In this document: piece after piece, positions 1 to 64,000 of the stretch
How the letters are laid out: the number at the start of each line of letters is the position of its first letter
Position numbering within the stretch: position 1 is the first letter of the stretch
Source of the DNA: Heliocidaris tuberculata
Taxonomy: Eukaryota > Echinodermata > Echinoidea > Camarodonta > Echinometridae
NCBI GenBank assembly: GCA_025618425.1
Contig: CM046842.1
Location: 35,314,188 to 35,378,187 of the forward strand
Length of the DNA stretch: 64,000 nucleotides
Direction: 5' to 3'
Made by a program: the position numbers and the translations under genes
The notes under the pieces: generated by a model
The model's database searches: none
What the model was told of the DNA's origin: nothing
The model's input: only the letters and a program-made list of their open reading frames with translations

Positions 1-230
1 CTTGGGATCTTTTCACCGGTAAATAGGATCTTTTAAAGACAGGGAAATATGTTTTGTTTTCTTCTCCTAGAATCTACTTACAATACACTACACTACACTT
101 CTATCAGCCTATCCATAGACGTAGACAGGGAATGCACAAGGGGGCCACCCCCCCCCCTATTCAGCCCCTTAAAAAAAAAAAAGCGAGAGCGAAGAAGCGG
201 GGGAAGTGAGAGAAAAAAAAACTTTAAAAA

Positions 231-568
231 GGCGCTACGAGCCGTTATTTTTCTCTCAAAATTTACTAAAACGTCAAAGTTTTCGCGCTTCGAGCGGGAA
301 GGGGGAAATATCTCCCCTCCCCCTTCCCCTGCACCCACCCCTTGTTATATACAGTGCAATATTGCGTCCAAATAATTGAAAAGCAGTCAGGGCTTCGAAC
401 TATAACTTTCCGCCCAAAAAGATTTTTTTTTGCTACGAGCTGGTATATCTTTCTCAGATTTGCTAAAAAGTCAAAGCTTTGGCGCTTTGCGCGGGAAGGG
501 GAAACTCACCCTCCCTGCACCCACCCCTGTTACACATAGTGCAGTATTGCGTCCAAATAATTGAAAGC
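231..568. repeat. Two-copy tandem duplication, period about 198 bp
   Basis: The stretch from about 231 to 382 recurs, diverged, from about 430 to 568. Both contain a GCTACGAGC-type segment, a run around GTCAAAG, a GCGGGAAGGGG segment, CTGCACCCACCCC and a closing GCGTCCAAATAATTGAAA. No coding signal is visible. It is probably a fragment of a dispersed tandem-type repeat. Confidence 0.75.
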
Positions 569-696
569 ATTTCACTTATGACCACCCCCCCAAAAAAAAA
601 CAACAACAAAAACAAACAAAACAAAAACAGAAACAAATACAAACAACAACAATAAATCCCCCTGTGTACGATCCCTGTTTTATCATAAGGTCTTCT

Positions 697-843
697 GGGG
701 CCCGTTGCACAAAACTTGCTTTTAATCGCAACTCCTAAAAATCAAACGCAAGTCCCAAATGCGCACTTCTGATTGGCTGAAAATAAAGTTGCGTTTGATT
801 TTCCTGAGTTTCGTTCAAACGCAAGTTTTGTGCAACAGGCCCC
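697..843. mobile_element. MITE-like element with 23-bp terminal inverted repeats
   Basis: Left end 697-719 and right end 821-843 are reverse complements over 23 bases with one mismatch, beginning GGGGCCCGTTGCACAAAA. The 147-bp element has no coding capacity, so it looks like a non-autonomous DNA transposon. I see no convincing target-site duplication. Confidence 0.8.
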
Positions 844-1015
844 TGAACACACGCATCATTTTAATTGCGCTATTACCTACACCAATGGAGCCTGTGAAGG
901 TAATTAATCAATTACTAAAAGCATTATCAGCACTGTTCATTTAGAAAAATCATACTAGTCTGTCCTCGTTTTACGTGAGGATGTGCAACGGGACTTAAAG
1001 GGAAATCCAACCTTT

Positions 1016-1041
1016 ATTTGATTTGATTTGATTTGATTTGA
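1016..1041. repeat. (ATTTG)n microsatellite
   Basis: Five consecutive ATTTG units. Confidence 0.9.
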
Positions 1042-2534
1042 GTGAAAGCAGAAGCATCTTATAGGCTTTTTACACTTGATTTTTTTAACCCCGGACTATA
1101 ATTTTTGCTGTTCTCATTGGCAGTTTTAGTCCCATACTATCTCCCTAGCCAGAGCGCTTATCCCCATCTTTCGACATTTAGCCCCACCTTGGTGGGGCTA
1201 AATGAAGGGGCATTGTTTTGTCTCTTTTTGTCTTTTTTGTTTTTGTTTGAAGACGACCCTAAGGAAAATATTTACAGTATAAGACCAGTTCGTAGTTAGC
1301 ACATGTCCCAAATGACCCCAAATATCCACAGATATATTTAAACATGGGGGGGGGGGGGGGGGGGGTCCCCTTTTAGTGCACTTTAGAAAAATCACCCTGG
1401 GAGTGATAGAGGTGCCTCATGAATAACTTTTGTTTCCTTCTTCAAAAAAACAAAACTTCCACCTGGATATCATGGAATGTACTATTGAGGCCTAAATGAA
1501 TATTATTATTGCATGACATTCATGAGCGCATATCAAGTATTCGTGTCAGTGGGTTTTAGCATTTGCCACAGATGACCTTTATCTGCTCGTGCTCAGATTG
1601 TATCTACGAACTGGCTTATTGCACCCCCACCAAAAGATTGATGCTTGTCTGTGATTTGTTTGTTTGTTTTTTGTTTTTTTTTTACAAATTCCGCGCTCTT
1701 TTCCTTAACAGGTCTGTTTATAAGCCCACCGCAAACTTTACGATCGGTCTGCGATCCAGTTTGGGAAGAAAATGAAATAGCATCTGGTATAAACATTTGA
1801 ACATGTAAATTGTTATTGATTAAGGATCGAAATAATCATATTAAAACCAAAAATACCGCCATTTGCGAGGGGCTAATCGGCTCCGAGTCGTAGTGACCTC
1901 AGAGCAGTCCTCAAATACCCATATCAAATGCTATTGCGATTTATTTCCAAAATCGGATAGCAGTCGGTCGTGAAGTGTGCGGTGGGCTTTAGGTAGAGAT
2001 GATTTGCACATGTGCATTACTTGCCCAAGCATGGCGGTCTTCTAGTGCTTGCGTTATTTCTATTGAATTAAAGAATTTGACAAAGTTCCCTCAACCATTT
2101 TAACCGGTATACTGATTGCTCTAAATTGATACATCTTTAATTGCTCTTGAAAAAAGAATAAAGAAAAAGAAGAATAACATTTCACCTATATCGGTTGATG
2201 CTTTCTCACGCAATAATTCTACTTCAAAAGATAAGGCAGATATCAGTAAACACTCCAAAACCTGTAAAGCAGAAGTTAACATTAATTACGCCCATGATAG
2301 ATGATTAATAAAGTAAGATAAATAAGATTAGCATTTGTTTGCACGTTCACAGCCCAATTCAGGAAAACAGAGGTCACGGATACAGATAGTGGGGTTGGAC
2401 GAGGGCGGGGGGTATCCTTTAATCAAGGCGATTGTGCTGCTCTGTCGATCCCCTGGACGATCCTCGAAACGCGCGGAATAGTCATCTGATTATTGAGACA
2501 GAAATCTTGATATGATGAGCAAGACTTCCCGCGG

Positions 2535-2535
<1 letters not shown>

Positions 2536-2568
<33 letters not shown>
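2536..2568. repeat. Poly-G tract of 33 bases
   Basis: Uninterrupted G run. Shorter runs (15-23 G) occur at about 1347, 6410, 9500 and 59041, so long poly-G is a general trait of this genome segment. Such tracts can fold into G-quadruplexes and are prone to length error in sequencing. Confidence 0.95.
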
Positions 2569-3076
2569 CGATAATCACTTTTGTCTTCCGAAACAATATC
2601 TTGTAAAATTTGGCAAACCCATAGATAAGAGAAAATGATTTGTGTATCGGGGTGCATTATGGGGCATTTATGATTTACTTATCAGTTAAACCTACAGAAC
2701 ACACATTATTTCATGACCTTTTTAGCCATTCCTCATCTCTCTCTCTAACAAACAAACAAACAATGAATAAGTGATTATCATTATAGATAACCAAACCGTT
2801 ATATAAATATACAAATAAGTAAATACGGCAAAAATCGAGATTTTGAAGAAAAAAAAAAAAGGCTATTTGCAGATATATTTGTGGACGCAAGTATGAAGGG
2901 CATATTCTGGTTATATGAATAAAGTATGATATATAAAACCAAATCTTAATTTTTCGTAATTTTGAAGCAATAAATTACATGCCGTATAATCAAAAGAAAT
3001 TATTTTCATGTGACTACCATTTTTATGGCTCAAAATAAGAAAATCCAAATTTACAAATAGGCTGTTCAGCCTCTCA

Positions 3077-3077
<1 letters not shown>

Positions 3078-3119
<42 letters not shown>

Positions 3120-3310
3120 CCTCACTCTCTATCACACACATCATGCACATAGACACGTATGTATATAGAGAGAGTCGGGGAAAGAGAGAGAGTCACCAAG
3201 ATAGTTATCATTTCGACAGCAGGTTAAGAGAATAAAGAGGGAGGAGTATGCGACCCCCCCCAAAAAAAAAAATAAATAAATAAAAAATAAATAAAAAGAG
3301 GGAGTAGAAG

Positions 3311-3336
<26 letters not shown>
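3078..3336. repeat. CT-rich and GT microsatellite cluster
   Basis: A (CT)n tract at about 3078-3130 and a perfect (GT)13 at 3311-3336, separated by GA-rich DNA. The long antisense open frames over this stretch are products of the simple sequence. Confidence 0.9.
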
Positions 3337-3344
<8 letters not shown>

Positions 3345-4065
3345 AAGAGAGAGATACAGAGAGAGAGAAAGAGGGGGGCAGAGGAAAAAGGGGGGCGATG
3401 GAAGGGTGCATGAAAGACAGAAGATGGTGTAGAAACAACAGAAGAACGAACAGAAAATGAAAAGGCGTACAAAAAGACAGAGTAAGAGAGCAGAAAAAAA
3501 AAAAGGGGAAAAGAGGAGAATACAGGAGAATAAAAGAACAAACATCCAGTGCTCGGTCGCTTCACTCCCTCATTTGTACAGTTACGTATAAGTTTGGGGG
3601 AGGTAAAGCGACTAAAGCGACTGATACAACCTTTAGGCCTGAGATATATAATCAAAGCGTAACTTCGATAAATATGATTACAATTAGCAATCGTGCGGAT
3701 TTGCACGTCAACATGCACTTCAGGAGACTAATGAACAATCTAAATCTATAAAGGCTCAATTGGTTATCAAATAGAATTCTAAATATATAACATTTCACCG
3801 ATATCAGCTCACGTTTCGGGTTAATAATTATACTTTAAAAGATTGTATGCCCCGTGAAACAAGTGGGGATCAGCTACTTCCTCTGCCCCACCCCATCCAT
3901 GTCGTGCCTTATCAATATTTTTCATTTAAGAATTTTAAAAATATATGTCATACTAAATCAGTATTCTAATCCACATTTTACCATATTTACGCCTATCACG
4001 CATAAATACAGGAAATTTCTCTTGCTCAGATGGCTCAAAAACATTTGTTTTAATGATTTGTGAAC

Positions 4066-4331
4066 CAGGAGCGGCGCTACAGGGGGGGACAGAGGGGGCG
4101 ACCGCCCCCCCTATGATTTTTCAAGTAGTGAAAAAAGAAAAAAAAGAAGAAAAAAGAAGAAAAGGAGGAAGAAAAGGGAAGAAAAGGGAAGAAAGAAGAA
4201 AGAGGAGTATTAAAAAGAGAGGTCTTAAACATATAACTCTATATTACCCCTGTTATTCAATGGAGAAAAAATATGACGTCATCTTTAGGTCGTCTTGCCC
4301 CTCCTATCAAAATACCCTGGCGTCGCCCCTG
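4066..4331. mobile_element. Palindromic element with CAGGGGCG-type ends
   Basis: The left end (CAGGAGCGGCGCTACAGGG from 4066) is imperfectly complementary to the right end (CCCTGGCGTCGCCCCTG, 4315-4331). The interior is GAA/AAG-rich with no coding potential. It looks like a decayed non-autonomous DNA transposon, possibly related to the element at 15437-15749, whose ends also begin CAGGGGCG. Confidence 0.55.
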
Positions 4332-5067
4332 TTGTGAACAATTCAAGATCCCTAATCAGAATGGAGAGGTTTGTTCCAATAAAAAAAAAAGGCTCAGTCT
4401 AACCTTTTCAGTAGCAGTAATTCGAAACTACACCTCTAGATGCTATTCATTTTGGTTGTTGTTGGTTGTTTGTTTGTACATCGGTAACCCATGACCAACC
4501 CTTAAGAAGCAAACCCTAGAAGAAGGGCCCTAAAGAATAACAGTGTTTAACCACTGACTAGGCCACCCTGGGTAAATAAGACAAATAAAAAAAAATAAAT
4601 ATAATAAAACAAATACCATTTCTAATAGTTATATCCAGAATTTCCGTTAAAATATGAAGTCAGCAAATGAGTAAATTAATTAAATTGTTTTCTATCCAAA
4701 GTTTTAAACTTAAAAAAAAAAAATGAAACAATCACTAAACACAGAATACTGGCCCTCTGACCATCTCATCATTTTATACAGACTCAGCCTTCTCTAGGGC
4801 TACACAGTTTTTGAATGACCTATATACTTCGATCCGATCTTAAAGGTACTCTTCTCATCTGCACGAGAGGAACCTGATTTAACATTGTCAGCATCCACCA
4901 TCCTTTACTGCAACGGGCAAAATAATTTCTCAAACATACTTACCTGAAACGCGCAAAGGCAAATACATATGTAATTTCAATATCATGATTCTTTGCTGAA
5001 ATACTACTATTATTATCCGATATAGAGGCTATACTGATATTTATTAATCCTTTTTTTCTCTCCTTAG
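4332..5067. other. Non-coding DNA ending in a splice acceptor
   Basis: AT-rich DNA without a gene. It ends in a strong pyrimidine tract plus TTAG at 5064-5067, immediately before TAATGG. This implies an intron and hence an unseen upstream exon, most likely 5' untranslated. Confidence 0.6.
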
Positions 5068-5069
5068 TA

Positions 5070-5373
5070 ATGGCGTCACAGGGAGGTATTGCCGATGATC
5101 TTCTTGTTAACCTAGCTGAAGACATCGAGACTGGTGAGCAGATGGAGGCGTTAGGACGAGCTCTAGGATTCCAAACAGCAGCGATCAATAGATACACAGA
5201 GACCAACAGGATAGAAGGGCGAGTGACTTGCAAGGGAACACGTGACATGCTGTTTGACTGGAGACAGAGAGTGGATCCTTGCTACCACCATTTCAAGCTG
5301 AAACAAGCTCTAGATAAGGCCAACCTTGTCATGCTGTCTCAGAACCATCTCAAGGACACACCAAACCTACCAG
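5070..5373 (+). CDS. NLR exon 1: N-terminal Death-fold domain
   Basis: Encodes residues 1-101 plus one base of codon 102. The helical amphipathic pattern (LLVNLAEDI, MEALGRALGF, AINRYTE, then the Trp-containing LFDWRQRV and LKQALDKANL) fits a Death domain, the usual N-terminal adaptor module of sea urchin NLRs that recruits partners through Death-Death contacts. ATG 5070 is chosen because it is the first in-frame Met, lies two bases after a strong acceptor, and opens the domain. The donor is CAG|GTGGGC at 5374. It leaves phase 1, which exactly matches the acceptor of exon 2, giving Gly/Asp-type codon completion (GAT). I am fairly sure of the Death fold; other Death-superfamily members cannot be excluded by eye. 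Confidence 0.85.
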
Positions 5374-8300
5374 GTGGGCCTATAAGTTATATTTGGTACT
5401 CGCAAACCATTTACTTTACTTTTAAATTGTTTTAAGAACGTGGTATTAGAGGGCACTGGCATCATGGGAGTGCGCGAGGGGCGGGGGCGGGGGGTGACAA
5501 ATTTCAGTGTATGGATGAAATGCTCATTAACAATGCCAATCTGTATGGGAAGAGTATAGGAGGGGATAATATTTTTCATGTTCTTTTCCCCTCTCCCTTA
5601 CTTTCTCCAATTCTCTGACAATTTCTTTCGGTTTTAGTATAATTTATTTCTATTAGTGCTCAAAAATGAAATTTTTCAGCATCGCCCACGAGAATCGGAT
5701 AGTCCCTGTGTAAAGCCTATGGGAATTAGATCATTCAGTAGTCAATGGGTTACGAATAAGAATTTTCTCACTCGGTCACTACGCTCCCTCATATTATTAA
5801 TAGTCGATTTGTTTCTCAAAATTTAAAAATCCTGTCTTTTATAGGCGCCAGGGAAAGGGGGAAGAAGCTTTCCTCCAACTTTAGGGGGAGGGGATTAGTT
5901 TTACCCCTGCCCCCTGACGACTATACTTCTAAAAAGCGAAGTTTTACCGTTGCGCTCCCTTTCATGACAACATGCACAAGCAGATAGGATCAGTGTATCA
6001 GATTGGAAAAAACCCTGTCTGTTAGTGGCGCCAAGAGCGAGATGGCAGGTTTTCCCCTCTATCAGGGGAAAGGGAGGGGAGGGGGGGGGGGGTGCGAATT
6101 CGTCTCCCCCCCACCTCACAAAACCAAAATTTTGCAGTATAGCAACTTGCTTTCTTGTTCAGTGAAATGCAAGGTTTCAACACGCTATGATCTTACTTTT
6201 TTTTATTTGCAATAATCTGTTTTGCCCCCCCCCTCAGCTCAGAGAGGCCCCTCGCAAGACAAGATTATACTAGTAATGCAAAATGATGTATAATAAGCTT
6301 TCCTTTCCTCTAAAATACAAGGGACAACATTCGCTGCGCTCTTCCACTGATTAGTGGAAACATTGTTTCTTGGACATTACAAACTTTTCTACTACAAGGC
6401 CACGAAGCGCGGGGGGGGGGGGGGGGGGGGGGCAAAGTTATTTTTATTGTCCTCCAAACAAGTCAGCAAAAATGTTACAGTATGACATCAATCATAATTG
6501 CCGTTTAACAGTGGAAAAAAATTGTGCTTTAAAATGCGTATTATCAACATGGACTAAAAAATACAAATAAATGCATTGTTGTTGTTTTTTTAACATCGTA
6601 CTAAAGAAACCTAGTCTACAGGGGCTTCCCTCTATAAAGGGATAAGGGACAAACCCATTTTGTTCCCGCCGCCTCGCAAGATTATTACTTATCTCTGAAA
6701 CATGGCCTATAATCAAACTTATATAAATTACATAAAATATCTTGAAATAAGACGTGACTTGCCTGTGTGTTTGAATTTTCTCTTGAATGCAGAATTTCAC
6801 TTCAAAGTTATGAGAACAGCTTTTCGCTCAGTCGCTACGCTCTCTTGCAGAGTAATGAACTTATTTGGACGTCATAAGTTCTTGCTGAAATTATCCTCTA
6901 TTAAACATGGTTTGTCTTTAATATGAAAGGGGAAAAAATGAATATTCTGTAAAAAATGCTTAAAACATAATCTACGAAGCTATGTTAAAATATTACAAAA
7001 TCAAATGTTAAAAAATCCCCTAAGATGTTGTTCATACATACGCACATAGGCGTTCGAGGCGGGACTTCAGCCCCCCCCCCCCCCCTCAAGCAACCTCCAC
7101 CTTATATTTCGGCACCGAGACGCGTAGGGATACCCAATTCATAACACTCCCATTGCAATGCTCGGTCTCTACCCTCTCATGCCACCCTATCATGCTACCA
7201 GCAGTGACAAATAATCCTGTTTCAGGACGAATGAGGTATGATGCAAAACAGTGGATGATAACTGCTTCAAATATTGGGATGTAAGAAGGTATTCAAATTT
7301 ATTTATGAATTTAAAATCCAAACATACAGGATCATTCTAAACATAATAAGCATTTGAGGTGGGCCTCATATCCTTTTCAATCCCCCCCCCCCGAGTTTTT
7401 GCCGCCCCCTCCTCTCCCAAAGCTAGAACCCTTTCGGCGCGCCTGCCATCGTCGTAATTACTCTGTTCATGGATAATTTTGGCCCTTGAAAATTCCGTGC
7501 TTACCTTCCATTTATACTTTCTTTCATTGAAACGCTTAGCCTATCCTTATTATTGCTCTAAATAACAACTTAAGTTTATATAACGTCATAATATTCCTTT
7601 AGTCCCTTTTGTATGAAAAGTCCTGAGGGGTAATAGCTGTACACAAGGTTTATCATGAACATGAAACTACCTCTCTTATCCCCTACCCTTCCTATTGTCA
7701 GTCTATCTCTTTAAATGGTTTATTGGACTGTTGGAACCTCTGCCCGATATAGCAACAACTTGAAATTGATTGAAATTTGAGCCCCAGTAGCAGTTAATGC
7801 CCTAGTTATGTCGTTCATTGTTAGTCCCTTGTCGACTTTCACAGCTCTGTCCATATAACCAGAAAGTAGCTTGCCCTACATAGCAACAACCTTTTACCTT
7901 CCCTTTCCCAACACAACCTTCATTCTTTATTACTGTTTATTTTCATGCCTTCTGATTGAAAAAAAAAAGAATTTGGAATTTGTACATTTTTCTTGCCAAA
8001 AAGTGTTAAAGTTATTTGAGTTGAAAAAATGATAATGAAATTTGCACTTAATTGTCTCTTGTATGATTTATTTTTGTTTGTACATGCTATTATGTTGATC
8101 ATTGTATTTTGATGTACAGGTGAAAGCGATTTGAAGAGAGTTTGAAGTTGAAAATGGTTAAGCTGATGCTTACAGTTTTATTATTGCATCAACGACATGT
8201 ATGTTAACTGTTATGGGATCATTAATTCCTAAAACATCAAAGATAATTAAATTGATTACGAGGATGATTATGATGATGATAATGATGGTGATGATAATGA

Positions 8301-11300
8301 TTATGATGATCATGATTATGATGACGGTGATGACGATAATGCTGATGATAGTAATGAAGAATGAAGGTTGTGATGGGAAAGGGAAGGTAAAAGGTTGTTG
8401 CTATGTAGGACAAGCTACTTTCTGGTTATATGGACAGAGCTGTGAAAGTCGACAAGGGACTAGCAATGAACAACCTCACTAGGGCATTAACTGCTACTGG
8501 GGCTCAAATTTCAATCAATTTCAAGTTGTTGCTATATCGGGCAGAGGTTCCAACAGTCCAATAAACCATTTAAAGAGATAGACTGACAATAGGAAGGGTA
8601 GGGGATAAGAGAGGTAGTTTCATGTTCATGATAAACCTTGTGTACAGCTATTACCCCACAGGACTTTTCATGCAAAAGGGACTAAATCCAACTTTTCATG
8701 CAAAAGGGACTAAATCCAAAAAATAATTAATATAGAAAATTATATAAAATTTAAGACATCTGCAGGATTTTTTTAATTGTCATTTTTGTTACCTATATTG
8801 ATGACTCTTAAACATAGTAGAAGAACTTCTTGAATGGAAACATATAATTGTGTGAAATAAACCTTGATTTACGAAGAATTAGCTAAAGTGGATTTAGTCC
8901 CTTTTGCATGAGAAGTGTTTTGGATTTAGGCCCTTTTGAATGAAAACATGAATTTCATGTCCATTTTTAATAAACTTCCTGAAACTTTCTGGGAGTTGGA
9001 CTATAGTCAGTTTGATGCACATGGTGAATGTCTATGTAAGCATGCAAAAAACTGCCAAATGATAAAAAATGGATTTAGTCCCTTTTGCATGTCAGCTCTT
9101 CATATATAAATTGTATCTTCGGTATTAAACCTCGCTGCCAAATAAATTCATGAAGATATTGGGGCACCTCACTGCCTGAATATGAGGGTGGTTGCCTCCC
9201 GAAACTGTCCCGTTTCTAAATCTTGCAAAAAAAGCAAAAAAGCAGACACTTTGTTGTCTCTGAAATGTGATTTTGCCATCAAAATAAACTACATGTAGAT
9301 AATCATAACAGTTATCATATTCTGGGCACCTTCCTGTGCGAAGATAAGCATGTACAGGAGCGGCCGGAAGTCCTGATGCCCATATATATTCATGCATCTC
9401 GTTGCCGAAACATGAGCATTTTTCGCTTGGTATCTTTTTTTATTTTATTTTAAGAGCAAACAAAGCGTACGGAATTGGATGGCTCATCTCCATCTCTGAA
9501 GGGGGGGGGGGGGGGGAGGTGGTTGCAGTGTAATGATTGCACTATAATCATTTTGAAGCAGTGCTTTTGTGGCTGTACGAGAATGAGTGTTAGCAATATT
9601 AATATGACTTTATTTATGCAATTTTTGCATCATATTTCTACTTCATTGTAGGTGTGAATGTGGGCAAAGAGGAGGGCCTGCCGTTTCGGCAAGAAGGAGG
9701 ATCATAACACTGAACTGGGGAGGGGGGTTCATGTGGTGCCACGGTGCTGAGGGGCAATGTCACTGGTTCTTGGGGATGATAACTATTATCTGTATACATT
9801 ATTGTCTTTAGGCGTTAGCAGTCCTTTCTCACCAGGTGTATATGGGACGTCCTACATCATTATGCTTTTTGAACTCTACCAATGAACCGTACCCTTTGCC
9901 AAATATTTAGCTTGTGTATTATCTGGAATTAATTTTCAAACTTGTGCAGCATGACTGGCACATCGATGTAGGGTGAAATTCTGAGTCGGGGTCATCATAA
10001 GTTGCAGGATACTTATGGCATATTTCATTAATTTGCTTCCATAGGGTTTGATAGGATGTCGTTTAATGACAAACTGCCCTCATGATATGTTCTCGCCACA
10101 CAACCGACATAGGACTATAAGCCAATGGGAATGGGAAGCTTCCACATCATTGCCTTTACCTACACTCATAGTACATGTAATAGGGTCTAATATGGGTCGA
10201 ATTAGAAATGCTTGTTTTGACCAAACGAGTCTAAGACCCTTAGCCAAATATCACCCTGTGGTATGATAAATACTCCCAGAAAGCAAATATCTTCCCCCTC
10301 TTACACAGCAGATTCTTGTTGTTGTTGTTGTTGTTGTTTTGTTTTTTTAATAAAGTGTATGAATATTAAGTAATGTCGATGTAAAATGTCAGTGGGCCGT
10401 CCCTCACGAGTGTCGATCAGTAAATGAGCTTTAAGTGAGCGATTGCCTGAATTAACTTCATATAGAGTGAAGGTTTTGGGACAGAAATACACACATCTTG
10501 AAGTATAACATGACTAACCAATTAAAACTATTTTTCAAGGAATTTCAAACTATTTTTTTTTTAGGTTTGGAAAGTAAAAAAATTAAAAAACAGAACATCT
10601 GCACCCTCATTTGACGTACTATAAAATCGGGATATACACAAACTGTAATTAGCGGCCTCTCGAGCCGAAGCCATATAAATCTGCCCAAAATTAATGTCCG
10701 CGCCCTCGAAGCGCCTTCCTGGTCGTGAAATTAACGAACATACGTGCTGACAAGCCAAGTCACATTCACCCTGTAATTGCTGGCACAAACATTTCACATT
10801 TATATTTTGGGTTTTTGTGGTCTTCATTGAAGTTGTTTTGTTTGTTTTGTTTAAAATCTTCCTACATTGCTTTTACAACTGGATTGACAGTGCACCATTT
10901 AACTCGAAAGTTAAATACAATAAATGTAGTTCTTGCACTGTAAAAAAAATGCGACATGTGACATGTTTATTTCTGTGACAGATTTAAAACACTGCGACGT
11001 GTTTATATATTGTACGGGTTTAAGAGCTAAACACATGTGCCTATTTTTTCATCTTTCAGCACGCCTTAGGTGTTTACTAGATAAACATGTTTACCTTTTA
11101 AATGGTTCCAATGTATAGGCTAAACACCAAATGTTTACACCTTAATCATTTAGTGTTTACACCTGTTTAAATACTAAACAGTGTGTGTGATTATGGTGTA
11201 AACACCACGTGTTTATATATTGTAGCTAAGTTAAGAGCCAAACACATTCTGTGCTTATTTTCATCACGCCTAGGTGTTTATTAGATAAACATGCTTACCT

Positions 11301-14300
11301 TTTAAATGGTTCTAATGTATAGGCTAAACGCCAAATGTTTACACCATAATCACACACACTGTTTAGTATTTAAACAGCTGTAAACACCAAATAATTATTT
11401 TGTAAACATTTGGTGTTTAGCCTATACATTAGAACCATTTAAAAGGTAAACATGTTCATCTAGTAAACACCTAAGGCGTGCTGAAAGATGAAAAAAATAG
11501 GCACATGTGTTTAGCTCTTAAACACATGGGTTTAGCTCTTAAACCCGTATATATAAACACGTCGCAGTGTTTTAAATCTGTCACAGAAAAGTGTTTAGAA
11601 ACTAAACAATTTTTTTACAGTGTGGGAGTTAAATATTATTTTTTAAAATTCGTTTTTGCCATTTTATTATTCCAGATATCTATAGGGAGAAGATTTCGGA
11701 GTCCTTGACTGTTATGCGGTGTCGTGAAAAATTGGAGAACAAGTACTTAAATCAACTATGCAAAATTCGCATGAAACCATGGGATCAAAGTGATTATGCT
11801 GAGTTTGAAGATATGCACACGGTAGTCACGATGGTGAAGAAGGACTCGCATGGAAAAGACACTCAGAAGAAGGAGATACTCCAGGGGTCTGTTGCTGAAA
11901 TATTTTCAACGAAAATAAACGGCAGGCTGCCGGCTCGAATCCTCATTTCGGCCCCCGCTGGACGAGGGAAGACAACGGCTGTCGCAAAAATGGCTTACGA
12001 CTGGGCCCACAGAGTAAAGGGATCAGCATTAGAACACCTGCCACTTCTCTTCGTACTGAAACTCCGAAACACCGGCCAACTTACGTCGATTGGAGAAGCA
12101 ATTAAGTCTCAACTCTTAAGTGATGTTCATGATCTCACACCTGAGGGTCTGGAAAATTTCATCAGAGAGAATCAGGGCATTTGTCACATCATATTGGACG
12201 GTCTCGACGAGTATGCCGGACTAGCTTCATCAAAAGAGAGTTTAGGGAGCAACATTGTCAGTGTGATGCTCTGGGAAGAATTTCCAGAGTGTCGAGTTCT
12301 TGTAACCACACGTCCTCACCTTGAGAACTTCTTCGATCAAGGAGAACTTTCGACAGTGTACACGAAGATGGAGATCGAAGGATTCTCGAGAGAGAGCTCA
12401 AGAGAGTACATTGACAAGTTTTTTGTGTCGATTTCGGATCTCTCTAAGGGGCAAGGTCTGAAAGCTTATCTGGAAGGCCAACCACTGATTAACGAACTTG
12501 TTATAACGCCGCTATTTGCTCTCATGGTCTGTCATTTATGGAGCGATGGCCTGTTGGGCAGTAATACTACAACCCAAACAGAACTGCTGGATAGCGTGAA
12601 TATTTTTCTGATGCACCATGCCAATGCCCGATCAAAGTCAAGAGACAAGATTACAAGGAGAAAACTCAATGAAATAATTTGTAAACTAGGTAAAGTTGCT
12701 CTAGGTGGTCTACTTGACGATGCCAAAAAGCTAGTCTTCACAACCCATGATTTCCGTGGAGTTCCGGCGGCTATCCTTAATAGTGCATGTGAGCTTGGGA
12801 TAGTATCCAAGACGACTGCTCCATCAAAACACATTCCACAATCCCATAATACCACATCTACTACCATTGAGTTTTATCATAAACTTGCACAAGAACACTC
12901 GGCCGGGACACATCTCGCCGATCAAACGAACAGATATATGTTGAGATGGACTCGGAGTTCTAAGTTGGACAGAGTACTGCGCAAGATCAACGAAAACATC
13001 TGTGACTACGAGAATCTCATCCGATTCGCTGCTGGTACGGATAGAAGCCTCTGCATAAGAATAATGGAGGCTCTTCTTGCCAACGGCCACTTAGATGAGA
13101 GCGAGCGATATCGCATTCTCCTTGACTGCTCATCAGAGACCAAGGGTACTGAAGGAAACGTGTCTTCGTTGATTAAAAAATGCGTAACTGCACAGAGCAT
13201 TGTTCTCAAGTCACCGACTGTCTACACCGTTGTTGGTATGCAGAATCTTCCACAGCAACTGAAGCATGAGGTATGCAGTCTTCCGCCTAAGCTTCACTTG
13301 GACAGATAATTAGCATGAGTGATAAAATTAATGTAAATTCCTTTAGGAGGGGGGGGGGGGGCGTTAAGACTTAATTGACAGCACTGCGATCGTCTACACC
13401 AATAAAATAAATATACAAGTATTTCAGATTACAATATATATCCGTAGACTACATATTCAAAAGAAAATCGTTTGCATATTACTTGTACTTTTAAAGTAAC
13501 AGAGAGAGAGAGAGAGAGAGAGAGAAAGAAATGCTATACAGATAACTACTACGAAAGATTTGACACTTTCGGTAAAAACAAAGGAGATTTAGATTTCACT
13601 TATTTTAGAGTTAGATCGTCCTGTGCCGTTGAGCGCATTGGGCAGCAAGCAAATATCGATTTTACATGACAGAAAATGGCACACACACAACGAAAAGACT
13701 TTGATAGGAATGTTCACGCGTTTGAAAGAGAAGTTTCGGAATGGGCAATTTCCTTATGGGGAAACTACATGAAACTTTACGTCTAGATAGAATGCATAGA
13801 AATTAGCCGGGATTTAGAGTATATTCAACAACGATTAATATAGGTAGCAAAGAAATATCCCTCCATCAACCTTTAGCAGACAATATAATCATACTTTACT
13901 GATTTCAGTACCCTGCTATTTTACAAAGGCTAAGCTTGATGAGCGCTGTGCAATCATGTTTCTTCACTTCATTAAAAAAAGACATTGTGCATACTATTCT
14001 GTCGTATCTATATGTTACAGAAATTTTAGTAATAAATACCCTATCAAAACCAAGCTGGTAACGTTTGTTATCTCTCATTCTCCATCCACCATATTAAAAC
14101 AGGTTAGAGAAGTGAAGTTCGAGAGGTCTACTATAACTACAGACGTGACGAGTGGGCTATGGTCCTGCCTCACATCATTTTCGATGCTAAATACTCTCGC
14201 CATCACAGACTCCTCTCTCAGCTTTCAATCATCTCCTCCTGGGCTCCCATCAGTCACAAAGCTGATAGCCGAGGAATTGACGTCACAGAGCTACGAAGGT

Positions 14301-17300
14301 CTGATCTCATCGCTCCCTGCCTTGAAAGAGATCGATGTCACTATCGATTATGTCGAGAGAAACGCATCTCAGATCACAGCGTCCAGGCCTACTACGGAGC
14401 CGACCGGTGATGAGCAGCTTGCTGTACATATCAAACTACAAGCCTCGCCATCACTGTTAGCAGAAGAGCAGACTGAATCGAGAGAGACGATTGCAGGACT
14501 GGGTCTTCTGATCAGCGAACAAACCCCAAATCAACAATGGCTACTTGTGTCAGGGCTGAAGGGCAGAGATGAGGAAACCTTGGTTGACCTCTTCGGCAAG
14601 TCAACACACCTAAATTCACTGAATTTGGAGTAAGTAAAATACACTGTAATTATTAGCATTTGTGTCTAAATCTAAAAATGTTCATAATGATAACATTCAT
14701 ACAGTATTTAATTTGATATGTTTTAATAATTATATTTAATATGTAATAATAGTAATTTTAGCCTAGATCATTATTATATGTTGGCTCAGACTACATCGTT
14801 CACTAAAGTCTATAGTCTGATGTAACAAACGCGTATTCTCCCCCCCCCCCCCTTAAAATGCACTGGGTCCAACCTTTGTAGAATTACAACAATAAAATAT
14901 AACAGAGAATCAAAGGTATTGCCCCATCCTTTAAAGAAAAGAAAATACAGGGACCATTCAACTATAATCTGCTACAAGTGTGGAGTTTTCAAAACAAACG
15001 TATAGACTACTGAAAAAAAAAAGCTTATTGAAAACTTATAGTACCAGAAGTTGAATCTACCCTCGAATCTAGATCATTGTTCGTTAGCTTAGACTAAATC
15101 TTAGTGCTATTTATATAATGTTAAATAAAAGATATTTACTGCTTACAGTTTGGCGTAACATATGCACATGTCTTATTCATTCTACTTCTGATAGACGACA
15201 GTATCCCTTTATCGATTACATGCCCCCTATTTTTTCCCCTCAAAACACAAAAAGACGTTATGTTCATGATATTTTCATGCTATTGATTACTATTGCTGTA
15301 ATGTTGCTTTTATCCGCATCATCATCATTATTATTACTATACAATTATTAGAAGTATTGTCATTATTATTGTTACTTTTCTAGTTGTCATTATATTATTG
15401 TTGTTGTCATTAGTTGTATTACCACAGTACAGACGTCAGGGGCGGATCCAGGATTTTGTAAAGGGGGGGGGGGGGCACACAGAATTAATGTCCAAAAATT
15501 TTCTTACAAGCAAACAAACACACAAAAACAGGTTATCGGCTGTTTTTGGTCTAGTTGTTCTCCAGAATTCTCTGACAAACAAACAAAAGTTATCTGATTT
15601 TTGGGTCCAGTTGTCCTCCAGAATTCGACCGATTCGCCCCCCCCCCCCCCTCGACAGCCTAAAAAAGGGAGCGGTCGATTAGGCACCCTCTGGCTTCAAA
15701 GGGGGGGGGGGGGGCGGCGGCCAATTCTCAGCCCCTGGATCCGCCCCTGGACCGTGGACGTAGATTTCATTTATTTTCTACATTGATTTAATATCATTTC
15801 CTAAAAACTACTTGGATCACGCTTTTTCCTTCATTTCTATTTCAAATATCATGTAGGAGTGAATGCGGTTCTCGAAACAACGACAGGTACGCCGTGCAGG
15901 TAACTAGACTTTGCAATACTGTTGCGTGCACATAGCTTCAAAATATTCGAGAAAGTGATATTCTCTTCCTGGTGGGAAATTACAACAACATAACTCTGTT
16001 TGTTTTAAACAATCAAATCATTTATCTGATTATCACTGAAGTGATAGTTGGACTTTATTCATTTATTTATTTTTTTGATAAACTTTTTAAAACTCGTTCA
16101 CTACATGACGTGTGTCATGGTATGCCGATGCATGTGAATGTGACAAGCGGTCTGTTTCATTTTATTGCAGAATTCTAGGCTTGAGATAAAGCACTGCCAA
16201 CTATCTACAGAGATGACCGCCAAGTTGTGGTCCTGCCTCAGATCTGTTGCCTCACTTTACCACCTCTCCATCTCAGACTCCTCTCTGAGTTTCCCATCAT
16301 CTCCTCCTGAGCTTCCAGCCGTCACAAAGCTCATTGTCAAGGGAGTGACGTCACACAGCTACGAAGGTCTGCTCTCATCGCTCCCTGGTTTGAATGAGAT
16401 CGATATCCCTATCGATGATGCAGAGATCGAGAGGGACATATCTCATAAAGCTCAGATCACGGCTTCCAGGCCTATAGCTATGCGTCAGACCGGGGATCAC
16501 GTCTCACCATCACTATCAACAGACGAGATGAAAGGGTCGAAAGAGACGATTGCAGGAGAGGGTCTTCTCATCAGCGAACAAACCCCAAACCAACAATGGC
16601 TACGTGTGTCCGGGCAGAAGGGCAGAGATGAGGAAGTCTTAATTGACCTCTTTGGCAAGTCATTGAAGTCGAAGTGAGTAGATCTACATGTAGATCTAGA
16701 TCTAGATCTAGATCTAGATCTATGCACTGTTAATCAGTGTAATGATATACAGGTAGGTCTTAAGATAGGTTTTAACTTTTTTTAAAATTAGATTCTAGAT
16801 TTGAATCCCTCGAGGATCAGTACTATTACTAGAAATATGTGCCAAGAGAATAACTTAATAAAGATTTTTTTTTTTTTTTTTTTAACGAGCACAAACATTC
16901 TCATTACTAATACTAGATCTAGGCACTCATACATAGTCATACTTTAGGCCCAAACAAAGTCTATGTCTGTGGGACTATGTCGAGCAATCACAGCTGCACT
17001 ATAATAGACTCTAGTGTAAAACAGAACACCCAACATTAATGTAAGTAGGATAAAATTCATTTTCATTTGCTAACAGTTAGATTACCTGATTCAGGGACTA
17101 TTCAACTATATTCTGCTACAAATCTGAAGTTTCCAAGATAAATAAATTATTTTAATCTAGACTAGATCTAGTTATTTTCCTCCTCTTCATGTATGGCCTG
17201 TCCTAGACAGAAAAATCCGTCTGTTTTGAGGAGTTTTATAACATTTTTTTGACTTGAGGTTTTCCTCCAATACAAGGATTCCGTGAAGCCAGACGTAGTC

Positions 17301-18916
17301 TCAGCGGAGCATGCCATATAGGCATAGACCCTACATGTAGGTCTATCCTATGGTCTACTACTAGGCCTAGGGGATAAAGGCTCTGGTGTGCGGCCGCTTA
17401 AAGGGAATTTGCTGATTTATCAATCAAAGACTCGCACATAATTCAATACAATAAATTCATAGTCCAAATACTTGCTTACTAAAGTAAATAGAAGGCAAAA
17501 TTAAAATTATTGACCAATAACGTGGTCAGTAGTGTCCATTTTTCAAAACGGTGCTAGGGGTCCTGTGTGCGGCCGCCTCTACCCCTGTGAGCAGCCGCCC
17601 ATGATATGTCGGGCATTCAGCATCATATTTGTGACTAAGTGAAAGAAAATTAATATCACATTTCATACATTACATTCCAATACTTTATAAAAATTAATAA
17701 TATTCTGTTGAAACCCATAAAATCTGTCAAACATGATGATCTATCAAACGCCATGACCAAAAAATGAAAGCAGACTACAATTTCCTACAAAAACCTGCAT
17801 TTTGTACCCGTTTTACACAGGGTGGCTGCTCACCAGACCCACTCAGAAAAATGGCACTGGTGAGCGGCCACCCCCATGTAGCTTTCCCTGTGGTAGTGTA
17901 AATAAAAATTTCTGAAGCAAAACATGGACCATCAACTTCATTCTCTTAAATAAACATCAAATTACACATCAAATTGAACAAATAAAGTTTAAGTATTGGT
18001 TTAAGTATGTCATAGTCTCTTAACTTAAAAGTTAAGAAACTGCAATTTTTTTGTCGATGACTGGTGGCGTACATTTCTCATGATGTTGAGCGAGATTCAG
18101 GATACTTACTGCTTTGGCTGAGTATGTTTTTTGGTGCAATAGAACCTACCTGAGACTGTCCAGGGTAATTTTTGAAGGGATATCAAATTTTTTTTTTTTT
18201 CATTTTTTATTCACCGCCAGCTGCTCACAGGGGACCGGCCGCCCACAGGAGCACATACTGATCTAGGCCTGTCCTAGACCGAAAATTCTGTCTTTCGTTC
18301 GTTAGCCTCTTATTTTTGTAGGATCTACTCCTCAAGAGCCGACCCTACCGAGTACCCAAATAAGAGGCTAACAAAAGAGAGACAGAATTTTCGGTCTAGA
18401 CCGTCTAGGTCTATCCCGGACTAATCCAAGCTAATTCACACACAGCCTATTGTAGGAATTCAGACAGAAACAGATATGATGAAACAAGGTTAGATTAAAT
18501 AACCTTGTACATGACTATAGGCCTACAACAAGTGTTGATAGGTCTGTTTTTTGTTAAAGCATATGGTCTTGTTTGTGAAGTGTTTTCATGCATTGGCAAA
18601 GCATTGGGGATCTTCATTAATTTGTTCAAGTACCAATTTCAATCTGGCCTTATCTCATTTGCAATCATTCATTTTATAGTCTGATAACTTACATGGACCG
18701 AAATAGTCATCCTACATGTATTTCACCAAGAAGAATTTACCCCCTTAAAAAGCTAAGATCATCTACGGTAAGTACTTGACAAACAAAAAGGTTTAGCCCA
18801 CAGATCCCCAGTATTAACAGACCTAAAAAGTCGGACAATTTCACCCATCTATTCCATGCACCAAACTTTATCAATAGGAAGTAGCATGACCGGACATTAC
18901 AAAACACGGACAACTG

Positions 18917-18955
<39 letters not shown>

Positions 18956-21900
18956 AATAAAAACCCGTCAGGATGGACTGGGTCTTCAGATCAGGGCAAA
19001 CGCAGTCTACCCTGACGACGAGGTGATATTGTCCGGGGTAGTTTCGGGACCGGAGGAGAAATTATTTGATCTCGTCGAGCCTTCGACACGTCTAATATCA
19101 TCTAGTCTGTTTATAGAACAGTGAGAAATTACTACCTTACTTTTTAAAGATTATGTTATTACTTCTATTTTTAAAATAACATCTTCACAAATGATCAAGT
19201 AAAGATAACATAGACATGTATATTCACAAGCCAGAAATCATTCATGCCAACTTAAATAAAAAAAAAATCATTACAGAAAAAAAGAAGAAAAGAGGGGGGG
19301 GGGGGGGGGAGAGAAAAAGGAGAGAGAGAGAAAAAAAGGGAGAATCGAATCGAAGTTTCTTGCATCTATCGGTTTCGTTTTTAATAGCCTTCCTCTTTGT
19401 GTGTGTTTTTGTTCAGGTTTTGTTACTTCATACATTTGACATGAAATATACATCATAATTAATTTCTTGGTCAAGTTAATGTGTTGATTATTTTGATATA
19501 TCCACCTCAAATCCCATTAAACTCAGACATAAGAGTCAATTATTAACAAAGACGATACGGGGTATATTTATGTTATGACAAAGGACCGGTAAGGTAAAAA
19601 AATTTCATACCCTTTTTGTACAGCAGATATCACAAGAAGAAGTATAAACACGCTAGCAGGAAAAATATAATTGAACCATTTTGTAGAAATTAATCTTAAG
19701 ATGATACTGGGTATATTTATGTTATGTTATGACAAAGGACCGGTAAGGTAAAAAAATATCCCATCCTTTTTGTACAGCAGATATCACAAGAAGAAGTTGA
19801 AACACACTAGCAGGAAAAATATAATTGAACCATTCTGTAGAAATTAACCTTAAGAGATGATTCGGTTGAATTTAAACATAATAGAAATCAGCTTGCATGT
19901 ATATTTCCATAAAATTTACAAAGCAATGTAAAATTATGAATGGGATATTTTACACAGTATGGGTCAGAGAACTTTGTCATGTTTACGCTCATTTATTGCA
20001 TGCTAGTTCATTACGTTTTTCACCTGCCAGTCACCCTCTATACCCCCCGTTCTTAAACTGCGGCCCGCTAAAAATATTGAGATGAAAATGTAGAAATAGA
20101 ATAAAAAGCTATTTTTCATGAATTCCTGAATGAATATTTTCCATTTCAAATTCAAAATGACATCAAATGCTGTTAACTGGTATACCATATATCTTAATTT
20201 ATGTTTGGAAAATGTATAATGATAAAAATTAGGATGAGGATGATTAATTAAAGGAGGATGGAGATCTTAAGTGTAAAGTTCGAACTCCATTAAACGTACA
20301 TCATTGGGATGTGCAGGCATATTGATGGAAACCTTTTTCATCCGTATTTAGAACCTTACTAAAAGAGGTTCTATAAATGCTTCTTTATGTTTTCATGAAG
20401 CCCCAAGGTACCTTGTACAACCGACAATGGTTCCTAAGACCCATTTAGAACCATTTGAAAATGGTCTAGTAATGGCTCATTGTAACCTTGAAAGGTTCCA
20501 AATGTGGGACAAGAAAAGGTTTTAATCAACACTATTTTTTCTAGGAGTAAACGGATGAGGCCGTGGACCGACTCCCCCCCCCCCCCCCAACAAACACAAG
20601 AAGGAAAAGGTTTTAAAATCACAATTTATTAGGGAACTTGCCATCTCATGTTCGAGCAGAGAAATGCTTTCTTTGCAAATTTTAATCTAGATTTTTAATG
20701 ATTAAATTATATTTTCACTGCATGAAACCAAGTGTTTTTTCCCCCTATCTCTCTACGGTCACTCACAGAAATTAGAAACTGGAGGGTTGATCAACCTGGA
20801 GAAGTCCACCCTAGCTATGCTATAAATGCAAGACAAGGCTTTATACCATCCGGGGGGAAGGGTACTCAGTATATAGCGTGGGTGGGTATGTGCCGCCTAG
20901 AAGACCCCTATTTTTACAATCGAATTTCCGTTCCAGAGCATACTATTTTTTTTTTTTCTTATCGGGAAAAAGAAGAGAGAAAACCGTTCCAAAGCATCGC
21001 TTTTTATTTTTTCTTCTTCTTCTTCTTTTTATTTGTATTATTTTTTTTTTTTTTATTCCGCCGTTCCGGCCATTCTGGCCCGCCCCGTCTCGAAGAATCA
21101 TTTTTGGTGAAAAGTTAAAAGCGAGTTTCATTCCAGGTGCTTCATCCGGGGCTTTCCCCATTGCTTCCAATCCGGTTCCAGTCCACCCCAGGGAATTCAG
21201 TTATCATTCATGCTGAGCGCATGCATGTGATTTAACCCCACTTATATGAATACACACACCATAGACGTCATAGACTTGCCATGACAAACAGCGTATTTAG
21301 CTGATGGGAGCAAGTGGGCACCAGTTCCGTAGCATATTTATATTGTGATCCAGTTCCAAAGACCTCCTTTTCTCAAAATATTAGTAGTTCCGAAGACCAT
21401 CCTTTTCATGATACGCTCATTCCGAAGTCCCCATTTTTGTCTTGCCAGGGGCACATACCTACCACTTTTGGGGTCGAGTGCCCCCCCCCCCCCCAGCATA
21501 CCATCTCCATCCAAACCACCTGTTCATTGTACATTTAATCCTATTGTCACGTTGCATGCGTACATTATTACTAGTATCATCATCACTGCCATTAACATGA
21601 TTGTTGTAATTGTTACCGTAAGTATTTCCTACATGTATCTAGAAGACGAACTAATTTTTTAACGACTACCATGTTTTCCCTTATTGCTCTTTTATATGCT
21701 ACATGAATAGGTTTTCTGGATCCCTGAACTCCGACAGGCACGTATCAAATGTAAGTAGATCTGATAGGCCTCCTTGTTTAGAATGTTCAAGAAAACAATT
21801 TACACTTTCCGCCTGATGAAAATTACAGCAAAGTAAATGATATTTCTTCCTTTTTTATTGCTTTTCATACTACAATGAAATAATATTTTCCAAAAGTTTT

Positions 21901-24900
21901 TTGGGGGATGGCAAATTATAAATGGCTGAGAAGTTAATAATAAAAAAAAAATAATAATAATAATAATAATAACTATTTGTCGAACACAAGTCGAGCTATA
22001 TGACATGTTATTTCATGTCATTTCTTGTAAGTTTTTGTCAGTTTGTTTACATTTTGCTCCTCTACCGATATACTGCAATTTAGTTCTTTTAGTTCTTTTT
22101 TCCTCAAGTGAATATGATGTAAAAGTGACTCATTCGTTTTCCTTTCTTTCATTACAGATTCCTATGTTGACGATTAAGGACTGCCATCTATCTGCTGAGA
22201 TGACCATCAGGTTGTGGTCCTGCCTCAGATACGTCGGCTCACTGTCCAAGCTTACTATCTCACACTCCTCTCTCAGTTTTCCTCCATCTTCTCCTGAGCT
22301 TCCATCCGTCACAAAGCTGACCGCCAAGAGAGTGACGTCACAGAGCTACGAAGGTCTGTTCTCTTCTTTACCTGGCGTGGGAGAGATCGATATCACTATC
22401 GGAGATGTAGGGAAAGAAGACATATCTCAGATCCAGACTGGTCTTCGTCGACGTCTGACGGGACAGGAGCTCACGCGCATCAAGCTTAAAGCACCCGATT
22501 CACTCCCATCAGAGAAGAATGCATCAAGCGTGTCAAGAGAGACGATGAGAGGACTGGGTCTTCAGATCAGGGCAAACGCAGTCTACCGTGACGAGGTGAT
22601 ATTGTCCGGGGTAGTATTCGGACCGGAGGAGAAATTAATTGATCTCGTCAAGCCTTCGACACGTTTGATATCATCTAGTCTGTATATAGAACAGTGAGTA
22701 ATTACTACCTTACTTTTTAAAGATTATGTTATTACTTCTATTTTTAAAATAACATCTTCACAAATAATCAAGTAAAGATAACACAGTCATGTATATTCAC
22801 AAGCCAGAAATCATTCATGCCAACTTAAATTTTAAAAAAATCATTACAGAAGAAAAAAGAAGAAGAAAGGAGGGGGGGGGGGGGGGGGGAGAAAAAGGAG
22901 AAAAAATGGTGAATCGAATCAAAGTTTCTTGCATCTATCGGTTTCGTTTTTAATAGCCTTCCTCTTTGTGTGTGTTTTTGTTCAGGTTTTGTTATTACTT
23001 CATACATTTGACATGAAATATACATCATAATTAATTTCTTAGCCAAGTTAATGTGTTGATTATTTTAATATATCCACCTCAAATTCCATTAAACTCAGAC
23101 ATAAGAGTCAGTTATTAACAAAGACGATACGGGGTATATTTATGTTATGACAAAGGACCGGTAAGGTAAAAAAATATCTTACCCTTTTTGTACAGCATAT
23201 ATCACAAGAAGAAGTATAAACACACTAGCAGGAAAAATATAATTGAACCATTTTGTAGAAATTAATCTTAAGAGATGATTCGGTTGAAGTTAAACAAAAT
23301 AGAAATCAGCTTGCATGTATATTTCCATAAAATTTACAAAGCAATGTAAAATTATGAATGGGATATTTTGAACAGTATAGGTCAGAGAACTTTGTCATAT
23401 TTACGCTCATTTATTGCATGCTAGTCCATTACGTTTTTCACCTGCCAGTCACCCTCTACATGTATACCCACCGTTCTTAAACTGCGGCCCGCCAATGATA
23501 TTGAGAAGGAAATATAGAAATAGAATAAAACGCTATTTTTTTCATGATCCTGAATGATTATTTTCCATTTCAAATTCAAAATAATATCAAATGCAGTTAA
23601 CTTTTATACTATATCTTAATTTATGTTTGGAAAATGTATAATGATAAAAATTAGAATGAGAATAATTCATTAAACGAGGATGGAGATCTTAAGTGTAAAG
23701 TCCGAACTCCATTAAACGCACATCATTGGGATGTGCAGGCATATGGATGGAACCCTTTTACTTCCGTATTTAGAACCTTACTAAAAGAGGTTCTATAAAT
23801 GCTTCTTTATGTTTTCATGAAGCCCCAAGGTACCTTGTACAACCGACAATGGCCCATTTAGAACCATTTGAAAATGGTCTAGTAATGGCTCATTGTAACC
23901 TTGAAAGGTTCCAAATGTGGGACAAGAAAAGGTTTTAATCAACACTATTTTTTCTAGGAGTAAACGGATGAGGCCGTGGACCGACTCCCCCCCCTCCCCA
24001 ACAAACACAAGAAGGAAAAGGTTTTAAAATCACAATTTATTAGGGAACTTGCCATCTCATGTTCGAGCAGAGAAATGCTTTCTTTGCAAATTTTAATCTA
24101 GATTTTTAATGATGAAATTATATTTTCACTGCATGAAACCAAGTGTTTTTTTCCCCCTATCTCTCTACGGTCACTCACAGAAATTAGAAACTGGAGGGTT
24201 GATCAACCTGGAGAAGTCCACCCTAGCTATGCTATAAATGCAAGACAAGGCTTTATACCATCCGGGGGGAAGGGTACTCAGTATATAGCGTGGGTGGGTA
24301 TGTGCCGCCTAGAAGACCCCTATTTTTACAATCGAATTTCCGTTCCGGAGCATACTATTTTTTTTTTTTCTTATCGGGAAAAAGAAGAGAGAAAACCGTT
24401 CCAAAGCATCGCTTTTTATTTTTTCTTCTTCTTCTTCTTTTTATTTGTATTTTTTTTTTATTCCGCCGTTCCGGCCGTTCTGGCCCGCCCCGTCTCGAAG
24501 AATCATTTTTGGTGAAAAGTTAAAAGCGAGTTTCATTCCAGGTGCTTCATCCGGGGCTTTCCCCATTGCTTCCAATCCGGTTCCAGTCCACCCCAGGGAA
24601 TTCAGTTATCATTCATGCTGAGCGCATGCATGTGATTTAACCCCGCTTGTATGAATACACACACCATAGACGTCATAGACTTGCCATGACAAACAGCGTA
24701 TTTTATAGCTGATGGGAGCAAGTGGGCACCAGTTCCGTAGCATATTTATATTGTGATCCAGTTCCAAAGACCTCCTTTTCTCAAAATGTTAGTAGTTCCG
24801 AAGACCATCCTTTTCACGATACGCTCATTCCGAAGTCCCCATTTTTGTCTTGCCAGGGGCACATACCTACCACTTTTGGGGTCGAGTGCCCCCCCCCCCC

Positions 24901-27900
24901 CAGCATACCATCTCCATCCAAACCACCTGTTCATTGTACATTTAATCCTATTGTCACGTTGCATGCGTACATTATTACTAGTATCATCATCACTGCCATT
25001 AACATGATTGTTGTAATTGTTACCGTAAGTATTTCCTACATGTATCTAGAAGACGAACTAATTTTTTAACGACTACCATGTTTTCCCTTATTGCTCTTTT
25101 ATATGCTACATGAATAGGTTTTCTGGATCCCTGAACTCCGACAGACACGTATCAAATGTAAGTAGACATGATTGGCCTCCTTGTTTAGAATGTTCAAGAA
25201 AACAATTTACACTTTCCGCCTGATGAAAATTACAGCAAAGTAAATGATATTTCTTCCTTTTTTATTGCTTTTCATACTACAATGAAATAATATTTTCCAA
25301 AAGTTTTTTGGGGGATGGCAAATTATAAATGGCTGAGAAGTTAATAAAAAAAAAAAAAATAAAAAAATAATAATAATAACTATTTGTCGAACACAAGTCG
25401 AGCTATATGACATGTTATTTCATGTCATTTCTTGTAAGTTTTTGTCAGTTTGTTTACATTTTGCTCCTCCAAACTACCGATATACTGCAATTTAGTTCTT
25501 TTAGTTCTTTTTTCCTCAAGTGAATATGATGTAAAAGTGACTCATTCGTTTTCCTTTCTTTCATTACAGATTCCTATGTTAACGATTAAGGACTGCCATC
25601 TATCTGCTGAGATGACCATCAGGTTGTGGTCCTGCCTCAGATCCGTCGGCTCACTGTCCAAGCTTACTATCTCACACTCCTCTCTCAGTTTTCCTCCATC
25701 TTCTCCTGAGCTTCCATCCGTCACAAAGCTGACCGCCGAGAGAGTGACGTCACAGAGCTACGAAGGTCTGTTCTCTTCTTTACCTGGCGTGGGAGAGATC
25801 GATATCACTATCGGAGATGTGGAGAAAGAAGACATATCTCAGATCCAGACTGGTCTTCGTCGACGTCTGACGGGACAGGAGCTCACGCGCATCAAGCTTA
25901 AAGCACCCGATTCACTCCCATCAGAGAAGAATGCATCAAGCGTGTCAAGAGAGACGATGAGAGGACTGGGTCTTCAGATCAGGGCAAACGCAGTCTACCG
26001 TGCCGACGAGGTGATATTGTCCGGGGTAGTATTCGGACCGGAGGAGAAATTAATTGATCTCGTCAAGCCTTCGACACGTCTAATATCATCTAGTCTGTAT
26101 ATAGAACAGTGAGTAATTACTACCTTACTTTTTAAAGATTATGTTATTACTTCTATTTTTAAAATAACATCTTCACAAATAATCAAGTAAAGATAACACA
26201 GTCATGTATATTCACAAGCCAGAAATCATTCATGCCAACTTAAATTTAAAAAAAATCATTACAGAAGAAAAAAGAAGAAGAAAGGAGGGGGGGGGGGGGA
26301 AGAAAAAGGAGAAAAAATGGTGAATCGAATCAAAGTTTCTTGCATCTATCGGTTTCGTTTTTAATAGCCTGCCTCTTTGTGTGTGTTTTTGTTCAGGTTT
26401 TGTTATTACTTCATACATTTGACATGAAATATACATCATAATTAATTTCTTAGCCAAGTTAATGTGTTGATTATTTTAATATATCCACCTCAAATTCCAT
26501 TAAACTCAGACATAAGAGTCAGTTATTAACAAAGACGATACGGGGTATATTTATGTTATGACAAAGGACCGGTAAGGTAAAAAAAATATCCTACCCTTTT
26601 TGTACAGCATATATCACAAGAAGAAGTATAAACACACTGGCAGGAAAAATATAATTGAACCATTTTTGTAGAAATTAATCTTAAGAGATGATTCGGTTGA
26701 AGTTAAACAAAATAGAAATCAGCTTGCATGTATATTTCCATAAAATTTACAAAGCAATGTAAAATTATGAATGGGATATTTTGAACAGTATAGGTCAGAG
26801 AACTTTGTCATATTTACGCTCATTTATTGCATGCTAGTCCATTACGTTTTTCACCTGCCAGTCACCCTCTACATGTATACCCACCGTTCTTAAACTGCGG
26901 CCCGCCAATGATATTGAGAAGGAAATATAGAAATAGAATAAAACGCTATTTTTTTCATGATCCTGAATGATTATTTTCCATTTCAAATTCAAAATAATAT
27001 CAAATGCAGTTAACTTTTATACTATATCTTAATTTATGTTTGGAAAATGTATAATGATAAAAATTAGAATGAGAATAATTCATTAAACGAGGATGGAGAT
27101 CTTAAGTTTAAAGTCCGAACTCCATTAAACGTACATCATTGGGATATGCAGGCATATGGATGGAACCCTTTTTCTTCCGTATTTAGAACCTTACTAAAAG
27201 AGGTTCTATAAATGCTTCTTTATGTTTTCATGAAGCCCCAAGGTACCTTGTACAACCGACAATGGCCCATTTAGAACCATTTGAAAATGGTCTAGTAATG
27301 GCTCATTGTAACCTTGAAAGGTTCCAAATGTGGGACAAGAAAAGGTTTTAATCAACACTATTTTTTCTAGGAGTAAACGGATGAGGCCGTGGACCGACTC
27401 CCCCCCCTCCCCAACAAACACAAGAAGGAAAAGGTTTTAAAATCACAATTTATTAGGGAACTTGCCATCTCATGTTCGAGCAGAGAAATGCTTTCTTTGC
27501 AAATTTTAATCTAGATTTTTAATGATTAAATTATATTTTCACTGCATGAAACCAAGTGTTTTTTTCCCCCTATCTCTCTACGGTCACTCACAGAAATTAG
27601 AAACTGGAGGGTTGATCAACCTGGAGAAGTCCACCCTAGCTATGCTATAAATGCAAGACAAGGCTTTATACCATCCGGGGGGAAGGGTACTCAGTATATA
27701 GCGTGGGTGGGTATGTGCCGCCTAGAAGACCCCTATTTTTACAATCGAATTTCCGTTCCGGAGCATACTATTTTTTTTTTTTCTTATCGGGAAAAAGAAG
27801 AGAGAAAACCGTTCCAAAGCATCGCTTTTTATTTTTTCTTCTTCTTCTTCATTTTATTTGTATTTTTTTTTTATTCCGCCGTTCCGGCCGTTCTGGCCCG

Positions 27901-30900
27901 CCCCGTCTCGAAGAATCATTTTTGGTGAAAAGTTAAAAGCGAGTTTCATTCCAGGTGCTTCATCCGGGGCTTTCCCCATTGCTTCCAATCCGGTTCCAAT
28001 CCACCCCAGGGAATTCAGTTATCATTCATGCTGAGCGCATGCATGTGATTTAACCCCACTTATATGAATACACACACCATAGACGTCATAGACTTGCCAT
28101 GACAAACAGCGTATTTTATAGCTGATGGGAGCAAGTGGGCACCAGTTCCGTAGCATATTTATATTGTGATCCAGTTCCAAAGACCTCCTTTTCTCAAAAT
28201 GTTAGTAGTTCCGAAGACCATCCTTTTCACGATACGCTCATTCCGAAGTCCCCATTTTTGTCTTGCCAGGGGCACATACCTACCACTTTTGGGGTCGAGT
28301 GCCCCCCCCCCCCCAGCATACCATCTCCATCCAAACCACCTGTTCATTGTACATTTAATCCTATTGTCACGTTGCATGCGTACATTATTACTAGTATCAT
28401 CATCACTGCCATTAACATGATTGTTGTAATTGTTACCGTAAGTATTTCCTACATGTATCTAGAAGACGAACTAATTTTTTAACGACTACCATGTTTTCCC
28501 TTATTGCTCTTTTATATGCTACATGAATAGGTTTTCTGGATCCCTGAACTCCGACAGACACGTATCAAATGTAAGTAGACATGATTGGCCTCCTTGTTTA
28601 GAATGTTCAAGAAAACAATTTACACTTTCCGCCTGATGAAAATTACAGCAAAGTAAATGATATTTCTTCCTTTTTTATTGCTTTTCATACTACAATGAAA
28701 TAATATTTTCCAAAAGTTTTTTGGGGGATGGCAAATTATAAATGGCTGAGAAGTTAATAAAAAAAAAAAAAAATAAAAAAATAATAATAATAACTATTTG
28801 TCGAACACAAGTCGAGCTATATGACATGTTATTTCATGTCATTTCTTGTAAGTTTTTGTCAGTTTGTTTACATTTTGCTCCTCCAAACTACCGATATACT
28901 GCAATTTAGTTCTTTTAGTTCTTTTTTCCTCAAGTGAATATGATGTAAAAGTGACTCATTCGTTTTCCTTTCTTTCATTACAGATTCCTATGTTGACGAT
29001 TAAGGACTGCCATCTATCTGCTGAGATGACCATCAGGTTGTGGTCCTGCCTCAGATCCGTCGGCTCACTGTCCAAGCTTACTATCTCACACTCCTCTCTC
29101 AGTTTTCCTCCATCTTCTCCTGAGCTTCCATCCGTCACAAAGCTGACCGCCGAGAGAGTGACGTCACAGAGCTACGAAGGTCTGTTCTCTTCTTTACCTG
29201 GCGTGGGAGAGATCGATATCACTATCGGAGATGTGGAGAAAGAAGACATATCTCAGATCCAGACTGGTCTTCGTCGACGTCTGACGGGACAGGAGCTCAC
29301 GCGCATCAAGCTTAAAGCACCCGATTCACTCCCATCAGAGAAGAATGCATCAAGCGTGTCAAGAGAGACGATGAGAGGACTGGGTCTTCAGATCAGGGCA
29401 AACGCAGTCTACCGTGCCGACGAGGTGATATTGTCCGGGGTAGTATTCGGACCGGAGGAGAAATTAATTGATCTCGTCAAGCCTTCGACACGTTTAATAT
29501 CATCTAGTCTGTATATAGAACAGTGAGTAATTACTACCTTACTTTTTAAAGATTATGTTATTACTTCTATTTTTAAAATAACATCTTCACAAATAATCAA
29601 GTAAAGATAACACAGTCATGTATATTCATAAGCCAGAAATCATTCATGCCAACTTAAATTTTAAAAAAATCATTACAGAAGAAAAAAGAAGAAGAAAGGA
29701 GGGGGGGGGGGGGGGAAGAAAAAGGAGAAAAAATGGTGAATCGAATCAAAGTTTCTTGCATCTATCGGTTTCGTTTTTAATAGCCTGCCTCTTTGTGTGT
29801 GTTTTTGTTCAGGTTTTGTTATTACTTCATACATTTGACATGAAATATACATCATAATTAATTTCTTAGCCAAGTTAATGTGTTGATTATTTTAATATAT
29901 CCACCTCAAATTCCATTAAACTCAGACATAAGAGTCAGTTATTAACAAAGACGATACGGGGTATATTTATGTTATGACAAAGGACCGGTAAGGTAAAAAA
30001 AATATCCTACCCTTTTTGTACAGCATATATCACAAGAAGAAGTATAAACACACTGGCAGGAAAAATATAATTGAACCATTTTTGTAGAAATTAATCTTAA
30101 GAGATGATTCGGTTGAAGTTAAACAAAATAGAAATCAGCTTGCATGTATATTTCCATAAAATTTACAAAGCAATGTAAAATTATGAATGGGATATTTTGA
30201 ACAGTATAGGTCAGAGAACTTTGTCATATTTACGCTCATTTATTGCATGCTAGTCCATTACGTTTTTCACCTGCCAGTCACCCTCTACATGTATACCCAC
30301 CGTTCTTAAACTGCGGCCCGCCAATAATATTGAGATGAAAATATAGAAATAGAATAAAACGCTATTTTTTTCATGATCCTGAATGATTATTTTCCATTTC
30401 AAATTCAAAATAATATCAAATGCAGTTAACTGTTATACTATATCTTAATTTATGTTTGGAAAATGTATAATGATAAAAATTAGAATGAGAATAATTCATT
30501 AAACGAGGATGGAGATCTTAAGTTTAAAGTCCGAACTCCATTAAACGTACATCATTGGGATATGCAGGCATATGGATGGAACCCTTTTACTTCCGTATTT
30601 AGAACCTTACTAAAAGAGGTTCTATAAATGCTTCTTTATGTTTTCATGAAGCCCCAAGGTACCTTGTACAACCGACAATGGCCCATTTAGAACCATTTGA
30701 AAATGGTCTAGTAATGGCTCATTGTAACCTTGAAAGGTTCCAAATGTGGGACAAGAAAAGGTTTTAATCAACACTATTTTTTCTAGGAGTAAACGGATGA
30801 GGCCGTGGACCGACTCCCCCCCCTCCCCAACAAACACAAGAAGGAAAAGGTTTTAAAATCACAATTTATTAGGGAACTTGCCATCTCATGTTCGAGCAGA

Positions 30901-33900
30901 GAAATGCTTTCTTTGCAAATTTTAATCTAGATTTTTAATGATGAAATTATATTTTCACTGCATGAAACCAAGTGTTTTTTTCCCCCTATCTCTCTACGGT
31001 CACTCACAGAAATTAGAAACTGGAGGGTTGATCAACCTGGAGAAGTCCACCCTAGCTATGCTATAAATGCAAGACAAGGCTTTATACCATCCGGGGGGAA
31101 GGGTACTCAGTATATAGCGTGGGTGGGTATGTGCCGCCTAGAAGACCCCTATTTTTACAATCGAATTTCCGTTCCGGAGCATACTATTTTTTTTTTTTCT
31201 TATCGGGAAAAAGAAGAGAGAAAACCGTTCCAAAGCATCGCTTTTTATTTTTTCTTCTTCTTCTTCATTTTATTTGTATTTTTTTTTTATTCCGCCGTTC
31301 CGGCCGTTCTGGCCCGCCCCGTCTCGAAGAATCATTTTTGGTGAAAAGTTAAAAGCGAGTTTCATTCCAGGTGCTTCATCCGGGGCTTTCCCCATTGCTT
31401 CCAATCCGGTTCCAATCCACCCCAGGGAATTCAGTTATCATTCATGCTGAGCGCATGCATGTGATTTAACCCCACTTATATGAATACACACACCATAGAC
31501 GTCATAGACTTGCCATGACAAACAGCGTATTTAGCTGATGGGAGCAAGTGGGCACCAGTTCCGTAGCATATTTATATTGTGATCCAGTACCAAAGACCTC
31601 CTTTTCTCAAAATGTTAGTAGTTCCGAAGACCATCCTTTTCATGATACGCTCATTCCGAAGTCCCCATTTTTGTCTTGCCAGGGGCACATACCTACCACT
31701 TTTGGGGTCGAGTGCCCCCCCCCCCCCAGCATACCATCTCCATCCAAACCACCTGTTCATTGTACATTTAATCCTATTGTCACGTTGCATGCGTACATTA
31801 TTACTAGTATCATCATCACTGCCATTAACATGATTGTTGTAATTGTTACCGTAAGTATTTCCTACATGTATCTAGAAGACGAACTAATTTTTTAACGACT
31901 ACCATGTTTTCCCTTATTGCTCTTTTATATGCTACATGAATAGGTTTTCTGGATCCCTGAACTCCGACAGACACGTATCAAATGTAAGTAGACATGATTG
32001 GCCTCCTTGTTTAGAATGTTCAAGAAAACAATTTACACTTTCCGCCTGATGAAAATTACAGCAAAGTAAATGATATTTCTTCCTTTTTTATTGCTTTTCA
32101 TACTACAATGAAATAATATTTTCCAAAAGTTTTTTGGGGGATGGCAAATTATAAATGGCTGAGAAGTTAATAAAAAAAAAAAAAAAAAAAAAAATAATAA
32201 TAATAACTATTTGTCGAACACAAGTCGAGCTATATGACATGTTATTTCATGTCATTTCTTGTAAGTTTTTGTCAGTTTGTTTACATTTTGCTCCTCCAAA
32301 CTACCGATATACTGCAATTTAGTTCTTTTAGTTCTTTTTTCCTCAAGTGAATATGATGTAAAAGTGACTCATTCGTTTTCCTTTCTTTCATTACAGATTC
32401 CTATGTTAACGATTAAGGACTGCCATCTATCTGCTGAGATGACCATCAGGTTGTGGTCCTGCCTCAGATCCGTCGGCTCACTGTCCAAGCTTACTATCTC
32501 ACACTCCTCTCTCAGTTTTCCTCCATCTTCTCCTGAGCTTCCATCCGTCACAAAGCTGACCGCCGAGAGAGTGACGTCACAGAGCTACGAAGGTCTGTTC
32601 TCTTCTTTACCTGGCGTGGGAGAGATCGATATCACTATCGGAGATGTGGAGAAAGAAGACATATCTCCGATCCAGACTGGTCTTCGTCGACGTCTGACGG
32701 GACAGGAGCTCACGCGCATCAAGCTTAAAGCACCCGATTCACTCCCATCAGAGAAGAATGCATCAAGCGTGTCAAGAGAGACGATGAGAGGACTGGGTCT
32801 TCAGATCAGGGCAAACGCAGTCTACCGTGCCGACGAGGTGATATTGTCCGGGGTAGTATTCGGACCGGAGGAGAAATTAATTGATCTCGTCAAGCCTTCG
32901 ACACGTCTAATATCATCTAGTCTGTATATAGAACAGTGAGTAATTACTACCTTACTTTTTAAAGATTATGTTATTACTTCTATTTTTAAAATAACATCTT
33001 CACAAATAATCAAGTAAAGATAACACAGTCATGTATATTCACAAGCCAGAAATCATTCATGCCAACTTAAATTTTAAAAAAATCATTACAGAAGAAAAAA
33101 GAAGAAGAAAGGAGGGGGGGGGGGGGGGAAGAAAAAGGAGAAAAAATGGTGAATCGAATCAAAGTTTCTTGCATCTATCGGTTTCGTTTTTAATAGCTTG
33201 CCTCTTTGTGTGTGTTTTTGTTCAGGTTTTGTTATTACTTCATACATTTGACATGAAATATACATCATAATTAATTTCTTAGCCAAGTTAATGTGTTGAT
33301 TATTTTAATATATCCACCTCAAATTCCATTAAACTCAGACATAAGAGTCAGTTATTAACAAAGACGATACGGGGTATATTTATGTTATGACAAAGGACCG
33401 GTAAGGTAAAAAAATATCCTACCCTTTTTGTACAGCATATATCACAAGAAGAAGTATAAACACACTAGCAGGAAAAATATAATTGAACCATTTTTGTAGA
33501 AATTAATCTTAAGAGATGATTCGGTTGAAGTTAAACAAAATAGAAATCAGCTTGCATGTATATTTCCATAAAATTTACAAAGCAATGTAAAATTATGAAT
33601 GGGATATTTTGAACAGTATAGGTCAGAGAACTTTGTCATATTTACGCTCATTTATTGCATGCTAGTCCATTACGTTTTTCACCTGCCAGTCACCCTCTAC
33701 ATGTATACCCACCGTTCTTAAACTGCGGCCCGCCAATGATATTGAGAAGGAAATATAGAAATAGAATAAAACGCTATTTTTTTCATGATCCTGAATGATT
33801 ATTTTCCATTTCAAATTCAAAATAATATCAAATGCAGTTAACTTTTATACTATATCTTAATTTATGTTTGGAAAATGTATAATGATAAAAATTAGAATGA

Positions 33901-36900
33901 GAATAATTCATTAAACGAGGATGGAGATCTTAAGTGTAAAGTCCGAACTCCATTAAACGCACATCATTGGGATGTGCAGGCATATGGATGGAACCCTTTT
34001 ACTTCCGTATTTAGAACCTTACTAAAAGAGGTTCTATAAATGCTTCTTTATGTTTTCATGAAGCCCCAAGGTACCTTGTACAACCGACAATGGCCCATTT
34101 AGAACCATTTGAAAATGGTCTAGTAATGGCTCATTGTAACCTTGAAAGGTTCCAAATGTGGGACAAGAAAAGGTTTTAATCAACACTATTTTTTCTAGGA
34201 GTAAACGGATGAGGCCGTGGACCGACTCCCCCCCCTCCCCAACAAACACAAGAAGGAAAAGGTTTTAAAATCACAATTTATTAGGGAACTTGCCATCTCA
34301 TGTTCGAGCAGAGAAATGCTTTCTTTGCAAATTTTAATCTAGATTTTTAATGATGAAATTATATTTTCACTGCATGAAACCAAGTGTTTTTTTCCCCCTA
34401 TCTCTCTACGGTCACTCACAGAAATTAGAAACTGGAGGGTTGATCAACCTGGAGAAGTCCACCCTAGCTATGCTATAAATGCAAGACAAGGCTTTATACC
34501 ATCCGGGGGGAAGGGTACTCAGTATATAGCGTGGGTGGGTATGTGCCGCCTAGAAGACCCCTATTTTTACAATCGAATTTCCGTTCCGGAGCATACTATT
34601 TTTTTTTTTTCTTATCGGGAAAAAGAAGAGAGAAAACCGTTCCAAAGCATCGCTTTTTATTTTTTCTTCTTCTTCTTCTTTTTATTTGTATTTTTTTTTT
34701 ATTCCGCCGTTCCGGCCGTTCTGGCCCGCCCCGTCTCGAAGAATCATTTTTGGTGAAAAGTTAAAAGCGAGTTTCATTCCAGGTGCTTCATCCGGGGCTT
34801 TCCCCATTGCTTCCAATCCGGTTCCAATCCACCCCAGGGAATTCAGTTATCATTCATGCTGAGCGCATGCATGTGATTTAACCCCGCTTGTATGAATACA
34901 CACACCATAGACGTCATAGACTTGCCATGACAAACAGCGTATTTTATAGCTGATGGGAGCAAGTGGGCACCAGTTCCGTAGCATATTTATATTGTGATCC
35001 AGTTCCAAAGACCTCCTTTTCTCAAAATGTTAGTAGTTCCGAAGACCATCCTTTTCACGATACGCTCATTCCGAAGTCCCCATTTTTGTCTTGCCAGGGG
35101 CACATACCTACCACTTTTGGGGTCGAGTGCCCCCCCCCCCCCCAGCATACCATCTCCATCCAAACCACCTGTTCATTGTACATTTAATCCTATTGTCACG
35201 TTGCATGCGTACATTATTACTAGTATCATCATCACTGCCATTAACATGATTGTTGTAATTGTTACCGTAAGTATTTCCTACATGTATCTAGAAGACGAAC
35301 TAATTTTTTAACGACTACCATGTTTTCCCTTATTGCTCTTTTATATGCTACATGAATAGGTTTTCTGGATCCCTGAACTCCGACAGACACGTATCAAATG
35401 TAAGTAGACATGATTGGCCTCCTTGTTTAGAATGTTCAAGAAAACAATTTACACTTTCCGCCTGATGAAAATTACAGCAAAGTAAATGATATTTCTTCCT
35501 TTTTTATTGCTTTTCATACTACAATGAAATAATATTTTCCAAAAGTTTTTTGGGGGATGGCAAATTATAAATGGCTGAGAAGTTAATAAAAAAAAAAAAA
35601 ATAAAAAAATAATAATAATAACTATTTGTCGAACACAAGTCGAGCTATATGACATGTTATTTCATGTCATTTCTTGTAAGTTTTTGTCAGTTTGTTTACA
35701 TTTTGCTCCTCCAAACTACCGATATACTGCAATTTAGTTCTTTTAGTTCTTTTTTCCTCAAGTGAATATGATGTAAAAGTGACTCATTCGTTTTCCTTTC
35801 TTTCATTACAGATTCCTATGTTAACGATTAAGGACTGCCATCTATCTGCTGAGATGACCATCAGGTTGTGGTCCTGCCTCAGATCCGTCGGCTCACTGTC
35901 CAAGCTTACTATCTCACACTCCTCTCTCAGTTTTCCTCCATCTTCTCCTGAGCTTCCATCCGTCACAAAGCTGACCGCCAAGAGAGTGACGTCACAGAGC
36001 TACGAAGGTCTGTTCTCTTCTTTACCTGGCGTGGGAGAGATCGATATCACTATCGGAGATGTGGAGAAAGAAGACATATCTCCGATCCAGACTGGTCTTC
36101 GTCGACGTCTGACGGGACAGGAGCTCACGCGCATCAAGCTTAAAGCACCCGATTCACTCCCATCAGAGAAGAATGCATCAAGCGTGTCAAGAGAGACGAT
36201 GAGAGGACTGGGTCTTCAGATCAGGGCAAACGCAGTCTACCGTGCCGACGAGGTGATATTGTCCGGGGTAGTATTCGGACCGGAGGAGAAATTAATTGAT
36301 CTCGTCAAGCCTTCGACACGTCTAATATCATCTAGTCTGTATATAGAACAGTGAGTAATTACTACCTTACTTTTTAAAGATTATGTTATTACTTCTATTT
36401 TTAAAATAACATCTTCACAAATAATCAAGTAAAGATAACACAGTCATGTATATTCACAAGCCAGAAATCATTCATGCCAACTTAAATTTTAAAAAAATCA
36501 TTACAGAAGAAAAAAGAAGAAGAAAGGAGGGGGGGGGGGGGGGAAGAAAAAGGAGAAAAAATGGTGAATCGAATCAAAGTTTCTTGCATCTATCGGTTTC
36601 GTTTTTAATAGCCTGCCTCTTTGTGTGTGTTTTTGTTCAGGTTTTGTTATTACTTCATACATTTGACATGAAATATACATCATAATTAATTTCTTAGCCA
36701 AGTTAATGTGTTGATTATTTTAATATATCCACCTCAAATTCCATTAAACTCAGACATAAGAGTCAGTTATTAACAAAGACGATACGGGGTATATTTATGT
36801 TATGACAAAGGACCGGTAAGGTAAAAAAAATATCCTACCCTTTTTGTACAGCATATATCACAAGAAGAAGTATAAACACACTAGCAGGAAAAATATAATT

Positions 36901-39900
36901 GAACCATTTTTGTAGAAATTAATCTTAAGAGATGATTCGGTTGAAGTTAAACAAAATAGAAATCAGCTTGCATGTATATTTCCATAAAATTTACAAAGCA
37001 ATGTAAAATTATGAATGGGATATTTTGAACAGTATAGGTCAGAGAACTTTGTCATATTTACGCTCATTTATTGCATGCTAGTCCATTACGTTTTTCACCT
37101 GCCAGTCACCCTCTACATGTATACCCACCGTTCTTAAACTGCGGCCCGCCAATGATATTGAGAAGGAAATATAGAAATAGAATAAAACGCTATTTTTTTC
37201 ATGATCCTGAATGATTATTTTCCATTTCAAATTCAAAATAATATCAAATGCAGTTAACTGTTATACTATATCTTAATTTATGTTTGGAAAATGTATAATG
37301 ATAAAAATTAGAATGAGAATAATTCATTAAACGAGGATGGAGATCTTAAGTGTAAAGTCCGAACTCCATTAAACGCACATCATTGGGATGTGCAGGCATA
37401 TGGATGGAACCCTTTTACTTCCGTATTTAGAACCTTACTAAAAGAGGTTCTATAAATGCTTCTTTATGTTTTCATGAAGCCCCAAGGTACCTTGTACAAC
37501 CGACAATGGCCCATTTAGAACCATTTGAAAATGGTCTAGTAATGGCTCATTGTAACCTTGAAAGGTTCCAAATGTGGGACAAGAAAAGGTTTTAATCAAC
37601 ACTATTTTTTCTAGGAGTAAACGGATGAGGCCGTGGACCGACTCCCCCCCCTCCCCAACAAACACAAGAAGGAAAAGGTTTTAAAATCACAATTTATTAG
37701 GGAACTTGCCATCTCATGTTCGAGCAGAGAAATGCTTTCTTTGCAAATTTTAATCTAGATTTTTAATGATGAAATTATATTTTCACTGCATGAAACCAAG
37801 TGTTTTTTTCCCCCTATCTCTCTACGGTCACTCACAGAAATTAGAAACTGGAGGGTTGATCAACCTGGAGAAGTCCACCCTAGCTATGCTATAAATGCAA
37901 GACAAGGCTTTATACCATCCGGGGGGAAGGGTACTCAGTATATAGCGTGGGTGGGTATGTGCCGCCTAGAAGACCCCTATTTTTACAATCGAATTTCCGT
38001 TCCGGAGCATACTATTTTTTTTTTTTTCTTATCGGGAAAAAGAAGAGAGAAAACCGTTCCAAAGCATCGCTTTTTATTTTTTCTTCTTCTTCTTCTTTTT
38101 ATTTGTATTTTTTTTTTATTCCGCCGTTCCGGCCGTTCTGGCCCGCCCCGTCTCGAAGAATCATTTTTGGTGAAAAGTTAAAAGCGAGTTTCATTCCAGG
38201 TGCTTCATCCGGGGCTTTCCCCATTGCTTCCAATCCGGTTCCAATCCACCCCAGGGAATTCAGTTATCATTCATGCTGAGCGCATGCATGTGATTTAACC
38301 CCACTTATATGAATACACACACCATAGACGTCATAGACTTGCCATGACAAACAGCGTATTTAGCTGATGGGAGCAAGTGGGCACCAGTTCCGTAGCATAT
38401 TTATATTGTGATCCAGTTCCAAAGACCTCCTTTTCTCAAAATGTTAGTAGTTCCGAAGACCATCCTTTTCACGATACGCTCATTCCGAAGTCCCCATTTT
38501 TGTCTTGCCAGGGGCACATACCTACCACTTTTGGGGTCGAGTGCCCCCCCCCCCCCAGCATACCATCTCCATCCAAACCACCTGTTCATTGTACATTTAA
38601 TCCTATTGTCACGTTGCATGCGTACATTATTACTAGTATCATCATCACTGCCATTAACATGATTGTTGTAATTGTTACCGTAAGTATTTCCTACATGTAT
38701 CTAGAAGACGAACTAATTTTTTAACGACTACCATGTTTTCCCTTATTGCTCTTTTATATGCTACATGAATAGGTTTTCTGGATCCCTGAACTCCGACAGA
38801 CACGTATCAAATGTAAGTAGACATGATTGGCCTCCTTGTTTAGAATGTTCAAGAAAACAATTTACACTTTCCGCCTGATGAAAATTACAGCAAAGTAAAT
38901 GATATTTCTTCCTTTTTTATTGCTTTTCATACTACAATGAAATAATATTTTCCAAAAGTTTTTTGGGGGATGGCAAATTATAAATGGCTGAGAAGTTAAT
39001 AAAAAAAAAAAAAATAAAAAAATAATAATAATAACTATTTGTCGAACACAAGTCGAGCTATATGACATGTTATTTCATGTCATTTCTTGTAAGTTTTTGT
39101 CAGTTTGTTTACATTTTGCTCCTCCAAACTACCGATATACTGCAATTTAGTTCTTTTAGTTCTTTTTTCCTCAAGTGAATATGATGTAAAAGTGACTCAT
39201 TCGTTTTCCTTTCTTTCATTACAGATTCCTATGTTGACGATTAAGGACTGCCATCTATCTGCTGAGATGACCATCAGGTTGTGGTCCTGCCTCAGATCCG
39301 TCGGCTCACTGTCCAAGCTTACTATCTCACACTCCTCTCTCAGTTTTCCTCCATCTTCTCCTGAGCTTCCATCCGTCACAAAGCTGACCGCCGAGAGAGT
39401 GACGTCACAGAGCTACGAAGGTCTGTTCTCTTCTTTACCTGGCGTGGGAGAGATCGATATCACTATCGGAGATGTGGAGAAAGAAGACATATCTCAGATC
39501 CAGACTGGTCTTCGTCGACGTCTGACGGGACAGGAGCTCACGCGCATCAAGCTTAAAGCACCAGATTTACTCCCATCAGAGAAGAATGCATCAAGCGTGT
39601 CAAGAGAGACGATGAGAGGACTGGGTCTTCAGATCAGGGCAAACGCAGTCTACCGTGACGAGGTGATATTGTCCGGGGTAGTATTCGGACCGGAGGAGAA
39701 ATTAATTGATCTCGTCAAGCCTTCGACACGTCTAATATCATCTAGTCTGTATATAGAACAGTGAGTAATTACTACCTTACTTTTTAAAGATTATGTTATT
39801 ACTTCTATTTTTAAAATAACATCTTCACAAATAATCAAGTAAAGATAACACAGTCATGTATATTCATAAGCCAGAAATCATTCATGCCAACTTAAATTTT

Positions 39901-42900
39901 AAAAAAATCATTACAGAAGAAAAAAGAAGAAGAAAGGAGGGGGGGGGGGGGGGGAAGAAAAAGGAGAAAAAATGGTGAATCGAATCAAAGTTTCTTGCAT
40001 CTATCGGTTTCGTTTTTAATAGCCTGCCTCTTTGTGTGTGTTTTTGTTCAGGTTTTGTTATTACTTCATACATTTGACATGAAATATACATCATAATTAA
40101 TTTCTTAGCCAAGTTAATGTGTTGATTATTTTAATATATCCACCTCAAATTCCATTAAACTCAGACATAAGAGTCAGTTATTAACAAAGACGATACGGGG
40201 TATATTTATGTTATGACAAAGGACCGGTAAGGTAAAAAAATATCCTACCCTTTTTGTACAGCATATATCACAAGAAGAAGTATAAACACACTAGCAGGAA
40301 AAATATAATTGAACCATTTTTGTAGAAATTAATCTTAAGAGATGATTCGGTTGAAGTTAAACAAAATAGAAATCAGCTTGCATGTATATTTCCATAAAAT
40401 TTACAAAGCAATGTAAAATTATGAATGGGATATTTTGAACAGTATAGGTCAGAGAACTTTGTCATATTTACGCTCATTTATTGCATGCTAGTCCATTACG
40501 TTTTTCACCTGCCAGTCACCCTCTACATGTATACCCACCGTTCTTAAACTGCGGCCCGCCAATGATATTGAGAAGGAAATATAGAAATAGAATAAAACGC
40601 TATTTTTTTCATGATCCTGAATGATTATTTTCCATTTCAAATTCAAAATAATATCAAATGCAGTTAACTTTTATACTATATCTTAATTTATGTTTGGAAA
40701 ATGTATAATGATAAAAATTAGAATGAGAATAATTCATTAAACGAGGATGGAGATCTTAAGTGTAAAGTCCGAACTCCATTAAACGCACATCATTGGGATG
40801 TGCAGGCATATGGATGGAACCCTTTTACTTCCGTATTTAGAACCTTACTAAAAGAGGTTCTATAAATGCTTCTTTATGTTTTCATGAAGCCCCAAGGTAC
40901 CTTGTACAACCGACAATGGCCCATTTAGAACCATTTGAAAATGGTCTAGTAATGGCTCATTGTAACCTTGAAAGGTTCCAAATGTGGGACAAGAAAAGGT
41001 TTTAATCAACACTATTTTTTCTAGGAGTAAACGGATGAGGCCGTGGACCGACTCCCCCCCCTCCCCAACAAACACAAGAAGGAAAAGGTTTTAAAATCAC
41101 AATTTATTAGGGAACTTGCCATCTCATGTTCGAGCAGAGAAATGCTTTCTTTGCAAATTTTAATCTAGATTTTTAATGATGAAATTATATTTTCACTGCA
41201 TGAAACCAAGTGTTTTTTTCCCCCTATCTCTCTACGGTCACTCACAGAAATTAGAAACTGGAGGGTTGATCAACCTGGAGAAGTCCACCCTAGCTATGCT
41301 ATAAATGCAAGACAAGGCTTTATACCATCCGGGGGGAAGGGTACTCAGTATATAGCGTGGGTGGGTATGTGCCGCCTAGAAGACCCCTATTTTTACAATC
41401 GAATTTCCGTTCCGGAGCATACTATTTTTTTTTTTTTCTTATCGGGAAAAAGAAGAGAGAAAACCGTTCCAAAGCATCGCTTTTTATTTTTTCTTCTTCT
41501 TCTTCATTTTATTTGTATTTTTTTTTTATTCCGCCGTTCCGGCCGTTCTGGCCCGCCCCGTCTCGAAGAATCATTTTTGGTGAAAAGTTAAAAGCGAGTT
41601 TCATTCCAGGTGCTTCATCCGGGGCTTTCCCCATTGCTTCCAATCCGGTTCCAGTCCACCCCAGGGAATTCAGTTATCATTCATGCTGAGCGCATGCATG
41701 TGATTTAACCCCACTTGTATGAATACACACACCATAGACGTCATAGACTTGCCATGACAAACAGCGTATTTAGCTGATGGGAGCAAGTGGGCACCAGTTC
41801 CGTAGCATATTTATATTGTGATCCAGTTCCAAAGACCTCCTTTTCTCAAAATATTAGTAGTTCCGAAGACCATCCTTTTCATGATACGCTCATTCCGAAG
41901 TCCCCATTTTTGTCTTGCCAGGGGCACATACCTACCACTTTTGGGGTCGAGTGCCCCCCCCCCAGCATACCATCTCCATCCAAACCACCTGTTCATTGTA
42001 CATTTAATCCTATTGTCACGTTGCATGCGTACATTATTACTAGTATCATCATCACTGCCATTAACATGATTGTTGTAATTGTTACCGTAAGTATTTCCTA
42101 CATGTATCTAGAAGACGAACTAATTTTTTAACGACTACCATGTTTTCCCTTATTGCTCTTTTATATGCTACATGAATAGGTTTTCTGGATCCCTGAACTC
42201 CGACAGGCACGTATCAAATGTAAGTAGATCTGATAGGCCTCCTTGTTTAGAATGTTCAAGAAAACAATTTACACTTTCCGCCTGATTAAAATTACAGCAA
42301 AATAAATGATATTTCTTCCTTATTTATTGCATTTCATACTACAATGAAATAATATTTTCCAAAAGTTTTTGGGGGGATGGCAAATTATAAATGGCTGAGA
42401 AGTTAATAAAAAAAAAAAAAATAAAAAAATAATAATAATAACTATTTGTCGAACACAAGTCGAGCTATATGACATGTTATTTCATGTCATTTCTTGTAAG
42501 TTTTTGTCAGTTTGTTTACATTTTGCTCCTCCAAACTACCGATATACTGCAATTTAGTTCTTTTAGTTCTTTTTTCCTCAAGTGAATATGATGTAAAAGT
42601 GACTCATTCGTTTTCCTTTCTTTCATTACAGATTCCTATGTTAACGATTAAGGACTGCCATCTATCTGCTGAGATGACCATCAGGTTGTGGTCCTGCCTC
42701 AGATCCGTCGGCTCACTGTCCAAGCTTACTATCTCACACTCCTCTCTCAGTTTTCCTCCATCTTCTCCTGAGCTTCCATCCGTCACAAAGCTGACCGCCG
42801 AGAGAGTGACGTCACAGAGCTACGAAGGTCTGTTCTCTTCTTTACCTGGCGTGGGAGAGATCGATATCACTATCGGAGATGTGGAGAAAGAAGACATATC

Positions 42901-45900
42901 TCAGATCCAGACTGGTCTTCGTCGACGTCTGACGGGACAGGAGCTCACGCGCATCAAGCTTAAAGCACCCGATTCACTCCCATCAGAGAAGAATGCATCA
43001 AGCGTGTCAAGAGAGACGATGAGAGGACTGGGTCTTCAGATCAGGGCAAACGCAGTCTACCGTGGCGACGAGGTGATATTGTCCGGGGTAGTATTCGGAC
43101 CGGAGGAGAAATTAATTGATCTCGTCAAGCCTTCGACACGTCTAATATCATCTAGTCTGTATATAGAACAGTGAGTAATTACTACCTTACTTTTTAAAGA
43201 TTATGTTATTACTTCTATTTTTAAAATAACATCTTCACAAATAATCAAGTAAAGATAACACAGTCATGTATATTCACAAGCCAGAAATCATTCATGCCAA
43301 CTTAAATTTAAAAAAAATCATTACAGAAGAAAAAAGAAGAAGAAAGGAGGGGGGGGGGGGGAAGAAAAAGGAGAAAAAAATGGTGAATCGAATCAAAGTT
43401 TCTTGCAGCTATCGGTTTCGTTTTTAATAGCCTGCCTCTTTGTGTGTGTTTTTGTTCAGGTTTTGTTATTACTTCATACATTTGACATGAAATATACATC
43501 ATAATTAATTTCTTAGCCAAGTTAATGTGTTGATTATTTTAATATATCCACCTCAAATTCCATTAAACTCAGACATAAGAGTCAGTTATTAACAAAGACG
43601 ATACGGGGTATATTTATGTTATGACAAAGGACCGGTAAGGTAAAAAAAATATCCTACCCTTTTTGTACAGCATATATCACAAGAAGAAGTATAAACACAC
43701 TAGCAGGAAAAATATAATTGAACCATTTTTGTAGAAATTAATCTTAAGAGATGATTCGGTTGAAGTTAAACAAAATAGAAATCAGCTTGCATGTATATTT
43801 CCATAAAATTTACAAAGCAATGTAAAATTATGAATGGGATATTTTGAACAGTATAGGTCAGAGAACTTTGTCATATTTACGCTCATTTATTGCATGCTAG
43901 TCCATTACGTTTTTCACCTGCCAGTCACCCTCTACATGTATACCCACCGTTCTTAAACTGCGGCCCGCCAATGATATTGAGAAGGAAATATAGAAATAGA
44001 ATAAAACGCTATTTTTTTCATGATCCTGAATGATTATTTTCCATTTCAAATTCAAAATAATATCAAATGCAGTTAACTGTTATACTATATCTTAATTTAT
44101 GTTTGGAAAATGTATAATGATAAAAATTAGAATGAGAATAATTCATTAAACGAGGATGGAGATCTTAAGTGTAAAGTCCGAACTCCATTAAACGCACATC
44201 ATTGGGATGTGCAGGCATATGGATGGAACCCTTTTACTTCCGTATTTAGAACCTTACTAAAAGAGGTTCTATAAATGCTTCTTTATGTTTTCATGAAGCC
44301 CCAAGGTACCTTGTACAACCGACAATGGCCCATTTAGAACCATTTGAAAATGGTCTAGTAATGGCTCATTGTAACCTTGAAAGGTTCCAAATGTGGGACA
44401 AGAAAAGGTTTTAATCAACACTATTTTTTCTAGGAGTAAACGGATGAGGCCGTGGACCGACTCCCCCCCCTCCCCAACAAACACAAGAAGGAAAAGGTTT
44501 TAAAATCACAATTTATTAGGGAACTTGCCATCTCATGTTCGAGCAGAGAAATGCTTTCTTTGCAAATTTTAATCTAGATTTTTAATGATTAAATTATATT
44601 TTCACTGCATGAAACCAAGTGTTTTTTCCCCCTATCTCTCTACGGTCACTCACAGAAATTAGAAACTGGAGGGTTGATCAACCTGGAGAAGTCCACCCTA
44701 GCTATGCTATAAATGCAAGACAAGGCTTTATACCATCCGGGGGGAAGGGTACTCAGTATATAGCGTGGGTGGGTATGTGCCGCCTAGAAGACCCCTATTT
44801 TTACAATCGAATTTCCGTTCCGGAGCATACTATTTTTTTTTTTTCTTATCGGGAAAAAGAAGAGAGAAAACCGTTCCAAAGCATCGCTTTTTATTTTTTC
44901 TTCTTCTTCTTCATTTTATTTGTATTTTTTTTTTATTCCGCCGTTCCGGCCGTTCTGGCCCGCCCCGTCTCGAAGAATCATTTTTGGTGAAAAGTTAAAA
45001 GCGAGTTTCATTCCAGGTGCTTCATCCGGGGCTTTCCCCATTGCTTCCAATCCGGTTCCAATCCACCCCAGGGAATTCAGTTATCATTCATGCTGAGCGC
45101 ATGCATGTGATTTAACCCCACTTATATGAATACACACACCATAGACGTCATAGACTTGCCATGACAAACAGCGTATTTAGCTGATGGGAGCAAGTGGGCA
45201 CCAGTTCCGTAGCATATTTATATAGTGATCCAGTTCCAAAGACCTCCTTTTCTCAAAATGTTAGTAGTTCCGAAGACCATCCTTTTCACGATACGCTCAT
45301 TCCGAAGTCCCCATTTTTGTCTTGCCAGGGGCACATACCTACCACTTTTGGGGTCGAGTGCCCCCCCCCCCCCCAGCATACCATCTCCATCCAAACCACC
45401 TGTTCATTGTACATTTAATCCTATTGTCACGTTGCATGCGTACATTATTACTAGTATCATCATCACTGCCATTAACATGATTGTTGTAATTGTTACCGTA
45501 AGTATTTCCTACATGTATCTAGAAGACGAACTAATTTTTTAACGACTACCATGTTTTCCCTTATTGCTCTTTTATATGCTACATGAATAGGTTTTCTGGA
45601 TCCCTGAACTCCGACAGACACGTATCAAATGTAAGTAGACATGATTGGCCTCCTTGTTTAGAATGTTCAAGAAAACAATTTACACTTTCCGCCTGATGAA
45701 AATTACAGCAAAGTAAATGATATTTCTTCCTTTTTTATTGCTTTTCATACTACAATGAAATAATATTTTCCAAAAGTTTTTTGGGGGATGGCAAATTATA
45801 AATGGCTGAGAAGTTAATAAAAAAAAAAAAAAAAAAAAATAATAATAATAACTATTTGTCGAACACAAGTCGAGCTATATGACATGTTATTTCATGTCAT

Positions 45901-48900
45901 TTCTTGTAAGTTTTTGTCAGTTTGTTTACATTTTGCTCCTCCAAACTACCGATATACTGCAATTTAGTTCTTTTAGTTCTTTTTTCCTCAAGTGAATATG
46001 ATGTAAAAGTGACTCATTCGTTTTCCTTTCTTTCATTACAGATTCCTATGTTAACGATTAAGGACTGCCATCTATCTGCTGAGATGACCATCAGGTTGTG
46101 GTCCTGCCTCAGATCCGTCGGCTCACTGTCCAAGCTTACTATCTCACACTCCTCTCTCAGTTTTCCTCCATCTTCTCCTGAGCTTCCATCCGTCACAAAG
46201 CTGACCGCCGAGAGAGTGACGTCACAGAGCTACGAAGGTCTGTTCTCTTCTTTACCTGGCGTGGGAGAGATCGATATCACTATCGGAGATGTGGAGAAAG
46301 AAGACATATCTCAGATCCAGACTGGTCTTCGTCGACGTCTGACGGGACAGGAGCTCACGCGCATCAAGCTTAAAGCACCCGATTCACTCCCATCAGAGAA
46401 GAATGCATCAAGCGTGTCAAGAGAGACGATGAGAGGACTGGGTCTTCAGATCAGGGCAAACGCAGTCTACCGTGCCGACGAGGTGATATTGTCCGGGGTA
46501 GTATTCGGACCGGAGGAGAAATTAATTGATCTCGTCAAGCCTTCGACACGTCTGATATCATCTAGTCTGTATATAGAACAGTGAGTAATTACTACCTTAC
46601 TTTTTAAAGATTATGTTATTACTTCTATTTTTAAAATAACATCTTCACAAATAATCAAGTAAAGATAACACAGTCATGTATATTCACAAGCCAGAAATCA
46701 TTCATGCCAACTTAAATTTAAAAAAATCATTACAGAAGAAAAAAGAAGAAGAAAGGAGGGGGGGGGGGGAAGAAAAAGGAGAAAAAATGGTGAATCGAAT
46801 CAAAGTTTCTTGCATCTATCGGTTTCGTTTTTAATAGCCTGCCTCTTTGTGTGTGTTTTTGTTCAGGTTTTGTTATTACTTCATACATTTGACATGAAAT
46901 ATACATCATAATTAATTTCTTAGCCAAGTTAATGTGTTGATTATTTTAATATATCCACCTCAAATTCCATTAAACTCAGACATAAGAGTCAGTTATTAAC
47001 AAAGACGATACGGGGTATATTTATGTTATGACAAAGGACCGGTAAGGTAAAAAAATATCCTACCCTTTTTGTACAGCATATATCACAAGAAGAAGTATAA
47101 ACACACTAGCAGGAAAAATATAATTGAACCATTTTTGTAGAAATTAATCTTAAGAGATGATTCGGTTGAAGTTAAACAAAATAGAAATCAGCTTGCATGT
47201 ATATTTCCATAAAATTTACAAAGCAATGTAAAATTATGAATGGGATATTTTGAACAGTATAGGTCAGAGAACTTTGTCATATTTACGCTCATTTATTGCA
47301 TGCTAGTCCATTACGTTTTTCACCTGCCAGTCACCCTCTACATGTATACCCACCGTTCTTAAACTGCGGCCCGCCAATGATATTGAGAAGGAAATATAGA
47401 AATAGAATAAAACGCTATTTTTTTCATGATCCTGAATGATTATTTTCCATTTCAAATTCAAAATAATATCAAATGCAGTTAACTTTTATACTATATCTTA
47501 ATTTATGTTTGGAAAATGTATAATGATAAAAATTAGAATGAGAATAATTCATTAAACGAGGATGGAGATCTTAAGTGTAAAGTCCGAACTCCATTAAACG
47601 CACATCATTGGGATGTGCAGGCATATGGATGGAACCCTTTTACTTCCGTATTTAGAACCTTACTAAAAGAGGTTCTATAAATGCTTCTTTATGTTTTCAT
47701 GAAGCCCCAAGGTACCTTGTACAACCGACAATGGCCCATTTAGAACCATTTGAAAATGGTCTAGTAATGGCTCATTGTAACCTTGAAAGGTTCCAAATGT
47801 GGGACAAGAAAAGGTTTTAATCAACACTATTTTTTCTAGGAGTAAACGGATGAGGCCGTGGACCGACTCCCCCCCCTCCCCAACAAACACAAGAAGGAAA
47901 AGGTTTTAAAATCACAATTTATTAGGGAACTTGCCATCTCATGTTCGAGCAGAGAAATGCTTTCTTTGCAAATTTTAATCTAGATTTTTAATGATGAAAT
48001 TATATTTTCACTGCATGAAACCAAGTGTTTTTTTCCCCCTATCTCTCTACGGTCACTCACAGAAATTAGAAACTGGAGGGTTGATCAACCTGGAGAAGTC
48101 CACCCTAGCTATGCTATAAATGCAAGACAAGGCTTTATACCATCCGGGGGGAAGGGTACTCAGTATATAGCGTGGGTGGGTATGTGCCGCCTAGAAGACC
48201 CCTATTTTTACAATCGAATTTCCGTTCCGGAGCATACTATTTTTTTTTTTTCTTATCGGGAAAAAGAAGAGAGAAAACCGTTCCAAAGCATCGCTTTTTA
48301 TTTTTTCTTCTTCTTCTTCATTTTATTTGTATTTTTTTTTTATTCCGCCGTTCCGGCCGTTCTGGCCCGCCCCGTCTCGAAGAATCATTTTTGGTGAAAA
48401 GTTAAAAGCGAGTTTCATTCCAGGTGCTTCATCCGGGGCTTTCCCCATTGCTTCCAATCCGGTTCCAATCCACCCCAGGGAATTCAGTTATCATTCATGC
48501 TGAGCGCATGCATGTGATTTAACCCCGCTTGTATGAATACACACACCATAGACGTCATAGACTTGCCATGACAAACAGCGTATTTAGCTGATGGGAGCAA
48601 GTGGGCACCAGTTCCGTAGCATATTTATATTGTGATCCAGTTCCAAAGACCTCCTTTTCTCAAAATGTTAGTAGTTCCGAAGACCATCCTTTTCATGATA
48701 CGCTCATTCCGAAGTCCCCATTTTTGTCTTGCCAGGGGCACATACCTACCACTTTTGGGGTCGAGTGCCCCCCCCCCCCCAGCATACCATCTCCATCCAA
48801 ACCACCTGTTCATTGTACATTTAATCCTATTGTCACGTTGCATGCGTACATTATTACTAGTATCATCATCACTGCCATTAACATGATTGTTGTAATTGTT

Positions 48901-51900
48901 ACCGTAAGTATTTCCTACATGTATCTAGAAGACGAACTAATTTTTTAACGACTACCATGTTTTCCCTTATTGCTCTTTTATATGCTACATGAATAGGTTT
49001 TCTGGATCCCTGAACTCCGACAGACACGTATCAAATGTAAGTAGACATGATTGGCCTCCTTGTTTAGAATGTTCAAGAAAACAATTTACACTTTCCGCCT
49101 GATGAAAATTACAGCAAAGTAAATGATATTTCTTCCTTTTTTATTGCTTTTCATACTACAATGAAATAATATTTTCCAAAAGTTTTTTGGGGGATGGCAA
49201 ATTATAAATGGCTGAGAAGTTAATAAAAAAAAAAAAATAAAAAAATAATAATAATAACTATTTGTCGAACACAAGTCGAGCTATATGACATGTTATTTCA
49301 TGTCATTTCTTGTAAGTTTTTGTCAGTTTGTTTACATTTTGCTCCTCCAAACTACCGATATACTGCAATTTAGTTCTTTTAGTTCTTTTTTCCTCAAGTG
49401 AATATGATGTAAAAGTGACTCATTCGTTTTCCTTTCTTTCATTACAGATTCCTATGTTAACGATTAAGGACTGCCATCTATCTGCTGAGATGACCATCAG
49501 GTTGTGGTCCTGCCTCAGATCCGTCGGCTCACTGTCCAAGCTTACTATCTCACACTCCTCTCTCAGTTTTCCTCCATCTTCTCCTGAGCTTCCATCCGTC
49601 ACAAAGCTGACCGCCGAGAGAGTGACGTCACAGAGCTACGAAGGTCTGTTCTCTTCTTTACCTGGCGTGGGAGAGATCGATATCACTATCGGAGATGTGG
49701 AGAAAGAAGACATATCTCAGATCCAGACTGGTCTTCGTCGACGTCTGACGGGACAGGAGCTCACGCGCATCAAGCTTAAAGCACCCGATTCACTCCCATC
49801 AGAGAAGAATGCATCAAGCGTGTCAAGAGAGACGATGAGAGGACTGGGTCTTCAGATCAGGGCAAACGCAGTCTACCGTGCCGACGAGGTGATATTGTCC
49901 GGGGTAGTATTCGGACCGGAGGAGAAATTAATTGATCTCGTCAAGCCTTCGACACGTCTAATATCATCTAGTCTGTATATAGAACAGTGAGTAATTACTA
50001 CCTTACTTTTTAAAGATTATGTTATTACTTCTATTTTTAAAATAACATCTTCACAAATAATCAAGTAAAGATAACACAGTCATGTATATTCACAAGCCAG
50101 AAATCATTCATGCCAACTTAAATTTTAAAAAAATCATTACAGAAGAAAAAAGAAGAAGAAAGGAGGGGGGGGGGGGAGAAGAAGAAAAAAATGGTGAATC
50201 GAATCAAAGTTTCTTGCATCTATCGGTTTCGTTTTTAATAGCCTTCCTCTTTGTGTGTGTTTTTGTTCAGGTTTTGTTATTACTTCATACATTTGACATG
50301 AAATATACATCATAATTAATTTCTTAGCCAAGTTAATGTGTTGATTATTTTAATATATCCACCTCAAATTCCATTAAACTCAGACATAAGAGTCAGTTAT
50401 TAACAAAGACGATACGGGGTATATTTATGTTATGACAAAGGACCGGTAAGGTAAAAAAAATATCCTACCCTTTTTGTACAGCATATATCACAAGAAGAAG
50501 TATAAACACACTAGCAGGAAAAATATAATTGAACCATTTTTGTAGAAATTAATCTTAAGAGATGATTCGGTTGAAGTTAAACAAAATAGAAATCAGCTTG
50601 CATGTATATTTCCATAAAATTTACAAAGCAATGTAAAATTATGAATGGGATATTTTGAACAGTATAGGTCAGAGAACTTTGTCATATTTACGCTCATTTA
50701 TTGCATGCTAGTCCATTACGTTTTTCACCTGCCAGTCACCCTCTACATGTATACCCACCGTTCTTAAACTGCGGCCCGCCAATGATATTGAGAAGGAAAT
50801 ATAGAAATAGAATAAAACGCTATTTTTTTCATGATCCTGAATGATTATTTTCCATTTCAAATTCAAAATAATATCAAATGCAGTTAACTTTTATACTATA
50901 TCTTAATTTATGTTTGGAAAATGTATAATGATAAAAATTAGAATGAGAATAATTCATTAAACGAGGATGGAGATCTTAAGTTTAAAGTCCGAACTCCATT
51001 AAACGTACATCATTGGGATGTGCAGGCATATGGATGGAACCCTTTTTCTTCCGTATTTAGAACCTTACTAAAAGAGGTTCTATAAATGCTTCTTTATGTT
51101 TTCATGAAGCCCCAAGGTACCTTGTACAACCGACAATGGCCCATTTAGAACCATTTGAAAATGGTCTAGTAATGGCTCATTGTAACCTTGAAAGGTTCCA
51201 AATGTGGGACAAGAAAAGGTTTTAATCAACACTATTTTTTCTAGGAGTAAACGGATGAGGCCGTGGACCGACTCCCCCCCCCCCCCCAACAAACACAAGA
51301 AGGAAAAGGTTTTAAAATCACAATTTATTAGGGAACTTGCCATCTCATGTTCGAGCAGAGAAATGCTTTCTTTGCAAATTTTAATCTAGATTTTTAATGA
51401 TTAAATTATATTTTCACTGCATGAAACCAAGTGTTTTTTCCCCCTATCTCTCTACGGTCACTCACAGAAATTAGAAACTGGAGGGTTGATCAACCTGGAG
51501 AAGTCCACCCTAGCTATGCTATAAATGCAAGACAAGGCTTTATACCATCCGGGGGGAAGGGTACTCAGTATATAGCGTGGGTGGGTATGTGCCGCCTAGA
51601 AGACCCCTATTTTTACAATCGAATTTCCGTTCCGGAGCATACTATTTTTTTTTTTTCTTATCGGGAAAAAGAAGAGAGAAAACCGTTCCAAAGCATCGCT
51701 TTTTATTTTTTCTTCTTCTTCTTCATTTTATTTGTATTTTTTTTTTATTCCGCCGTTCCGGCCGTTCTGGCCCGCCCCGTCTCGAAGAATCATTTTTGGT
51801 GAAAAGTTAAAAGCGAGTTTCATTCCAGGTGCTTCATCCGGGGCTTTCCCCATTGCTTCCAATCCGGTTCCAGTCCACCCCAGGGAATTCAGTTATCATT

Positions 51901-54900
51901 CATGCTGAGCGCATGCATGTGATTTAACCCCGCTTGTATGAATACACACACCATAGACGTCATAGACTTGCCATGACAAACAGCGTATTTAGCTGATGGG
52001 AGCAAGTGGGCACCAGTTCCGTAGCATATTTATATTGTGATCCAGTTCCAAAGACCTCCTTTTCTCAAAATGTTAGTAGTTCCGAAGACCATCCTTTTCA
52101 CGATACGCTCATTCCGAAGTCCCCATTTTTGTCTTGCCAGGGGCACATACCTACCACTTTTGGGGTCGAGTGCCCCCCCCCCCCCAGCATACCATCTCCA
52201 TCCAAACCACCTGTTCATTGTACATTTAATCCTATTGTCACGTTGCATGCGTACATTATTACTAGTATCATCATCACTGCCATTAACATGATTGTTGTAA
52301 TTGTTACCGTAAGTATTTCCTACATGTATCTAGAAGACGAACTAATTTTTTAACGACTACCATGTTTTCCCTTATTGCTCTTTTATATGCTACATGAATA
52401 GGTTTTCTGGATCCCTGAACTCCGACAGACACGTATCAAATGTAAGTAGACATGATAGGCCTCCTTGTTTAGAATGTTCAAGAAAACAATTTACACTTTC
52501 CGCCTGATGAAAATTACAGCAAAGTAAATGATATTTCTTCCTTTTTTATTGCTTTTCATACTACAATGAAATAATATTTTCCAAAAGTTTTTTGGGGGAT
52601 GGCAAATTATAAATGGCTGAGAAGTTAATAAAAAAAAAAAAAAATAATAATAATAATAATAACTATTTGTCGAACACAAGTCGAGCTATATGACATGTTA
52701 TTTCATGTCATTTCTTGTAAGTTTTTGTCAGTTTGTTTACATTTTGCTCCTCCAAACTACCGATATACTGCAATTTAGTTCTTTTAGTTCTTTTTTCCTC
52801 AAGTGAATATGATGTAAAAGTGACTCATTCGTTTTCCTTTCTTTCATTACAGATTCCTATGTTGACGATTAAGGACTGCCATCTATCTGCTGAGATGACC
52901 ATCAGGTTGTGGTCCTGCCTCAGATCCGTCGGTTCACTGTCCAAGCTTACTATCTCACACTCCTCTCTCAGTTTTCCTCCATCTTCTCCTGAGCTTCCAT
53001 CCGTCACAAAGCTGACCGCCAAGAGAGTGACGTCACAGAGCTACGAAGGTCTGTTCTCTTCTTTACCTGGCGTGGGAGAGATCGATATCACTATCGGAGA
53101 TGTGGAGAAAGAAGACATATCTCAGATCCAGACTGGTCTTCGTCGACGTCTGACGGGACAGGAGCTCACGCGCATCAAGCTTAAAGCACCCGATTCACTC
53201 CCATCAGAGAAGAATGCATCAAGCGTGTCAAGAGAGACGATGAGAGGACTGGGTCTTCAGATCAGGGCAAACGCAGTCTACCGTGCCAACGAGGTGATAT
53301 TGTCCGGGGTAGTATTCGGACCGGAGGAGAAATTAATTGATCTCGTCAAGCCTTCGACACGTCTAATATCATCTAGTCTGTATATAGAACAGTGAGTAAT
53401 TACTACCTTGCTTTTTAAAGATTATGTTATTACTTCTATTTTTAAAATAACATCTTCACAAATAATCAAGTAAAGATAACACAGTCATGTATATTCATAA
53501 GCCAGAAATCATTCATGCCAACTTAAATTTTAAAAAAATCATTACAGAAGAAAAAAGAAGAAGAAAGGAGGGGGGGGGGGGGGGGAAGAAAAAGGAGAAA
53601 AAATGGTGAATCGAATCAAAGTTTCTTGCATCTATCGGTTTCGTTTTTAATAGCCTGCCTCTTTGTGTGTGTTTTTGTTCAGGTTTTGTTATTACTTCAT
53701 ACATTTGACATGAAATATACATCATAATTAATTTCTTAGCCAAGTTAATGTGTTGATTATTTTCAATATATCCACCTCAAATTCCATTAAACTCAGACAT
53801 AAGAGTCAGTTGTTAACAAAGACGATACGGGGTATATTTATGTTATGACAAAGGACCGGTAAGGTAAAAAAATATCCTGCCCTTTTTGTACAGCATATAT
53901 CACAAGAAGAAGTATAAACACACTGGCAGGAAAAATATAATTGAACCATTTTTGTAGAAATTAATCTTAAGAGATGATTCGGTTGAAGTTAAACAAAATA
54001 GAAATCAGCTTGCATGTATATTTCCATAAAATTTACAAAGCAATGTAAAATTATGAATGGGATATTTTGAACAGTATAGGTCAGAGAACTTTGTCATATT
54101 TACGCTCATTTATTGCATGCTAGTCCATTACGTTTTTCACCTGCCAGTCACCCTCTACATGTATACCCACCGTTCTTAAACTGCGGCCCGCCAATAATAT
54201 TGAGAAGGAAATATAGAAATAGAATAAAACGCTATTTTTTTCATGATCCTGAATGGTTATTTTCCATTTCAAATTCAAAATGACATCAAATGCAGTTAAC
54301 TGTTATACCATATCTTAATTTATGTTTGTAAAATGTATAATGAGAAAAATCTCCTGACGATGAACAGAGCACACTGTTCGAAACGCGTCGAGACAAATAT
54401 ACTCCTTTACCGAAAGAATACCATAGTTCGGAAACTCTCTTTCAGAACTACTCTACAGAGGAATACAAACAGTTCTTTTCAGAACTACTCTCTCCAAACT
54501 TCTGTGACCTACTCAGAACTTTCCTGATCTCGATTACTCTTTCTTCCTTTTTCTTCTTCTTTCCTCTTTCCATTTCACTTCATTTTTGGTGTACAAACAC
54601 CGAAAACAAAAACCAAAAATAGTCTTGTGTAAGTGTTCAATTTCATTTCATTTCATTTCCATCCCTTTCCTTTCCTTTCACTTCTCCTAAATTCCTCTAA
54701 GTGGATTATTTTTTCATGAAAGAATATATCAACAGCCTTTTCACAGAGGCTCCCACATGGTGTTACCGAAAAACCTTCAATTGTGAATACTCACTCACCA
54801 TGGAAACCTACAGAGAGAATGATTTATTAAACGAGGTTGGAGATCTTAAGTGTAAAGTCCAAACTCCATTAGACGCACATCATTGGGATGTGCAGGCATA

Positions 54901-57900
54901 TGGATGGAACCCTTTTTCTTCCGTATTTAGAACCTTACTAAAAAGGGTTTCTATAAATGCTTTTTTATGTTTTCATGAAGCCACAAGGTACTTGTACAAC
55001 CAACAGTGGTTCTTAAGACCCATTTTAGAACCCTTTGAAAAAGGTCTAGTAATGGCTCATTGTAACCTTAAAAGGTTCCAAATGTGGGACAAGAAAAGGT
55101 TTTAATCAGCACTATTTTTTTCTAGGAGTAAACGGATAAGGCCGGGGACCGACTCCCCCCCCCCCCCAACAAACACAAGAAGGAAAACGTTTTAAAAATC
55201 TTAATTTATTAGGAAACTTGCCATCTCATGTTCGAGCAGAGAAATGCTTTCTTTGTAATTCTGACATGTATCTAGCTTTTTAATGATTAAATTATATTTT
55301 CACTGCATGAAACCAAGTGTGATTTTTTTCCCTATCTCTCTACGATCACTCTCAAAAATTAGAAACTGGAGGGTTGATCAACCTGGAGAAGTTCACCCTA
55401 GCTACGCTATAAATGCAAGACAGTAAAGACAGTAATACTTTGTAGCCCGCGACGTTAAGAACCCGGGCTCTATACCATCCGCGGGGGGGGGGGGGGGGGC
55501 ACTCATTATATAGCGTGGGTTGGTATGTGCCACCCAGAAGACCCCTATTTTTACACTCAAATTTCCGTTCCAGAGCATACTAATTTTTTTTTTCCTATTG
55601 GGAAAAAAAAGAGAGAAAACCATTCCAAAGCATGCTTTTTTTTTTTTTTTTTCATTCCGTCGTTCCGGCCGTTCTGGCCCGCCCCGTCTCGAAGAATCAT
55701 TTTTGGTGAAAAGTTAAAAGCGAGTTTCATTCCATGTGCTTCATCCGGGGCTTTCCCCATTGCTTCCAATCCGGTTCCAATCCACCCCAGGGAATTCAGT
55801 TATCATTCATGCTGAGCGCATGCATGCGATTTAACCCCGCTTATATGAATACACACACCATAGACGTCATAGACTTGCCATGACAAACAGCGTATTTTGC
55901 TAATGGGAGCAAGTGGGAACCAGTTCCGTAGCATCATATTTATATTGTAATCCAGTTCCAAAGACCCCCTTTTCCCAAAATGTTAGTAGTTCCGAAGACC
56001 ATCCTTTTCATGATACGCTCATTCCGAAGCCCCTATCTTTTGTTTTTTTGTTTTTGTTGTTGTCTTGCCAGGGGCACATACCTACCACTTTTGGGGTCGA
56101 GTGCCCCCCCCCCCCCCGGCATACCATCTCCATCCAAACCACCTGTTCATTGCACATTTCATCCCATTGTCATGTTGCATGCATACACTCGATGTTCAGT
56201 CACTGTTCTATACACTAACTGTACATTCTGTTGGGCATCCTACAATATAAAAATTCAAACATTTTACCAAAAAATATTGGTATTGCATCACATTCAGTAC
56301 AAATTATGTGTCGCAATTACAATATTAGACATCAATAGAATCTGGAAGAAGACTAGATTACATGTATGTTCATGTTGTCATCATATTGAAACATTGCTTT
56401 TACTTTGCAGTGGCCGCAGGGCGTTTTTGAAAGTGTGTGTGTGTGTGTGTGGGGGGGGGGGGGTGGTTGATTTGATTTCACTTGAATAATGACAATTTGA
56501 ACCCTTTTTTCGGAGATGTGATGAAACGTGTCTATTCAAAAAAAAAGAAAAAAAAAAAAAAGTTTGGAGAGCAGTCCTCCCCCCCCCCCCTTTCGGCGGC
56601 CCATTGCAAAATATGAAAAACTTGAAGTTGGGATACAATGGGCATATTTCAATGTGTACATACCTATGACTGGTTTTCAGTCTGTTGACCTAGGTACTTT
56701 CAGTGGCACATTTAGGGATAATTGTGCCCCCATCCCACCCTGCTGCCAAACTCATCAGATCAAAAAGCAATTTTTATGTTATTATTTCATTATTATTATT
56801 ATTATCATACATGTGTAAATATCATTGTTGTTATTATTGTAACATGATTATTTTGTATCATTAATTACATTATTGCTAGTATCATCATCATCACTGCCAT
56901 CAACATGATTGTTGTAATTGTTACCGTCAGTACTTTCAATCTAGAATCCGAACTAATTTTTTAACGACTACCATGTTTTCCCTCATTTCTCTTTTATATG
57001 CTACATGAATAGGTTTTCTGGATCCCTGAACTCCGACAGACACGTATCAAATGTAAGTAGATCTGATAGGCCTCATTGTTTAGAAATGTTCAAGAAAACA
57101 ATTTACACTTTCCTCCTGATTAAAATTACCCAGCAAAATAAATGATATTTCTTCCTTATTTATTGCATTTCATACTACAATAAAATAATATTTTCCAAAA
57201 GTTTTTTTGGGGGTGGCAAACTTTAAATGGCTAAAAAGTTGATAACGAAAAAAAACAAAACAACAACAAACAAACAAAATTAACTATTTGTCGAACACAA
57301 GTCGAGCTATATGACATGTTATTTCATGTCATTTATTGTAAGTTTTTGTCAGTTTTTTTACATTTTACTCCTCTAAACTACCGATATACTGCAATTTAGT
57401 TCTTTTAGTTCTTTTCCCCACAATTGAATATGATGTAAAAGTGACTCATTCGTTTTCCTGTATTTCATTACAGATTCCTATGTTAACGATTAAGGACTGC
57501 CATCTATCTGCTGAGATGACCATCAGGTTGTGGTCCTGCCTCAGATCCGTCGGCTCACTGTCCAAGCTTACTATCTCAGACTCCTCTCTCAGTTTCCCTC
57601 CATCTTCTCCTGAGCTTCCATCCGTCACAATGCTGATAGCCGAGAGAGTGACGTCACAAAGCTACGAAGGTCTGCTCTCATCGTTACCTGGCTTGGAAGA
57701 GATCGATATCACTATCGGAGATGTAGGGAAAGAAGACATATCTCAGATCCAGACTGGTCTTCGTCGACGTCTGACGGGACAGGAGCTCACGCGCATCAAG
57801 CTTAAAGCACCAGATTTACTCCCATCAGAGAAGAATGCATCAAGCGTGTCAAGAGAGACGATGAGAGGACTGGGTATTCAGATCAGGGCAAACGCAGTCT

Positions 57901-60900
57901 ACCGTGGCAACGAGGTGATATTGTCCGGGGTAGTATTCGGACCGGAGGAGAAATTAATTGATCTCGTCAAGCCTTCGACACGTTTGATATCATCTAGTCT
58001 GTATATAGAACAGTGAGTAATTACTACTTTTTTGTGTTTTAAGATTCTTTTATTACTTCCACTTTCAAAATGACATCTTTACAAAAAATCAAGGTAAGAT
58101 ATCATAAACATGTCTATTCACAAACCAGAATCATATATGCAAACTTATATAATCATTACATCGTTTTGTACAATAAAATGAACTATTGAAAATAACTCAA
58201 ACATAACATTTAAATACAAGAACCATCGTTTGCATGGTATTATTGAATGGAAGTTTATATTTCAAATATTTTTAATTTAAAGAGTGAAAAAAAAGGAGGG
58301 GGGGGGGGGAGAATTCTTAAACTTTCTCACATCTATCGGTTCTTTTTTACCAGCCCGCCTCTTTGTGTGTGTTTCTGTATTGGCCGGTATTCTGATAGTA
58401 GGTTTAATATAACCCTAGACTAAAGTTAATCCTAGGTTGACTAAAGTTAATCCTAGGTTAACTAAACTACACTTTAAACCTCACCTCCAGTCTAAGTGTA
58501 GTTAAACTCTATTAGGTATTCTGATGATAGCAAGGTTTAGTTAAAGCTAGGGTTAAAATTTAACCCTATGTTAAATGCCCCACCCAGGTTTAATTACCAT
58601 GGAGAATCTACTGCACATGCTCAGCCTGCTCAGTAGAGCTCATTTGCTCATGAATATTTACATATTGTGCATTAATTCATTGTGGGATATATTATTAGTG
58701 GCTAGTGGCAATCCGAAAATTTATGTATCGGTATGTAGGCTACGTTCTTTTTAACTGTTACATGCTCTTTTTGTTTGTTTGTTCGTTTTTTCTACTGTAT
58801 AACTTGTATAATTCTTTATAAATGCAGTGATTAGGTTTGATTCAATGAAACACATGCAATGAAACCCATTTCCTAATAAAAGAAATAAATAATAAAAAAA
58901 AAAAAAAAAAAAAACAGGGGAAGTGGCGGAATTGTAGGTTTTTCTAGAAATTGAAGAAAAAAAAATAGATCTAGGATCGAATTTATTTTTAATTGTGTAC
59001 CGTAGGCCTATTTCATTTATTTTTTCTTGGCTTTCAAACTGGGGGGGGGGGGGGGGGGGGGTGATAAGGGGCGACATACACCGTTTATAGCCTGCCCTAT
59101 TGCAGTATATGCCACTTCACCGGGGACGGTTATTTCTTCTACCCATATTGTCTACGCGCTGCGCTGTACGTACGTGTGTAACGCTTGCTTAAAGCGCGCA
59201 TCTGCGCTTTAAGCAAGCGCATTTTCGGTGCCAGTGCTTAATATTGTATTTGCATACTTATAACGCCTAGCCCTGGCCTAGGCCTATAGACCTAGTTACG
59301 AGTTTTAATTCTTTACTGGCAAGATCTAACTTTACACTGTATTTTAATCATCTGGAGAATATAGATCTAACTTACATCGGTTACAGAACGGATAATGCCT
59401 CAATTCAAAAAATTGGTGAGTAGGAAACCGTTTATGAATATGACTTGATGTTAAATTCGAGCTAAAAAAGGTTAGCCTAGATCTAGACTAGATCTAGGGC
59501 TAGGTCAACATGGTCAACTGTTTTTATGCTGAATAATCAGCACTAACGTTAACGTTATTAAGCTAAAAGGAAGTTAGAGTTCCTAATTGTAAGTTGTACT
59601 TGTAGACCTAGATCTAGATATAGATCTAGACCCTATGAAAAAGAATAGGTCTAGATCAGAGACTAGTCTAACTAAGTTAGATAACGAGAGTATCGTCAGA
59701 CTCAGCGGAAGATATCCACAAGTAACGAAATTCTAATCTAACTAACGTTAGACTATCTAGGCCTACTTTGAAATCTAAAGTTAGACCTAATCTAGGCCCC
59801 AACTTTTAACGTTAAAACACTAGGAAATCGATCAAACATTACTCATTAGATCTACGGTTACTTTTGAAGTAGAGACTAACTTAGTCTAACTTAGACTCTG
59901 ACAGTTAGACTTAGGCTACTGTTAGGCTACTAGATCTAGGTCTAACGACAACAGTTAGATCTAACAAGTTGTAGTAGCTAGAATCTAGATAGAAATCTAC
60001 TTAAACTGTAAACAAACGACCAAAAACTCAACAATTTAACTGTTAAGTAACGTTACTCTCTGCACACACACACAAAATAAGATAACAGTAGATCTAACAC
60101 TAAATAGTTACGGTAGGCTAATAATAAAATTTGTTCAGAATAATCTACCGTATAGTATGAGTAGATCTATTTATTCATCTGTTCTTCAACATTTTGTTAA
60201 ATGGCCGCCTTTTTGTAGATCTGGACTCTAATACAGGCAATTTCGCTGCAAAAAAATAAAAATAAATTTAGGGTCCAACGTTAGACAATGTTCGGTAAAC
60301 GACCTTTTTGTGCCAGGTCTGCGAGAATTTCGCAAATAATAGTGATCATCAAAGATGATGTAGGGTATAATTATTGTTATGGTAAATGACCAGTAAGTAA
60401 GGTACTAGACATTATTCTACCCTCTTTTACAAAAGATATCACAAGAAGAAGTAAACCTATACAAATACTAGCAGGGGGAAAACCCTGTTAAAAATAAAAG
60501 CTTTGAAGAAATTAAGCTTGGGAGATGAATCAGTTAATGTTGAAAAGCTTTTCATATTATTATAGATCTAATAAAATCAATGTCCAATTATGAAATGGGA
60601 TATTGTAGAACCTTATTTTGAACACTATGGATCAGAGAACTTTGTCATGTTTATGTTCATGTTTATTTCATGTTTGTCCATTCCATTTTTCACCTGTCAG
60701 TCACCCTCCATACCATCTCCATCCAAACCACGTGTTCATTGTACATTTCATCCCATTGTCATGTTCCATGCATACACTCAATGTTCAGTCACTGTTCTAT
60801 GTATACACTCACTGTACATTGTATTCAAGCTATACACACTACGTGTCATGGTCATTGCTAAACGTATTACACAATGTTATCACTCTCTCACATACATACA

Positions 60901-62570
60901 CACTCCCATGCATCTCTCTCATGACAATATTTTAATTCGTATACTATAACTAAGTAATAAGCTTTATTTTCTTCTTCTTTTTCTTATAATTATCGTTATC
61001 ATTATTTTTATTATCATTATCATTATTGTCATTAACATGATTGTTATTATTGTTACCATCATTACTTTCACTTTAGAAGCCGAAATAATTTATTACCGAC
61101 TGTCTTGTTTTTCCTCATCTTTCTCCTATAGGTTTTCTGGATCCCTGAACTCGTACAGACGCGTATCAAATGTAAGTAGGCCTGATAGGCCTCATTGTTT
61201 AGAAATGTTCAACAAAAGCGATTTAAACTTTCCGCCTCATGGAAAATACATCAAAATAAATGATATTTTTCTTTCTTATTTATTGAATTGTACCAAAGGC
61301 TTAGTTCATACTTCAATTGAATATTTTTCAAACGATTTTTATTTTGGTAGAAAATTTGTTAATGGCCAAGAAGTAAATTAAAATAATTTTTTTTTTTTTT
61401 AAAGTGAAATTATTTATCAGAACACAAGTAGAGAAACATGACATCTTATTTCATGTGATTTCTTGTCAGTTGATTTATATGTTGCTTCTCCAAACCAATT
61501 TAGTTCATTTATAAAACGCCTTTCTCTCGTCATTAAGATTCATCAGAAGAACTCAACTCGTAAAGCGTATAATTATTTGTCCATGACAGCGAGAGGAACA
61601 GATTATATGTAACTCTCTATATTGAATATGATGTACATGTAAAATTGATGCATTCATTTTCCTGTATTTCATTACAGATTCCTATGTTAACGATTAAGGA
61701 CTGTCATCTATCTACTGAGATGACCATCAGGTTGTGGTCCTGCCTCAGATCCTTCACCTCACTGTCCAAGCTTACTATCACAGACTCCTCTCTCAGTTTC
61801 CCTCCATCTCCTCCTGAGCTTCCATCCGTCACAATGCTGATAGCCGAGAGAGTGACGTCACAAAGCTACGAAGGTCTGCTCTCATCGATACCTGGCTTGA
61901 AAGTGATCGATATCACTATCGATGATGCAGAGAGAGACATATCTCAGATCACGGCTTGTCTTCGTCTGACCCGGGGACAGCAGCTCACACACATTAACCT
62001 TCATGCACCGGACTCACTCCCATCAGAGAAGAAGAATGTATCGAGAGAGACGATGAGAGGACTTGGTCTTCTGATCAGAGAACAAACCAAGAACCTACAG
62101 TGGCTGTATGTGTACAGGGTGAAGTGCACAGACGAGGAAGACTTGGTTTACCTCGTCGAGTGCTGCAGACATGTGAAGACGATGAAATACGTAATGTAAG
62201 TTCTCGTTCAACTCATAATATAAAATAGATTTTATGAGATGATTCTATTCTATTTGTCTGCAGTATTATTAAACGCTTAATGGTAAGAATGCATTGAGGG
62301 ATGTAGCCTCTTTTTTATTTTATTTTTTTTATTTTGGTTTTATTATTATTTCTCCTTATTGTTGCTTTTATATTTCAATTTGTAGTATTAGTACTAGTAT
62401 ATCTTTATACAACTTGAGCAAAATAAACTTACAGTTACCTTACTATATTTAGATTTATTATCATGATAAATATATTTTTAATTTGTTATTACTGTTATTA
62501 TTATTGGTACTATAATAATTATAATCATTATGAACAGTATTATTATTATAGGTTCTTCCGGCCACTTTAA
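5070..62570 (+). CDS. Gene span: multi-exon NLR-type receptor (Death-NACHT-LRR-like repeats)
   Basis: Predicted gene model of 30 exons: 5070-5373, 11676-13270, 14103-14629, 15857-15899, 16171-16673, twelve micro-exon/large-exon pairs from 21711 to 62195, and 62552-62570. All introns have GT..AG borders. The phases chain without conflict: 1, 0, 2, 0, 2, then 0 and 2 alternating. The lengths sum to 9,912 nt, an exact multiple of three, for about 3,303 residues. The domain order Death, NACHT, LRR-like is that of the NLR family expanded in sea urchins, whose members are presumed cytosolic sensors of microbial or danger signals that oligomerise through NACHT and signal through the Death domain. 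Function here is inferred from the family. The exon set actually used in mRNA is unknown: cassettes may be skipped or alternative. A 5' untranslated exon upstream of 5068 is likely but was not found. Confidence 0.8.
5374..7597 (+). other. Intron 1, first part: no gene recognised
   Basis: Contains homopolymer C and G runs (about 6076-6093, 6410-6432, 7070-7085, 7382-7391) and degenerate copies of a CTCGGTCGCTACGCTCCCTC-like motif at about 5771 and 6827. A related copy lies upstream at 3552. Nothing coding is visible. Confidence 0.5.
7598..8687. mobile_element. Large foldback (inverted-repeat) element, arms about 330 bp
   Basis: The left arm at about 7598-7927 is the reverse complement of the right arm at about 8355-8687 with few mismatches. 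Landmarks paired in the two arms include TAGCAACAACTTG with CAAGTTGTTGCTA, GTCGACTTTCACAGCTCTG with its complement, and TTTAGTCCCTTTTG with CAAAAGGGACTAAA at the outer ends. The 430-bp spacer holds A/T-rich DNA and a GAT/ATG simple repeat (about 8260-8345). There is no transposase, so this is probably a non-autonomous foldback transposon in intron 1. Confidence 0.85.
8260..8345. repeat. GATGAT-type simple repeat
   Basis: Imperfect (GAT/ATG)n in the spacer of the foldback element. It yields a Met/Ile-rich open frame that is not a gene. Confidence 0.85.
8669..9091. mobile_element. Short inverted-repeat element sharing ends with the foldback
   Basis: The motif CATGCAAAAGGGACTAAATC occurs twice in tandem at 8669 and 8697. 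Its inverse, GATTTAGTCCCTTTTGCATG, occurs at 8891-8910 and again at 9072-9091. This suggests a MITE-like unit, or nested units, built from the same terminal sequence that closes the 7598-8687 foldback. Confidence 0.65.
9092..10935 (+). other. Intron 1, middle part: no gene recognised
   Basis: Holds a poly-G run near 9500-9516 and a (GTT)n microsatellite at about 10317-10337. No coding signal or clear transposon ends are visible. Confidence 0.5.
10936..11622. mobile_element. 687-bp palindromic element with CACTGTAAAAAAA ends
   Basis: It begins CACTGTAAAAAAA (10936) and ends TTTTTTTACAGTG (to 11622). Long stretches of the left half recur inverted in the right half, for example AGGTGTTTACTAGATAAACA against its complement around 11450-11472. 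A third, direct copy of the inner block lies near 11265-11345. There is no coding capacity. It is a non-autonomous DNA transposon inserted in intron 1, ending 53 bp upstream of the NACHT exon. Confidence 0.8.
11676..13270 (+). CDS. NLR exon 2: NACHT NTPase domain
   Basis: Encodes residues 102-633 (1,595 nt, phase 1 in, phase 0 out). Walker A is AGRGKTT (about residues 196-202) with Lys200 as the nucleotide-binding lysine. Walker B/Mg site is ILDGLDEY, with Asp276, Asp279 and Glu280. Sensor 1 is VLVTTRP (Arg314). The segment EFYHKLAQEHSAG near 500-511 matches the winged-helix F-x-H-x-x-x-Q-E-type motif that follows NACHT in NLRs. No motif residue is missing, so ATP-driven oligomerisation is plausible. 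The acceptor is a clear pyrimidine-rich TTATTATTCCAG before 11676. The donor is GAG|GTATGC at 13271: reading on instead reaches a stop at 13307-13309, and only the 13271 donor gives the phase-0 join to exon 3. The absence of introns inside NACHT is typical of NLR genes. Confidence 0.93.
13271..14102 (+). other. Intron 2, with GA microsatellite
   Basis: 832-bp intron. Contains a poly-G run at about 13349-13361 and (GA)n at about 13500-13525. It ends in ATTAAAACAG at 14102. Nothing else is recognised. Confidence 0.75.
14103..14629 (+). CDS. NLR exon 3: first LRR-like exon
   Basis: 527 nt, phase 0 to 2, residues 634-809. It is a paralogue of all later large exons. It shares LWSCL, ITDSSLSF, SYEGL.SSLP, EIDVTIDY and a closing EETLVDLF segment. 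The leucine/isoleucine spacing (LxxLxIxxSSLSF, then ..EIDVTI) is LRR-like and somewhat degenerate. This region of NLRs normally makes the ligand-sensing solenoid. The donor GGA|GTAAGT at 14630 is a near-consensus site. This exon is clearly diverged from the amplified copies, so it is an older member. Confidence 0.88.
14630..15436 (+). other. Intron 3, first part: no gene recognised
   Basis: AT-rich intron with a poly-C run near 14841-14852 and ATT/TTA simple sequence near 15300-15420. I see no other structure. Confidence 0.6.
15437..15749. mobile_element. MITE-like element with CAGGGGCGGATCCAGG ends
   Basis: Perfect 16-bp terminal inverted repeats: CAGGGGCGGATCCAGG at 15437-15452 and its complement at 15734-15749. 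The interior has poly-G and poly-C runs and a short internal duplication around CCAGAATTC. It has no coding capacity. It lies 108 bp upstream of micro-exon 4. Confidence 0.85.
15857..15899 (+). CDS. NLR exon 4: 43-nt micro-exon (ancestral type)
   Basis: Flanked by ATGTAG at 15851-15856 and CAG|GTAACT at 15900. Phase 2 to 0, so it bridges exon 3 (out phase 2) and exon 5 (in phase 0). It encodes the end of a split Glu codon and then SECGSRNNDRYAVQ. This is one residue longer than, but recognisably related to, the FSGSLNSDRHVSN of the amplified micro-exons. It is too short for ORF-based gene finding; the call rests on borders, phase and homology. Confidence 0.8.
16171..16673 (+). CDS. NLR exon 5: second LRR-like exon
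   Basis: 503 nt, phase 0 to 2, after TTTATTGCAG and before GAA|GTGAGT. The protein shares IKHCQLSTEMTAKLWSCL, ISDSSLSF and SYEGLLSSLPGLNEIDIPI with the array exons. Its second half (LLISEQTPNQQWL, RDEEVLIDLF) matches exon 3 and the last array exon better than the core copies. It is in frame to join the first array micro-exon at 21711, skipping the pseudoexon at 18975-19120. Confidence 0.88.
16681..16722. repeat. (TAGATC)n simple repeat
   Basis: TAGATC units immediately after the exon 5 donor. The same AGATCT-rich composition recurs near 16900-17170 and strongly at 59300-60240. Confidence 0.85.
17381..18254. mobile_element. Palindromic element rich in GCGGCCGC-like ends
   Basis: The left end near 17381-17400 (CTGGTGTGCGGCCGCT) is inversely similar to the right end at about 18235-18254 (CCGGCCGCCCACAGGAGCAC). 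Inner copies of related GC-rich blocks lie at about 17565-17600 and 17820-17875, in an otherwise AT-rich 0.87 kb. It is probably a non-autonomous transposon or nested pair in the intron after exon 5. Confidence 0.55.
18273..18400. repeat. Strong hairpin, arms about 42 bp
   Basis: The left arm 18273-18314 (CTAGACCGAAAATTCTGTCT, then GTTAGCCTCTTATT) pairs with the right arm 18358-18400 (AATAAGAGGCTAAC, then AGACAGAATTTTCGGTCTAG). The loop is about 43 nt. It is likely a small MITE. Confidence 0.75.
18919..18953. repeat. (CA)n microsatellite at the left edge of the array
   Basis: AC-dinucleotide run that ends about 20 bp before homology to the tandem array begins. It marks the probable breakpoint. 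Confidence 0.9.
18975..19120 (+). pseudogene. Truncated LRR-like pseudoexon at the array start
   Basis: 146 bp match only the 3' quarter of the large exon, starting at GGACTGGGTCTTCAGATCAG and ending at ATAGAACA. The 5' part and the acceptor are absent; a (CA)n run precedes it. The donor has changed from GTGAGT to GTGAGA. It cannot be spliced as an exon without a new acceptor, and exon 5 joins 21711 in frame without it. Confidence 0.88.
19554..19853. repeat. 149-bp tandem duplication inside the first unit
   Basis: The block starting GATACGGGGTATATTTATG at 19554 is repeated from 19703 (GATACTGGGTATATTTATG), including GACAAAGGACCGGTAAGG and the run to AATTAATCTTAAG. Later units have one copy. 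This accounts for the first spacing (3,573 bp) exceeding the usual 3.41 kb. Confidence 0.85.
21711..21750 (+). CDS. Array micro-exon 1 (40 nt)
   Basis: Borders are ATGAATAG and AAT|GTAAGT. Phase 2 to 0. It completes the preceding split codon and encodes FSGSLNSDRHVSN. It uses the AGG arginine codon, as in copy 7, where most copies use AGA. It joins exon 5 to large exon 1. Confidence 0.82.
22158..22693 (+). CDS. Array large exon 1 (LRR-like, 536 nt)
   Basis: Phase 0 to 2 after CATTACAG; donor GTGAGT at 22694. Landmarks of the family: IPMLTIKDCHLSAEMTIRLW, then LSKLTISHSSLSF, VTSQSYEGLFSSLPG, EIDITIGD, SRETMRGLGLQIRA and EEKLIDLV. Specific to this copy: Tyr in CLRYVG where others have Ser, TAKRVTS, GDVGKED, and one codon missing before DEV (YRDEV). 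It is the most divergent of the ten core copies, consistent with its edge position. LRR-like, inferred from hydrophobic spacing. Confidence 0.88.
23460..24903 (+). repeat. 1.44-kb intron segment present in array units but absent before the last module
   Basis: In array units, TCACCCTCTACA is separated from CATACCATCTCCATCCAAAC by about 1.44 kb. At 60704-60727 the two flanks are directly joined (TCACCCTCCATACCATCTCC). The segment includes AAAGGTTC-type repeats (about 23753-23940) and the palindromic transposon. Confidence 0.7.
24262..24902. mobile_element. Palindromic transposon carried in every array unit (unit 1 shown)
   Basis: The left part (CCGGGGGGAAGGGTACTCAG, then GTGGGTGGGTATGTGCC) is inversely similar to the right part (GGGGCACATACCTACCAC, then GGGGTCGAGTGCCCCC). 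It is about 640 bp, with no intact protein. The same element recurs at equivalent places in all units and, more diverged, at about 55475-56118. It rode along with the amplification. Confidence 0.65.
25118..25157 (+). CDS. Array micro-exon 2 (40 nt)
   Basis: AG and GTAAGT borders, phase 2 to 0, encoding FSGSLNSDRHVSN with the AGA arginine codon. Followed by the common intron start GTAAGTAGACATGATTGG. Confidence 0.82.
25570..26108 (+). CDS. Array large exon 2 (LRR-like, 539 nt)
   Basis: Represents the commonest protein version: RSVG, TAERVTS, GDVEKED, SQIQ, DSLPSE, YRADEV. Copies 3, 8 and 9 encode the same residues. It has the strict TGACGTCA octamer within the VTS codons, as do all large exons. 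Confidence 0.88.
28531..28570 (+). CDS. Array micro-exon 3 (40 nt)
   Basis: Same sequence and borders as micro-exon 2; phase 2 to 0. Confidence 0.82.
28984..29522 (+). CDS. Array large exon 3 (LRR-like, 539 nt)
   Basis: Protein identical to copy 2. It differs silently or nearly so at the DNA level (ATGTTGACG rather than ATGTTAACG near the start, CGTTTAATA rather than CGTCTAATA near the end). Confidence 0.88.
31944..31983 (+). CDS. Array micro-exon 4 (40 nt)
   Basis: Same as micro-exon 2; AG and GTAAGT borders, phase 2 to 0. Confidence 0.82.
32397..32935 (+). CDS. Array large exon 4 (LRR-like, 539 nt)
   Basis: As copy 2 except Pro for Gln in DISPIQTG, shared only with the neighbouring copy 5. 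That is the pattern expected from duplication of adjacent units or local gene conversion. Confidence 0.88.
35360..35399 (+). CDS. Array micro-exon 5 (40 nt)
   Basis: Same as micro-exon 2; AG and GTAAGT borders, phase 2 to 0. Confidence 0.82.
35812..36350 (+). CDS. Array large exon 5 (LRR-like, 539 nt)
   Basis: Carries DISPIQTG (shared with copy 4) together with TAKRVTS (shared with copies 1 and 10). It is a mosaic of variants found separately elsewhere in the array. Confidence 0.88.
38773..38812 (+). CDS. Array micro-exon 6 (40 nt)
   Basis: Same as micro-exon 2; AG and GTAAGT borders, phase 2 to 0. Confidence 0.82.
39225..39760 (+). CDS. Array large exon 6 (LRR-like, 536 nt)
   Basis: Has CCAGATTTACTCCC (PDLLPS) where other core copies have PDSLPS; this variant is otherwise seen only in the diverged copy 11. 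It also lacks one codon (YRDEV), like copy 1. Frame and phase are kept. Confidence 0.88.
42180..42219 (+). CDS. Array micro-exon 7 (40 nt)
   Basis: FSGSLNSDRHVSN with the AGG codon. It is followed by GTAAGTAGATCTGATAGG, the intron start of copies 1 and 11 rather than of the other core copies. Confidence 0.82.
42632..43170 (+). CDS. Array large exon 7 (LRR-like, 539 nt)
   Basis: As copy 2 except YRGDEV (Gly for Ala). The intron just upstream (about 42285-42340) has a run of differences shared with copy 11, so a conversion tract probably ends near this exon. Confidence 0.88.
45591..45630 (+). CDS. Array micro-exon 8 (40 nt)
   Basis: Same as micro-exon 2; AG and GTAAGT borders, phase 2 to 0. 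Confidence 0.82.
46042..46580 (+). CDS. Array large exon 8 (LRR-like, 539 nt)
   Basis: Protein identical to copy 2; CGTCTGATA near the 3' end distinguishes it at the DNA level. Confidence 0.88.
48997..49036 (+). CDS. Array micro-exon 9 (40 nt)
   Basis: Same as micro-exon 2; AG and GTAAGT borders, phase 2 to 0. Confidence 0.82.
49448..49986 (+). CDS. Array large exon 9 (LRR-like, 539 nt)
   Basis: Protein identical to copies 2, 3 and 8. The downstream intron has a shortened poly-G region (about 50165-50175) that tags this unit. Confidence 0.88.
52402..52441 (+). CDS. Array micro-exon 10 (40 nt)
   Basis: FSGSLNSDRHVSN with the AGA codon. The following intron reads GTAAGTAGACATGATAGG, a hybrid of the two intron types in the array. 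Confidence 0.82.
52853..53391 (+). CDS. Array large exon 10 (LRR-like, 539 nt)
   Basis: Last of the near-identical core copies. Has TAKRVTS and YRANEV (Asn for Asp). It combines a variant of copies 1 and 5 with the Asn seen otherwise only in copy 11. Confidence 0.88.
54350..54813. mobile_element. Insertion of about 465 bp in the unit after core copy 10
   Basis: Homology to the array stops after AATGTATAATGAGAAAAAT and resumes with TTATTAAACGAGG near 54825. The insert starts with CTGACGA, a GAACAG..CTGTTC hairpin and GAAAC (54354-54384). It then has a TTTC-rich region and a short palindrome GGTGTACAAACACC. It appears to be a transposed sequence of unknown family. The open frame at 54701-55105 straddles its right edge and is not a gene. 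Confidence 0.65.
55475..56118. mobile_element. Diverged copy of the palindromic transposon carried by array units
   Basis: Equivalent to 24262-24902, with GTGGGTTGGTATGTGCC on the left and GGGGCACATACCTACC on the right. It is more divergent, with an extra T/G-rich insertion near 56035-56063. This supports copy 11 being an older unit. Confidence 0.6.
56119..57012 (+). other. Intron before micro-exon 11, expanded
   Basis: Relative to core units this stretch has an extra 0.6-0.7 kb, including a (GT)n/poly-G run near 56433-56463 and an A-run/C-run pair near 56538-56590. No gene is recognised. Confidence 0.55.
57013..57052 (+). CDS. Micro-exon 11 (40 nt), diverged module
   Basis: Same 13-residue product as the core micro-exons, with the AGA codon. 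Followed by GTAAGTAGATCTGATAGG. AG and GT borders and phase 2 to 0 are conserved although the surrounding intron has diverged. Confidence 0.82.
57474..58012 (+). CDS. Large exon 11 (LRR-like, 539 nt), diverged module
   Basis: Differs from core copies by ISDSSL (Asp for His), MLIAERV, GLLSSLPGLEEID, GDVGKED, PDLLPS, GLGIQI and YRGNEV. Several of these residues match exons 3, 5 and 12, so this copy is intermediate between the old exons and the recent core. Donor GTGAGT at 58013; frame open throughout. Confidence 0.88.
58385..58575. repeat. Palindromic repeat built from TTAACC/CCTAGGTT motifs
   Basis: GGTATTCTGAT occurs at about 58386 and 58514, flanking repeated CTAAAGTTAATCCTAGGTT units and their complements (TTTAGTTAAAG, AGGGTTAAA). 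It is probably a small inverted-repeat element. Confidence 0.55.
59182..59219. repeat. Perfect 16-bp hairpin with 6-nt loop
   Basis: Left arm CGCTTGCTTAAAGCGC (59182-59197), loop GCATCT, right arm GCGCTTTAAGCAAGCG (59204-59219), with no mismatch. It could be a small RNA or regulatory structure or a transposon relic; no other support is visible. Confidence 0.8.
59300..60240. repeat. AGATCT/TCTAG-rich tract
   Basis: About 0.9 kb with very frequent GATCTAG, TAGATCTA, CTAACGTTA and GTTAGACTA words in both orientations. No fixed period is visible. It is a degenerate simple-sequence region. Confidence 0.6.
61132..61171 (+). CDS. Micro-exon 12 (40 nt), most diverged module
   Basis: After TCTCCTATAG and before AAT|GTAAGT. 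Encodes FSGSLNSYRRVSN: Tyr and Arg replace Asp and His of the other copies. Phase 2 to 0 retained. Confidence 0.82.
61172..61677 (+). other. Intron between micro-exon 12 and large exon 12
   Basis: 506 bp, related at both ends to the equivalent core intron. A unique inner part at about 61500-61620 contains no gene. Confidence 0.7.
61678..62195 (+). CDS. Large exon 12 (LRR-like, 518 nt), last module
   Basis: Phase 0 to 2 with donor AAT|GTAAGT at 62196. The first half resembles copy 11 (MLIAERVTSQSYEGLLSSIPG). The second half (GLGLLIREQTKNLQWLYV, DEEDLVYLV) resembles exons 3 and 5 rather than the core, so it preserves the older version of the module's C-terminal part. The end, CCRHVKTMKYVM, is unique. 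Confidence 0.87.
62552..62570 (+). CDS. Candidate terminal exon with stop codon
   Basis: After TTATTATTATAG. In phase 2 it completes Met and adds FFRPL, then TAA at 62568-62570. The DNA (GTTCTTCCGGCCACTTTAA) resembles the start of the micro-exon (GTTTTCTGGATCCCTGAAC), so this may be a decayed micro-exon that now supplies the stop. The pyrimidine tract is weak. The true terminal exon could lie further on or outside the window. Confidence 0.45.
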
Positions 62571-64000
62571 TCATTTCATCTCACTCAAATTCATAATCTA
62601 AATGTCGCTCTTAGACGAATTCTGTAATTCAAATTAAGAATCCAAACATTCCAATTCAACAACAGTCAACTAAATTCACAAACGTGCTTTCAGTTTACAA
62701 ATTCATGTACGTCGGTTTATTGAGATCAGTGTATGCAAGTTAACACGGTCGGCTTACTGTGTTAACTTGAATACGCAGATTATAAACGTGCTTGCATTGG
62801 CAAGTTGAATGCACATAATTATGTGAATTTGTTTTCCTGTTTGATCAGATTCTTACTTTGAACAATTGTTTCTTGGTCAACATTTGCGTTACGTTGAATG
62901 CACGAAATATGAATGTGAGTGACCAAAATGATAAATCATCATACACAATATCAATGTTATCATTATTATTATTTATGTTGCCACGATATCTCTTGTAAGC
63001 GCAATGTTAAACATTCTAGTCTACCTGTGAAAGATCTAACTAAAACACAATCCCCAAGTACAGTGCAGTATTCAAGCTCTTTTAATATGGCTTCAAACAA
63101 AATATAGATCATTTTTAAAGGTCATTCGCCTGACACTCTGAGATAAGAAAACGTTAAAGGAAAAGAGAAGTGCATGATATAGATCTAGACACTGTAGAAT
63201 TTAAACTTGTTCAGCAATGTAGATTTCATGCCCTGTGAGCCTGAGCGAAATTTGCGGAAGCAACACCAAATGCGAAAATGTGATTGAACATTTCCAGTAT
63301 CCACGTGTTACATTCACAACTGATAACCTAAAATCGTGATGCAATGAAAATACATGTAGGCCTACTAAGAAAGAACAACGTTCTTGAACTTAGATGATTA
63401 AAAAAAAATGGAAAAAAAATGACTGTTTCCGAAAAAGTTAGAAGGAAGCAGACTAACGTAGGCGTATAACGTTACATCGTTGTATTTTTACAATCATGCC
63501 ATAATATATACTTTCCGTTGCATATCAACATTTAAACGCATTTTGATCAAACTCTCGTTTTGTCATCAACTTTAAAAGCTCATAGTCTCGGTAGCAAAAA
63601 TCATACTGGCAAGAAACTTATTTAACATAGTAACAAACTATTCTCCTTTTTATCATAAGACACATGCACGAGATTATTTAACATTCCATTCACGATTTCG
63701 AACAATTTTTAGTGTAAATGTCTGTAAGAAACGCTTGGTAACGGCTTTTCACTGCCTCACGCTCCCATATCCACCCAAGGCAAAGGTTCCCCGCACAATA
63801 AACCCAGCGCTTCGCACTAGGTGTTGCGTATTCTATTCACACAGAAATCCTCGTGTGAATAGTGTGTGTGGCCGTTGTTTGAATTTCCATCCCCTCTTTT
63901 TTGGGGCCAGGGATTTTTATTACTTTTCACCTCTCATTCAATAAATATTTCACTTGAGGAGGAAAAAACTTCACAGCATCTTAGTTATGTTAGTACCCTG
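62571..64000 (+). other. Putative 3' untranslated and flanking DNA
   Basis: No further LRR-like exon is visible. AATAAA polyadenylation-type hexamers lie at 63797-63802 and 63940-63945, which would give a 3' UTR of over 1.2 kb if exon 62552 is terminal. No new gene is recognised before the window ends. Confidence 0.4.

Follow-up and report, generated by a model that had tools for sequence, protein, structure and literature searches.

A recently multiplied two-exon cassette in the predicted LRR-like tail of an NLR gene of Heliocidaris tuberculata

The window analysed here is a stretch of 64,000 nucleotides from the 897-Mb genome of Heliocidaris tuberculata (C11:35314188-35378187; CM046842.1), and coordinates without a prefix are positions within it. 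The features described all lie on the forward strand and begin with a Death-like exon (E1, 5070..5373) that contains an ATG, ends in phase 1 and gives a weak match to Pfam Death (PF00531, E 0.0081) at 16.7 bits, below the Pfam cut-off of 22.6. The second exon (E2, 11676..13270; phase 1 in, 0 out) encodes a NACHT domain (PF05729, E 1.7e-15) that scores 57.7 bits against a cut-off of 26.7, and its best PDB sequence match is NLRP3 (E 4e-5), with NLRP3 and NLRP6 chains lying at E 4e-5 to 5e-5; these matches agree with the assignment of the gene to the NLR family in a preliminary description of this DNA. The first LRR-like unit exon (E3, 14103..14629; phase 0 to 2) is followed by a small exon of 43 nt (E4, 15857..15899; phase 2 to 0) and by another LRR-like unit exon (E5, 16171..16673; phase 0 to 2). 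A 3' fragment of a large exon at 18974..19120, which differs from its counterpart in sibling gene G at 2 of 145 positions, was considered as a used exon and rejected because it does not fit the frame after E5. A search of the window against Rfam returned no match.

From 21711 to 62195 the gene carries twelve pairs of exons, each consisting of a micro-exon and a large exon. Pair 1 lies at 21711..21750 and 22158..22693, pair 2 at 25118..25157 and 25570..26108, pair 3 at 28531..28570 and 28984..29522, pair 4 at 31944..31983 and 32397..32935, pair 5 at 35360..35399 and 35812..36350, pair 6 at 38773..38812 and 39225..39760, pair 7 at 42180..42219 and 42632..43170, pair 8 at 45591..45630 and 46042..46580, pair 9 at 48997..49036 and 49448..49986, and pair 10 at 52402..52441 and 52853..53391. 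Pair 11, an older unit with flanks like those of the sibling genes, lies at 57013..57052 and 57474..58012, and pair 12 comprises a micro-exon at 61132..61171 and the terminal large exon at 61678..62195, which is fast-evolving among siblings. All twelve micro-exons are 40 nt long, run from phase 2 to 0 and are preceded by AG and followed by GTAAGT. The large exons run from phase 0 to 2, measure 536 nt (n=2, pairs 1 and 6), 539 nt (n=9) or 518 nt (n=1, the terminal exon), and are preceded by AG in 12/12 cases and followed by GTGAGT (11) or GTAAGT (1). Every pair is open and has a length that is a multiple of 3 (192, 193 or 186 codons), and the exon-border check thus reproduced, for 12/12 pairs, the intact borders, open frames and alternating phases reported previously.

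Joining the Death-like exon, the NACHT exon, E3, the 43-nt exon, E5 and the 24 array exons gives a 29-exon model with a CDS of 9,893 nt that encodes 3,297 aa without a stop, in which the exons end in phases 1, 0, 2 and then alternately 0 and 2; the array therefore joins E5 in frame, as had been proposed. The model remains open when pairs 1-11 are removed (1,176 aa). When six of the 24 exons in the array were skipped one at a time, an early stop resulted in five cases, the sixth being the terminal exon, which confirms that the pair is frame-neutral and that its single exons are not. We infer that all pairs are joined in one transcript.

Immediately after 62195 the phase-2 donor GTAAGT of the terminal exon doubles as a stop codon. 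The phase-2 donors at 14630, 16674, 22694 and of the other large exons to 62196 likewise read as TAA or TGA if unspliced, so each large exon holds a built-in end for an unspliced transcript. A 3' exon past 62195 was sought by comparing the tail with those of six siblings, and conservation singles out none because the whole flank is 92-98% alike in the six siblings over 0.6-2.8 kb. In the pairs compared, this non-coding flank (62196-64000 and beyond) is more alike than the terminal exon.

A structural model of the array-type exon has a mean pLDDT of 60, with most of the first 80 residues at about 75-87 and a poorly predicted end. Judged by their titles, most structural matches of this model are LRR proteins, including NLRP1 and ribonuclease inhibitor, and some are unrelated enzymes; none has a Foldseek E <= 0.001. 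The prediction suggests that the cassette tail is LRR-like. Exposed strand positions form the usual contact surface of LRR proteins, and the tail is probably the sensing region, given family knowledge, the LRR-like predicted fold and the fast evolution of the terminal unit.

The array has a unit of about 3.41 kb, and a direct-repeat search recovered register copies at that spacing; the array was missed by TRF because the longest period of that program is 500. Units U1-U9 are 98.94-99.85% identical, introns included (36 comparisons, 3.4 kb), and differ by 5-36 substitutions per 3.4 kb, with private substitutions in 6/9 units. Of the columns compared among U1-U9, 1/40 vary in the micro-exon and 11/539 in the large exon, as against 13/413 for the short intron and 35/2957 for the long one. 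The array exons are thus kept no better than the introns, which suggests that the open frames mainly reflect youth and are weak evidence of selection. Among U1-U10 there are 12 variable codons, for which a hand count gave 6-7 synonymous against 7 non-synonymous changes; measured against 138/537 synonymous sites, the synonymous excess has a P of 0.04-0.09, at most a weak sign of constraint within the recent array. At the protein level the ten recent copies reduce to seven distinct sequences, a few residues apart. Pairs 11 (57013-58012) and 12 (61132-62195) are diverged and older, and twelve recent copies were accordingly rejected: the twelve-fold amplification described previously stands as a count of intact pairs, but the recent amplification is ten-fold (U1-U10).

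The long introns of U1, U2, U6 and U9 (4/4 examined) are hybrids joined at a single point about 1 kb past the donor. Their first ~900 nt are like the introns of U10 and of sibling F, and from ~1,050 nt on they are like the intron that follows the exon fragment (19121..21710), whose sequence past the first 1 kb or so is found again in the array-unit introns. Along the U2 intron, substitutions per 150 nt drop from 5-19 to 0-3 in comparison with the fragment's intron and climb from 0-4 to 9-15 in comparison with that of U10. Over its first 900 nt the array intron is 99.2% identical to the intron of the second unit of sibling F and 94.3% identical to the fragment's intron, whereas over the 600 nt that precede the next micro-exon the identity to the fragment's intron is 99.5% for U2 and 57% for U10. 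From nt 18 of its large exon on, and through 2.5 kb of intron, U10 matches the second unit of sibling F at 98.1% over 3,067 columns, and it seems that U10 keeps one parent intron whole and that the units before it have hybrid introns. A segment of about 0.47 kb of the U10 intron (54350-54815) is present in sibling F and absent from U2.

The hybrid introns and their matching ends point to one unequal crossover between two related introns. In the mechanism proposed, the intron after an array cassette would have crossed over with the related intron after the upstream exon fragment, creating a tandem unit that comprised the micro-exon, the large exon and a hybrid intron, and unequal exchange among the copies may then have multiplied the cassette about ten-fold in recent time. 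A founding exchange inside the large exon, at the fragment, was rejected on the grounds of the 900-nt intron identities and the position of the switch point within the intron. Shared variants in U1-U9 are mosaic, with 145 of 276 informative site pairs failing the four-gamete test, suggesting that the copies were mixed by later exchange among units.

The small exons of six sibling genes, of which 12 measure 40 nt and 2 measure 43 nt, all display the same phase symmetry, and these 14 exons, along with the 43-nt exon and E5 of this gene, indicate that the symmetry predates the array. With phases inherited from an ancestral state and a founding crossover placed in introns, frame neutrality would thus have come free. 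The earlier proposal that the pair is maintained by selection as the unit of copy-number change is not borne out in that form, given the ancestral phases, the crossover in introns and the P of 0.04-0.09.

A protein search with the NACHT domain gave at least 18 further full-length or nearly full-length matches at >=49% identity (81 of 112 candidates scored); 15 of the 18 matches listed are on C11 and one has stops, and on these matches the NLR family appears to sit mostly on one chromosome. With the terminal exon as query, 104/104 candidates were scored and matches were assigned to genes by position. This gene has 14 unit exons, compared with 7 in gene C, 5 each in B, D, D' (a copy of D), E and G, 4 in F, 3 in J, 2 each in K and L, and 1 in M; in O and O' the unit exons are of half size and number 8 and 9, respectively. 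Siblings H, I and N were left out of these counts as incomplete or disrupted, and 10 of the 13 sibling loci counted have 1-5 units. Sibling G consists of E3, two E5-like exons, the 3' exon fragment, one array-type unit and a terminal unit, and so has one array-type unit where this gene has eleven. Gene C carries an array of four units at a spacing of 3.26 kb. Genes O and C do not show a clean small exon, and the two-exon rule is not established in gene O because the 49-nt candidate there has no donor at 3 of its 6 positions; a small-exon search in the type-2 units of siblings gave no clear result.

Two further arrangements were observed in the family. The NACHT exon of sibling E (C11:35934266-35935855, minus strand) is 97% identical to that of this gene, yet the tail of E is arranged like that of gene B, the NACHT of which is only 73% identical, and NACHT and tail seem to have been swapped between genes. 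Similarly spaced sibling copies with five units each lie 5.2 Mb apart on the minus strand at C11:35776138-35802574 and C11:40938170-40964593.

The copy number of this gene comes from one assembly, and a comparison of repeat number is available in gene O, which has its own 2.28-kb repeat and is present in two near-identical copies of opposite orientation, at C11:7194856-7222902 (plus strand) and C11:9392956-9418121 (minus strand). Between O and O', 2 of 1,569 bases differ in the NACHT exon and 1 of 1,071 in a flank, where the alignment also has 16 gap columns, whereas the number of near-identical full repeat copies is 4 in O and 6, plus 1 partial, in O'. O and O' are either duplicates or two haplotypes on one scaffold, and their difference in count could include assembly error in such repeats. 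Expansion and shortening as a process, put forward in the preliminary description, finds its support in this sibling comparison, and a C-terminal tail that changes in length by the number of cassettes is the best reading.

The terminal and array-type exons differ in their rates of change. For the terminal large exon, omega is 2.08 across 8 genes (lnL -1388.68 vs -1393.56 at omega 1), with a pairwise ratio of 1.59 (0.95-3.15); when B_int and E_int, which are internal units of terminal type, are kept, omega is 1.63 (lnL -1553.62 vs -1556.68) and the pairwise ratio 1.08 (bootstrap 0.71-1.76). C_last, with one stop, and D_last, with its 5' part replaced, are omitted from the terminal set, and the set of 8 additionally omits B_int and E_int. 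The array-type exon has a whole-exon omega of 0.46 (lnL -1194.22 vs -1199.39 at omega 1) in a set of 12 that includes 6 of this gene's 11 array-type units and from which H_arr (one stop) was dropped. Omega is 0.99 in the DNG set, after removal of Dp2 (two stops) and H2 (frame).

The terminal exon is also more diverged than both of its flanks in 15/15 pairs from six genes, although these pairs are not independent, with a pooled divergence of 5.10% in the exon, 3.06% in the upstream flank and 1.52% in the downstream flank. This comparison includes gene C, which has a stop in its terminal exon; with C omitted, 53/518 sites vary in the terminal exon of the five intact genes, compared with 21/551 in the downstream flank (P 3e-5) and 15/289 in the upstream flank (P 0.017). 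For the array-type exon, the pooled flank figures were set aside because they overstate neutral divergence, the downstream flank of A_U2 being non-homologous to those of the siblings (38-39% apart) and the upstream flank of D1 barely aligning. Variable residues of the terminal exon lie preferentially in or beside predicted strands (25/51 vs 26/121 elsewhere, P 0.0005, 10-row set), whereas the array-type unit gives 9/52 vs 19/127, the strands for both being those predicted on the array-type exon model. Together, these comparisons indicate that the array-type unit is under purifying selection among siblings and that the terminal unit changes fast.

The reading favoured here, to which a probability of about 0.6 is given, is that the gene encodes an NLR with a cassette tail that recently gained cassettes about ten-fold by unequal crossover, with internal cassettes serving as spacer or scaffold and the C-terminal one as recognition tip. 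The tail would be built of cassettes of about 190 residues, each formed by a micro-exon and a large exon with equal outer phases; as the phase is the same at every cassette border, cassettes can be gained or lost without a change of frame and the tail is free to lengthen or shorten. The internal cassettes may form a conserved spacer or a multivalent scaffold, and the C-terminal cassette would carry specificity. A more tentative extension, possible but held with less than even confidence, is that the number of internal cassettes sets reach or valency, that the terminal cassette diversifies under positive selection, and that arrays recur and segregate as length alleles.

The array could instead be a neutral, transient expansion, in which a recent tandem duplication without selected effect was tolerated through its symmetric phases or sits in a non-working allele. 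This would account for introns as well conserved as exons, for the small synonymous excess (P 0.04-0.09) and for the sufficiency of 1-5 units in 10/13 sibling loci. It is, however, rather unlikely given that two or more further genes of the clade have arrays of their own and that the array-type unit has an omega of 0.46 among siblings, although neither proves that copy number matters. We consider it improbable that the assembler multiplied fewer true copies, given that the window contains no N, that 6/9 units carry private substitutions, that U1-U9 differ by 5-36 substitutions per 3.4 kb and that the array is bordered by diverged units downstream and by the fragment's intron upstream; some 34 kb of units at about 99.5% identity are nevertheless difficult for an assembler, other parts of the gene cluster contain runs of 500 N, and the count may be off by a few units. 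Similarly little weight is given to a use of the pairs as alternatives, with one or a few per transcript as in mutually exclusive exon arrays: each pair does have full splice borders, and the full model and the model minus pairs 1-11 are both open, but choosing among seven proteins a few residues apart would yield little diversity.

Many animals without adaptive immunity carry large NLR families. A recently multiplied cassette tail would offer a testable route to receptor diversification in them, namely length change by whole exon pairs, without frame cost, in the presumed sensing tail, and the terminal cassette outpaces its own flanking non-coding DNA. Sibling G and this gene, with one and eleven array-type units, and O and O', with different repeat numbers, are natural comparisons that make the rate and use of length change measurable.

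The preliminary description knew of no NLR with such an intragenic array, a statement that is too broad in light of the available text of reports on Podospora HET-D and HET-E (PMC12222747, PMC4986451) and melon Vat (PMC8012345). As described in the accessible parts of the former, HET-E and HET-D (HNWD) and other fungal NLRs possess C-terminal sensing repeats that are >80% to 100% identical, the number of which shifts by unequal exchange and sites of which are under diversifying selection (PMC12222747, PMC4986451). As far as those accounts extend, the gene resembles them in being a NACHT-type NLR with near-identical C-terminal repeats (98.94-99.85% in U1-U9, above the 85% that marks the fungal type), but differs in that its repeat is LRR-like, about 190 residues and 3.4 kb long, contains two introns and occurs in an animal. 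Fungal WD40, TPR or ANK repeats are far shorter than a cassette of about 190 residues. Also unlike the fungal type as it is described there, the amino-acid excess lies in the terminal unit and not in the repeated units (array-type omega 0.46), and since diversifying selection on the repeats, which marks fungal NLRs of high internal conservation, is not apparent in this whole-exon omega, the gene is provisionally kept outside that class.

In the sections of the melon report available, Vat is described as having 1-7 near-perfect repeats of 65 residues (R65aa) in its LRR region, with a number that varies among lines and for which unequal crossover was proposed, and in flax M the loss of a repeat unit is linked to lost resistance (as cited in PMC8012345). 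The Vat repeats are located in exon 2 alone, according to the same text, whereas here each copy is an exon pair with long introns (PMC8012345). In vertebrate NLRP genes, the portions available describe LRR modules on mostly frame-preserving exons and alternative splicing that alters NLRP3 activity; a single exon preserves the frame there, whereas here only the exon pair does so (PMC6642158). No intragenic array in an animal NLR was reported in the titles and abstract openings searched, a set that lay mostly outside the subscription literature. The closest gene anatomy among the sources consulted in part is that of kringle IV type 2 of human LPA, a 5.6-kb unit with exons of 160 and 182 bp and a 4-kb intron, present in 1 to >40 copies per allele (PMC6314250), which is likewise a multi-kb two-exon unit with equal outer phases and near-identical copies, introns included. 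LPA differs in that it is no NLR and its domain is unrelated. The combination of an animal-type NLR, an LRR-like, roughly 190-residue cassette, two exons neither of which is frame-neutral alone and a fast-changing end unit is distinct, and if the division of labour between internal and terminal cassettes is true, the gene would be an intron-containing animal equivalent of HET-E in fungi and Vat in melon.
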